A stretch of 64,000 nt of DNA from Hericium rajendrae (lineage: Eukaryota > Basidiomycota > Agaricomycetes > Russulales > Hericiaceae): positions 248,001 to 312,000 of the forward strand of contig CM065878.1 of assembly GCA_033439255.1 (NCBI GenBank). The letters are read 5' to 3'. The notes under the pieces were generated by a model. It saw nothing but the letters and a program-made list of their open reading frames with translations. It was not told the origin of the DNA and searched no databases. Of this stretch, positions 1-64,000 are shown piece by piece (positions within the stretch are counted from its first letter, which is position 1; each line of letters begins with the position of its first letter). Both the position numbers and the translations under genes were made by a program.

Positions 1-2978
1 CGTTCTTCCAACATATTAGGAATATTCTCAGGGATGAGATTCTCCCAGTATTCTCTACTCTCAAGCATCTGTTGATCACCTAGCCAAACATGGTCATCAC
101 CATCTGTAATAGATCCATCCAAAATGTCATCTTGCTCCTGACCAATCTGCTGAATAGTGCCATTCTGAAACAAATCATATCGATAAAGGGGAATGGTCCG
201 GCGTCGAGTAATTTGTTTCCAAAAGGCTGTTGGAATAAGTCCAACAGCATCAACCAAATGTTTGCAGAGGTGAAAGGCATGATACTTTTGAGCACCACAG
301 TTACACAACCAGATCTTCACATCAACAATGTAAGAATGTTCAGAAAGAGAGATGTTGGACAATTTGAGCCAGGCTTTTTTGAAGTAGTTTTGTGCACTTG
401 TGGCAGCTCGAGATCGACCTGCACGAAATGAATCTTCAAGAGCACCTGCACGCTGCATATATGCAGGTGTAACTTTGGTGCATAAGATATAAACAAGTTG
501 ATCAAGACGAGGTCGAAGAAGATGATGAAGTTGATCATGTTTGAGCTGCTTCCAGAAATTCTCCACATTCATGGTAGTACGAAGTCGAGAAAGAAGACGA
601 GAGGTTGAGCGAGCCCAAAGTGGCCACTGCTTAGATGAGTACCACTGAGTCCACATATAGCCCCAAACTTCTCGAAGACCACGAGTCTTGCAGAAGTGAT
701 ACATCTCATAAACAGCATTTCGATGAATTTGCAAAGCAAGATTCTTGTAATCTGCTAGACGATCTGGCCCAGTGATTTCAAGGCGTTCGGGAAAGATAGG
801 ATGCTGACAGAAATGTTTGGTGAAAAGATGAAGAAGCTGCCGACAATGAGGTGCTGGACAAAATGTGTAGTCATGATCTTTAGAGACTACCTCGCCTGGG
901 TCAAACATCCAGTCAGGAGCATCTTCCTCATCAGAAGATTTGTCTGCATCACAAAGGCGATCCAACTCTGTTAAGAGATCACCAACCTCATCTTGTTTGT
1001 CAGAGGAATCAGCAGGAATTGAGGTATCCTCCATATCTTCAACAGTAGGACCAAAAGAAGTTTCTTCCAACTGCACTTCAGTATTACTAGGATTGGATGA
1101 TTCTTGGATAGCCTGTGAGGAAGTAGAAGTAGGTCAAGCTGGAATATGAATAACAAGTCAAGAGGCAGAGAGAGGAGGAGCATTTTGAAGAACACCATTT
1201 AAGCGAATAGTGAGACGAGGAATTGCTTGTGTTGCAATATATAAGGGATCAGAAGCCTAATAATAATATTAATCACTGAGCTCAATATATCAAAAATTGA
1301 GAGACTTACCCCAACTTCATCTTGCTGACCAATAGGTACAAACTTTTTATCAATGAAAGAGAACTCTGAATGAGCATCTGTAGCATTGTAGAATGCTGGA
1401 GTACGACGTAGAATGGAAAGCCTAGTCTTGACTGCACGAAGAGCATGCCAAAAGCATAACTGATGCTTAGCATCAGGAAAGACTGAACACATGGCATTGA
1501 TTTCTGATCTATCTTTGTCTGAAAGTGTTATAATGGCTTTGACTTTGCACTCTTCACGAAAGTAAACAAGAAATTGCTTTAGAAGTCGCTCCTTGGCACC
1601 TGTATCTGCAGAGGTTGATGATTGAATCATGATATAACCAAGTGGGAGACCAGATCCATATGCCTCTCCAAGAAGTGCATAAAGCTCAAAGCGTGAACCA
1701 TTGGTATTCCCTAAAGATGTTAAGTACTTTTAAAGATAGAAGACATTTCACAAGACTTACAGGCTGAATCAATTGAGATTTCTCTAATCCGTCCACCCCA
1801 TTGAAGAAGAATACAAAAGGCCAAAGCTTTACAGCCATCTTCTTCTTCAATTGGAATTGGCAGAACTGAATATGTTCCAAGTTGGCCTTTTCTTTGACCT
1901 TCTTGAAGAAGAATTTGAGCAGATTGAAACTCATCTTCATGCTGCTTCCATTGAGTACTATTATGGGTAGACCAGATATGATAAACAGATTTTCGAGTAA
2001 AAGCTGGATGAGGATGATCCTTTAAGATAGCCTCCCATAACTGAAATGATCACTCTTGTTAGTAAAATCATAGTTTTAAAAAAAAAACAAGGTAAATACC
2101 TGAGCAGGAGTCAAATTCAGATTGTCTTTGATGAAGTCTTTAACAGAATCAGGAATTGTAATTGAGCAATATGGAACATGGCTCATATGATGCTGTAGTC
2201 GAACTTCCACATTTGATGAGCCTGAATGAAAAACAATATCAAGCCATCCAGAGCAGTAAAACCCTAGCATTCCAGTTTTGTCACGTTGCTTTACAGGATC
2301 AACAGCTGTCTTCTTAGATTTTTTGAGACGTTGAGTCAACTGAGCACAGTGAAAGCGAAAGTGTATGCCAGGATTGCGCTTAAGTGGGAAAGTACGATGA
2401 TAGCTAAATATAATATATTAGTCAATACTAAAAATGAATAAATGTGAGAAACATACAGCCAACGATAATTTGTTAGCTCCCAGATTGACTGAGCTAGTTG
2501 CTTGGCAACTTGATCTTGTTGACCTTTCTCATCTAGAGCTTCACCATCAAAGAATGCTTGCATGAGGCTTGAAACATCCACAATGCATTGGAAATTGAGC
2601 TGATCATCCTGAGCAGAAAGTGTTGTCATAAACTGATCAAGTGAAAGAACAGATAGATTTTCGAGATCCTATGATACTTTTTAGTAATGTGTAGCATTAA
2701 AAGGATATATATACTTCATCATCCTCATCCTCATCCTTATCTTCATCATCTTCAGTATCATTATGTGATCTCTTCTGCCTAGCAACACGCTCCTTTTGAA
2801 TTGCAGACTGTCGTTCACTACACTGTGAGCATGCAGTTTTGACTTGTCCTTTGGTCTTGCCCTTGATAGCAATACTAAAAGCAGAAAGAGGTAAGATTTT
2901 ATGACATTTCTGGCATTTCTGAGTGTTTCCACTATCAACAGAAGCCTGGCTTATGTCAGAAGAAGCAGTAGACATCAT
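1..2978 (-). CDS. MULE transposase (MULE1), multi-exon, C-terminus off window
   Basis: Cut-and-paste transposase acting in the nucleus on its own TIRs. Starting from the ATG at 2978, exons encode an N-terminal Cys pair domain (CQKCHK ... CSQC), an acidic DEDEDDE run, then the DDE core: first Asp in ISIDSA (near 1760), second in SDKDRSEINAMCSVFPDAKHQ (near 1480-1530) followed by CFWHALRAVK, the usual MULE C/H motif. The C-terminal half holds a SWIM zinc finger, CNCGAQKYHAFHLCKHLV (near 240-300). At least five short introns have GTA/GTG...AG ends. One TGA interrupts the frame at 1134-1136 where MULE2 has Arg. MULE2 covers the missing C-terminus. Family assignment is firm; activity is unlikely with the stop. 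Confidence 0.88.
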
Positions 2979-3429
2979 GATATAAAGTTTCTTGAAGATA
3001 AAGACAAAAAGTTATCCAAAAGACAACAAAGGGAGCAGAATTGTCCAAAAGACAGAAACACTCAGGAAACTAGACAGGACTGGCCAGAAGACACTGAAGA
3101 TAAGCAGAGTGATGATGTGGCAGGAAGCAAAGTTTTCAATGTGGCAGTGCTGGTCATTCAGTCATTATATCATAACTTATTATTGATTTTTGCAGTATTT
3201 TACCTTTCTAACTTTGCTTATATACATCAGAACAAATATCTATACTTCAGATAAAACAATATACAATTTTCCCCGATTTTATACGATTTTATTCAGGCCA
3301 GAAACAGGGTCAGCAAGTATTTCGAAGGCAGAGGTAAGCCGCGCGTCCGAAATAGGCAGTTGGGACGACGCGCGGGAAAGCGTCACGTGACGATGCGGCG
3401 CATAACGTGGTGGGAGGATTGCATTCAGT
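1..3429 (-). mobile_element. MULE1: Mutator-like DNA transposon, 5' part; 3' end lies outside the window
   Basis: The right end is placed at 3429 because the last bases (GGATTGCATTCAGT) match the TIR tip of MULE2 (GGATTGCATTCACT at 29515-29528) after a similar run of 'tttatacgattttatt'. The transposase gene reads leftward from 2978. The C-terminal ~100 codons and the other TIR are left of base 1. Family known: MULEs make 8-11 bp target duplications, which cannot be tested here with one end only. It has no large insertion inside the window, so it is the better template for reading MULE2. Confidence 0.85.
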
Positions 3430-4757
3430 GGCGTATCCATGTCTGGCGGGGTGTGGCGGGAACTAAAGGTGGATATGTCACAGGCGTGATTTATGTAATC
3501 ACAGTTGATTTCATAGGTAGGAAGGCGCGAAAATTATGGACAATGCAGTATAATTAAAATAGTGAATAAATCTACGGCAGAATTTCTCGAGATGATCTGT
3601 ATTTCCTGTGGTAACGTGGGCAACGATCTCCTCCGAAAAGCCAGCCGACATCTTTGATCAACGATGGGAAGTATCCGTCTCCGCTCTCCGATTGACCACT
3701 GAAATTGAAGGATAGCGTGTGCTTGTCGCAGAAGCGACGGCTGCTATGAGCGCAATATCCCCATTGTTGTTATCATCTGGATGAAGGGAGATGCACGTGT
3801 GGGAGGCGATTCAGTTGGACGTAGTAGACATGTCAGTCTAATAGACACAATACGAGTATACTTGTCAAGTCTATAGACTGTGGCCTACTTCCGGCCCAAG
3901 TAAAGACATACGACTTTATCTGTACGACGAATACAGGTAAAGTTGTCATCTACACGGCCAAGTGGTTCAGAAGGCCGTAGGATGGCCTAAATGATAAGGC
4001 CTGAGGAAGGCGTGAACGCGATCCTGAGTGCAGAAAAGTCCCGCGATCTGCGGGGTGAACGGAAGTTGCAGGAACGGCTAAGACGGCTTCTGACCTACGC
4101 GATTAGCCGAGGACGTCCGTAGGATGGTTTGAGTCCATCCTGAGGTTGACTTTCGCTACACACGCATGACAAACCCGCCTAAGCGGGCAGCCGAGATCGA
4201 TACAGGGAAGAGATGGGGACGGGCGACAAAAAGCCCAAATTTCCCACAAAAATTATGCACAGCGGAAGGATCAAACGTATGACCTTAACAAACCTATAAG
4301 TGCAACGAAGACCACTAAACTACAATGCCTTGTATATTTTTCAAGGGATATATATTATGACAGCGTATTTAGCCTTCCTGCCCACTGTAGAGTCGACTTA
4401 ACCAAAATTTCATGGCTTTCGTCTCTGGCGATTTGTGGCTCCGAAACCTTTCACCGTTGCCGGTGGCTCTGAGCATCATTTTTTAGGCACGTCACACCGC
4501 GAACCCTCGGTTGAAGCGAAATCCATCCTGAGGACGGCCTGAGCTCTATCCTGAGGCTGCTTGGCTATAGAACCTCGGATAGTATTTACTTGCCGCCAAA
4601 GTCATCTCTGTCTCGAGCCGTCGCATTGATGGGATCCATTTGCTGGATAGGTGGCGTGTGAGACTGAGTTTAACCGTACTTGTAGACTTTTTTTAAAAAC
4701 GTTCCGGTCAACCTACGGACGTCTGAACCACTTGGCTGTGTATACGGATCTAACCAT
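3430..4757. other. Intergenic stretch with an inverted pair of tRNA-like boxes; no gene seen
   Basis: No ORF or family recognised. A near-identical ~30-bp segment occurs in inverted orientation at about 3950-3981 and 4695-4732; both read GCCAAGTGGTTCAGA followed by a CCGTAGG, an A-box-like tRNA core. Between them 'GTAGGATGG' and 'tccatcctgagg' phrases recur. This looks like a small non-autonomous element of about 0.8 kb whose right end touches the KDZ terminus at 4758. It is the only part left of the KDZ element that is not MULE1. Confidence 0.4.
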
Positions 4758-5719
4758 ACTATGACCCTTCGGGCCGCATAAAATAAACACTTTGCGTGGA
4801 GTCGAACCAAAGACCAAAGGGATCAAGAGTACTGGTGTCCAAGGAGCGTGAACCACTCAGCCATACTGACTGATATTAGTGAGTCAATTGTATATCTAAT
4901 AAATAGCAGCAAGGTCTTCCAGGAGCACTGATCCATTGGTGGATCTGTACGGATCTTTGTGTCCTTTGCTGCATACGAGTAGGTACTATCGCACATCGTC
5001 TATCTATACAGATACATCGGTACATACGAATGTATCGGTATATACGACTACATAAATATACACGAATATATCAGTACTACATTTGTACATATGAATATAG
5101 CGGTATACGACTACATCGGTATACACAAATACATCAGTACTACATACAGATGTACTTGTAAATACAGCTTTACCTGTACAGACTGCTTCATCTGTACAAT
5201 GCTCAGAGTACGGCTTTATCGGTATTGTGTGTGTTACCGATCCCCTCATACCAGCGCCGTGCTGTGGTTGCCTTGTGGATCTCATTGATCACTTGTTGAC
5301 AAGCACTCAGTATCCGAACATGCGAATGAGATGCCCGTATACAATGCACTACAAGAAAGCGGGATAGCATTGCAAAGCACTGACAAAAGCCTGATGAAAA
5401 CAAAACAAGAACCATCATTTATATGTAATGCCCATTGTTCTCCTCATCCGCGAGTTGTCCTAGCCCACCTGCTGGGTGTCCTGATTGTCATCGCGGCCCC
5501 CTTACCCTTCAACCTCCTCCACTTCCTCGATAACCTGGAGGCCCCACGGCATCGCCAAAATCAGCGCACCAGGGTTCTCAGCCCTGATGTTGTCAACATG
5601 CAATCCGGTCGTTAATGTATGGCACTCACCATTCATCAATGCCATCGTCGATGCTGTCCTCGCTGCTGTCCTCACCGTCGTCCTCGCCACCATCCTCACC
5701 CTCACTGTCATCCTTGCCA
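4758..5719 (+). repeat. Left terminal inverted repeat of the KDZ element (first part)
   Basis: Complementary in order to 62343-63305: the ACTATGACCC tip, a tRNA-like unit, short tandem phrases rich in 'gtacagat/catcggta' (4980-5170), 'cattgatcacttgttg' (5282-5297), and a CCTGGAGGCCCCA segment near 5540. The target site of MULE2 (ATCCTTGCCA, 5710-5719) falls inside it, and the repeat resumes after MULE2 at 29529. ORFs here are shadows. Confidence 0.8.
4798..4868 (-). other. tRNA-like (Leu/Ser-type) A-box/B-box unit in the left KDZ TIR
   Basis: Read on the minus strand: A box TGGCTGAGTGGTTC (4850-4863) and B box GGTTCGACTCC (4798-4808), spaced as in a class II tRNA. The sequence that should close the acceptor stem does not pair, so this is tRNA-derived and not a working tRNA gene. 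The same unit sits in the right TIR. It could serve as an internal RNA polymerase III promoter reading outward (inference). Confidence 0.6.
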
Positions 5720-5960
5720 AGTGAATGCAATCCTCCCAACGCGTTTTCCTTCGCTTTAGGGCATGTGACCGACGCGCGTCGTCGCGCCTTCCTTTTTCGG
5801 CAGCGCGTCATGTTCCTCGCCTCTAGCAGGCTTTCAGCCACGTATTTCGCCTGTTTAAAATGTAATAAAATCGTATAAAATGGGAGAAAAATCGAATATG
5901 TTGAATAGTCGATTATGTAATCAGATATGAGTCAAACTTTGCAAGTGAGTACTGATTCAT
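5720..5960 (+). repeat. MULE2 terminal inverted repeat, left copy
   Basis: Matches the complement of 29288-29528 nearly throughout. This copy keeps several CpG sites (gacgcgcgtcgg-type on its complement) that are TG or CA in the other copy. Confidence 0.92.
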
Positions 5961-6003
5961 GATAGAAATCAGGATAATCTCTAAATGTCTATCTTCTCTA
6001 TAG

Positions 6004-6184
6004 CTAAGTCCTGTCACTAGGCCCTCTGATCTGATAACCCATAATGTTCCTAGCACTTCTGTTAGTAGAAGCATCAGTCCCCCAAGTATTTGGTCGAGTT
6101 CTTCCTGTTTCTTCTAGCTTTCGAATGTCTTCGACAAATTTTTCCACATCTCTTCCAAATCCTGGTCTTGTAATGTGAGAGAGG
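6004..6184 (-). pseudogene. MULE2 transposase, C-terminal piece
   Basis: Complement reads LEEMWKNLSKTFEKLEETG then RTRPNTWGTDASTNRSARN and IMGYQIRGPSDRT, ending in TAG at 6006-6004. This is the tail of the MULE2 transposase, cut from the rest by element A1 (6185-22982), across which the target AGG is duplicated. It shows what the C-terminus missing from MULE1 should look like. Confidence 0.75.
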
Positions 6185-6539
6185 CATCTGAGAAAAAGGA
6201 TTTTTATATAGCAGCAAGTCCTATTATAAGCCCTATCAATGAGCTATAGAGGCTATGAGGCAGAACTGTCTGGCTATGGAGAGCTATGAGAGCTATGATA
6301 GGCCCTATAGCATGAGGTGTCAAATACATAGGGTGTTACAGCCTCTATAGCCAGGGGTGTCAAATGTATAGGAGTATCATACTTACTTAAGGAAAGTATA
6401 GATACTATGGCTACTATATTCACTATTGTCAGCTAGCAAGGCACTCAAGATGTTGAAGCAAAAATTTTCTTATATTCAAGGTATACTACCACAGACAAGG
6501 GTACTACCACTAACTACCTAGTAGGTAACAACTCTGGGG

Positions 6540-8570
6540 CACAGGGGTACAGCCATGAGCGGGTAAGCGAGAACCTGCGTGAGCAGGCCGGAGGCATCGG
6601 ACAGGCGCGCACTGTCCGGGCGCGCGAGCGAGCACGGACAGGCGCGCACTCGTGCGGGTAAGCGCGCGCTGTCAGACGTGCGATTGCATGCACTCGGTGC
6701 GATGCGATGCTCGTGCATCGCATGCGGGATGGCATGCGCACGCTGGACGTGAGCGGAGCCGCTACTAAATTTATAACGACTACTATTATAATAGCCCAAA
6801 CCATGTAACGACAATAACTATTATGCACTAACAGCTCCTATTAGCCTTATAGCTTTATCTAATAGGGATTTCGTGGGGTGTGCGTGCGCACACGCTCTAT
6901 GCAATCAGGGCGATAATCTAATCTAATCTAATCTAATCCCCCGCCTCCCGCCCCGCGCGCTCGCAGCTATGCGCCCGCGCCTGCGGGCCCACAGAGGCAT
7001 GCACGCATAGTCGGGGCCTCGGTCCTCGTGCATAGTCGGGACCGTTGCTGCGTGGTCGCACGGCCGCCGAGACTCCTGCGCGTTGCTGCACAACACCCAC
7101 GCCGTCGCTGGGGCATTCCGCGGGCGGGTGCTGGCATTCAGCGCGGGTGCTGCGAGTGGGTGGGGGAAAAGGACAGCGCGCCGCCGTTGTTGCGTGACGG
7201 TCGTGGGTGTTGGCAGCGCGTATGGGCCCGCGCATGGCGCCGCGCACACCCAAGCGCGGGTGTTGGCCACGCGTCCATATCGTTGTACGCGGGTGTATAC
7301 GTGTCCGGGGGCGTGTTGTGCGCGCTTCTGCGCGTGTCGGACGTGTGTGGAGGTGGGCGGACGGCTGCGGTGGGCCGTGGAGGGCGTGGAAGGGCGGCGG
7401 AGAGGGCGGCGGATGCGGGTGACGGCGGGAAAAGGGTGCGCGCGGAGAAAGGGACGCGCGAAGAGCGAGGAAGCGGGCGAGTATGCGAAGAGGACGGGCA
7501 GGAGAGGGTGAGAGGCTGGAGAGCGAGTCGCGCACGAGCTTTGCCGCGGCTCGGAAACGGCCGAGCGGCGGTGGCTGAAAGCCCGAGAAGCCCGATCCTC
7601 GAGGAGAGGGTGCTGCACGATTTCTGCACGGTATTGTCCCTAAAGCTTAGTGTAGATGTGTACTTAGTACAGCCTCGTACATACACTAACATATGCCCCA
7701 ACTTATCTAAAAAACTGATGCCCCAGATACGACATTTCAAGCAATACAGAGCATTGTTAAAGCCAAAATAAGCGATTTATGTTAACCCTACAGTAACCCT
7801 ACCTCGTATTTCCTGTAGTATAGACTTCACTACAGCAAGTTCTGCTTATCTATCTGAGCGAAAAATATTATGTTCTTGTAAGAAATGTAAATACGAAGTC
7901 TGATATTTTTCGGACTTGATTTCAGAGCTTGAGGCCTGAAATACACACGAAATAACTGTTCATGGAGCCGAAAACACATGTATTTGATTAGATCTCAAAG
8001 AGCTAGGCTACTAAAATTTACCATAAAGTCGTAATACATACATAACATATGCCCCAACTTATCTAAAAAACCCGATACATGATAGGGACAAAATGTGCTG
8101 CACAATTGCAGCTCGAATCTGGTGCCCGGACAGCTCTCGACGCGTTCAGCATTAAGGACAAGCGCCGTACATTTGGTACGTGCTTATCTGTTTCTCGCCG
8201 ATTTCTCTCCTGCACTTCGTTCTATTCATACAGAACTTGGCATTTAATTTCATTATCACTACTATCTACATGTCATGTAATATTCGTACACTTTAATCGA
8301 ATTTATCTCGCATGCTCGGTGACATGTTCGGCAACTGCCGAACCGTGCCACAAGGCTCGGGTTGAGGCTCACCGTGTCCTCCTCTCATCGATCGGGTGCT
8401 CTTCGAGGCTCAAAAGCCCCTCGTTTGTACGTCGTTTTCTTCTTCTATTCGTTTTCTTACTGTTTCTAACTAAAATCTACTCATTTTAGCCTCACAACAC
8501 GTGCTCGACGGACGTCACCGCCGTCGACCCCCCTTCCTCGCGCTTCTAACTGCGCGCCCGACATCTTCCG
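6540..8570 (-). mobile_element. B4: partial family B element in reverse orientation
   Basis: Carries, on the complement, the family B AT-rich centre (7630-8480) with the TTCGGCAACTGCCGAA palindrome (8328-8343) and the GC-rich second arm (6540-7630). A ~29-bp phrase containing GCATGCGGGATGGC and TGCGCACGCTGGA stands at both 6720-6750 and 8570-8600, marking the limits of an insertion or a recombination. The first arm is short. Limits are approximate. A second internal repeat, 'atgccccaacttatctaaaa', occurs at 7693 and 8050. Confidence 0.45.
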
Positions 8571-8579
8571 CATGCGGGA

Positions 8580-9560
8580 TGGCGTGCGCACGCTGGAGAG
8601 GCCGTCCGGGGCGTCTGAGCGCAACCGGATCTCCCGCGGGTTTGCGCGCCGTGTACGGCCGTGTCCGAGCCTGTGCGGACGTGCGTGGCTGCACGGTCGC
8701 GTGTGTGAGTACGTGCGCGCGCTGGGAGGCCATTCGGCGCGCGCACAGCCACGTATCGTGTCCGCGGGCGTGCACGACCAGACCGCAGCGCGCACTGCAG
8801 CACGTGCGGCGAACGTGCGCAACGAGCACGCGCGCACGGTGAGCGCGTGTTGCCGACGGCGCGGGCGTGCTGGCGCGTACAGCTCATGTGGAGGGGTCGG
8901 GAATTGGTCATGTGCGTGCGAGGGGCACAGAGGGCGCGGCCGGCCGGGCAAGACGGCGACGAGGTGCAGCGGCGGTGGCGGTGTCAAGGAGATACGTGGC
9001 GGGCTCGCGAGTAGAGCGTGCGCGCTCAGTCGGGGCCTCACGCAGGCTTGCACACTGCGTCGCCATGCACGATCGCCATGGGAGGCGTGCATGCGCTGGC
9101 TAGGCCGTCTCACGGGTGTGCGTGGCTGGGCGCGCCTAGCCACGTGTCGTGGCCGCGGGCGTGTTGTCGATGGCGAGGAGGTGGTGGTGCGCGGGGTTGG
9201 TAAGTCTGGTGAGCCCGCACGGATCTGTTGAGGACATGCGGGTGTTGTTGAGAGGATGCGAGGGCGCGGGTGAACGACATCATGCCCCGTTGCCACGGCA
9301 ACGAGGCACGACGACGTGGACGCAGACGCCGTCGTCAGTGCACGGAGCGTGGGAGGTGGGAGGCGGGAGGCTCGTGGATGTGGACATGGATGTGGGCGTG
9401 GGCGTAGGCGTGGGGTAGGTGACGCACAGTGGGTCAGGGCTGCCGGCGACGTGTTTGAGAAGCGGGCGTTGCGCTGACGAGGCAGCGGAAAGAAGGCGAC
9501 ATGGCAGAAAGATGGCGACGGGGGAGGGGAAGTCGAGTGAGGCATCGCGGAAGTGGAAGA
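8580..9560. other. GC-rich core of A1; long open frames here are not believed
   Basis: Open frames of up to 425 codons exist on both strands because stop codons are rare at this GC content. The products are Arg/Ala/Pro/His-rich with no domain, and reading frames are not kept between copies of family A (compare 17230-18190, 24900-26040, 48900-50130, 58260-59230). The one conserved spot is the palindrome GTTGCCACGGCAAC at 9289-9302. Confidence 0.6.
9289..9302. promoter_or_regulatory. RFX X-box-like palindrome in A1
   Basis: GTTGCCACGGCAAC differs by one base from the perfect RFX-family site GTTGCCATGGCAAC. The same site stands at 25710-25723 (A3) and 41668-41681 (A5, ATTGCCATGGCAAC). Binding is inference. 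Confidence 0.45.
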
Positions 9561-9564
9561 ACGA

Positions 9565-9600
9565 GAGAGTATCGCTCGTTCTCGAACGGGCGATACTCTC
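9565..9600. other. Family A hairpin, A1 copy
   Basis: Inverted repeat GAGAGTATCGC ... GCGATACTCTC with an inner TCGTTC/GAACG(G) stem. On the minus strand it lies directly after a 45-50 nt intron-like segment (GTAAGT ... TACTAAC ... AAG, 9601-9647). Present in A1, A2, A3, A5, A6 and A7. Confidence 0.75.
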
Positions 9601-10029
9601 TTTGTTAGTATGAAGAATGCTAATAAAAAGTTTATTTTACTTACCTTGATCCCTCTTCGCCCTATCGAGACTCTCCTGCGTTCGATGCGACGAGTCAGTG
9701 AGTAGACTAGACGAACGGCGGAGGGATGAGAGGAGAGGAGGCTGGTGGTATGAGACAAGTATGAGTCGAACTTCGACGCGCCTTCGGTGCTTCAGCTACC
9801 GAACGCGCGCGAGTTCGAACATTTCGAGCCTGGTAAATCAAATAAAACACGATAAATTCTGAAAAAAAGAGAACATGCATAATTGATCTATTACATCGAA
9901 TTGGATGAGGTGAGTATCTAACTGAGTTACTATACTGGGTAACAAAGTGAACGTAGCAAAATCTGGCACTTAGCCTCTGACATGACTGCTCGGCAGCGAC
10001 CGGCCCGGTCTCGGCAGCCACATTTGGCG

Positions 10030-10060
10030 CTCCGCTCGCCATGTCTATATAAGGCATGCG
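10030..10060 (+). promoter_or_regulatory. TATA promoter of A1
   Basis: TCTATATAAGGCATGCGCGAC at 10043-10063, equivalent to CGTATATAAGGCTCGCGCGAC in A2 and A3. The DIRS-like element begins about 40 bp downstream, so transcription from here would now enter it. Confidence 0.6.
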
Positions 10061-10344
10061 CGACTCGCTTTCTCTCTCTCTTTCTGCTGCAAAAACCCAG
10101 TCGAGCTTGTGAGACGGAGGTTTTTGCGAGGGCTAGCTAAGACCAATAAGAAGTGAGGCAAACTGAGCGGCCCGCTCTAGGCTGACGCCCGCAGGAGGAG
10201 GAAAGAGCGGGACGTGCAGGAAGAGAGTTCCCACGCTCCTTCACTCCTCCTCCTGCCTCGTGTCGTGGTGCTGCACCCGACTTTTTTCATTCTCGTCTTT
10301 TTCACGCATACGATTTCATCGATCAACCATTCAATACACTCAGC

Positions 10345-12036
10345 ATGCCGGAAGGAACCACCATCGAGACTAATGGTACTGCCCTGCCTGATAGATCTTC
10401 CAGATCTCCCTCGGGATCTCCAGAACCTTCGCGACAGTCATCTCTGGAACAGAGCAACCACTCAACAACTCCACCGACTAACCCCATTCAGACTTTTATC
10501 AACACGCTCTCAGGAGCTTCTTTACCCGGTGGAGCCGGATCTTCTTCTTCGACACCACTCACACAACTTTTTAGTAATCTCCCAGCTGACCAACAGCAAC
10601 TAGTCAATAGTCCAACTCAATACCATTTTATTCACCCATTTTATTTGTCCTCCCTGACAACGAAGCAGTGATAGGCGACGAAGCGAGTCGCTTATGCAGG
10701 TGGAGATCGAGATTGCTGTGTGCTCCCTCTGACGATATTGAGAGCGGAACTTCTCCGATTTTCGAGTTTTCACCGCCAATTCAACATAGGAGCCATGTAG
10801 GACATTCTATGTCACTTGAGCTGATCGTCGTGGCGTAATCCAAGCTCATCCAGAGAGGAGAGCAACATCTGTGTCGGATCTGAAGATCGGCCTACTTTCA
10901 CGTATCGATCCAGCTCGCTTTTGCCGACATCCCTGACGAAATAAAATGGGCGAAATAAAATGGTATTGAGTTGGGCTAATATCTTGGCTTCTCACATGGC
11001 TTCCGAGTGCGTGGCTACACTTGCAGCATCTGGCGCTCTAGGTTCTGCCCCCTCCGCGATGCAGGCTCCCGTGACTACAGCGGCACCCGCAGCCCCGGCA
11101 CTCAGGATCTTAAAGGAATCTGACGAAACCGCCTTAACCACCATTGAGCGCCCGATCTCGATCCCGGAAGAGATTGGGACACTTTTCCAAGAGGGGATGT
11201 ATCTCCCAATCCATTTATTTACACGCGCCAATCTCCGCGTCATCACCGAGAATCGAAGCACTATGATGAAGAAGCACCGGATCGGCAACGGGAACACATC
11301 CCTGTTAGACTTCGGACACCCATCCCTAGGCAAGGAAATGGACCTGAACCTGGTGCTTTGGATGGAAGCTTGGGCGAATTATTTACTGTTCCTTGAATCA
11401 CACGCGGAACCTGCAGTTCAGGCACGCTGGCACCATCACCATGAGGCCCTATGCGCCAAAGAAGAATGTGACTTCGCCTTTCCCGCCATTCTCGCCTTCG
11501 ACATGGCTGAAAGGCGTGCTTACAATGAGCAGCAATTTACGCATGATGACACTCAGTGGAACTTGCGTTTCCTCGCAGAGATGAACAAGTATCATGATTT
11601 CGAGTTTAATCGACGCTTACAGGACTTCTCGAGGCGAGATGCTGGACACGTCCCTCGCGAACGCGTGGCCTCTTCGTCCTCCTCGACATCGTGTTTTGCT
11701 CCCTACGGCCGCGATCGTAATCAGCCCTTTTCCGCAGGCAAACCCCGCTCCTCGGCCACGGGGTCCTGCCTCATCTGCGATCGGCCAGGACACTACGCCC
11801 AGGATTGCAACCAGAAGACTACTGCCGGTCATCGCCCCGTCATTGCCCAGTTCGAAAAGAACCTTCCCCACATTCTCGTCGGCACCAAAGAAGACAAGCT
11901 GCAATTCTGCATCGGCTTCAACGTCGGAGGTCCCGACAAGTGCTGTCCTGGCACCCACGGCACCAATGTCAAACACGCATGTTCCATCTGTGGTGACCAC
12001 AGTCACCATGCCGGCGTCTGCTCCGTCACTGCTTGA
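10345..12036 (+). pseudogene. gag-like region of the DIRS-like element
   Basis: The stretch 10960-12036 encodes a 358-residue protein ending in a zinc knuckle, CLICDRPGHYAQDC (C-x2-C-x4-H-x4-C), and a further Cys/His cluster (CSICGDHSHHAGVC). Zinc-knuckle gag-like proteins bind element RNA. A short Ser/Thr/Pro-rich frame (10345-10671) lies upstream. Treated as part of a fossil element. Confidence 0.75.
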
Positions 12037-12946
12037 TACTCCCCATGCCAAACCACTATGCACACTCGCACCTCCGGCGGGCATCGATTCAGTTCCACTT
12101 CGCATGTCTCGCGTCACGTCTCTATCAGATTCTCTTCTAGACCGCATCGTCACCCCATACAATCCGGATGCTTTCGAATTTCTCCTATCGTATTTTGGTC
12201 TCCAAAATCAATATCCACATCTCGTTCATAGTCTTTGTAATGGCTTCTCCATTGGTGTCCCTGGCTCAATTCTTGCTGACTCAATTATTCCTCCCTATCG
12301 CCCATCCGAGCACGACGCCGCCATCGACGAGTACCTGGCAGACGAAGTAAAAGAGTCGCGCATGAGTGGTCCATTCTCGCGCGATGAGATGGAGGCTATT
12401 TGCGGAGGCGTCTTCGCGGCTTGTCCTGTCCATGTGGTCATCATGGTGGATGAGAACGGTCAGGTGAAGCGCTGCATTGTATGCAACATCTCACACAAAG
12501 GCGACGCCGGCTACTCCACCAACGACCTCGTCGATTCAGACGACTTTCCCACATGATGGGGTACAGCAGAAAAAATGGCGAAAATTGTGAGTGTACCTTC
12601 CGAGTCTCTGTTGACTCATTTATTATTTAGATATATCTTCATTTATTCTTTCCCCGACTCGCACGCGCATGGTCTCGAGGACCCTCTGCGTGCCTCTCCC
12701 TCCTTTCTCGTCGGGCGTGGATGTATGCATATGCGTACGGAGCCTAGTGTTTCACAAGGGTCATGGCACCATGGCGGGAGGCGTCCCAGTCACGGAAAAA
12801 TATTATGTCCAGCAAATTGCCGGAGTCGCATTGCAATAACTCCAGCAACTGGCAACTAGCCAGTTGCTGGACAAATTATATTTCCCTCTCACAAAGCAGC
12901 ACCGGGAGGTGCCGCGAAAACATACTATATTCCAGAAAAAACATAT

Positions 12947-12972
12947 CGGCTGAGATCATAAGGATCTTGGCT
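12947..12972. other. Family B small hairpin, B1 copy
   Basis: GGCTGAGATC ATAAG GATCTTGGCT: a 9-10 bp stem with a five-base loop, preceded by an A-rich AAAAAACATAT. Same place in B2 (38055-38077) and B3 (32300-32322). Confidence 0.6.
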
Positions 12973-13039
12973 GCAATCGCTAACCACCGCCGCGCGCTCG
13001 TCGCCCTCGGCTACGCTGCCGCACCCACTGGCACCCGCG

Positions 13040-13190
13040 GTCACTGCGCGCTTACCGCATCCCGCCGTGCTCGCTGCCGGCACTTACCGCGTCCCGCCGT
13101 GCTCGCTGCCGGTGCTTACCGCGTCCTGCCATGCTCGCTGCCGGTGCTTACCGCGTCCTGCCGTGCTCGCTGCCGGCGCTTACCGCTGCG
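13040..13190 (+). repeat. Minisatellite of B1, unit about 32 bp
   Basis: About four and a half units of GCTTACCGCGTCCTGCC followed by GTGCTCGCTGCCGGT, with C/T and G/A variation. It starts directly downstream of the small hairpin. Confidence 0.8.
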
Positions 13191-16100
13191 CGCCCGCCCC
13201 CGTGCACGCTTTTGCTCCCCGCGCTACGCGCGGTGCGCCTGCCACTCTCCGCCCACGCTACGCGCATGCCGCTGTGCATCCGTGCTCTTGGTCACATTCG
13301 GGACCGCCGCTCCGCGTGCGCCCCCGGCCTGCTGCTCCCCACCTACTGCGGGACCACCGCCCCGTGCATGCGGCCGGCCTGCTGCTCCCCGTGCGCGCTC
13401 CCCGCCCGTTGCGGGACCACCGCTCCCTGCCCGCCCGCGGCCTGCTGCTCCCATCCGCGCTCTCTGAGCGGACACGCGTCGCGCTCGGTCCCTTGCCACA
13501 GCTATACCCCCGTCGCATGCTCGCTGCAGAGCACATAAGCAGGGGCTCGGTGTGGAGCATGCATGCGCGCGGCTTGCGGGACATGGGCGTGGGTGGACGG
13601 GCATGCAAGGGGGATGTGACAGTGCGACACGGGCTCGGGCAGCTGTCGCGCGGGGTGTCGAGCATGCACGCGGGCTGTTGACCGTGCACACATGCAAGCT
13701 GTCTTGATTCACGCATGATGGTGTCAGAGCAGCCTCGAGGGCCACTGGTCGGCGGCGTACTGGCGTGCATGCAGCATGCCAGCACACGCAGGACGGGGCC
13801 AGAGATGCGAAGGCAGCAGGCAGGCGGGCATCCAGACAGGCGGCGGAGACGTGGGGGTTGGTGGGCGCGAACGCCTGCCATTGATGGTGATGGCAAGGCT
13901 CCGGATGCGCACGCATGCACGCAGTTGCTGGCGTATGCATGGCGGTGCGGGGGTCGACGCTGGGGTTTGCGCTGCGAACGCGCTTCCAACGTGCAGCGCA
14001 TTGGCATAGGGGCGTGGGTGCAGCGCCGCATCCGAGCGCGAGCGCGCAGGTGATGTCGAACGTGTGCTTGCGAGCGCGAGGGGAGGGGGATGTGCGGACG
14101 GGGGCGGGTGTCGTTCTGGCTGCGTGTGGCGCCACGTCAGCGCATTTGCGGGCTGAAATAGAAGATTTTGTCAGTAAACTACATAGATACAAGAATGAGA
14201 ACAAAGAACTCACGAGTTAGTGGGCTATTGAGCCCTACAGCGTCCCCGCTTGATGCAGGGAGGAGGAAGAGGAGATGCTCAGCCGCGAGCCTTGTGGCAC
14301 GGTTCGGCAATTGCCGAACGTGTCACCGAGATTCGTCGAAGACAACATTCCAGCCCCAATAAATTGTATTAAAGTCTACAAATATTGCAGTACATGTAGA
14401 TAGCGCTAATAAAACTAATTTCCAAGTTTTGTATGAAGTGAATGAAGTGCTGGAGAGCTATTCCCCAGACACAGATAAGCACGTACCCAAATGTATGGCA
14501 CTTGTCAATAATGTTCAACGCGTCGAGCTCGAATCGAGGTCTCGGGCACGCCGGACATCGGATTCGAGTTGCGATAGTGTAGCACTCCTTCCTCTGCCTC
14601 TATATCGGTATACTGTAGTAAATTGGGGAGTAAACTCTTAATGTAATGTGACTTTATTGTATTTTTGGCGTCTTCAGATCATTTGGATCTGGCTAAAGTT
14701 TATGTTTTTGGCTGGATCTCTGTGCGATATGAGCTGTATTTCGGGTCTCAAGCCCAGAAACCAGAATGAAAAAAATTGAAACTTCGTATATACATGACTA
14801 GCAGTACTAAAAACTAGTTCGCATAACTCAATGAGTCAAATCCTACGTGGTGAAACATGTAGGCCGAACAATGTGGCATTGGGTTACAGTAGGGTTAGTC
14901 TATTTTTGCTATTCTGGCTGTAATATTGCTTAAAACGCCCTTAAACTTAGCAAATGAATCGTATTCTATCGTACATACATACTCGTGGCACCATTACTAT
15001 CTAAACGCCTCCAGAACGTGTGTCCCAACGTTCCTCTTGTCGAGAGTCGGGCAGCTCGGGCAGCTCGGGCAATTTCGGCTATCTCCGAGCCGTGCCACAG
15101 CACGTACACGGCTCGTGCTACGGCCTGTCCCTTTGCACCCATACCCTCCTCCTCACCCTCCCTCCTCTTCGCGCACACGCGTTGCTACGCACTCTTCGCG
15201 CGCCTTGTCTCGCTGGCCGCGCGCCCTCCCCATTTCCCAACCCTCTCGCGCATCCGGGGTGCCATTCACGCCCCTCGACCACGCCTCGGCCCCCCAGCAA
15301 GCCCCGGCAGCCATCCGCACGTGTGTGCAGGCCTCCGCACATGCACGGACACGTACCAGATGCACACGGACGCACGCGAGACCCGCGGCGGCAGGCATGC
15401 ACGGTATAGCGTGTCCAGCACCCGGCCGGGCCATCCAGCACCCCGGGGCCTCGCTCAACACCGGCACCGGAGTCTCAGCACGCGCGCGAGACACGCAGCA
15501 CCTATGCGGGATGCCCGGAGATCCACGTGCGATGCCCCAGCAATGGCCTGCGTGCCCCAGCAACGGCGCAGACCTCCCAGCAACGGCGCAGGCACCCCAA
15601 CAATGGCGCATGGCTCCCAGCACCGTGCTGCATACCGAGCACCCACACCGCACGCCAGCACCCACGCCGAACGCCCAGCACCCCCGCGCACTACCCCTAC
15701 AACGGCGCACGTGCCCAGCGACGGCGCGCGTGTACCTGAGCTCGCCCCCCGCGCCCGCAGTGTACCCTCGCGTCGCAGCAGCGATGACATCGGCAACGCC
15801 AACGGCGTTGATGACATGCACCGCAGCATTGCGTGCGCAGGATCAAACGATGGCGGCGACGAGTGGCGGTGGGAGGCGGGCGCGTGTGTAGCCGAGGCGG
15901 GGGCGGGAGGCGGGCAGCGCGCTCATTCGCGTAGCCGAGGTCGGGGCGCTGTGCATAGCTGAGGTGGGAGGTGGTGCCGAGCAGGGGCGGAACGGTGCCG
16001 AGGTGGGGCGGGCACGGTTCCGAGCCGATCTGATGTAGTAAGCACGCGATAGGAGTAGTGTACGGCCCGGTAAGCGGCCCCGAGTGACATTATAGTACGG

Positions 16101-18203
16101 GTGCATAATAATGAGCATGGTAAGTTGCTGGCCAGCAAGTTGCTGGGTGTATTGGAATGCACTCCCGGCAATTTGCTGGTCGACAAAATTATCCAAGGGC
16201 TGGTACTGGTGATGGCGGTCCATTGATGCCTTCGAGCGCGGATGTGCACGTTGCACACGGAGCTCCGTGTTCCTCCCGAGTGCCAATGCGTATTCATACG
16301 CAGAGCTCGATGATACTCGAGCGTGGATGTGCATGGCGCATGGAGCTCCAAAGGAGCGGGCTCGCTGAGCGCCGTTGCCTCCTGGCACTTGACACCTCAT
16401 TGAGCTTCGTTGATGGTGTCCGATCTGCTCAGATGTGAGAGCGTGTCGCACTTCATTGTGATCGTCGTGTTGGTCGCTATTTCTCCTCGAATTCTCGCTT
16501 GCGTACCCACGGGGTTCTTCCCATGGCAGTACGCTGATGCACATATATTCAGATCATGAGTGCGCCTGTCGGCGCTCAGGTGGCCACACTTGATATCGAA
16601 AAGGCGTACCGCACCATTCCGATCAAGCCAGAGGACAAGAAGTTCCTCATGGTCGCACATCGGAATAGTTTCTGGCTTGATCATGATGCACCTTTCGGTT
16701 TTGCGACCACCTCAGGTCTCCAGGGGGAGGTGGCCGACGCTACCATGGACATTTGGACGAATGTCGGCGTCGGACCTTCTGAAAAATGGATGGACGACGT
16801 CACTATCTTCCATTTCCCTATCTCGTCGCAGTTCGACTTGTTGAGCATTCTGATTCACACTTACATCAGAAAAATCAGTTTTCTACATAGCTTCCAGCCA
16901 ATGATATGGCTCCTATGATAGTTCTATGCACTCTATGTATTTTGGCAGCACAGCTTTATAGCTCTATAAGACCTATCATAGGTTCTATAGCTGTTGGTGG
17001 TGGGTATATAGAGCTATGTAGTTTTGAGTGACAGCTATGCTAGCTATATAACATTATAGGGTTGCTATCAATGCTATGATTCCTATCATACCATACCTAG
17101 AACCCCAAAATATACTAAGGCAAGAGCACCTTAAGCCAATTGTCTAGGTTGAAAATATATTTAAATTATGGGCTCAGGAGTAATAAACAACAGCTAATTC
17201 TACTATATTAAAAGTAAATAAGTAATTAGGGCCAATGCGGGCATGCATCCATGGCGCAGGAGGCCGTCATGGGCCCGGGGCCCATACACGAGAGTGCGTG
17301 CACTGGCCGACGCGCGTGACACGAGGCGCACACACACGAGGCGCGGCAGGCCTGCGCGCGCGAGACGGGAGGGCCGTGCGCGAGGCACAACGGGGCGTGC
17401 ACGAGGCGCTGGGTGGCAGCGGGCCCGTGCGCGATGCGGCAGACATGCGCGCAGGAGGTGCGGGGCCCGTACGCCAGGCGGCGGGCTTGTACGCGAGGCG
17501 TGGGGCCCGTGCGCGAGATCTTGGGCCACCGCGGGCTCATGTGCGATGCGTCATGCCTGCGTGCAGGAGACGCAAGGCGCGCAGGGTGCGTGGGCGAAGC
17601 ATTGAGGGCGGCAGGCCCGTGCGCGAAGCACTGGGTTGCCACGGGCTCGTGCATGAGGCGGCAGCCTGCACGCGAGGCGCAGGGTCTGTGCGCGAGACGC
17701 CGAGGGCGTGCATGAGGCATCGAGGGCGTGCGTGAGGCGTCGAGGGTGGCAGGTCCGTGCGCAAAGCGTCGGGCGGCCACGGGCCCGTGTGCGAGGCACT
17801 AGACTGCCGCGGGTTCTTGTGTGACGCGGTAACCTGCACGCAGAAAGCGCGAGGCGCGTGGAGGGGCGTGGGCGAGGGTCGAGGGCGGCGGGGCCGGGCA
17901 CGAAACGTCGGGCTACCGCGAGCCCGTGCGCAATGCGGCAGGCATGCACGCGAGGCGCGATGGCGTAGACGTCGCGAGGACGGACAGGGCCCCACGCGAC
18001 GTGCGTGCGCTGGCATGCCCGTCCCGGGTCGTGGACGACCGTGCGCACTCCGCTGATCATGGTCGTTGGAGGCGACGCGCTGGGCGCTAGCGACGTGGCG
18101 GCGAGGCGGCGTGGCGGCGAGGTCGGCGGAGGGCAGGGTGTTGCGGGATAGGCGGCAGTCGGAGGCGAGAGGGGATGAGGGCGCGGGAGGACGAAAGAAG
18201 TCA

Positions 18204-18234
18204 AGAGTATCGCTCGTCGAACGAGCGATACTCT
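18204..18234. other. Family A hairpin, A2 copy
   Basis: AGAGTATCGCTCGT CGA ACGAGCGATACTCT: 14-bp perfect stem with a three-base loop. Confidence 0.8.
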
Positions 18235-18661
18235 CTAGATTAGTACAAATAGATGAATTGAGACTTTTTTTACTTACCTTTGAGGCCCTCGGCATCTGAC
18301 TATCCTCCTCCGGTGTTCGATCCGATGGGAGCGAGAAGAGGGATGGCGAACGGGCGAGACAGGGGAGTGAGGGTGGTAGGGACAAGACTGACTTCGACGC
18401 GCGTTCGGTGCTTACAGCCACCGAACGAGCGAAGCTACGTTGTTCGAGCTTTAACAAACCAAGTAAAATCGTAACAATTCAGAGAAAAAGAATACTATGA
18501 TAGATCATACAGTAAACCAGAATTAATGAGGATTCTAAGTATCTACTGCACCGTGAATTGCTGAGCAGCAGCATCAACATAATAAAGTCTAGCGCCCAGT
18601 CTCTGACGCGACGCTCGGCAAGCGCCCAGCAACCACAAATCCCGGCTCCGCCCGGGATTCG

Positions 18662-18669
18662 TATATAAG
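18662..18669 (+). promoter_or_regulatory. TATA box of A2
   Basis: TATATAAG within GGATTCGTATATAAGGCTCG, followed ~30-40 bp on by a pyrimidine-rich TTGCCTCTTGCTCTTTAA likely to hold the transcription start. Shared by A3, A4 and A6. Confidence 0.65.
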
Positions 18670-18789
18670 GCTCGCGCGACGCGCGTTGCCTCTTGCTCTT
18701 TAACTCCCACTGTCTCTTGCCACGTCGACGCCTTCGTCGACATGCTTTGCTTGCTCGTCATCATTCTTTACTTTGCTCGTTGTCTTTAA

Positions 18790-18940
18790 GGTAACCTTTC
18801 ATTGTTTTTTCTTATTGCTCATACTAATACTAATATCTTTTAAGTTGTCTTTCAGATTTCGCTTTTTGTTACTTTGGTAAGTTTTCATGTGTTATCTTTA
18901 TCTTTCAAGACTAATGTTTTTTTTTACCTTTGATTACTTA
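18790..18940 (+). other. Mini-intron/micro-exon chain of A2
   Basis: GTAACC...CTAAT...CTTTCAG then ATTTCGCTTTTTGTTACTTTG then GTAAGT. Intron-like units of about 55 nt with donor, branch and acceptor motifs flank a ~21-nt exon. Corresponding chains lie at 22250-22420, 26668-26850, 37260-37400 (minus), 50776-51060, 56870-57130 and 59957-60115. Confidence 0.6.
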
Positions 18941-20450
18941 TCTTATCTTATCTTATCTTGTACTACTTATCTTATCTTGTACTACTTATCTTATCTTATC
19001 TTATTTCTTACTTTCTTACTTTCTTACTTATGTTTTTGCTTTTTAATTAGTAGTAGTTTTCATGATATCAATATACTCTTAATGCATTGAAATAGTTTAT
19101 ACTTGTGTGATCATATGTTACTAATTCTGATATGACTGTAAAAAATATTCATAGTTTCAACAGATTTTATTGCTTTAATATGATATTGAATATAGAATAT
19201 GTAAGACACATATTAAATGTAAGATATATGAGACACATACTGAATGTAGAATATATAAGACACATAAGCCTTATAGCTTTAATAGACACTTATAGCTTTC
19301 ATAGCTAGCTAGACTATCATAGCTACATAGTTAGCTATTATAGCTATCATAGCACTTCATAGCATCACCCTTTAGCTTCATAGCACTACATAGCATTCCC
19401 CTTTAGCTATGCTGGCTATAGAGAAAAGGGCAGTGCTATGGAACTATGAAATCTATATAGACTTTATAGAGCTATGTACCACTTACACATTTATCTGATG
19501 TATGCATATGACCGCGAGGGCGCAAAATCTTTGATTGCTGTGCTGCAGGTTCCGTGGCACCCCTCGAAGGGTCAGGAGTTCGACGACATTGTGTTATACG
19601 TTGGTTTCTCCTGGAATATTCCTGTGAAAACTGTGCAGATTGCTGATCATAAACTCACGTGTCTTATCCAGAAAATTGACATATTCATTACTTCCTTCGA
19701 ACGCCGTCCTGTTCCCTTAAAGGAGGTTCAATGCATCAACAGCTTGCTGAACCACGCCGCATTCGTGTATCCCCACGGACGCGCTTATCTCACTTCCCTT
19801 GCATCCTTTATCACCGAATTCGAACACATGTCGACCAATCGTGCACTTCAACGCTATGCCAAGTCATCGATGTGGTCCGACCTGCGATGATGGCTCAACG
19901 AACTGCACCTGGGTCCTCGCGTTCGTTTGTTGGCCCCCCCTGGCCCGTGCTCCGCTCTTGACATTTGGGTCGATGCGTCCACTGACTGGGGTGTCGGCAT
20001 CGTTATCGACTCGTGTTGTACTGGCTGGTGCTGGCTTCCGGGCTGGAACACATCACGTAGTGGCAATATTGGATGGGGCGAGGCTATCACCATAGAGCTC
20101 GCTGTTCTACAAGTCGAACGCACGGGTGTCCACAACGCCTCTATTCTCATTCATAGCGACAACCAAGGCGTGATTGGTGCATTCCAGCGTGGCCGCAGCC
20201 AGAACTGGTTGGTAAACCAATGCATCCGCCAGACCGTCCTGCTTTGCACAGATCGCAATCTCTCTATCAGTTTTTCTTATGTCGAGTCTGCAGTGAATTT
20301 GGCGGACCCTGTCTCGTGCGGAGAACAGGTCTTCTCTTTCACGCCGCTCGACGATGTCGTGCCTCTGCCGGAGGCTTTACAGTCTTTCCTTGTCCATGTC
20401 CAGTGCGTTGCGCATGACTTCGAGGCAGTCCGTTGTCGGTTTGCTGAATA

Positions 20451-21746
20451 TTGACTGTTTTAGGTAATCACACCACAATGTCGTCCGCTATTGCAGACGC
20501 GGTCGCAGATGTAGTGATATCTGCAGAAAGTCGTTCAGGCGGCACTCTCATATCGCTTCCACGCACATCTGGCGATCGAACGATTCGGGCTCGGAAGCCC
20601 AAAGTCGGTAACTCATATGACCCATCCGAATTCCGTCCGCATGTCTCCGCTCGTGACCGTATTCTTCTCTGGACGTCGCCTTATGGACTCTTGCATGGTG
20701 GAGAAGCTCGTGCTCTCCTTTCATCACCTGCTTTCGACCGCCTTCAGTATGTCAAATTATCTTCGGTCGAACCTGCTACGCGCGCTGTCTATGGTGCAGG
20801 ATTATTACGTTTTACTCAGTATTGTGACGCTTTCAACATTCCGGAGTCTCTTCGTGTCCCAGCGTCGGACACACTTCTTGCAGGATTCGTCGCTGCAGGT
20901 GCGGGCAAGGTCGGGTCAGCACAGCAGTGGATAAGCGGGCTAGAACTATGGCACAAGATGCAGGGTGCCCCTTGGCATGGTGGCGCGGAACTCAAAGCAG
21001 CTCTGGCGGGAGTCAAGAAGTTGGTGCCTAGCTCGTCTCGTCGTCCTCAACGTCCGCCGGTCACTCACGTGCATATGAGGGCACTGCTCAATGGGCTTAA
21101 TTTCTCCAACTCTTTAGATGCTGCCATCTGGGCAACTGCTGCGGTCGCTTTCTGGTCTTGCTGTCGCCTAGGCGAGCTACTCGTTGTCTCCGAGTCCGTT
21201 TTTGACCCTTCTCGACATGTCTCTCGTTCATCTCCCCTTACGTTCGGCAGATCTCGCAATCACACGTGCTATGCCACGTTACACATTCCCTTCTCGAAGA
21301 CTACGAGCACGGCGGGTGCTGATATCTCTATCACGGACATCTCGGGTTGCCTTTCACCTTTATTTGCCTTGGAGTTTCATTTACGTGTCAACAGTACTGT
21401 TCCATCCTCCGCTCCTTTGTTCTCGTTCATTCAAGATGACTCGTGGCTTCTGTTGACGAAGGACACTTTCATGCAGCGTTGCAATGTCATTTGGAAATGG
21501 GCAGGCTTGGAGGGTATCTCTGGGGGACATAGCTTCAGGATTGGAGGGGCTACGGAGTTGCTTCTGATGGGAGTTCCACCAGATGTGGTAGCTAAGCAGG
21601 GCAGATGGTTGTCGGATGCCTTCTTACTTTACTGGTGTAAGATCCAGGATATTCTCCCTTTCTTTATTTTGAAGTCCTTTTCAGGTCGGGATCCAAGTAG
21701 CTTACATTCGATCATGGACGATTTTCAGCACAGTTTGGACTCTTAA
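20451..21746 (+). pseudogene. Tyrosine recombinase of the DIRS-like element
   Basis: About 430 residues. The recombinase signature is visible: Arg in CCRLGELL, the box HSFRIGG (H-x-x-R), a GRW turn and a candidate nucleophile Tyr in LLYWCKIQ. In DIRS-type elements this enzyme integrates a circular DNA copy in place of a DDE integrase. Its start overlaps the RNase H end by a few bases, suggesting coupled translation. Belongs to a fossil element. Confidence 0.88.
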
Positions 21747-22699
21747 TCAAATGTCACTGTTTGTTTTCTCATTCTCGAGAGCTTGCTCTGGTGTGGGGTG
21801 GCTCGGGGGTCAGGGGTCTTTAGACCCCGAGGGTTAGTGAGCTGCACTCTAGGTGGGGCCTCAGTGCCTAAGACCTGGAGAAGGTGTACGGCATTTGCCG
21901 GGCTCTCCCTGCCTTGCAGGCAGCTCGAGTTTTCGGGACAGCAGCAGGTCACGCCTTCGGCGCGCGACCATTGATGCACGACGCGCTCATCACATGGGTC
22001 ACGTGCCCTCATCACGTGCCCCCTCTGCTGCTCCCCAAAACTCCCCTCCCCACCTCACGAACTAGCAATCAGCATTGAGTCCATCATAGGATTAATCTGA
22101 TTTCTAGTTGGTCTCACTCGGGTACTCTCTCCGCCTTTGCGAATGGAGTTTTCGGTCAATTAGCTAGCCTACCACTATCATCTCCCGTTTTTTGTCACTC
22201 GCTCCTCTCCTGCTCCAATATTCTTATGTTCGATAAGTTGCTCTGTTATTTTCCTATCCATTAACCCTGACATTTTTTTGTAGACTCTATATTTTCGCTT
22301 TTTCCTTTCTTGGGTATGTCTTATGTTCTTATATGTATATCTCTCTTTTGTCTTGTACTAATTTATTAACTTATGTTTAGATCATATTTTCGCTTTTTCT
22401 TATCTTTGAGATAGCTCTTATCTTATCTTAGCTTGTGTTTTATCTTATCTTTTGTATCTTATCTTATCTTTTAACATAAGTTGATTATAAGTTACTACCT
22501 GTTGTAGTGTATTGTAGTTTTGTATTGATGTGTTACAATGAGATATTGTTATATAATATAGTTCTTTTAGATTTTCGATGTTTTAGATGCTTCAGATAAA
22601 ATAAGACAGATTTATGATATATTTATATCTTCTAATACATCTATAGTACTTTTGAGTGATATATTTGACAGAGATGACATAGAGTAGATAAAAATCTGA

Positions 22700-22982
22700 A
22701 TAGCTAGATATAATATGAGAGTAAAGATATATTATATAGCTAACATAGCTCTTATAGCTATTCTATCTTATAGTAGCTATAGTAGCTATGATAGCTTATG
22801 CTCTATACTATGATAGCTATAATAGCTATGATAGCTACTGCCTTGTACTATGATAGCTATGTAGCCCTATATAGATTACCTTGCTACTATGAGATGGCTA
22901 TGAAGAAAAGGGGACTGCTATGGCCCTATTAGAACTATGTAGACTACATAGTGCAATATACCTCTGGTATTTTTCTCAGATG
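22700..22982. repeat. Subterminal repeat array, right arm of A1
   Basis: Many copies of the near-palindrome AGCTATGATAGCT and variants in 280 bp ending at the TIR. Every family A arm has such an array (also 16920-17060, 19290-19470, 24540-24660, 27120-27330, 30470-30680, 36720-36910, 42880-43060, 48530-48700, 52330-52450, 56640-56830, 57340-57560, 57930-58130, 60400-60590). In CACTA elements such subterminal repeats bind the transposase. Confidence 0.7.
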
Positions 22983-24499
22983 AGGAAGAGAGGGTTTCTA
23001 TGTTCAATTTGAGATTGGAATATGCTTGCAGCTTCCAAAAAGACATTCATGCGTGCCTCAGCCTGTTCAACAAGCTATAATAGCTCATGAGAGATTATAC
23101 TTCTTGCAAAAATCAAGACAAACATACCTCATCTATATCTTGCTCTCCTTCAGCCTCATGATAGCTCTGTGTCTCAGATGGTGGATTACTGTATGTATTC
23201 AAGTCAGGAATTAGCATATCATCCACTTCAGCCACAGAGCTGCAACGACTTCGGCGATCCAAGATGTCAGGAATTTGCTCTGGAATGAGATCTGCCCAAT
23301 GAGCTGGATCTTCCAAAACACCTATATCACCAAGCCAGACATGATCATCACCATCTGTGATAGAGCCATCTAGAATAAGATCTTCATCCTGGCCAACTTG
23401 CTGTATTGTTCCATTGCTAAGAAGATCATGTCAATAAAGTGGAATGGTACGGCGTCGAGTGATTTGTTTGAAAAATGAACTGGGAACTTGACCAACAATG
23501 CTGACTAGATGTTTGCAAAGATGGAAGGAATGGTACTTTTGAGCACCACAATTGCATGACCAGATTTCAACCTTGACTAGGTATGGATGATCATTGACAG
23601 AGATAGCAGCTAACTTTTTCCAGGCCTTCTTGAAATAATTTTGGGCACTTGTAGCAGCCTTGGATCGACCTGCACGATGTGAATCTTCCAAAGCACCTGC
23701 ACGTTGCATATATGCAGGTGTAACCTTGGTACAAAGAATCCAGACAAGATGGTCAAGACGAGGTCAAAGAAGATGATGGAGATGATCATGCTTGAGCTGC
23801 TTCCAAAAATTCTCAACATTCATAGTTGTACGAAGTCGAGAGAGATAGTGAGAGGTGGAATGTGCCCAAAGTGGCCATTGCTTTGGACAGTACCACTATG
23901 TCCACATATAACCCCAGACTTCTCGAAGACCACGTGCCTTGCAGAACTGATACATATCATGAACTGCCTTTGATCGTATCTGCTCCTTTGATGTTCGAGT
24001 AGTTTCAAGTCGTTCATAGAATATAGGATGCTGACAAAAATGCTTGGTGAATAGATGAAGAAGCTGACGACGATGAGGAGCAGGGCAAAAGACATAATCT
24101 TGATCCTTGAACAATATTTCATCCTGTTCAAAAATCCAGTCTGGTGCATCTTCTTGATCAGTTTCCTCTTCAAGATGTTCTGCATCACAGAGATTATCCA
24201 CCTCTGCTAAAAGATCACCAATCTCATCATCTTTAGCAAAGGAATCAGAGGGAGTCTCAGTATTTTCCATGTCTTCAATTGTAGGGCCACTAGAGGTATC
24301 GTCCAGTTGAACTTCAGCATTATCAGCAGTGTTCAGATTTGATATAGCAGAAGATGAGGGTCGAGGAGGAATTCGAATAGTGAGACGAGTACTTTGAGTT
24401 GTATGAGGCCTTGGAATTGTTTGATCTATGCCACCCAGATGAATAGTTAGACGTGGAATGGCACGAGAAGCAGTATAAAGTGAAGTAGCCTAAAAAGTT
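22983..24499 (-). pseudogene. MULE2 transposase, C-terminal half with SWIM zinc finger
   Basis: Encodes the region after the DDE core: an acidic linker, KAVHDMYQFCKARGLREVWG, a coiled region, and the SWIM finger CNCGAQKYHSFHLCKHLV (near 23520-23580), then ITRRRTIPLY and a Ser/Asp-rich tail. SWIM fingers are typical of MULE transposases and bind DNA or protein. Two TGA codons replace Arg at 23431-23433 and 23764-23766. A short intron near 23050-23125 (GTATGTTTG...AG) precedes the tail. Bounded on the right by A3 and on the left by A1. Confidence 0.85.
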
Positions 24500-25709
24500 C
24501 ATCTGAAAAATCCCAAATTTATATAGCCATCAGCTGCAGTTATCTATGCTACAGAATGCTATATAGATGACTTATACATATATATAGCTCTATAGTAGCT
24601 ATATAGACTATATAGCTCTATATGTCATCTATATAGGGCTATATAGCTAGTTAGCACAGCTATGAAAGCTATGGACATGTTCCTACTTGCTATAGAGCCT
24701 ATATAACCTATATCACCTATATCACCTGGTAAGTGTAACCTATATGCTATGACATTGAAATATACAAGCATTATACTCAGTATCCAGAATATAGAGATTA
24801 TATAAGTCACACAACAGCATGGGTCAAATCAAATCAAATTATTTTCGGTCCTGACCAATTACAGAAGTAAAAGATAATCTAACTAAGTCATATCGAGTGT
24901 CGGTGTGGGCACTGATGCCGTTATGTGTCATCAAGCACCGGTGCCTATTGAGCATGGAGGGCACCGGGGCAGGCAAGGCATCGCGCGCACATGGGGGTAG
25001 GCGCGGGGTCTTGCATGTACCCGGGGCGTTCTGCACGCGCAGCGAGCATTGTGCGCGTGCGCGCAGAGGCACTTGTGGGCGTGCGGAGTGTTGAGCGGGT
25101 GTGGTGCGCCATGCACATGAACGCGGGGTATTGGTACAGGTGCTGGGCATTGTCGCGCACGCATCAGGTGTTGAGCGGACGTGATGCACGCATGCACACG
25201 AACACGGGGTATTGGCACGGACGTGAGGCTGTTGTCGCGCGCGCCAGGTATTCTGCACGTGCGGGGTGTTCTGTGCATGCGGGGGTGGTTGTGCGGGCAT
25301 GTGGGTGTTGTGGTGCACGTGCGGGGGATTTGTGCGTGTGGGGGAGGGATCCTGCATGTGCGCAAGGCATTGAACAGGCGGGCGGGACACTGAGGGTACG
25401 TACTGGATATGGAGCGTGCGCGGAGGTTGTTGCGTGCACGTGCTGGCCATGGCGCTGTGTTAAGGCATTCCGCACACGAGCTGGCCATGGTGTGCGAGTG
25501 CAGGACGTTGCACGGGCGGCCGGAGCATTGCACGCATGTCCGGCAAGATGGGGCTGCCAGCGCAGGGCGTGCGAAGCGTCAGCAAGCACGCGGGGCATGA
25601 GTCCTGTGGGCTGGAGCCGTTCATGAAGCTGGTGGCATGGCGGGGGGATGTAGAGATGGTCCGGTGGGGTTCCTTGAGGTGTGGTGAGCGTGAAGGGAGG
25701 ACGGGTCCT

Positions 25710-25723
25710 GTTGCCACGGCAAC
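25710..25723. promoter_or_regulatory. RFX X-box-like palindrome in A3
   Basis: GTTGCCACGGCAAC, identical to the A1 site although flanking bases differ. Confidence 0.45.
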
Positions 25724-26050
25724 GGGACTCGACAGCACGCGGACGTCGAAGGCACGGGTGGTGATGTGGCCCGTGCGCACGTCGTTGACAGCGTGCAGAC
25801 GGCACGGAACATCGCAGGTCCGTAGTCCATGACCGTGCATGTGAAAAGGGGTGCTGGAGTGCCGAGGACGGGGAGGTTCGAGTGCGGGATGTTGGGGTTG
25901 CGCGCGGGGCAGCAGGGGGGTTTGGCGGCGTTGTTGGAGAGGCGGAAGGGGGAATTGACAGCGAAGATGGCGAACGTGTCGACGGGGACGTGGGACGGGC
26001 GACAGGTGGCGTGCGGGTGTTGATGGAGGGCATGGGGGCATCAAAAGAAC

Positions 26051-26078
26051 GAGTGTCGCTCGTTTTCGAGCGACACTC
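26051..26078. other. Family A hairpin, A3 copy, with a compensating change
   Basis: GAGTGTCGCTCG TTTT CGAGCGACACTC. Relative to A1/A2 (AGTATCG/CGATACT), an A-T pair is replaced by G-C on both sides. A perfect stem is kept. Confidence 0.8.
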
Positions 26079-26499
26079 TGTATTAGCATGAAGAACTGAT
26101 TAAAAAAGTGTGTTTTTACTTACTTGCCACCCTCTGCTGACTGCAAACCCACTCCTGCCATGTTGATACTCGATAGATGATGAAAAACGGGAAGGGAGGG
26201 AGGAAAGACGGAGGAGAAGGGAGAGTAGTGAGGGAGAGTAGTGAGAGGGAACAAGTCTCGACGCGTCAACTCGGTGCTTCAGCCACCGAATGCGCGAAGA
26301 GACACAACAAATAAAATAAAATGGCTAGAAATACGAAAAAAGAGGGAAACTATGTATCATGTATCTAAGTACAATACATGAGCTACATTGTTGGCAATCG
26401 TACAGTATACTACTGGACAGAAGGGTAAAGATTTCGAAATCTAGACTCGGCACTCGGCAATGCCCGGCACCAACGATTCTTGGCTTTGTCTGGGATTCG

Positions 26500-26507
26500 T
26501 ATATAAG
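26500..26507 (+). promoter_or_regulatory. TATA box of A3
   Basis: TATATAAG inside GGGATTCGTATATAAGGCTC, followed by GTTGCCTCTTGCTCTTTAA. Confidence 0.65.
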
Positions 26508-26667
26508 GCTCGCGCGACGCACGTTGCCTCTTGCTCTTTAATCCCCACCATCTCTTGCCACGTTGACACTTCGTTGTCATCGCTTGTTCACTCGTTGTCG
26601 TTGCTCGCTCGCTCATCATCATTGCTTGCTTGCTTGCTCGTTGTTTGTTGCTCGTCTATCTTTATTA

Positions 26668-26850
26668 AGGTAAGCTTCTATTCTTAATCTCTTATATCTT
26701 GTGCTAATGTCTCCATACTTGTTACAGTACCTTTGTATGCTTACTAGGTAAGCTTTTATATGTTATCTTTGTTATCTTTTAATACTAATGTCTTTTTCCT
26801 TAGAAATTTTCGCATTTTTGTAGTACTGGTAAGTCTTATAATGTTTTATA
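26668..26850 (+). other. Mini-intron/micro-exon chain of A3
   Basis: Three donors (GTAAGCTTC, GTAAGCTTT, GTAAGTCTT) separated by exon-like pieces of ~20-30 nt (TACCTTTGTATGCTTACTAG, then an ATTTTCGC-containing piece), each intron ~50 nt with CTAAT near its 3' AG. Confidence 0.6.
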
Positions 26851-27369
26851 TTAATCTTTACTAATACTATATTATCTTAAAGGTTCCTAATATTTATTAT
26901 CTTGTATTATGTAATATAATGTTGTAGTATCTTGTTATGTTGTAGTTGGTCAATAAAATATCTTGCTGTTCTTAATCTTTTGTGTGATCTTCATGAATTG
27001 TCTACTTTATCAATATGTAAATATGTGTAGAATTTTATTAAGTCTAGTATGACTATAAATTCATATTATAACATTGTAATCTATTATAAATATGTAGAGT
27101 ACTCAGCTAATTGTAACCACCAGAGCATCTATAGTATCTGTAGTGAATATAATCTACATAGCTATTCTCATAGCTCTATAGCTATGTCTTGTAGCTCTAT
27201 AGTTATCATAGCTATCTCTTATAGCTCTATAGCTATCCTAAGTAGCTCTATAGCACTCTATAGATGACCCCCTTCTATGGCCATCTATAGAATAGGTGGC
27301 ATAGCTATGGCCCTATGACATTTATATAATCTATATAGAGCTCTATAGCCATGTGGATTTTCTCAGATG

Positions 27370-29041
27370 TTAGATAGCCAGATCAGAGATAAATACATCT
27401 AAGATAGATAATAAAAAGACATACTGCAGAAGGATTTAATTGTGAGACTGGAACAAAGTTTTTATCAATCCAAGGAAACTCTGCATGTGCCTCTTCTGCA
27501 TGATAAAAAGCTGGTGTACATCGCAAGATGGAAAGTCAAGTCTTGACAGCACGTAAAGCATGCCAAAAACAAAGTTGATGTTTAGCATCTGGAAATACAC
27601 TGCACATAGCATTGATCTCAGACCAGTCTTTGTCTGTGAGGGTGATGATGGCCTTCAAATTATGCTTATCTTGAAAGTAAGTTAGAAACTGTTTCAGAAG
27701 TCTCTCTTTAGCTCCACTTGATGTTGAAGAAGAACATTGAATCATGATATAGCCAAGAGGAAGACCAGAACCATAAGCTTCTCCAAGTAGAGCATAAAGC
27801 TCAAATCTTGATCCATTTGTATGCCCTAGTAATAATATCAGTATATTTGCAGATAAAGCAGAAATAATACATACATGCTGAATCAAGAGAAATTTCTCAA
27901 ACTCTACCACTCCATTGAAGAAGGATATCTGGTAAAGAAAAGGTCAAAGCTTGACAACCAGGCTCCTCTACAATTGGAATTGGCTGGACTGAATAAGGAC
28001 CAAGTTCACCAGCTTCTTGACCTTTTTGAAGAAGAAGCATAGCAGAATGAAACTCATTATCATCAAGTTTCCATTGAGCACTATTGTGAGTGAGCCATTT
28101 TTGATACACAGATTTGCGTGTAAAGTTTGGATGAGGATAGTCTTTAAGAATACTCTCCCATAACTAAAAATAAGTTAGAAACAATAATATATATAATAAG
28201 CTAAAGAAAATACCTGAGAAGGAGTCAAATGCAGATTTTTTTCAATAAAAGTTGTAACTTTGTCAGGTATATTGATAGAACAATAGTGAATATGAGGAAG
28301 ACAATGCTGTAGCTTGATGGTGACAGCTGTAGAATCTAGATAAAAAATATAGACAGCCAGCCAGAGCAGGCAAAAGATGACATTGAGATCTTGTCTCATT
28401 GCTTGGCTATATCTGCTGTTGTTTTCTTACTTTTCTTGACTCGAGCAGCAGATTGTGCACAATTAAAATTGAAGTGAGTCCCAGGTTTGCGAGTTAGTGA
28501 GATGGAACTATGATATCTAAGACCAGTTCAGTATTATTACTATAAAGATTATATTACAAACTTACAGCCAGCGATAATTAGTTAAATCCCAAACAGTTTT
28601 GACCAAACAATTAGCAATCTGATGTTGAGCACCCTCTACTTGTAGATCTTCAATGCTGAAATCTTGCATCAAGTATACAACTTCTACAGTGCATGTAAGA
28701 TCCAACTCAGCATCACTGTTCTGAGCACATAGCATAGTTGCAAATTGCTCGATGGACAAGAGAGATAGAGTTTCAGAATTCTAAAGATCATTAGCAAAAG
28801 AAATAATAAATAAACTGCTATATACCTTATCTTGCTCTAAAGAGTCTTCTCGTTCTCTTTTCTTATTCTGGTATTGCTTCTTATCTGTAGCTGCTTGTAC
28901 AGCATTACACTGGGTGCAAGTACTCTTGAGTGATCCCTTGGTCTTGCCCTTGGTAGAAGTTCCAAAAGCTGACAAAGGTAGAGTCTTGTGACACCTCTGA
29001 CATTTTCGAGTGTCAGCCTGAGTAGGAGTGCTTGAAGACAT
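27370..29041 (-). pseudogene. MULE2 transposase, N-terminal half with DDE core
   Basis: Starts at the ATG at 29041 (MSSSTPTQADTRKCQRCHKTLPL ... CTQC, same Cys-pair domain as MULE1). Then come exons for the linker, ISLDSA with the first catalytic Asp (near 27890), the second in TDKDWSEINAMCSVFPDAKHQ (near 27590-27650) and CFWHALRAVK. Residue-level agreement with MULE1 is high. A TGA replaces an Arg codon at 27536-27538. Introns of ~50 nt with AG acceptors separate the exons. The C-terminal half continues beyond A3. Confidence 0.85.
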
Positions 29042-29287
29042 AGTGCAGTTTAAACAAGCAAAAAGTTTGAGTAGAGATGAGAAAACACAGTAGACCGTCA
29101 GTTAGACAGCAGCACTGCAGAGTAGAACCATCAAAATGACAGAAACACTTAGAAGAATCAGATGCAAACAGAGATGGAAGATGATGATGTGGCAGGAAGA
29201 AGCCAGTTGATTCTGAAAGAAGTTGTGGCTGTGCTACTGACAAATCTTCCCACAACTCTGAAGTTCTACATTTATTCTGATCCTGTT

Positions 29288-29528
29288 ATGAATCAGTACT
29301 CACTTGCAAAATTTGACTCATATCTGATTACATAATCGACTATTCAACATATTCGATTTTTCTCCCATTTTATACGATTTTATTACATTTTAAATGGGCA
29401 AAATATGTGGCTAAAAGCCTGCTAGAGGCGAGGAACATGACGCGCTGCCGAAAAAGGAAGGCGCGACGATGCGTGTCAGTCACATGCCCTAAAGCGAAGG
29501 AAAACGCGTTGGGAGGATTGCATTCACT
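29288..29528 (-). repeat. MULE2 terminal inverted repeat, right copy
   Basis: 241 bp pairing with 5720-5960. This copy carries TG or CA at several places where the left copy has CG (for example GCAAAATATGTGG against GCGAAATACGTGG). Confidence 0.92.
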
Positions 29529-29746
29529 ATCCTTGCCATTGTCCATACCACTGTCACCATTGTCCTCATCGCCCTCGCCGCCCTCGCCGCCTTCACCGCT
29601 GCCCTCGCCACCTTCACTGCTGTCCTCACCGCCATCACCATTGCCCTCGCTGCCCTCGCTGCCATCCTCCTCATTGCCCTCATGGACTTCCTCGATGACC
29701 TCCAGACCCCATGGTATCATCGTGATCGGGACCCTATGAATATTAG
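29529..29746 (+). repeat. Left KDZ TIR, continuation after MULE2
   Basis: Begins with the second copy of ATCCTTGCCA and continues the TIR: a degenerate GCCCTCGCC/GTCCTCACC triplet-rich stretch, then TCGATGACCTC and an ACCCTATGAATATTAG end, matching the complement of 62343-62480. It stops where the LTR begins. Confidence 0.75.
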
Positions 29747-30267
29747 TGTTGAAATCGGTTGATGATGCTAGTCTCGATGATAACAATTATGGAAAGATCT
29801 GGAACGATCTGGACTTTGGTGATTGCAGAATCACATGGAACATTTACATAGCCTTACTGTACAGGTTAGTAATACGCTCTGACATATGCTTACTGATACC
29901 TTAGTGAGCTGACTGATGCTGTTCCCATGCGATGAGCAATCCATTATGCTATGCTGTATGATTACTGTACAATTTCTGATTGGTAGATATGCAGAGCCCT
30001 TAGTACTATATAAGGGCTCCCTCGTTCGCTCAGATACCTCAGTCTTTCACATCACAGACTGAGGTGAGCATATCTTGCATTACTTATGAGTTTCATCTTT
30101 ACTGACTCTACTTGTAGTATAGACTAATGTCTCTCTAAGGTACTGCAATATAGTCTTTTACATCACAGACTGAGTATAGACTAACATCTCTCTAAGTCGT
30201 GTTTCTTCAATTAGCATGCACCTGTGCCAAACATTAATGGGAACTCACATTGGTCCCAAATTTAACA
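29747..30267 (+). mobile_element. Probable solo LTR of an LTR retrotransposon (fossil)
   Basis: 521 bp starting TGTTGAAATC and ending TTTAACA, with a TATA box (CTATATAAGGGC near 30010) and a downstream pyrimidine-rich start region, as in fungal LTRs. The phrase TCACAGACTGAG recurs near 30053 and 30161. No coding region follows. The flanks (TATTAG / TATTGG, the second offset by three bases) are only a possible decayed target duplication. It could instead be another short element. Confidence 0.4.
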
Positions 30268-30714
30268 GGGTATTGGAGCTGCAATATATAAAAATATTAT
30301 GCTTTTTAAACTTTTAATATTTGTGATTAAGATATACAGCACTATTGAGCTGATAATATTTTTATTTTAAATGCTGATTGAGTAGAACAACATATTTAAC
30401 AGAAGTGACATAGAGTAGATAGAAATCTTACTAGCTAGTTATAATATAACAATAGAGATATAGTATATAATTAACATAGCTTCTATAGCTATTTTATACT
30501 ATAATAGCTATGACAGCTATGATATCTTATACTCTATGCTATGACAGCTATGTAGCTGATAGTCTATGCTATGATAGCTATGACAAGCTATAATAGCTAT
30601 GCATAGATTACTTGACTGCTATGAGACTGCTATGTAGAAAAGAGGACAGCTATGGACCTAGGAAAGCTATATAGCATATATAGCCTTATATACCAGTGGT
30701 AAATTTCTCAGATG
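30268..30714 (+). mobile_element. A8: right end only of a family A element
   Basis: AT-rich arm with AGCTATGATATC-type repeats ending in AAATTTCTCAGATG at 30714. The last ~100 bp are almost identical to the right arm of A4 (57480-57586). No matching left end remains; it was probably lost in the deletion that also removed the 5' half of the KDZ transposase gene. Confidence 0.7.
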
Positions 30715-31895
30715 CAGTGGTCACCAAGAAGCAGGCTTTGGAAATTCTGAACCAGGAATTGTGGCAACTGATGGCCATGACTCTGCAAGGGCTGGTGGGC
30801 ATCATCGAGGAAGGGATAGACCTTGAGGAAATGAGGTACGTGGAGCGGGGGCTTCCAAAGTGATGGCACTCACATGCAATGCACAGGGATGGCCTTTTAC
30901 GGAGATTGTCAAAGAAGGGTGCAAAGCCAGATGATTCGGCAGTCGAGGAAGCATGCCAGCAGTTCTTCGCATGCGTAGAACACTGGCACACCTTGCACGA
31001 TCTTTATCTCAAGCCACTGCTGGGGGAGATCGCCACATAGGAGGCACAGATTGTTATTGATGCTATGCTTAATGAGGATGTAGAACAAGCATTGCTGGAC
31101 TGGCAAGCGACCGATGATGTGATAGAGAATGCATGTGCAGAAGAGGAAACAATGGAGGACGTGATGGAGAACACACATGCAGAAGAAGAAATGAGCCAAG
31201 CAGGACTGGGATGGAAGAGAAAGCACACTGTCAATCCCTCATTCGAAGATGCAGGCACATCTGACAGCCCATCAGGAGTGGCAGGTGCAATCAATGACCC
31301 ATCAGACGAGGCAGGCTCGGACCTGTGGATGGAGGTGAAGGACACTGTCCTCGAGCTGCCCTCTCAGTTCGAGGAGAGTGTTAGGTTGCACCCTGCAATG
31401 ACCCAGGTGGTCCGCATCGAGTACCAATTGAGGGAGGGGCAAGCAAGCGACGTGCTCGATGATTTATGCTCATACCTCATGATGAGTTATCTGGTGAGGG
31501 GGGAGAGTAAAGAGGCATCTGGGCAAGTGAAGAAGACATGAGCCTACAATGTGGTGAAGGTCAGAAATGAGGCTGTAGCCTCAGCAGCACAACACTATTG
31601 ACAAGCGCAGTTGAGACTGATAGCATTGGGCTTGTCGAGCAAGGACACAAGATTCCAATTGTTGAGCACCGTCGACATGTGACCATTCAAAGTTTTCACC
31701 ATGCAAGAGACACTTGGTGATAGTAGGCTTCGACTGTCGTGGATATGGTTGACTTTCGAGTTTATCAAGAACTTGGAGAATCCAAAGTTCAAGGAGTTTT
31801 GCCATGAATGTACGGCCCATTTTCTCTTGCTGACGAAATACTAACGCACCGATCTTGGACAGGTGTCAAGGTGCATTGGTTCCAATGCAGTGCCC
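30715..31895 (+). pseudogene. KDZ transposase, C-terminal region (first piece)
   Basis: Exons read VTKKQALEILNQELWQLMAM ..., then a 31065-31541 frame with an acidic linker and IEYQLREGQASDVLDDLCSY, followed by AYNVVKVRNEAVASAAQHY, RLRLSWIW and finally VKVHWFQCSAL. The pattern (x-L-REGQA-x-D-x-LxDL, RxLSWIW, W-x-EExxLLxEEM) is that of KDZ (Kyakuja-Dileera-Zisupton) transposases, common in basidiomycetes. Introns near 30835-30887 and before 31874 (TACTAAC...ACAG) look intact. TGA stops at 31539, 31599 and 31680 stand at likely Arg codons. The catalytic N-terminal half is absent. Confidence 0.8.
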
Positions 31896-32299
31896 TTATC
31901 TGAGAGAACTGAATTTTATATAGCTGCAGGTTATATCATGGATGCTATGACTGAGCTATCAAAGCTATGTAGAGCTATGAGAGCTCCCATAGCTCCCATA
32001 GCTAGTAGTGTGAGCTATATAGTGTTACCATGGCTTCCATAGCCAGCAGTTTGAAATATATAGCATTATCATACTTACGAAGGTAAGCTATGACTACTAT
32101 AAGTCACCAGACCCTGTAGATCAGTTGCAACCTATACCAGTAGTAACAGGAGGGAGGGTCCCAACTGTACCAGTAACACTATAAGTAGTATTTTCAGGCT
32201 AATGTAATGTTTGGTACTTCACATGTTTTGCATAGAATATGTTTTGCATAAAATGACATATCAAAAAAACATCTTATATTCTCAAAAAAAAACATATGA

Positions 32300-32322
32300 G
32301 CCGAGATCTTAAGGATCTCGGC
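32300..32322. other. Family B small hairpin, B3 copy
   Basis: GCCGAGATC TTAAG GATCTCGGC: perfect 9-bp stem, five-base loop. Confidence 0.65.
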
Positions 32323-32379
32323 CACTATTACTACCTACAACTTGCCGGTGCTTCCACACACGCTCGCTGGCACTTCCAC

Positions 32380-32735
32380 ACACGCTTGCCGGCGCTTTTC
32401 CCCGTGCTCCCCAGTGCCTTTCCCCACGCTCCTCGGCACTTTTCCCCACACTCCCCGGCGCCTTTCCCTGTGCTCCCTGGCACCTTTCCCCATGCTCCCC
32501 GGCACCTTTCCCTGTGCTCCCCAGCACCTTTCCCTGCACTCCCCGGTGCCGAGCCCCCGTGCTCCCTGGCGCCGAGCCCCCGCGCTCCCCGGCGCCTTTC
32601 CCCGTGCTCCCCAGCACCTTTCCCCGTGCTCCCCAGCACCTTTCCCCGTGCTCCCCAGTGCCTTTCCCTGTGCTCCCCGGTGCCGAGCCCCGTGCTCCCC
32701 GGCGCCGAGCCCCCGCGCTCCCCGGCGCTTGCCCC
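32380..32735 (+). repeat. Minisatellite of B3, unit about 22-24 bp
   Basis: Some 14 units of the type CCTTTCCCCGTGCTCCCCAG with C/T and G/A variation. Several units read CCGAGCCCCCGCGCTCCC. It gives Pro/Ser-rich peptide repeats in every frame, which is why long frames appear here. Confidence 0.85.
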
Positions 32736-34699
32736 CGCTTGCTAGCGCTTGCCCTCGCGCTCGTCATATCTGCTCACCGGCACCCAATGCCACTGGCCCC
32801 CGATTCCCGCCCTCCACCCTGCAGCAATGCACGCGCTGCAAGCACGTTGCACCCCGCATGCTCACTGCAGAGCATTGCGCCACGGTCCAGTCGGCACAGG
32901 GGCAGCACGCGCCCACGCTGTCCACCATGCTCACTGCGCATCCGCCGCACACCGTCGATGGCTCCCGCATGTGGTGTAGGTGGGCAAAATTCACGCGTGG
33001 GGACCAGAGTGCTGCGCTGAGGAGTGAGCATGGCACTGGAACAGTGGGTGCGGCGCTGGAATGGTGGGCGCGGCGCTGGAACAGTGGGCACGGCACTGGA
33101 ACGGTGGGCGCGGCACTGGCACGCACGGGCTCAGGCTGAAGCATGCGGGCATGGGGCTGGGACACGCGGGCGTAGGGCTGGGACGCACGAGTGCAGGGCT
33201 GAGACACGTGCACTCGGGGCTGGAAACGTGCACGCTCGGGGCTGGAGCGTGCAGGGCTGGGACGTGGGGGCACGGACGCGGGCTTGGGGCAAAAATGCGT
33301 GGGACTGGGGCTGGGACGTGCGGGCTGGGGGACTGGAGCGTGCGGGCTGAGGACCGGGATGTGCGGGGCTGGGACTGGAACGTGCAGGATTGGGACTGGG
33401 ATGCAGGCAAGGGGCTGAGACGCAGGCACGGGGCTGACAGGGATAGTGGGGCAGGAGACACGGGCTCTGCCACGAACGTGCGGTTGTGAAGGCATGTGCG
33501 ACATTCTCGGGCAGGCAGTGTGTTGCACTGTGCGAGTGCGCGAATGCACAGGTGATACCTGACACGCCTTTGCGAGCGCGAGGGGAGAAGGTGGGGATGG
33601 GGGCAGGTGTCGTTCCGGCCACATGCGGTGCCACGTCAGCACGTTGGCGGGCTGAAATAAGAAGATTTCATCAGCGAACCGGTAGATATGAGAAAAGAAA
33701 AGAAAAAACTTACGAGTTTGTGAGCTATTGAGCCCTACAGTATCCTCACTTGATGGGAGGAGGAGGAAGAGGAGAGGCTACTAGTACGAGCCTAGGGGCA
33801 CGGTTCGGCAATTGCCGAACAGGACACCGAACGAGGCTGGTGGAAATTTGAACACGCATTTAAGAGCAAATAAATTTTATTAAAAGCCACAAATAATATG
33901 GCAGCTATGGTTAATGTATATGCAAGGTTGTGTATGAATCGAATGAGCTGGAAGCATTTTGTGTGAGAAGGAGAGATAAGCACGTCTAAAATGGACCGAG
34001 ATGCCAAACACGTTGAGCTCAAATCGACGTCTCGGCACGCCGGACATCAGATTCGAGTCACGATTCCTTAGCATACTTGCCTCATACCCTCTATCAGTTT
34101 ATACCAATACATTGGGGAGTACAGCTTTAATGTATTACAAATATATTGTATTTTATACACTGCCAGATAGCTAGGATCTGGCCAGATACATATTTTTTGT
34201 CAGCATAAACTGAGTTTTTGCATGTATATCGAGCCTGCAGAGCTGGAATTATGTCTAAAAAATTTGAACCTTCGTATAAAAGTAAATGAAACTGCATTTA
34301 AAAGTTCCATGGACCAGGTAAGTAAAAATATCCTGAGCAAGCTTTCTTCTACTACACGAAATTCTCTTTAGGGGAGCGTCGGCCATCTCGGGTGCAGCCA
34401 CCAAAGCTCAGTGATCTCCGAGCTGCACTGCAATGCCCTTCTCCCTCTCCTCCCTCCCTCTTCATGTAGTGAATGGCATGGGTAACCCCTGGGTACTTCC
34501 AGGGTCACCCATACCCATACCCACAAAAAACCCACACCCATGCATTGGGTATGGGTTTTTTGTGGGTATGGGTATGGGTATGCCCTGGGTTCATGGGTTC
34601 TCATGGGTTCATGGGTAACCCAAGGGTTGTACTAGATAATCAGAGAATCCAGTATCTATCATTGACAGGCATCATGATATATACATATTTCTGCCAAAA

Positions 34700-36684
34700 T
34701 TATGCAAGATTAATATTGTCCCACCCATCTACCATCTCATACTTCCCATCAGCTACCTCCTCCTCTTGTGGGACATCTGCCATATTAGCAACTTTCAATA
34801 CATCAGTGTCCTTGACGAGTCCAAGAAGACTCCAATCTCCAAGACATAAGAGCGCGTGCATGGTCTGTGCCGAGAGACGATTGCGGATATGTGATAAAAG
34901 CAAGCATCCACGGCTGAACACTTGCTCTACCGCTACAGACGTCACTGCAAACATAATTCAGCCGCAAAAACTCATAATTGAGACTAGACAGCATACCAGG
35001 AATTGTCAGGTAATCAATCGCCATGCGAGAAAGATGGGGGAATTGATCACGCCGATCGAGCCACCAGGTGAACACATTTTCGACGTGCTCAGTGTCTGTG
35101 CTCAGATACCGATCCAACTCGTCACGTTCAGGGTTTGGCTGAGGCGTGGAAAGGGCAGGGAGGACGTCAAAAATGTTTGGCACCTATGCAGGACCTGTTA
35201 GATCGAGAAGATAGTGTGAAACGTTAGACAGTGCGCACCTGGGTTGAGCTTGACACGACCTCGACTTCCTGAACCGCGAGCTCCTCGTCATCAGCGGGGA
35301 CCTCTAGCAATGCGTATGATCGCTTATATTCGTCTTGGATGAGATCGCGTGCCGTGTTTATCCAGTCGGTCTCCCAGTTCGCATTCTTGAAATATTCGAG
35401 TTTGTGGTGCGAGTGGAGAACTGAGATAATGATACTATCAGATAATGAAAAGATAGATAGAAAAGACTACGTACCCATTGCAATACGATACACTTCAGAC
35501 GAGTCAGTCAGGTCATAGTAGCGGTTGAGAGTCTTCTTGGCCATGGTAAGTGAGGCGCGAATGGCCGTGTTGAACTTCGGGTCGAGGGAGTCGGTAGCCA
35601 GGTGATGATCGATGTGATCCATCATGGGAATCACAGTAGCTAGGTTGGGGGTGGCCCTCGAAAAGAACAGGGTAGCATCTTTTAGGATCTGAAGGGTGAG
35701 GGGAGAGAACATAAGTACGAAGGGACTGTAGACAGCTGTGGACACATGCAGGCACTAGTGCTAGCGTGACGTGACTCACATGCAGGACATCATGAAGCTG
35801 CTCTGCAATTTGCCACTCGTGCACAGTCAGCTCGTACTTTTCCAGACCCAGGTGCATATCTCCAATGATCGTTCTAACTGCCTTCTTGTATTGCAGCACA
35901 AACGTCAACATGTCGTAAGTCGAGTTCCAGCACGTCGCAACATCATGCGGGATCATCCTCATCGGCAGCTTCAAGTCAGTCAAGGTCGCCTTCCAGGCCG
36001 GGAGGAGGATAGTTGTAGAATGTATGATCTTGTAGGAGATCTTGCAAAGCTAGACGATAGTTAGAGGTGCATATAGGTGCATTAACCACGAGCTTACCTT
36101 AGTGAGTACAAACTTAACGGGTAGGATGCTCTTCTCCAGGTCCTCCTGCTCGTCTGTCAACATCATTTCCCTCTCGTCGATGAACCCTTCTTCATCGTCA
36201 ACTTCGACATCGGCGCCTGCATCAATCTGCAATAGCTCATTAATCCGAGTCTGCCTCTCTTCAAGGTCAAGATCCTCTGCCAGCTCCTGGAGTTCTTTCT
36301 CGGCACTGGACAACATCTCGTCCACTTTTTTTTTGGTACATTGAATTGTTTCAATAAACTCTTGGCTATCAGGTTGACGATATGCACGAAGCATCTCATC
36401 TGGTTAATCTCACCAGGGAAACCGTCGATCAGCTTCGACAGCTTGTTGATCATGCTGTCGTTTGAGCTCACATTATCGCAGGTAATACTGAGTAGCTACA
36501 AGGCATATCGGTAAGTAAGTTGACACTTGTCATGTTCGCTAGAAGCTGACCTTTTCAGATATTCCAAACTCTTCCATAATCCATGCGAAGGCCTCTGCTA
36601 AATTGATGCTGGAGTGCGACTTGTACAAGATCAGTGCGACGAATCAGCAATTCCGGAGAATACGTACTTCAGCAACCTCAACCA
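34700..36684 (-). pseudogene. hAT1 transposase, C-terminal part
   Basis: Exons carry DSMINKLSKLIDGFPGEINQ then CFVHIVNLIAKSLLKQF, an acidic linker, WNSTYDMLTFVLQYKKAV, FSRATPNLATVIPMMDHID, and the hATC dimerisation domain: RYLSTDTEHVENVFTWWL, then VAVEQVFSRGCLLLSHIRNR and LSAQTMHALLCLGDWSLLG, stop at 34700. Five or six introns of 50-70 nt match those of hAT2 in position. Host-side order is the same as in hAT2. Not autonomous because A5 lies in the gene. Confidence 0.85.
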
Positions 36685-38054
36685 CATCTGAAAAATGTAC
36701 CAGTGCTATATTGCTCTATATAACCTATATAGAAGCTATAGCTCCATAGCAATCCTCTTTTATATATAGAATTTCATAGCTACAGAGCAGTCTATGATAA
36801 GCTATGTAGTCAGATAGAATTGCTATGCTCTGAGCTATGATAGCTATAATAGCTATCAGAGCATAAGGCATAGCTATGATAGCTATACAGACTATGTTAC
36901 TTATGCTATGTATGTCTATTATCATATCATATCTAGCTTAATAGGATTGCTATATATTCTATATCATCTCTAAGTAATATATTGCCTAACAATGCTATAA
37001 AAACATTTTAATTATCTGAATTGTTTTATAGGCTTTACAATCATTATATCTTAGATAAACAAAACATCGAAAATTTAAACACATATCATTTTATTAAGAG
37101 AGACTAATATACAACAAAACTACATTACACTATAAAGTTAGAGTCTTAATTATAAACATAAGTCAAACTAGATTAGATAAAAGATACAACACAAAGACTT
37201 ACTCTACAAAGACAATAAAAAGCGAAAATGAAACCCTAAAAGTCAACAACTGATTGTAAGTAAACAATGAAAAGAAAGAACATTATATATAAGACTTACC
37301 AAAGAGAAGAAAAAGCGAAAATTTTGAAGTCTACAAAAATAAAAGATAAGTATAAATATTAATTGACAATATAACAAGATGAGGACTTACCGAATATAAA
37401 GAGTTGAAGAGAGAGAGGAGAGAAGGACGAAAGACGAGAGATGGTAGTGGTAGGGAAGAGAGAGAGGACGCGCGTCGTGCATGCCTTATATAGGCGAGCG
37501 CGTCAGAGCCCGAATTGCAGCTGGCCGGTGGTTGCTGGGCGCCGCGGTAGAGGCTACCGGTTTAGACTTCACTAAGGTAGATTAGGTGCTCAAGATCATA
37601 CAGTAGAGTAGACACATACCTGGCTCATTCATAGTTTAGATATAACAAAGTAACATAGTCTGCGTTTTTCTAAGATTTATTAGCATTTTATTTGATTTGT
37701 TGAGTTCGAAACAGCCGGCCGCGCGAGTCGTGCTGCTGTGGCTGCACTCGACGCGCGACTTAGTGCGTTACTTCGTCCAGCACTCCTTCCACCTCCACTC
37801 CCCCCTCCCCCTTCCCTCGTCTCATTCTCTTTCCACCGGCAAGGCACGGCGTGAGGTGTCCCAGTCACTGAAATACATTATATAAGGCAACTTGCCTAAA
37901 ACGTATTACAAAAACCCCGGCAGTTGCTGCCCGGGGCCTTGCCGTAGATATTATAATTCACACACTTAAGCCGCATTATAATGCGACACAGCGGCACCTG
38001 GGATAGCCCAGGGGCCACGACAAAACATATATCATTGCATAAAAAAACATAGCA

Positions 38055-38077
38055 GCCGAGATCGTAAGGATCTCGGC
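38055..38077. other. Family B small hairpin, B2 copy
   Basis: GCCGAGATC GTAAG GATCTCGGC: perfect 9-bp stem; the loop reads GTAAG. Confidence 0.65.
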
Positions 38078-38139
38078 CGCCGTCGCTACTGCTCGTTACC
38101 GCCGCCGCGCGCTTGGCTACGGGCCTGTTGACACTCCGG

Positions 38140-38240
38140 CGTACCTGCGCTCGCCGGCGCCTCCCTGCGCGCTCGCCGGCGCCTCCCCTGCGCTCGCCGG
38201 CGCCTCCTCGCGCGCTCGCCGGCGCTTCCCTTCGCGCTCG
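38140..38240 (+). repeat. Minisatellite of B2, unit about 24 bp
   Basis: Four units of CTGCGCGCTCGCCGGCGCCTC with small length changes, at the position where B1 has a 32-bp and B3 a 22-24 bp unit. Confidence 0.75.
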
Positions 38241-41200
38241 CCGCCGCCCACCGCCCTGCACCCTCGCCCACTTGCGCCCCACGGTTACACACGCACTGCA
38301 CCCGCATTGCGCACGCTGTTCGCCGCACATCCGCTGTAGAGCGTGCGTGCCGCCGTCCGGTCGGCACAGGGGCGCTACGCGCCTGCTTGCCGCTGGCGCC
38401 GTCCACAGCGCTGGCCGCGCATCCGCCGCGCCGCCGATGGCTCCCGCGAGCATCGGGTGGGTGGACGCGCGAGGGCCGGGGTACACGTGGGGGCACTAGG
38501 GCGCGGGCGCGGCAGTGGGACGCGCGGGTGCGGCACTGGAGCGCACGGGGCACTGGCTTGGGACACGCACGCACGGCGCGCGGGCACAGGATGCCGACGC
38601 GAGGGCATGGCGCGTGGGCGCGAGCGTGGGGGGGTGCTGGGACGTGGGCGCGTGGCTGCGCGGGGGCTGGTACGCACGTGGGGCTTGCTAACGCGCAAGC
38701 GCACGGGCGGTGTTGTGACACGAGCGCAGGGGGCGGGCGGGCAGGCGGGCGCTCGCGTGCTGAGCGAGCGGGCGGCGAGCTGCGAGCTGCTGGGCACGCG
38801 CTGGGGCTGATGTTGGGGCTGACATCGGGGATGCGGTGCTGACTCACGCGCGTGGACTCAGGCGTGCGCGAGGTGGGAGAGTGGGCTGTCCGAGTGCGCG
38901 CGTGCACTGCGCGCGGCAGGGGCCTTCAGCGGCGCGGGGTCGTCGTCGTTGCGCACACGTGAGGAGACATGAGGCTACGCCGGCAGGGGCGCTGGTGTGC
39001 GGCCGAGGCATTGAGCACGCACGCGAATTGCTGGCGCATGCATGCGATCGGGTGGTGTGGACGCGCACGAGCGCAGAGGGTGGTGGTGGTGGCACTTGCG
39101 CGCGGGCACGGGGAGGGGCAAGGTCGAACGCGCATTTGCGAGCACGCGGGGAGGGAGATACTGTGTTTGGGGGTGGGTCTCGTCGCGCGGCCTGCTATGC
39201 CACGTCAGCGCACTCGAGAGCTAAAAAAAGAAAAGAGATAGTTAGTGTAGCACGAAATACGAATGTGTAGACAAAATAACTTACGAGCTTGAGGGCTGTT
39301 GAGCCCCGGATTGTCCCCGCTTGATCATGGGAGGACGAGGAAGACGACGGGCTGAGCCATGAGCCTTGTGGCACCGATCGGCGATTGCCGAACAGGGTAC
39401 CGAATGAGGCTGGCCGAACTTCGAAGATGACTTTCAAGGCAAGTAAATTTCCTTAAATTGTAAGAATAATACCGTAGCTGTAGATACAATACATGAATGT
39501 AACTGCAAATTTTAGTACGAATTGAGTGGACTGCAAGCATACTGTGTGCGAAGCACTGTTAAGCACGTCTAAAATGGACGGCGCCTGTCGATAGTGCTCA
39601 ACGCGTCGAGCTCGAATCGAGCTCTCGGGCACGCCGGGCACTGGATTCGAGCTGCAATTGTGCAGCATGTCTGGCTTGCAACTTATATCCGGTGCTCTCT
39701 ATACATTGTGGCATACGATTTAAACATACTACGACTTACTTGTAAATTTTAACTGTCTGTATATCTAGGATCTAGTGAAATACGTGATTTCTTGCTCTAA
39801 GGACAGTATTTTTAGACATATTTCGGATCTCAAGCCCTGAAATCGAGTCCAAAAAAATCGAGACTTCGTACATACATTGTATACTCAATAAGTAAACGTT
39901 TCGCGCATTTAAATAAGTACCGTTCTCTGTGATAAAGCCTGCACCCCACGACATACAGTCTAGGGTTACTATAGGGTTTATATAATTCAGTCATCCCGGC
40001 CCTGATAGTCATCAAATTTGCGAGAAAATTTGTATATACATTGTGTATTGCAGTATCTACACGTTTATGCCTCAAAATCTGGCCAGAATGGCCCCGAACG
40101 CGTGCGCGCGCACCCTTTTCCTCGAATGTCGGTCATCTCGGCCTTCAGCCACCGACGTTCGGCGATTGCCGAGCCGCGTCACAGCTGCTACGCGGCTCGT
40201 CCTCTCCCTCTGCACCTGCACACTCTCCCTGTCCTGCGCGCCCTCCTCTTCTTCGCGCTGACGCGTAGCTCTGCGCCCGTTGCGCGTCTCGCCTCCCTAT
40301 CCGCTCGCTCCCCTTTTCCTAGCCATCGCGCACATCCGGCGCCGTCCCCGGCCCTCGACCACACCCCCACGGCTTCCAGCAGCTCTCCGCCCCCTTCCAC
40401 GAGCGCCGGATTCACGCACGCAAGCGCGCTCAACACGCTTCGAACGCGCGAGGACCTGCGCAGAACCCGAAGACGTGCGCCCGACACCTACGCGTGCCCG
40501 ACACCTACGCATGCGTGCGTGCCCTGCCTAGCAGCCACCACCCCGACACACGCACGTGCACCCACATCACCAGCGCGTGCCCGCCGTACGCGTCCACCGC
40601 CACCACGCCCTCGCGTTGCCGCCACGCAGCTGCCACACACCCTGGAGCATCGCTCAACGCGCGCCCCGGCCCTGCGCGCGATGCGTGGCACCCCAACGAC
40701 GGCACGCTGCACCCCAGCAGCGGCGCACGCTGTCGCCACCCCTACCCGACGCCCTAGCAACAGCGCCACGCGCACCGGCCACGCGCCACGTGCAGCAACC
40801 ACACACGGGCCCCAGCAGCGGTGCGCAGCACTAGCACCTGCGGTCGCGCATGCTAGCGACGTAGCAGCGACGACGGCAGCAGCGCCAGCGGCACTGATGG
40901 CGTGCATCGCGGCAATGACGCCGGAGGTGCTGCGGGACGAGCGGCGGCGGTGGGAGGTCCGCGCAGTCACGTAGCCGAGGGGCTGAGGGCGGGAGGCGCA
41001 TGTGTGCGTAGCCGAGGCGGGGCATGCGCGGTGGCGGCGGGGAGTGAGTGGCGGCGACGGGGAGCGAGCGGCGATGACGGGGAGCGGGCGCAGGCGCGTA
41101 GCCGAGGGCGGGGCGTGCGAGCGAGCGCGTAACCGAGCGCTCGCGTAGCCGAGGTCGGGCGGGGCGGGAGGCGGTGAGCGCGTAGCCGAGGCGGGAAGCG

Positions 41201-41529
41201 CGCAGGGCGGTGGATGGTGCCGAGGCAGCACGGGAACGGTGCCGAGCGGGTAGGCGCGCTAACCGCGCGGCAGTGAGTAGCGTACGGCCCGGTAAGCGGC
41301 CCCGACTGAAATTATAATACGAGTGAATTATATTGTGTGTGGCAAGGCCCTGGGCAGCAACTGCCGGGGTTTTTGTAATACACTTCAGGCAAGTTGCTGG
41401 TACATAATATAATTTCATAGCTGGGACTGGTGGCGGCATCGTTCGATGGTAAAAAGGGGTAGCAGGGACGTTGGGGGCCTCTAGGTAAGCAGGCTTATTC
41501 TTTTTTTTTCTGTCTTCGCGCTAATCAAA

Positions 41530-41562
41530 CGAGTATCGTTCGTGTATGCACGAATGATACTC
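41530..41562. other. Family A hairpin, A5 copy, with a compensating change
   Basis: CGAGTATCGTTCGTG TAT GCACGAATGATACTCG. Relative to the common form, C-G has become T-A on both sides of the stem (CGCTCG/CGAGCG to CGTTCG/CGAATG). Confidence 0.8.
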
Positions 41563-41667
41563 GTGTGTCTTCTCCCGACCACGTCTTCCTTTCGACACCC
41601 CGCGCCCATGACTCCGTCCCATCCCAACCCCTCGACAACGTCGTCGTTGACGCCGTCGTCGAGTCTC

Positions 41668-41681
41668 ATTGCCATGGCAAC
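41668..41681. promoter_or_regulatory. RFX X-box-like palindrome in A5
   Basis: ATTGCCATGGCAAC, one base from the perfect 14-mer site. Confidence 0.45.
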
Positions 41682-43103
41682 GAGACTCGACCAGACGTCG
41701 TACGACGCGCACGCGCACTCTACCGCACCCACGCAATGCCCCCAAGCCACGTCCACATCCGCATCCCCGTGCGCGCGACCCCGTCCTTGCCGTGTGTGCA
41801 CCGCACGTCCGCGATTGCGTGCGCATGGCCCCGCTTGCATGAGCGGGCCACGTACGCCGGCAACTGCGTGCGATGGGTCGCGGACGACCGCGCCAGCGCA
41901 CACAGGCGTAGCGCGGGCAGCCCTGCGTGGCCTGCCAGCGCGCGGCCGTCGCGTGGCCCCGCCCTCAACACACACGGCCCCGCCCCGACTCCACTTGCAA
42001 CAGCGTACGCACGGACGGTGCGGGCGGTCACGCATGGCCCCGCCCTGCCTGCGAAAGGCCCCGCCCTGCCTGATCGTGGACGATCGTGCCAGCGTAGTCA
42101 CGCACGACCGCACCAGCCCACCCGCATGGCATCGGCAGCCGTGCATGGCCCTGCCAGCGTGCGGGCTGTCACGCATGGCCCCAACGTGCCTGTGTACGGC
42201 CACAGACGACCGTGCCGGCGCATGTACGCAGGCACGGGAGGGAGCCGCGCACGGACGAGCCAGTGCACGCTGTCGCGCGCGACCTCGCCTGCCCATGCGG
42301 GCCCATGCAGGCCAGCACCCGAGCGTGCACGGCTACGCACACCAGCCGCAGCGCATGCATGCGACCATGCACGGCGTGGGCAGTCGTGCACGGCGCAGTC
42401 TGCGTGCACGAGGCTGCATGGCCCCGTTCGTGTGCGCGATGCCACGTATGCCGGCTACCATGCGTGTACAACCGCAACGCACAACCGCCGTGCACGCACG
42501 CACGCAACGACCAGGCGCAAACAGCCATGTGTGGCGCCCTCTGCGCACGCGAGGCCATGCACGCCGGTGACGGTGCCGTTGCGCATGCACACGCGCTCGG
42601 GCAGGTGCCAGGTTGCCTCTTCTGTGCGCACCGGGCCATGCACATCGGCGATGGCGTGCACACGCGAGCGACTGCATGCATTGTTGGCTACACACGCCCG
42701 GCTGCGACGATGGGTGCCACGTCGCATGCCATTGCGCGCGCGCGAGGTCCATGCAGGGTACTTATATTGTACTTAGCTATTTGTATAATGTAGTAGACTA
42801 CTGTGTAATGCCCTGGATCCATCAAATTCAAGAAATTTGACTTTAAATTTTTGGTGTTTATCTGACTTAGCATAGTCAGTATAGTGCTTATAGGAGCCAT
42901 AGTTCCTCTTACTAAGTAGAATAGCTCTATATATTTGACAATACTAGCTATGTAGGCTATGTACTTTACACAGTCTACTATGAGGGCTATGAGGGCTCTC
43001 ATAGCTCTACATAGCTTGACTGGTCAAAGTCATAGACTCCATAGCTTCCCTATAGGAAACATAGCTTGACCTTTTGCTATGTAAAGATTAGATTTTTCAG
43101 ATG

Positions 43104-44224
43104 CAGGTCCAGCAAGATGCTGATTGGCACCCCATCCAACAGTAGATGTACTGTTACTGTGACATATGCATGGTGGTTGGGTGATGTCTACACATCCATG
43201 GTGAAGTTCAGATTGCCTTCGTGCTCCTGTGATCTCGAAGGTAAGTGAATCCTCTTTTGTGTCAAGTGCGAGTACTGACACAAAGTAACTTCGAAATGCA
43301 GTTGCGCACCTGTGCAAACACGAGTTTCACGTCGCGCGATACAGTTGAAGGGGATGGTATGTAGTACATTGGCCACCCAGTCTTCATGAGGCAGTTGAAG
43401 CCTCGATCGGCCACAATGTTGAATGGCCGCATGCTCTCTGCAACCCACCGCACAATCTTGGCTCTAGAACTATAGTAAGGTCGCTATCATGTCTAAAATT
43501 CTTGTTGGCTTACTTGGTCTCCATCTTTGTATGTTGTCGGGATGAGTAGGTAACCTTTCCTTTGCCTTTATGCTCAAATGCAGCCATTATTGTGCCGTCT
43601 CGCAAATACGGCTTAACAACTTTGTCACGCGCAGCTGTCACGTTGTCAGCATTGTCTGCGGCTGCAATTATTTCAGCACCCCAACACTTCCGTGCATGCT
43701 TGCACATGTTACCAGTGGACTGTGCATCAGTCGTGTGCAAGAACCGTGACACACGTTTGTTGCAGCCCTTTGCTGAGCACCAAAAGGTATGACACTTGTT
43801 CCCTTTGATGTAGTCAATGTTGGGGATCACGCTAAAGAATGCATAGATTGGTGAGGTCCAGCGATTGCGCATGCACTCTAAAATCTCGAAGTAAGTGCTT
43901 ATTCTGTGTGCAATAATTATCCTTACTTAATTCTGATTCATCATTCTCTTCAGGTTCGTCCTTGACACTGGGTGCCGCTGATGAGCTGTGCACTGAGTGA
44001 GTTCCAACAGTATGTCCATCAGCATCAACCTCTTTGATCACATCTATCCCTTCTTCTGCCAACCGCTCCTCATCTTCCTCTTCACTCATGACACTTGCAT
44101 TGTGGCTCGTGCGACGTGATGCTGATGCTGATGCTGATGTCGTCTGGGGTTTTTTCGCAGGGGCATCAGAAGTCGAAGAAGCTGATGGTTTGCGCTTCTT
44201 TGTCGAAGAGTTACGTGGAGCCAT
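43104..44224 (-). pseudogene. hAT1 transposase, N-terminal part with BED zinc finger
   Basis: Starts at ATG 44224 (MAPRNSSTKKRKPSASSTSD, a basic likely nuclear signal) with an acidic MSEEEDEERLAEEGIDVIKE segment. The next exon has the BED-type finger CHTFWCSAKGCNKRVSRFLH ... HARKCW. Then comes a third exon ending with CRDVKLVFAQVRNC-type text before A5. Matches hAT2 exon by exon. Confidence 0.85.
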
Positions 44225-44548
44225 TCAGACTGTATGAGGATTGTGATGTAATGTGTGTGCGCTATGGTGATTGTATGGAGATTGTGCGATTGATATGGGA
44301 TGGGGTGCAACTACCAAATAGAGTCATAACTATACAGTTTATAAGAGTGGCTTGATGCTAATATGCAAGCATCAGAGCATGGCTTGATGCTTCTTGCCGG
44401 TGCATCCCAAAATGAAAGGTGACCTAACCCAATACCCATGGCATGGGTATGGGTTAGGGCTGGGTAGCAACATGATGACCCATACCCATACCCATGAGAC
44501 CCATACCCATGACCCACTGTGGGTTACCCATACCCATGCAGTTCACTA

Positions 44549-44672
44549 TTCATATATAAGGCTCGCATGACGTGCATTGCCTCTTGCTCTTTAATCCCCA
44601 CCATGTCTTGCCATGTCTATGCTTCATCATCGTTGCTTGCTTGCTTGTCGTCGTTGCTTGCCCGCTCATCGT
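44549..44672 (+). promoter_or_regulatory. Promoter region of A4 between hAT1 and hAT2
   Basis: TTCATATATAAGGCTCGCATG then TTGCCTCTTGCTCTTTAA, the family A TATA promoter (TATA 44554-44561). The last eight bases, CTCATCGT, are the hAT2 target site. Confidence 0.65.
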
Positions 44673-44886
44673 TAGTGAATGACATGGGTAACCCCCGGGT
44701 GTCTGGAGTCCAACCCGTACCCATACCCATACAAACCCAGACCCATTGCATGGGTACGGGTTTTAATGGGTATGGGTACAGGTGCCCTGCGGGTACACAA
44801 TTACCCATGGGTAAGTATCCAAAATGATGAATTTAGACATTTCGTAGCTTTTATAAGTAGCCTGCATGCCAATAACATATATTGTA

Positions 44887-47800
44887 CTACTTTTTGATAG
44901 CATCCCATCCCTCTTCCATCACAAACTCTTCTGCTGGATCACCATCCAGCACATCACCAAGGGCTGCTACCTTGAGTACATCGGAGTCCCTGATAAGTCC
45001 AAGGAGACTCCAATCACCAAGACAAAGTAGAGCTCGAGTTGTTTGCGCAGAGAGACGGTTTCTAATATGAGATAAAAGTAAACGGCCCCGACTAAAGGCA
45101 CGTTCGACTGCAACAGAGGTTGCTGAATCACAATACACACTACACGTCAGAGATAAGCATATCTTGGATGCATCAATGTACGTACCAGGGATCGAAAGAT
45201 AATTCAAAGCCATGCGCGAAAGTCGTGGATACTCGGAGCAACGCTTGGGATGGCTCCACCATGCAATAGCATCTTGAACGGGCTCGGGATCAGTGCTGAG
45301 ATAACGGTCAAGTTCATCACGACCGTCCTCCGTGTTCAAGGCACCGACAGTTGGGAGGTTGTCGAAGAGATTAGTATGGGTAGGCTATATTTTGAATCGA
45401 ATCAATATGTGCACATGAGCGAGGAATAATACCAATGAATAGAAGCATTTGACGTACCTTTTGTGCAGAGTCCTCAACCTCTGCGCTATTGTTCTCATCC
45501 TCGGTGTCATCTTCGACTTCCCGCGATGCGTAGGACCTATCGAATTCTTCACGCACAATGTTGCACGCCGTATCGATCCAGTCTTGTTCCCAGCATGCGG
45601 CCTTGAAGTACGCCAGTTTGTGTCGAGGGTGAAGGACTGTAGAACAATGAGATGAATATTTACTATCGAAGAAATATAACAGTTACTTACCCATTGCGAT
45701 CCTGTACACCTCCGATAAATCTGTCATAGTGTAGTAGCGATTGAGCGTGCGTTTGGCAATGTTGAGAGATGCACGGATAGCCGGGCTATATTTGGCAGCA
45801 AGGGCGTCGGTAGTGAATGATGAGTCGATGTGGTCCATGGCAGGGATGACCGTCGCAAGGTTAGGAGTGCCGTGAGAGAAAAAAAGCGTGGCGTCTTTCA
45901 AGATCTAAGGAACGCAGTCAGCAAGGCAAACTGCAGCAGGAACGAGAACGAGAGAATACGAGCGCCCATACGGGATAATACGAGCGCCCAGGACAATACG
46001 AGTGCCCACACGGGACAATACGAGCGCCCACACGGCCACTTACATTCAACACGTCGCGCAGCTGCTGCGCGATGTTCCACTCGTGCGCTGACAGCTCGTA
46101 TGCATCAAGGCCCAATGCCGTATCTCCAACGACCGCGCGCAAGGCCCGTTTGTACTCGAGGGCGAAATCGAGCATGTCATACGTGGAGTTCCACCGAGTG
46201 GAAACATCGCGTGGCATGACTCATTTGTTCATCTTCAAGTCCGATAATGTTTTCTTCCACGCGGGTAGGAGTTTTGTCGTCGAGTGAACGATCTTGTACG
46301 ACACCTTGCGTAGCTGGAGAGTTTGGGATCAGAGATGGGTTCCCAGGTGAGTAATGCTGAGCTTTACCTTCACGAGCACAAGCCTTACGGGCAGAATGCT
46401 CTTTTCCAGCTCTTTCTTTTCATCCGCGGTCAACTCGGCAACCTCGTCGACCCATCCCTCCTCCTCGTCTATCACCTCGTCACCCTCCGCAGCCACGGCG
46501 GCATTCTCAAGACGCGTCTGCATGTCCTCAATGTCAATGTCCTCAGCTAGCGGATCAAGTTCGGCCTCTGCTCCCGAGTCCGCCCCGGCACCTCCCTTCT
46601 TGGTGTCGAACTGCTTTAGCAAGCTCTTCGCCACTAAGTTAACGATGTGCGCGAAGCACCGGGTGTGGTTCGTCTCGCCAGGGAACTCGGGCAGAAGACG
46701 CTCGAGTTCTTGTATCATTACATCGTTCGCACTTGCATTGTCGCAAGTGACGCTGAGGATCTGCGGGTTTCGGTGAGTACGCGGTGTGCCGTGACTATAC
46801 TGACATCATACCTTTTCAGATATCCCGAAGTCGTCGAGCACCTGCGCGAATACCTTCGCCAGGTTAAGGCCGGAGTGCGACTGGACAGCAGATGGCGCCC
46901 AATCATACAAGAGATTGTGCACAGATCAAGTCAATTAACTGTGCCTATGGACATATGTAGACCTGTGGTACGTACCTCGGCGACTTCAAGGAAGTCGAGC
47001 AAAATACTGATTGGCTCCCTGTTCAGCAGTAAATGCACCGTAAGTGCGATAAAAGCACGGTGATTGGGTGACGACCATACGTTCGTTGCAAAATTCAAGT
47101 CTCCTTCGTACTCCTGTAAGTCATTTCATTTGTTAGTTCTAATTCTTCAAGCAGACTGATAGCTTACTTGTAGCATTTTCGCCATACAATTACGGGTGCA
47201 TGCAAATACCAACTTGACATCGCGCGACACGGTACGTGGCGACGGTAACTGATAACCTGGCCGTCCAGTCTTCATCAAAGACTTAAAGCAGGCATCGTCT
47301 ACGATATTGAACGGGCGAAGACTTTCAGAGACCCATCTTACGATCTCCGCCCTGCGAGCAACACCGGTAAGTCTTCGTTAATGGCCGAAAGGATTATTTA
47401 CTTACCGTGTCTCCATCTTAGTGTGCTGCACATGCGAGTAAGTGACTGTCCCTTTGTTTTTTCGTTCGAACGATGCTGTAATCTTTCCGCTTTTCAGGTA
47501 CCCCTTAACTACCTTCTCCCGTGCCGTCTTCACGTCTACGGCCTGCAGCGCCGCATGCAATATCTCTTCGCCCCAACACCTTCTTACATGCTTATGCATG
47601 TTTCCAGTCGACTGGGCATCCCCGGTGTCAAGATAGCGACGCACGATTTGCTTGCAGCCCTTTGCAGAGCACTTGAACTCGTGGCATTTCCGGTCTTTGA
47701 CATAGGTGATAGATGGTACGGGGTCGAAGAATGCATACATGGGCGATGTCCAGCATGCTTTCATACATTCTAAAATTGGCGGTGAGTCTCTGCTTCGATA

Positions 47801-48115
47801 TATTTAGAATAACGTACTTAATTTGGCGTTGTCATCCTCTTCGACATCTTCTGCAATATCTTCGGCATCGGATGTGGCCACAGAGTGACTGCGTCGAAGC
47901 GGGTATGTCTTTACTGTATTGCCATCACTGTCAAGCTCCTCCACCTCAACAGCACCATCATTTATCAGGCTCTCCTCATCCTCCTCCTCCTCCGACATGA
48001 CAGTTGCCTTTTGTGCTTGACCTGATGAGGTACGAACCTTCTTTGATGCATTACCAGAGATTGCGGGGGGCTTCCTCTTCTTCGAAGTTGTGGGGTTCTT
48101 GGTTGGTGGCATCAT
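44887..48115 (-). CDS. hAT transposase (hAT2), about nine or ten exons, one in-frame stop
   Basis: Start ATG 48115 (MMPPTKNPTTSKKRKPPA, basic), acidic exon 1, then a BED finger (CHEFKCSAKGCKQIVRRYLD ... HVRRC). Next come MVWSSP-type helices, a catalytic Asp in ILSVTCDNASANDVMIQEL (near 46730), CFAHIVNLVAKSLLKQFD, an acidic loop, RWNSTYDMLDFALEYKRAL, GTPNLATVIPAMDHIDS, and the hATC domain: RYLSTDPEPVQDAIAWW, LSRMALNYLSIPG, VAVERAFSRGRLLLSHIRNR, LSAQTTRALLCLGDWSLLG. Stop at 44887. Exon junctions fit GT...AG introns of 50-70 nt. A TGA at 46221-46223 stands where an Arg is likely. One intron holds a minisatellite. Probably inactive, but only by that one change as far as I can read. Confidence 0.85.
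45952..46036 (+). repeat. Minisatellite in an intron of hAT2
   Basis: Four units of about 21 bp, consensus GACAATACGAGCGCCCACACG, lengthening the intron between the RWNSTYD exon and the next. hAT1 lacks it. Confidence 0.75.
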
Positions 48116-50138
48116 AGAGAAGCAGGAGGAAGTTCGAAGCTTGATGGATTGGCAGGGCACTGATGGATTTTCGAAGGAGTAAGGTATGGATGGTACTGGT
48201 TCTGTATTACTATATGTGGATACTACTGTACAGCAGTTACATAAGATATATTCAAGGCAGGCTCTCAAGCCTGAAATTATGGTTCATAACCCATGGGTAC
48301 CCACAACAGGGGTATGGGTTAGCATTGGGTTGAGGAATACCAACCCGTACCCATACCCATAGTACCCATACCCATAACCCACATGGGTTACCCCTACCCA
48401 TGTCCATCACTACTCATCGTCATTGCTCACTCGCTCATCATCGTTGCTCGCTCGCTTGTCATCGTTGCTCGCTCGTCGTCATCATTGCTTGCTTGTTCGT
48501 TGCTGTATTCATCTGAGAAAGTCCAAATTTATATAGCTATCAGCCATTGTTATCTAAGCTATATGAGCTATATACAAGCCTTATACAGATATATAGATCT
48601 ATAGTGACTATATAGACTGCATAGCCCTGTATGCGATCTATGTATGCTATATAGCTACTTAGCATAGCTATGAGAGCTATAGACATGTCTCTAACTGCTA
48701 TAGAGCCTATGTAATCTATGTCAACTATATTACCTTGTAAGTCTAAGCTATATGCTATGACATCTGTGAGATATACAGCAACTATACACATTATCCAAAG
48801 TATACATATGATCTAACTCACACCAAGGTAGAAATCAAATCCATTTTATTATTATTTTCATCATAACTATGTACAAAGTTACAAGATAATTTAATTATAA
48901 CTATGAATGAGCACCAGCGCCGGCACCTGTTGAGCGTGCAGAGGGCGAGAAGGTGGCACGCGAGTGGCGTACATAGGCATGTGCGCATGCGGGGTGGGGC
49001 AGATCGTGCGAGGGTGGGGATCGTACGAGGGCGGGGATTGTGCGCGAGGGCGGGGCATGTCGCGCGCATGTGGGGTGATGTGCATGCAGGGTGATGCGCG
49101 AGATTGGGGTGTTGGATGCAGATGTGGGGCGTTCTGCGCAGGGGCACAGCATTGAGCTGCATGCGCGAGACATTGAGCACGAGGCCGCGTGTGTGGGACG
49201 TGGCGCGGGCGGGTGAGGTGTTGCACGCGCACGAGGGCTTAAGGTGCGGATGCGGGGCATCGCGCGCACGCTGCCGTGAGAACAGGGCCGTGCGCGTGCA
49301 TGGATGGGTGTCCGTGGGGTGATGAGTGGGCATGCGGGGCATGGTGCACGAGCGGGTGCAGAACATGGCACGCGAGTGGGTGCAGAACGTGGCGCGCGAG
49401 ATGTCCGGCAGGCGCAAGGGACATCGAGGACCCGCACGAGGCGTTGGCCACGTGCAGTGGAGGTTCTGCAGGCGCGCAGGGCATTGAGCGGCGATGCAGG
49501 GCATTCTACATGCACACAGGGCATCGAGCGGGTGCCTGGTGCTGTGCATATGCGTGGGGTGTCGAGGGCACACGCGGAGAAGGAGATGCGCGACAGGCGT
49601 GGGCGGACATGTGCAGGCGAGGCCACGCGCTCGCGTCCATGTGCGAGTGGGGGGCGTGCTGGGCATTGTCACAGGTGCACGAGGTATTGAGCGGGCGCGG
49701 AGGGTGTCATGCATGCGAACGGGGCCCTGAATGGGTGCCTGGGGCCTTGAGCAGGTGCGCGAGGTGTTGAACGTGCCGCGGGGTGTTGATCGAACGCGTG
49801 GGGATGGGGTGTTGTCAGAGAAGTGGGCAGGTGGAGGTGATGCCCGATGACGTGGCCTGTGCGCGCTTCATTGACTGCACGCAGACGGCACGCAGACGGC
49901 GTGCGTGGGGCGTGACTGCGTAATCCACGACCCTGCGCACGTTGGCATGTGCGGAAGGCGGAGCAGGGGCGTGGCCGTAGTTTGGGGATGCGGCCGGGCG
50001 TCCTGGTGTGTTGGAGTCGGGCGCAGGACGTGGGAGCTGCGAGTGAGATGCGAGCATCGCAGGGATGGAGCGCGGAGGGTGCAGTGGGGATGTGAAGGGC
50101 GCGGAGAGGTCATGGAGGGTCGAGGGAGGAACTACAAC

Positions 50139-50170
50139 GAGAGTATCGCTCGAAAATGAGCGATACTCTC
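50139..50170. other. Family A hairpin, A6 copy
   Basis: GAGAGTATCGCTC GAAAAT GAGCGATACTCTC: perfect 13-bp stem. Confidence 0.8.
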
Positions 50171-50605
50171 TTTGTTAGTGCAGAAACTAGAGAAATAAGT
50201 TTATTTTGCTTACCTGATTACCTCTGCCTGCTACACAAGCCTCTATCCTTCGAAATTGAGGACAATGGGTGAACGAGGGAGGAGACGAGGGAATGAAGGA
50301 AGCAATAAAGAGCGAGGGCGAGACAAATAAACATGAAGTCAACGCGCGTTCGGTGCTTCAGCCACCGAACAAGCGAAGCTACGTTGTTCGAGCCTCAACA
50401 AATCATATAAAATCCAATAAAATCAGAAAAAAAGGACTAAAGCGATGTAAAATACATTAAATTGGAATGTATGAGAAAACGATAGATCTACTGCACCATA
50501 AGTCTCGGGAAAACAGCATCAGCTTATTGAAGTCTGCCAGCCAGTCCCTGACCGCGGCCCTCGGCAGCGCCCGGCAGCCACGATTCTCGGCTTCGCCCGG
50601 GATTC

Positions 50606-50613
50606 GTATATAA
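50606..50613 (+). promoter_or_regulatory. TATA box of A6
   Basis: TATATAAG in GGGATTCGTATATAAGGCTC, followed by CCATCTTGCTCTTTAACCCC. Confidence 0.65.
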
Positions 50614-50775
50614 GGCTCACACGACGTGCCTTCCATCTTGCTCTTTAACCCCCACTATCTCATGCCACGTCGACGCCGTCGTCGTTGTCGTTTGCTTGCT
50701 CATTGTCGTTTGCTTTGCCGTCGTCGTTGCTCCCTCTGTCGTTATCATTTCTTCCTCGTTGTTACAGTCTTTATA

Positions 50776-51060
50776 AGGTAAGCTTCTATTTTTTGTCTCT
50801 TATCTCTTATACTAATGTCTTCATATCTGTTATAGTACCTTTGTATACTTACTAGGTAAGCTGTGTTATGTCTTATACTGATGACTTTATGTTGTCTCTA
50901 GATTTTCGCTTTTTTATTACTTTGGTAAGCTTTTATCTGTTATCTTTGTTATCTTCTAATATTAATATTGTCTTTTCTTAATTAGATTTTTGCTTTTTGT
51001 AGTCATTGTAAGTCTGTTTGTAGTCTTTTATATTAGTCTTGACTGATGCTTATATTTTAT
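50776..51060 (+). other. Mini-intron/micro-exon chain of A6, the longest
   Basis: Four consecutive intron-like units of about 45-60 nt with GTAAG donors and CTAAT/CTGAT before the acceptor. They are separated by TACCTTTGTATACTTACTAG (20 nt), ATTTTCGC... (23 nt) and ATTTTTGC... (22 nt). Acceptors read TTATAG, CTCTAG, AATTAG, TTATAG. Confidence 0.65.
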
Positions 51061-51239
51061 AGAAGTTTTCTTAATGTCTAGTATCTATATAATGTAGTGT
51101 AGTAATGTATTGTGATGTTGTAGTTAGTAAATAAAATTTTTATTTGCACTTAAATTTTATTATGATGAATCTAATTGTGTTGTGCTATAATGAAGTTTTA
51201 TGTTCTAGTTAAACTGCAAATTTACATGATAAATATACT

Positions 51240-52491
51240 TGGTGGAAGAGGGCCAATGCTGTGCATGGCAAAACGATTCCTTTTTTTTTATCATCAATGA
51301 AGCTATATAAATTACCATCATGTATGGCCATGTACAGGTATACTGACATCTTGCATGCAGGCCTGTACCTCATGTCTTATACTTGGCATGTAGCATTGTG
51401 CTGGGGCCAGTGCCTCATGCATGCCTGCTACACCTCATGCCAGCTCACTATGCCTCATGTTCACTGGTCACACCCTATGCTGATCTACCACATCTCGATG
51501 TACCTTGTGGATGGGCCAGTGACAGCTTAGAGATGACTACAGCTGAATGTGAGCATGTCAGCCAGCATAACTATATACATGCATTGTGTGTTGCTATGTG
51601 CAGGTGTGTCACCTGCCTGTACCTTGTGCCTCATGCCTCATACACAGACATACCAAGCCATGCATAGGCTTAGTGCCTTATGCATGCTCATCATGCTACA
51701 CTACATCTTGCATACAAGCCACCATCCTATAGATGCTTACTGTACTTCATGTACAGGCCCACAGCATCTTGACACTCTGCACATGCTTGCAGCATCCTGT
51801 GCATGGCCACCACACCCTGTTGATCTCCTGTACAAGCTAGTAGCAGCCTTACATATGGGCCTGTATGCCTTATGCTCACCCTCTATGCCTCATGCATGGC
51901 TCTCAATATCTCACACATCCTCACTGCACATTGCATCTTATATATAGGCCCACTACAGCTTAACATTGGTGAGCATGGCCACTGGACCTCCTGCACAGCT
52001 ATGACACTTATCATGCCTTGTGCATGAACCTAGTGCCTTATGCACATATGTACTTTTGTTGTGCCTTACCAGTGCACACATGCCTGCACATAGCTCTACC
52101 TGTACATGATGTGTACCATTGTGCATGTGTGCACTGTTTGAACTTGTAATATACTTGATTGTACTAGTAGCTATATGAAATATAATTGATTTTGGCTTTA
52201 TATCTCTTGTACCTGATTGATCTGAGACAGTACTAATAGCAGAGATCATAGTAGGGACCATATAGATCAGAGCAAGCCTTTGAATTTATATGATTTGTAC
52301 AACAACTATAGCTATCCTTCAGAAACATGTAGCACTATATAGTGTCCAACTACTGTTATGATAGCTATGATAGGCCTCATAGTCTTACATAGTTGAGAAC
52401 TGTGGTGGCATAAATAGTGATAGACCTTATAGTGCTATGATAAAACATATAGATCAATACTGGGCTATATGAAATTTCAATTTTTCAGATG
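51240..52491 (+). mobile_element. CpG-poor repeat debris ending in a lone family A right end (A9)
   Basis: 51240-52250 is full of CATGC, CCTCATGC and TGTGCATG phrases with almost no CG, as expected of an old GC-rich A or B core after CpG loss. 52260-52491 is an AT-rich arm with GCTATGATAGG repeats ending AATTTTTCAGATG. No left end found. Frames here have no recognisable product. Confidence 0.45.
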
Positions 52492-54840
52492 ATACACACT
52501 ACACCAACTCATATATGCACTCTTGGCTCACATTTTTTGACCTATGCATACTTTTGTTGATTAGCTTACACATGTATCAACCTATGAGCATCACAACAAA
52601 CTTATGTATGCTTCTACTACCTCATACATTTTCTGTTAGCCTGTGTACCTTCTATTGATTTGTATGCATTGCTGCTAGCACCAAAGGCAGAATTTAATTT
52701 CTATATTTGGATTTTTTTTTCTGACTTTTACAAAAAATAACATAAATCATATCAGTTTTTTTTTTAATAGAGCTTATATCTCTTCAATGTATAATCTAGT
52801 CAGTATTTTTCTATTTTACATGCATAAAATACTATAAAAATTGAATTCTTACCTTCAAATCATATTTTGTATACTGGCAGAAATTAGTGACCAAATATGG
52901 CAACTACTTTCTGGTAAAATTGCCTGTCGATTAGCATGAAGGTTTAGAGTAACAAAAAACTTATACAAATGCCTGAGAGCATCAATTGTGCAAACATCAC
53001 TTTAAGTATATTAGGGTTCAACACAAGTGCACTCGTGGGTGACTTAGATCTGAACTTGCAGGTATTCAATCTGTCCAAGGTGCTGACCTGGATCCATGCA
53101 GATTTGCACCACTGGGTGATCTGGAGCTGCAGGTCAGGTATCTGTGACATCACAGATCACTTGCAAGTCAGTTGGTCTTAAAGTTGTATCTCACTTTTAC
53201 GATGCCCTCCTCTTTGTTTTTTCATCTTAATCCTTCCCTTTTCACCATATCTCCTCAATTCAATGGCAGGATGGGTGTTATGGAGATTCGAGAGGCTTCT
53301 AGGTGAGTCCAAAAGCCTTTTATTTCATTGTACTGTGCTGATCTCAGGAGTCTCACTCGATAACAGGCAAGGCTCTCATTTTTCACTGTTCTTCGACAGG
53401 TTTCATGATGTTTGATGAGTTTCATGACATTCCACCATTTTTTGACATCATCCACCATATTTCGTGTACCATCTGTGCTTCTCCCATCGTCCTCATCAAC
53501 AGGTCAACCAGCCAACCGGCCCTCACCCATCTTCGACAACCAGCACTCATGTGCACCAGAAATTTAATTCCCACTCACAACAGTAAGAGCATGCACAGTG
53601 CCAGTCTAGCGCTGCAACTGCAAGGCCCACAATGCCTGTCAGGTCTTGTTGCTACAGCATTGTTGCTACAACAGCAAGGCTTGACATCTTTTTGCTGATC
53701 ATCTGAGCAGTGTCTAGCATGCCTCAACAATACGCAGTTGTCTACAAACAGCTTTGCATATCCTTGCATGTCTGAGACAGTGTGCATCTACCAATACATG
53801 CCCTGCCAGCATACACATTTTTGACTGCATGCCCCCACCATCCCATAGTCCATTGCTCAAACTACATGTGTGCATTCATGCCCATGGACATCACACATGC
53901 CACTATGCATGCTGTCATATCATTCGTCTGACAGAAGCCCAATGTGAGGCAAGTTTTATATGCCATTAGTGCTATTCAACAATCAAAATGCACCCTCCCC
54001 GGTCTCATTCCCAATTTTCATCCAAGCTGGTGATTATCATTTGTGTGTGCATGCCCACAGCTATGCCAGTACACCAGCACCCACATATGCTCCCCTTGCA
54101 CATGTGCCAGCTCATGTGCACACACATACTCAAAGCTGCCCCACCGGCATGCACATGCCCATGTCGATGCCACAAGTATGTCGCATGCAGCCTTTTGAAT
54201 CCATGCCTTGCTTGTAGACTTTATACACTTCATGGGTATGACAAGATATAGTGATAATGGGCATATGTGATTGAAGCTGTAAGTTAGTGTTGGCAGATGA
54301 CATATAGTATGTAGTTAGTTAGGGATCATGACATATAGATTTGAACTTTGCAATATAATATGTTAACCAAAATAAAGTTTGGATAGCAGGTTACCCACAG
54401 GTCACTCACAGGTCAATGAGTTTGAGCACAACCTTGATCTGGATTTGTATAGGTCTCAGCCACCAGGTGATCTGGATCTACAAGTTAGATACCTGCAGGT
54501 CAATTTTGTGGGTATACCCATGTTGATCTACAGGTGACTCTGACTCGTGTCGAACCCTAAAGCATATAAAAAAACACTATTTAATCTAATCTAATCATGA
54601 GTAGTTCAGCTCCTACCTCTGATAACTCTACATTTTCTGCTATGTTATATATCTTAGTACCTGATTATATATATAATCTGGTATGTAATACAGTACACAC
54701 TTGTCATATCTTATTATAATCAGCTCGATATATGATATACACTATTATATATGCTTATATTATAAATACTTGTAATATCTACAAATCAAACAAGATTCAA
54801 GATTGAATATATGATCAATGTCAAACATTGTATTGTTGAA
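52492..54840. other. CpG-poor, AT-rich repeat-derived stretch; no gene seen
   Basis: Recurrent 'catgcccac', 'tacaggtca/gatctgga' phrases. The pieces CACTGGGTGATCTGGA (53109) and CACCAGGTGATCTGGATC (54461) look like parts of one repeat. No domain in any frame. Confidence 0.35.
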
Positions 54841-54844
54841 CAAA

Positions 54845-55675
54845 GCTAATGACCAATCACGTGATCAATAGCAGACCTTGTTCGGCCGCACAAGGTCTGG
54901 TGGCTGTGCTTAGCTTATGTCAGCAGTAGTTGATGTTGCGCTCTCTGCTTTCTCTTCTTTTCTTCAGATAGCTTTGAAGTCAGTGTGATACTACCAGTAG
55001 TGCACACTAACTACAAGGCTTGGACACGCCCAGTTCCCATCTACAGTGAGTTGCGGCTGAGGTGTCCAATGATGGTGTAGGGCCATCACCAACTTTTTGG
55101 ATCTCTTCTGATGATGTGGCATAGAGATTGCACCATGGCCCTCTCAATACCACATGAATCAGAATGAGTGAAAGCTTGTTGGAATCAGATTTAGAATAGC
55201 TTTAGAATAGTGCCATAAACAGCAAGATAGCATGGCAAAATGCTGATCTATTGAACTATATGTCCGTGATGATGTGGCAGACTAATTGCTTTATAGCTCT
55301 GCTGATACTGCATCAATCATAATGTATGAGGGCTTATTGAAATTGGATTTACAGTAGCTTTCTAACAGTATAGTTTACAACATTATAGCACCACTTGTTG
55401 TTGAGATAGGAGACAATACTCTTTTGCTGATGTGGCACATAAATCGAGAAATATCTCTGCTTGGAGTGATCCGATTTTCATATTCTAAATTGGGTTGGAA
55501 AGATGTGATCAAACGTATTTGAACACAATTTACCGTTTGTCGATTGATTGCTTCGTTGCAGAGCTATAAAGCAATCACTGTATACAGTGTATTGGCTCTG
55601 TAGGCAACTTATGCTTATGTAAGCGGGCGCTAAGACCTTGTTCGGCCGCACAAGGTCTTGTAGGATCACATGACC
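54845..55675. mobile_element. Possible small non-autonomous element with duplicated 26-bp palindrome
   Basis: The palindrome AGACCTTGTTCGGCCGCACAAGGTCT split as AGACCTTGT/TCGGCCGC/ACAAGGTCT stands at 54873-54898 and 55633-55658. Outside them lie TCACGTGATC and, inverted, GATCACATGA, so the two ends are inverted relative to each other. About 0.8 kb, no coding. Probably a MITE-like unit; no target duplication identified. Confidence 0.45.
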
Positions 55676-55799
55676 GACTCTCAGGACCCACTGCTACCGA
55701 TAAATTGCATTTTTTGCTCATTTTATCAATAAGCAGTATGTACATTTGTTTCCTGTGTATCATTTTAGTGGCTGTATCTTTCTATAAGCAGTAAATTGT

Positions 55800-56350
55800 G
55801 TTAGAGACCAGCTTTCTGGTATATTTGGATGCATTTGAGAACAAGTGAATCAGTTGAGTACTGATTAAGTTAGCTGGAGTTCAAGCATTCTAGGGGAAAA
55901 TGTAGAAACAATTTGCATTCTGCGAGTTTTGCACCGATCCTAACGCCTAAGGTACCGTCAGAAAGCTATCAATAAGTAGATTCTGATGCATTTTAGAACG
56001 AGTAAATTGGTTGAGAATTGGCCTAGTTAGCTAGGGTTCAAGCATTTTAGAAGAGGAAAAAAAGAAACACTTTGCATTCTGTGAGTTCTTAACCGATTTG
56101 GATGCATGAAGTATGGTAGCAAAGCTATAAGTGAGTAGATTTAGACGCATTTGAGAACGAGTAAATCGGTGAAGAATGGACTGAGTTAGCTCAAGTTCAA
56201 GTGTCATAGAGGGAAAATGTAGAAATTCATTGCATTCTATGAGTTCTGCACAGATCAGGGTGCAAAAAATACTATCAGAAAGCAATAAATGAGCAGATCC
56301 AGATGCATTTGAGAACAGGTGAATTGGTTGAGAACTGATCAAGTTACATT
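55800..56350 (+). repeat. Satellite-like array, unit about 158 bp
   Basis: The phrase GCATTTGAGAAC or GCATTTTAGAACG recurs at 55831, 55988, 56147 and 56305, that is every 157-159 bp, with GTAAATTGGTTGAGAA, TAGCTxGxGTTCAAG and TTTGCATTCTGTGAG following in each unit. Roughly 3.5 diverged units. Stretch is CpG-poor. Confidence 0.8.
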
Positions 56351-56364
56351 AAATCAAGAAAGTT

Positions 56365-56440
56365 TGGCCAGAGCTGGAGTTGAACCTGCAAACTCGTTAG
56401 ATTGAAGATATGTGATTATATAAGCCAACTGCCTAATGGG
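56365..56440 (-). other. tRNA-like sequence with B box
   Basis: On the complement, A-box-like TTAGGCAGTTGG and B box GGTTCAACTCC with a near-perfect T-arm (GCAGG/CCAGC) lie ~50 nt apart, ending TCTGGCC. The anticodon arm and 5' acceptor strand do not fold, so this is a decayed tRNA or tRNA-derived SINE end. Confidence 0.4.
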
Positions 56441-57586
56441 CATAGTCATCGTTTTGGTGTCGTTTTCACTATGAAAAGGCGGTATAGAGTAAACGATTCT
56501 AAGGAATCGTAATAATATACAGATAGTACATAGTAAGCTAATATAGTATAGACAAGGTAAGCTTTATAGTGTACATATAATACATATTGAGCCAGCATAG
56601 TATAGATAATATAGTCTTTGTAGTCTTTGTAGCAGAGTTAGACTACATAGCTCTTATAGCTAAGCCTATAGCTCTATAGCTATCATAGCTACCCTTGTGG
56701 CTCTATAGCTATCATAGCACTCTATAGCTATCTCTAATAGCTATATAGCACTATATAGATTAGGGCTCTCTATGGCCAGATATATACAAAAGAGGGTAGC
56801 TATGGAGTTATGCAACCTATATAAGATATAAAGCTCTCTATAGCTACCCAAAATTTCTCAGATGATTTATAAAGGTAAGCTTTTATTTCCTATCTCTTAT
56901 ATCTTATGCTCATGCCTTTTATTTCTTAATACAGTACTGTTGTATGCTTACTAGATGCTTTGTTAATGCCTTCTTATACTGATGTCTTGAATTGTTATGT
57001 AGGATTTTGCTTTTTTATTATGTTGGTAAGACTTTGTATATTACCTTTGCTATCTTTAATACTAATATCTTCTTTTCTTATTTATATTTTCGCTTTTTGT
57101 AGTCATTGTAGGCATGTTATGTTTTGTAGTTATCTCTGTAGCTTTTGTAATATTTTGTAATAAAATTTATGGAATGTATAATGTTTTTCAACTTTAAATG
57201 GTTGTGACTATAAGATATAAGATTATTGGTCAATAATATTTTTTTATTACATGCTAAAACAATATAGTTGATAGAAGTAACATAGAGTGAATAGAAATCT
57301 TATTAGCTAGATACAGTATTATAATAGTGATATAATATGTAGTTGACATAGCTTATATAGCCATCTTATACTATAATAGCTATGATAGCTATGATATCTT
57401 ATACTCTATGCTATAGCAGCTATATAGCTTAGGCCCTATGCTATGGTAGCTATGACAAGCAATGATAGCTATACATAGATTACTTGACTGCTATGAGACT
57501 GCTATGTAGAAAAGAGGACAGCTATGGACCTAGGAAAGCTATATAGCCTACATAGCCTTATATACCAGTGGTAAATTTCTCAGATG

Positions 57587-57887
57587 CTGAGGAACCATTG
57601 GCAGGAGGAGATCAACCTTTTGGAAGAGGAAATGGCACGTATTGTATGATACTTCTATTACTTTATGAATCTTTGGCATGGGTGCACCGAGGGTCACAAT
57701 GAGGCAGGAGAAACAGCATTGGTGGCATATGCACGAAAGTGAGTATATATGCCATTGACGGTTGCACCTCTAACTTGTGATGGGAAAAACAGGCAGGCAT
57801 GGCAGCATCGTCAACTCTACGATCAGAGCGTCGGGCTATTCATGTTGGTAATTGGCATGCTGTTGCTATAGATTGGGAGGTGATGTA
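57587..57887 (+). pseudogene. KDZ transposase, C-terminal region (second piece)
   Basis: Continues the KDZ gene after A4: NHWQEEINLLEEEMARIV, YFYYFMNLWHG, ETALVAYARK, a clean 54-nt intron (GTGAGT...CTAAC...ACAG, near 57738-57791), then QAWQHRQLYDQSVGLFMLVI. This is the usual KDZ ending (AYAxRQAxxxxxLxxxF). TGA at 57647-57649 for a likely Arg. A7 begins at 57888. Confidence 0.8.
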
Positions 57888-59241
57888 CATCTGAAAAAAC
57901 CAAATTTTATATAGCTGCAGGTTATGTTATGGATGCTATCACAGAGCTATATAAGCTATATACCTTGCTTATCTAGCTATATAGCACTATGAGAGCCTTC
58001 ATAGCTTCCATAGCTGATAGTACTAGCTATGTAGTGCTACCATAGCTTTCATAGCTAGTAGTGTGAACTATATAGTACTATCATACTTACCAAGGTAAGC
58101 TATAACTACTATTAAGGCTATCATGACTATGTCAAGTGGACAAAGCATTGCAAAATTACAAGTCAAAATTGATCATATTTTATCTACTACTATTACATTT
58201 GGTAGTACTATAACTACAACTGCATAATTTGCAGTTCACAGCAGGCCAGTCTACAAGGTGTCAGAGACCTGCGTGAGGCATCGGTGGGCAGTACAAGGTG
58301 CGTCGTGCATGCGCAAGGCACGCACAAGGCACGGCACGGACGGATTCGTACGTGAGGCGGCCAGGGGTGGCGGCGGATGAGGACATGTGTGCGACGTGAT
58401 GGGGCGCATACGCAAGGCACGCGTGGATGGGGTGGTGGGTGCACGAGGCTCGAGAGGTGGCACGCGGCGGCGCGCGGGGCGTGGCGGCAGTGGGCGGGAG
58501 GCATGATGGTGGTGCGCAGGAGTTGGGGACTGCGCGAAGGGCGATGGGGTGCGCGCAATGCGGCAGACCTGCGTGCACAGCGCAATGGCCGCGCATGAGG
58601 CCCGGGCGTGTGCGTGGTAGTCCACGTGCTGGTGGGGCCCGCGCCATGCGGCGGGCCCACGCACAGGAGATGCGGCGTGTAGAGTCCATGCGTGACTCGC
58701 AGGGGCCATACGTGGGGCGCAAGGCTGTGCGAGGCACGACAAAGGCCCCGCCTGCGCACGACATGGCAGGCCCATGCACTGGAGCCAGACGCGGGAGGCA
58801 ATGGGGCATGTGCGGGGCACAGCAGGCATGCACGAGGCCGCAGGCCCGTGCACAATGCGCGAGGGGCGTGCTCCCCAGACTATCGTGGGCCCGTGCGTGA
58901 GGCATCGGGCTACCGTGATGCACTGGACCGCTGCAAGAAGCGGCGGGGACGTGCATGGGGTGCGGTGGGTGGCAGGCTCGTATGTGAGTCCTCAGCCTGC
59001 GGTAGGCCTATGTGCGAGGCACATGGCCTTGGGCGGGAGAGCGGGCGGGCAGAGCCCGATGTGCATGTGTTCGTTGGCGTGCCTGCACTCCGGTGGTGGT
59101 GGTCGATAGAGGCGGTGCGGCGTGTGCTGGTGACGTAGCGGCGAGGCGGCGAGGCGGCGAGGCAGCGAGCTCGGAGGGGCATGGGGTGATGGAGGAGGGA
59201 CGATGGGGGGTTGAGGACGGGTGCGGGAGGATGAATTTGTC

Positions 59242-59273
59242 GAGAGTATTGCTCGAATTCGAGCGATACTCTC
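59242..59273. other. Family A hairpin, A7 copy
   Basis: GAGAGTATTGCTCGAA TTCGAGCGATACTCTC: one C-G pair has become a T-G (U-G wobble) pair. Confidence 0.8.
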
Positions 59274-59690
59274 TGCATGAGCAAGCATACGAAATAAAAG
59301 GGGTTTTTTTACTTACCTGTGTCCCTCGGCTTTCTACACGTCCCTCTCCGATGTCCGATTCGATGATCAAAAGGAGGGAAGCAGGAGAGAGGAGGGAGGA
59401 GGAGAGAGGAGGAGTGGGGAGTGGTAACTTAGCAGAGAAGAGTCGAGACGAAGTTCAATGCAATTCGGTGCATCAGCCACCGAACGCGCGCGAGTTCGAA
59501 TATCTCGAACTTAACAAATCGAGTAAAATCGAATAAAATTTGAAAAAAAGATGAACACTACAATGTACTTATAGAATACAATTGAGTGAGACAGATATCT
59601 AGTTAAGGTACTACAAGCTACTTGACAGTGACATGAACTTAGTGAGGTCTGCGACTTAGTCTCTCTCACGGCACTCGGCAGCGCCCGGCC

Positions 59691-59957
59691 TGACCACATT
59701 TCGGGCTCCGCTCGCCACATCTACATAAGGCTTACGCGATGTGCGACCTCTCTTTCTTCTCAACTACTATCATCTCTCGTCTTTGCGACTTCTCTCTATT
59801 ATCCTTCGACATCTTGTTATCTTTGACCACATTTCGGGCTCCGCTCGCCACATCTACATAAGGCTTACGCGATGTGCGACCTCTCTTTCTTCTCAACTAC
59901 TATCATCTCTCGTCTTTGCGACTTCTCTCTATTATCCTTCGACATCTTGTTATCTTT
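59691..59957 (+). repeat. Perfect 133-bp tandem duplication of the A7 promoter
   Basis: Units 59691-59823 and 59824-59956 read the same: GACCACATTTCGGGCTCCGC ... CTACATAAGG (weak TATA) ... CATCTTGTTATCTTT. No mismatch seen, so the duplication is much younger than the element. Confidence 0.9.
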
Positions 59958-60607
59958 GGTAAGTCCTTTATATTGTTGTGTTCTTATTATCACTAATATG
60001 AGTTATCTTATCAGGATATTTTCGCTTTTTTGTATGTTTACTTGTAAGTTTAATGTTTCTTAACTACAACTTATACTAATCTTATGTTTATTGTAGAACT
60101 ATTTTTCGCTTTTTAAAGACTTTGTTGCCTTGTATGTTTGATTAACAAAGACTTATGGAACTTTGTAGAGTAGTATATAATTTGTGTAGTAGTGTTTCTT
60201 GGAACAAATATAGTCTTATAATTTTCGATGTTTTGTCTATTTTAAAACTAAGAGATCTTGTAAGTTATGAGACCTACAAAATGCTTGAGTATATTATAAT
60301 AATTGTGTAGGATGTCTAATATATATATCAAGAAGAGAAGATGTAGTATAGATAGTCAACATAGCTTTGATAGGTCCATAAGGTAGGATAGTATATATAT
60401 AGTCCATAGTTGACATAGCTGTCCTCTCATGCTATGATAGCTATGATAGCTACACCCTTAAGCTATGACAGCTATGGCAGCTATGATAGCTCTATATAGA
60501 TGATCCTGCATCTATGGCTAGGCTATATATAAAAGGACACTGCTATGGACCTATCAGAGCTATGTAGCTGATATAGCTCTATATAACAGTGGTAATTTTT
60601 TCAGATG

Positions 60608-62342
60608 TACATTAGCGGGATACTGAGGTATTGTTTGCATAGACAGGCTGGATCTTGGAGATTCTCATGTGATAGTCAAATAGATGGATTCCATATTCGG
60701 ACCCATGAGCTTCGCCACCACCCCGGTAGGCTAAGTTTGCCTGAGATGCTGGTGTAAAATGCTCAATGAAATTTCTTCAGTGCTCTTATTTCTCTGGCAT
60801 GTCACATTTGGAGAGCATCATGGGCCAGTTTATGGTTATCTCACGCATGAAGAGTGCGCAAAAGTGCACTGACAAATATTCCACCGTGTGTGTCTGCCAT
60901 TGAATCTGCCAAAGCTCCCCCTCCATTGTGTCGCTTTCCTGCCACTCCTCCATGTGCTCATGGCTGGCATGTCATCCAAGCTGTGCCTCACTGTGCCAAG
61001 GGGAGCAAGTGACTGTCTGTCTGTCCACGCAGTGTCAGTGAAGAACAGGCGACAGGTGAGGGCACACTAGACCAAGTGGCATGTATCGATGAGAAATTGC
61101 TGGAGGTATCCCATGTCAATGGAGGACCATCTGTCCTGTGCGCAGTCAGTCAACAATACAATGGAGAAGTTATGGAAGACAGCGAGCCCCAGAGCGAGCC
61201 TAGAAGATCGTGATGGAGTGCTTGACAGCCTAGCAGCCATCCTCGGGCAGAAGGTGGCTGCTGTCTTGTGGCACGTGGTCACATGAGGCAGGCCACACAT
61301 GTCAGAGGAATTTGGGAACAGCGACAAGGATTTTGTGATGGGGCAAGCCCCATCTGTACCAGTCAGTCGCAGTGTCCATCTGAGCGGTCGTGCTGACAAG
61401 CTTGATAGTGCTTGTCTGCGTTTGGGGTAATGGTGTTCACGATGAGTATTGCGGTAGTCATGAGACCACGACACTGCTCATCTGGATGCTGGTGACAGGC
61501 ATGGGGTTGGCCTTGATCTCATCAAGCTCGATCATTAAGGAAGTGGGATATGATTCTGGGGAGTCGTGGCACTGTGGATCACAAGCATGCAGCCTGGCAT
61601 ACTGGAGGATAAGCACTGCATCACTGCAAATGAGCCTGTATTCACCTGTGCACATAGCAACAACCATTGAACATCGTGCAGTTGTCATTGGGCATGCACA
61701 ATGAGGACTGGTCCGAAGGCTTGGTGATGATGGAGGAATGGATAGTGCTGCCTGGAGATGGGCCTGCGTGCTGTGTCAGGGTGAATTGGGAGGCATGATT
61801 GGATAGCAACGCCAGAGGGTGAGCCAGCAAACGTGGAATGGGCCATGGCAGCAGATCGGGGAGGACAAGTTTGAGGAGTATGATGGACCAAGTCAGAAAG
61901 TATGCTCCACGATCTCACGCAGAGAATGTGGTGATCAGGGTTGAGTTCTTGGAGCACGCACAATATAATGAATATTACAGACCACAATGGCTAGATGGTA
62001 CGGACAGAAGTTGCTCTCACTGGGTTGGGAAAGTGAGTGAATGGGTGAGCACCGTTCTAAGGCTGCATTTGTGTTCATTTGCTGAGTCGTATTTGAAATC
62101 TTGTTTCCAGTGCCTGACCACACTACTGACAACCACCAACACCCACTAGGGACCACAAACCACTCCTGACCATGTGCTTCCAAGTCCTCTATTCCATCCT
62201 CGCCCATTCTATCCTCACCGTCGTACATTGCCTTTGCACAAAGTTTGATTGTGCACACCACAACGACAGAGATAGGAATCCCAACGTGCTGGTAGACATA
62301 GGACCGATGTGAGTTATAGTTGACCTTTGGCGAAGGCAGAGG
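60608..62342. other. Interior of the KDZ element after the transposase gene; gene not recognised
   Basis: Frames of 60-135 codons on both strands (best minus 61067-61474 and 61458-61688, plus 61089-61286) but no motif I can name. A plus-strand stretch reads GPVYGYLTHEECAKVH (near 60825). Family known: KDZ elements of basidiomycetes often carry TET/JBP dioxygenase genes, but I do not see the HxD iron motif here, so I make no such call. CpG-poor, as expected of the oldest layer. Confidence 0.3.
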
Positions 62343-63305
62343 CTAATTTTGGTAGTGTGCTGATGACAATAATGCCTTGGGGTCTCGAGGTCATCGAGGA
62401 GGTTGATGAGAGCAATGCGGAGGATGGTGGCAAAGGCAACGAGGATGGCGAGGAGGACGGCATCAATGATGGGTGAGTGTCATACTCCAACAAGCAGATC
62501 ACATGTTGACAACAACAGGGCTGAGAACCCCGGCACGCTGATTTCGACGATGCCATGGGGCCTCCAGGTTATCAAGGAAGTTGACAAGGTTGAGGGATAA
62601 GGTTGCAGCAAGGACAATGAAGAGAGTTAGCAGGTCGGCCTGGATGACTTGCAAATGGGGAGGAGGATGCGAATGGGCTATACATAGATGACTTTGGATT
62701 TGTTTTCTTGTTCTCTTTTCCTTAGGCTGTCGTTTGTCCTTGCAATGTCACTTTGTGTGTTGAAACACATTGTAGGTGGATATATTTTCTATATGTTCAG
62801 GAACTGACTGCCTTCCCAACAAGTGATCAATGAGAACCACATAGCAGTCACAGCATGACACTGATGCTGAGAGATTGATAACATGCACGATATGCTACTG
62901 AGGTATTCCTAGCTGAGTACAAATGAAGCTGTATGTACAGATCAAACTGTATGTACAGATACAGCTGTATGTACAGATGAAGCTGTATGGATGGATGTGT
63001 TCGTATGGATGGGTGTATCTGTACTATGGACAGGTGTATCCATACTATGGATGGATCTCCACAAAAGTGCCTATGCAGCAAAGAAAATAAAGAATCATAG
63101 AATGTACAAAGAGGTATAATAAAGTATACATATTGCTCCGGGGGGGGGCTTGGCTGCTACATATATAACATAAACTTGAATAGAATATATCAACCAGTAT
63201 GACCGAGTGGTTTAAGCTCCTTGGACACTAGTACTCTTGATCTCTTTGGTCTTTGGTTTGACTCCGTGCAAAGTCTTTATGTTATGCAGCTCGAAGGGTC
63301 ATAGT
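62343..63305 (-). repeat. Right terminal inverted repeat of the KDZ element
   Basis: Complement of the left TIR in order. Includes the short tandem GTATGTACAGAT units (62925-63010), the CATTGATCACTTGTTG complement (62819-62834) and the tip ending GGGTCATAGT at 63305. Fewer CpG sites than the left copy in places. Confidence 0.8.
63195..63272 (+). other. tRNA-like A-box/B-box unit in the right KDZ TIR
   Basis: A box TGACCGAGTGGTTT (63200-63213) and B box GGTTTGACTCC (63255-63265), mirror of 4798-4868. Acceptor stem absent. Reads outward, toward 63305. Confidence 0.6.
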
Positions 63306-63891
63306 GTGATGCAACAGTCGCAAGTTCCGGGAGTCCTCTCCATAGCTAGCGGGCATTGGAGAGCAGAGGTGTGTGTGGTCCTCGAGTCCGAGCGAGGCAC
63401 CCAAGTCGAAGTCGAACGAGAAGTCTCAGTTCGGCTCGACGAAGACTCCTAAGAGCCTAAGGGATGGAGGACGAGGCAGGCAAACTCACCTGTTACCTCA
63501 GACAACGTGTCGTGGAGAGAAGAGGGTAGCGAAGCAGATCACTCACCAAAGACAGCCTTTGGCCAGATTTGCATATGTGGGCATGCTTCGACTTCCTCGT
63601 TCAGAAGCAGGGTGCAGGCGCTCGTTTGGAGCGTGCATGCAGACGTCGCTCGAGAGAGATAAAAAAGCAAGAAAAGAGGAATAGGATTTGGAAGATGATG
63701 GACGAAGATAAGATGCTTTTTACTATACAAGATGTACACTAAATACAAACGAAAATAAGATTGCAGGTCTGCCCTCAACTGTACAGTCGGTCAACTGGTG
63801 TGGCTTGACTACCTAATCGGGAAGGTGGTGCTTCTGGGCCTGGCTACCTCGAGATTCCATGTTGACGCGTGATGGCACCCGGCGCCTGGCG
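63306..63891. other. Flanking stretch, no gene recognised
   Basis: Between the KDZ terminus and hAT3. Moderately CpG-rich, with short frames (63373-63684 plus, 103 codons, basic) and no domain. Might be the edge of a further element or host DNA. Confidence 0.3.
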
Positions 63892-64000
63892 TAGTGAATG
63901 ACATGGGTAACCCCCGGGTGTCTGGAGTCCAACCCGTACCCATACCCATACAAACCCAGACCCATTGCATGGGTACGGGTTTTAATGGGTATGGGTACGG
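63892..64000 (+). mobile_element. hAT3: left end of a third hAT element, continues past the window
   Basis: TAGTGAATGACATGGGTAACC followed by the GTACCCATACCC array. The 109 bases differ from 44673-44781 (hAT2) by about one base, so this is a recent relative. The likely 8-bp target site ends GCCTGGCG. Confidence 0.88.

Follow-up and report, generated by a model that had tools for sequence, protein, structure and literature searches.

Nested mobile elements serve as records of relative age in plant LTR nests (PMC6911290) and in 'transpositions in transpositions' (TinT; PMC3014933). In the relevant parts of these accounts, the order is read from which element interrupts which, and the same logic is applied here. 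Unlike the LTR nests and Alus treated there (PMC6911290, PMC3014933), the nest described here consists mostly of DNA transposons from several superfamilies, and its empty sites lie within one genome. In the repeat landscape of Marasmius oreades, KDZ and Plavaka are among the leading DNA elements and repeats are regionally clustered, as they are here; unlike here, no nest is dissected in the portion of that work cited (PMC8290104). Kyakuja elements are described, in the portion cited, as having a 7-bp duplication, CA..TG ends and no inverted repeats (PMC12730594). The literature searched, whose coverage leaves out most subscription journals, yielded no comparably deep basidiomycete nest that had been dissected, and we claim no priority.

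Structure of the nest

We analyzed a 64,000-nucleotide stretch of the Hericium rajendrae genome (the window), and found that 60 kb of it is one dead transposon into which at least 18 further mobile DNA pieces have inserted, stacked as many as five layers deep (Table 1). The insertions total about 53.9 kb within about 5.6 kb of outer-element remains. The layout comprises two five-layer chains with side branches.

Table 1. Elements of the nest, with their positions in the window, strand, place of insertion, and target duplication or other remarks
Element	Position	Strand	Located in	Duplication and remarks
Outer element, KDZ-type DNA transposon	3803..63305	-		nest host; collinear with L009/L010 and the longer C8 and C5 copies (L011-L018)
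788-bp TIR element	3953..4740	.	outer element, left end	TA; ends CACGGCCAAGTGG...CCACTTGGCTGTG
MULE2, Mutator-like element	5719..29528	-	outer element	9 bp, ATCCTTGCC; long terminal inverted repeats
A1	6185..22982	.	MULE2	AGG; ends CATCTGAGAAA...TTTCTCAGATG
D, tyrosine-recombinase retrotransposon	10085..22168	+	A1	no duplication; one shared C at join
B1	12778..16211	.	D	7 bp, ATGGCGG; ends GAGGCGTCCCAG...CTGGTG
A2	16864..19500	.	D	TA; ends CATCAG...CTGATG
A3, A family	24500..27369	.	MULE2	TT
Solo LTR, Ty1/Copia	29747..30209	-	outer element	5 bp, ATTAG
A8, A family, right-end fragment	30283..30714	.	outer element	at internal deletion join
A4, A family	31897..57586	.	outer element	CT
B', B family	32105..34460 (right limit approximate)	.	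A4	CACCAG end only
hAT1	34467..44548	-	A4	right TTCATATA, left imperfect TTCATG
A6, A family	36685..43103	.	hAT1	CA
B2, B family	37853..41432	.	A6	7 bp, ACGGCGT/GCGGCAT
hAT2	44673..48412	-	A4	8 bp, CTCATCGT
A7, A family	48510..56864	.	A4	ATT
X, 5.28-kb element	51237..56512	.	A7	no coding domain, TIR or duplication found
A5, A family	57888..60607	.	outer element	TA

The preliminary description had proposed both chains, with about 53 kb inserted in an element of about 5 kb. The host is not an intact element but a truncated and internally deleted relic, and the list of insertions was incomplete, lacking the 788-bp TIR element, the solo Copia LTR, A8, B', hAT2, A7, A5 and X. In the first chain, KDZ > MULE2 > A1 > D > B1/A2, every step is backed by target duplications and insertion-free host copies. 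The second, KDZ > A4 > hAT1 > A6 > B2 (with A6 originally named A5), also holds. Here, KDZ > A4 and A6 > B2 are confirmed by target duplications and insertion-free genomic copies, and A4 > hAT1 > A6 is based on the collinearity of paralogues. Genes had been said to resume across the insertions, which is correct at the DNA level; the domain matches of MULE2 and hAT1 are one-sided.

Both ends together with a matching duplication or a clean empty site were observed for 14 of the 18 named inserted pieces, the exceptions being hAT1, X, B' and A8; target duplications of 2-3 bp are weak evidence on their own. Comparison with other genomic copies, as originally suggested, showed that most joins have an empty site within this genome, and the nest can be peeled as a record of relative insertion age. 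Taken together, target duplications and host-element copies without the insertions back the order and confirm that the nest is genuine. Relative age can be read only within a branch; between the two branches, no order can be established.

Assemblers err where layers are multicopy and some are about 100% identical (X), and misassembly could have joined repeat copies from several places into a nest-like array. We regard this as extremely unlikely, since the nest sits within a 5.3-Mb contig, the 9-bp duplication of MULE2 matches across 23.8 kb, and the host resumes at the base predicted by empty copies. The 7-8 bp duplications at B1 and hAT2 also speak against it, as judged from the sequence. Segmental rearrangement, with repeats recombining or transferring blocks, could instead account for part of the nest, as might be read from the deletion joins in the outer element (30282/30715, with an A-end fragment) and at B'/hAT1, and from the broken right end of the outer element. 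This is quite improbable given the 14 well-bounded pieces, and it explains the trimmed edges only. The nest is almost certainly best explained by a dead KDZ-type element that served as a landing pad for successive insertions by ordinary mechanisms.

The outer KDZ-type element

Remains of the outer element were found at about 3803-3952, 4741-5718, 29529-29746, 30215-30282, 30715-31896, 57587-57887 and 60608-63305. Its termini had been placed at 4758 and 63305, which is wrong: the true left end is 3803, behind the 788-bp insertion, and on the right the element breaks off after 63305. Because this right end is gone, the outermost layer lacks a pair of flanks in which to read a duplication. A TGTGTGG-like sequence considered as the right-hand partner of the left flank was too short and simple to count.

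Copies of the outer element (shorter in L009 and L010, longer in L011-L018 on C8 and C5) start with CA, end with CGCCTC and have long terminal inverted repeats. The longer copies encode the KDZ transposase domain (PF18758; C8:388871-389200 and C5:85770-86099), and the segment that carries it was lost from the window copy between 30282 and 30715. Since no KDZ match was obtained among the outer-element frames of the window scanned against Pfam, the family assignment comes from the longer copies. The C8 copy is a second nest, with ends about 41 kb apart and a common 7-bp duplication, GGCAAAA; the duplications are TCAAAAC in L009 and the 8-bp GAAGACAT in L010. That L009 and L010 are one insertion duplicated together with its flanks was ruled out, as the flanks differ. 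The 7-bp duplication of the C8 copy and the end starting with CA resemble Kyakuja as described in the portion cited; unlike Kyakuja, the copies have long terminal inverted repeats and a CGCCTC end, and the window copy lacks the KDZ domain (PMC12730594).

The site of the 788-bp element is uninterrupted in L010, L016, L009 and L011. The solo LTR is absent from L011 and L016, and L010 does not have the site; the full Copia element (L036) contains RVT_2 (4.5e-76) between two LTR copies, which places it in Ty1/Copia. Furthermore, A4 and A5 are each absent from the three relatives compared (L010, L014, L018).

MULE2 and retrotransposon D

Mutator-like elements are expected to have a target duplication of about 9 bp. 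MULE2 has this duplication, terminal inverted repeats that align over 258 bases at 94.6%, and a PF10551 domain (8.5e-11 at 27539-27943) on one side of the insertions only, and it belongs to this group. Its empty site is clean in L011; L010 and L016 are consistent, but in a degenerate repeat stretch. The A1 empty site is clean in two of the three MULE2 relatives holding the site (L021, L023), L022 being rearranged. For A3, the MULE copy lying at the window's left edge offers a weak empty site, 53% identical across ±120 bases; the MULE2 relatives L021, L022 and L024 are missing more than A3 alone (23853-28315), and a separate A3 copy with the same bounds is located at C6:2287309-2290248. A1 contains a B-related GC-rich block at about 6.55-8.58 kb (limits approximate).

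D is absent from 6/6 A1 relatives (L026-L031); two of these, L026 and L027, appear to be duplicates of a single locus. Tyrosine recombinases have the motif R, HxxR, Y. We aligned 17 recombinase sequences (the window copy at 20448-21743, L025, and 15 loci chosen from 34 matches), and found R240, H361, R364 and Y395 each present in 15. With this motif and no target duplication, D is classified from its sequence as a tyrosine-recombinase retrotransposon. The recombinase had no Pfam or PDB match, two D-family proteins had no PDB sequence match with E of 1 or less, and a single-sequence structure model of the recombinase was unusable (mean pLDDT 35). An RNase H-like stretch was recognized by eye at 19891-20451; in L025, the protein containing RNase H had a sub-threshold Pfam match only (PF00336, E 0.036).

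D or its relative L025 has in common with fungal Ngaro and DIRS elements, in the portion of their description cited (PMC3783388), a gag zinc knuckle (found in L025), the RNase H-like stretch, a tyrosine recombinase and no target duplication. DIRS is separated by a methyltransferase and inverted repeats, and Ngaro by A-pol-B-A-B repeats. Unlike these elements as described there (PMC3783388), no methyltransferase was detected among four L025 proteins, and comparison of the end pieces revealed neither inverted nor split direct terminal repeats. The initial label 'DIRS-like' is apt for a tyrosine-recombinase retrotransposon, and the pieces searched showed none of the features that tell DIRS and Ngaro apart. 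A short inverted likeness near the D ends (GGCTAGCTAA) was seen by eye. B1 and A2 are both absent from L025, the sole D relative compared (1/1). Full-length A2 occurs in at least 11 places at 90-96% identity (39/1028 candidates scored).

The A4 branch

The hAT family is characterized by an 8-bp target duplication. Both hAT1 and hAT2 have one, imperfect in hAT1, and both encode the dimerisation domain PF05699 (9.5e-9 at 34806-35183, on one side only, in hAT1; 9.2e-16 at 44890-45384 in hAT2); they are hAT elements. Copies of hAT2 at about 98% are found at C1:311892 (continuing in L020) and C1:578373-582103. The insertion of A6, whose orientation is reversed relative to A1, A3 and A4, into hAT1 is shown against the paralogue hAT2. 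The two copies of the B2 duplication are 5/7 identical, both differences being transitions, and the B2 empty site is clean in one of three relatives (L041), L042 and L043 being rearranged.

B' has the same CACCAG end as L018, L029 and L039. Its other end was lost beside hAT1, where a deletion next to the left duplication removed part of a B-type element. The left flank of hAT1 is B'-side sequence ending in TTCATG, which resembles the right flank TTCATATA, and hAT1 may thus have entered B' and not A4 directly, giving KDZ > A4 > B' > hAT1 > A6 > B2, six layers deep. This placement is unlikely: three A4 relatives (L046, A3, A7) all have TTCGTATATAAGG at the corresponding place, indicating that the right duplication of hAT1 is A4's own sequence. 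We retain hAT1 directly in A4. The insertions of hAT2 and A7 in A4 are shown against the same three relatives, in a low-complexity stretch with length differences.

The A and B families

All seven A elements with both ends have 2 or 3 bp duplications, as for PlavakaB. The ends are exactly CATCA..TGATG in A2, with CATCTGA or TATCTGA variants in A1 and A3-A7. The left-end pattern occurs 163+155 times in the genome, versus 0 and 0 for the reversed control. Among 54 frames scanned (A, B and edge regions), 50 of them A/B-layer frames, out of roughly 195 listed at >=60 aa, no Plavaka transposase was found, the sole match (E 0.0042) being taken as chance. The duplications and the A2 ends are thus as in PlavakaB in the portion of its description cited; the CATCTGA..TCAGATG variants of the other A elements and the absence of a transposase from the frames scanned are unlike it (PMC12730594). 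The A elements are at most non-autonomous relatives of PlavakaB.

For the B elements, a 7-bp duplication was found in B1, B2 and L039, and no matching duplication in L018. Their ends, CACCAG...CGCCTC, resemble CAAAGGCTGCAG...CGCCTC of the outer element, and no protein was found in the B frames scanned. The B elements may be KDZ-like non-autonomous elements that depend on KDZ. A Pfam scan of 44 further frames (D, outer element, MULE2, hAT, left edge) gave one hAT match, the rest being weak (best 0.0079). The label 'fungal' given at the outset agrees with the KDZ, Plavaka-like and TET/JBP content and with eight fungal-peroxidase-extension matches, and the classifiable elements all belong to kinds already known from fungi.

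Proposed history of the locus

An old KDZ-type DNA transposon would have inserted into a repeat-rich stretch of a basidiomycete chromosome, and then lost its transposase segment and one end, turning into a landing pad. Cut-and-paste insertions would have followed from MULE (9-bp duplication), hAT (8 bp), Plavaka-like A (2-3 bp) and KDZ-like B elements (7 bp). Copia would have integrated (5 bp) and subsequently been reduced to a solo LTR, and D would have entered by tyrosine-recombinase integration, leaving no duplication. The nest probably grows by insertions into insertions because nothing selects against more of them in dead DNA, and it would be trimmed by deletions while decaying largely at CpG.

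The locus is ordinary in kind and unusually legible. Six kinds of element (KDZ, MULE, hAT, Plavaka-like, tyrosine-recombinase retrotransposon, Copia) can be placed in an insertion order that has been checked internally, and the same genome holds most of the host copies required to verify it. The order reveals which families moved after which, and such a ladder can calibrate decay clocks; knowledge of transposon mechanism is left unchanged.

Element X

X was found full-length in at least 11 other places, near-identical copies listed at 100% identity (18/1418 candidates scored). Its ends are uniform (ACTTGG...CGTAA), and an 18-nt hairpin lies immediately internal to the 3' end. A Pfam search of 47 frames of at least 45 aa gave four matches to unrelated families (best E 0.0038), taken as chance, and no empty site supports its insertion. 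That the nest is still growing, with X as its youngest layer and an unclassified kind of mobile DNA, is unlikely; on that reading X could be an atypical non-autonomous element, either Helitron2-like or mobilised by a recombinase.

CpG decay as an independent clock

Raw CpG observed/expected per layer was rejected as an age ladder. It is misleading because X, the youngest layer, is second lowest (0.26), after the 432-bp A8 fragment (0.00), and it was therefore replaced by CpG retention measured against relatives in 12 layers. The count left out A4 and the solo LTR (<=12 relative CpG sites per comparison), A6 versus L040 (none), the B-related block in A1 (nest place unsettled), and hAT1, A7, B1, A8 and the 788-bp element (no relative compared). 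Retention agreed with nest order in 15 of 19 pairs, the exceptions being MULE2/A1, MULE2/D, MULE2/A3 and A1/D, and 1922 of 20000 label shuffles were as good; with hAT1 placed inside B', the values are 17/21 and 1204/20000. This clock thus agrees weakly with the insertion order. The decay itself is biased to CpG: CpG transitions make up 66/82, 48/61, 48/62 and 52/61 of the differences in recent hAT2 and A2 pairs, which suggests methylation as the cause.

Structure of the outer element

We compared the nest with related copies elsewhere in the Hericium rajendrae genome, and found that it is true and well preserved, with two five-layer chains. The outer KDZ-type element is collinear, in separate pieces, with the shorter copies L009 (C8:2237 kb) and L010 (C4:3512 kb), and with two longer copies (together L011-L018), at C8:353-394 kb and at C5:67-88 kb, or 67-89 kb with its insertions. 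L009 and L010 arose by separate insertion events, and their duplications measure 7 bp and 8 bp. A preliminary description had bounded the element at 4758-63305. Comparison with the copies moved the left end to 3803, since the terminal repeat extends leftward past 4758, beyond a 788-bp insertion; position 63305 is a break on the right side, inside the terminal repeat. Some 5.58 kb of the outer element remains within this 59.5-kb span, and the insertions measure ~53.9 kb, close to the ~53 kb proposed earlier.

The KDZ domain (PF18758) was found in the C8 and C5 copies, immediately upstream of the piece corresponding to window position 30715. This segment is absent from the window copy, where an orphan A-element right end occupies the join. 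Since the KDZ segment is missing and the right end is broken off, the outer element is a truncated, internally deleted relic. The C8 copy is swollen to ~41 kb, and GGCAAAA, a matched 7-bp duplication, flanks both its sides. The C8 and C5 copies are broken up by insertions other than those of the window copy. Open frames on both flanks of L010 resemble by eye what we take to be an NmrA-type NAD-dependent oxidoreductase; this insertion may split a host gene.

Coordinates of features in and around the nest
Feature	Position	Length	Location
Second MULE2-family MULE	1-3429; L019 from 9274		just left of nest
Orphan A-element right end	30283-30714		outer element
Element X	51237-56512	5.28 kb	inside A7
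Perfect tandem duplication	59691-59958	133 bp	A5
Third hAT copy, near-identical (98%)	63892-64000, on into L020		begins at window right edge

Order of insertion in the two chains

The proposed order KDZ > MULE2 > A1 > D > B1/A2 is borne out by empty sites. MULE2 carries a MULE domain and 9-bp duplications, and its site is cleanly empty in L011. For A1 in MULE2, L021 and L023 have an empty site and L022 a rearranged one. The tyrosine-recombinase retrotransposon D is absent from 6/6 A1 relatives examined (L026-L031; L026 and L027 resemble a single locus present twice). The empty site is CTCTCTTTC|CTACC in five of them and departs from this at a few bases in L031. Both insertions in D, B1 and A2, are missing from L025, the single D relative fetched. 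An additional MULE2 insertion, A3, has TT on each side and a separate copy with identical bounds. Its empty counterpart lies in the MULE copy at the window's left edge, with just 53% identity around the site; L021, L022 and L024 lack a stretch larger than A3 and are uninformative. The terminal repeats of the second MULE, at C1:247274 and window 3429, are 97% identical over 170 bases.

The order of the second chain, KDZ > A4 > hAT1 > A6 > B2, also stood, with A6 renamed from A5. L010, L014 and L018 lack A4 at CCCTGAGG. An open frame in L010 continues across this site; it looks like a transposase by eye and had no Pfam match. hAT1 was placed in A4 because its right duplication is found, as native sequence, in three A4 relatives; on the left it is flanked by B', a B-family element that has lost its far end. 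CA flanks A6 on each side in hAT1; hAT2 is uninterrupted across the site (overall identity 61%). The B2 site in A6 is empty in L041 and rearranged in L042 and L043.

A4 also holds hAT2, with a perfect 8-bp duplication (CTCATCGT), and A7, with an ATT duplication; A4 is alignable across both sites with L046, A3 and A7, with a low-complexity stretch intervening. A5 and a solo Copia LTR (ATTAG duplication) lie directly in the outer element.

Classification of the elements

The elements that we could classify belong to known kinds; these do not include X or the 788-bp element. Duplications of 2-3 bp flank the Plavaka-like A elements, and the frames scanned yielded no transposase. Compared with PlavakaB ends as given in PMC12730594, A2 is exact, whereas the other A elements are variant. 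The B elements, flanked by 7-bp duplications, resemble the outer element at their ends and may depend on KDZ.

The R, HxxR and Y positions of the D recombinase are preserved in 15/17 sequences. D has an RNase H-like stretch, recognized by eye, and its relative L025 a zinc knuckle (PF00098, 5.6e-4, slightly below cut-off). According to PMC3783388, DIRS and Ngaro are distinguished by methyltransferase and repeats; neither the methyltransferase nor the separating repeats were found in the pieces searched.

CpG decay and relative age

CpG transitions made up 66/82, 48/61, 48/62 and 52/61 of the differences in comparisons of hAT2 or A2 with two near copies each. Their share was lower in solo LTR pairs (4/8, 8/15, 7/14) and outer-element pairs (64/88, 67/104, 119/412, 25/50). 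Among recent repeat copies (hAT2, A2, outer-element pieces) they predominate in all four 5' base contexts, as would be expected from deamination of methylated CpG. Within the window, the outer element had the lowest CpG retention (0.28-0.42), and hAT2, A2 and X had the highest (0.85-1.00). The values for D and A3 (0.57) run contrary to the nest order; a possible reason is that the relatives used show ~10% divergence outside CpG and share a common ancestor older than the insertion. Retention agrees with nesting in 15/19 enclosing/enclosed pairs; 1922/20000 shuffles were equally good, so this clock is compatible with the order and adds little.

Genome setting

The window, C1:248001-312000, lies inside a 5.3-Mb contig of the 46.77-Mb, 19-contig genome. 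We counted 172 KDZ, 46 TET/JBP (some below curated cut-off) and eight fungal-peroxidase-extension matches, and the Plavaka-like terminus is abundant; this content would fit a wood-decay basidiomycete. In several places a TET/JBP match lies 2-3 kb from a KDZ match (e.g. C1:138455/140570, C8:692159/695395, C5:103394/106630), and sets of these pairs share identical scores. Spacing and scores suggest a recently amplified KDZ family carrying a TET/JBP gene, of a kind described in fungi in PMC12730594.

Element X

X is the part of the nest most worth following. We found no coding domain, TIR or target duplication in it. There is a hairpin near its 3' end, one arm of which has a weak 10-nt match to the 5' part (E 0.066). 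Among the matches listed, X occurs at 11 other full-length places at ~100% and three at 96%. The base following the 3' end is T in 12/14 copies with the 3' motif located. X differs from the copy L037 by 0 substitutions and from L040 by two.
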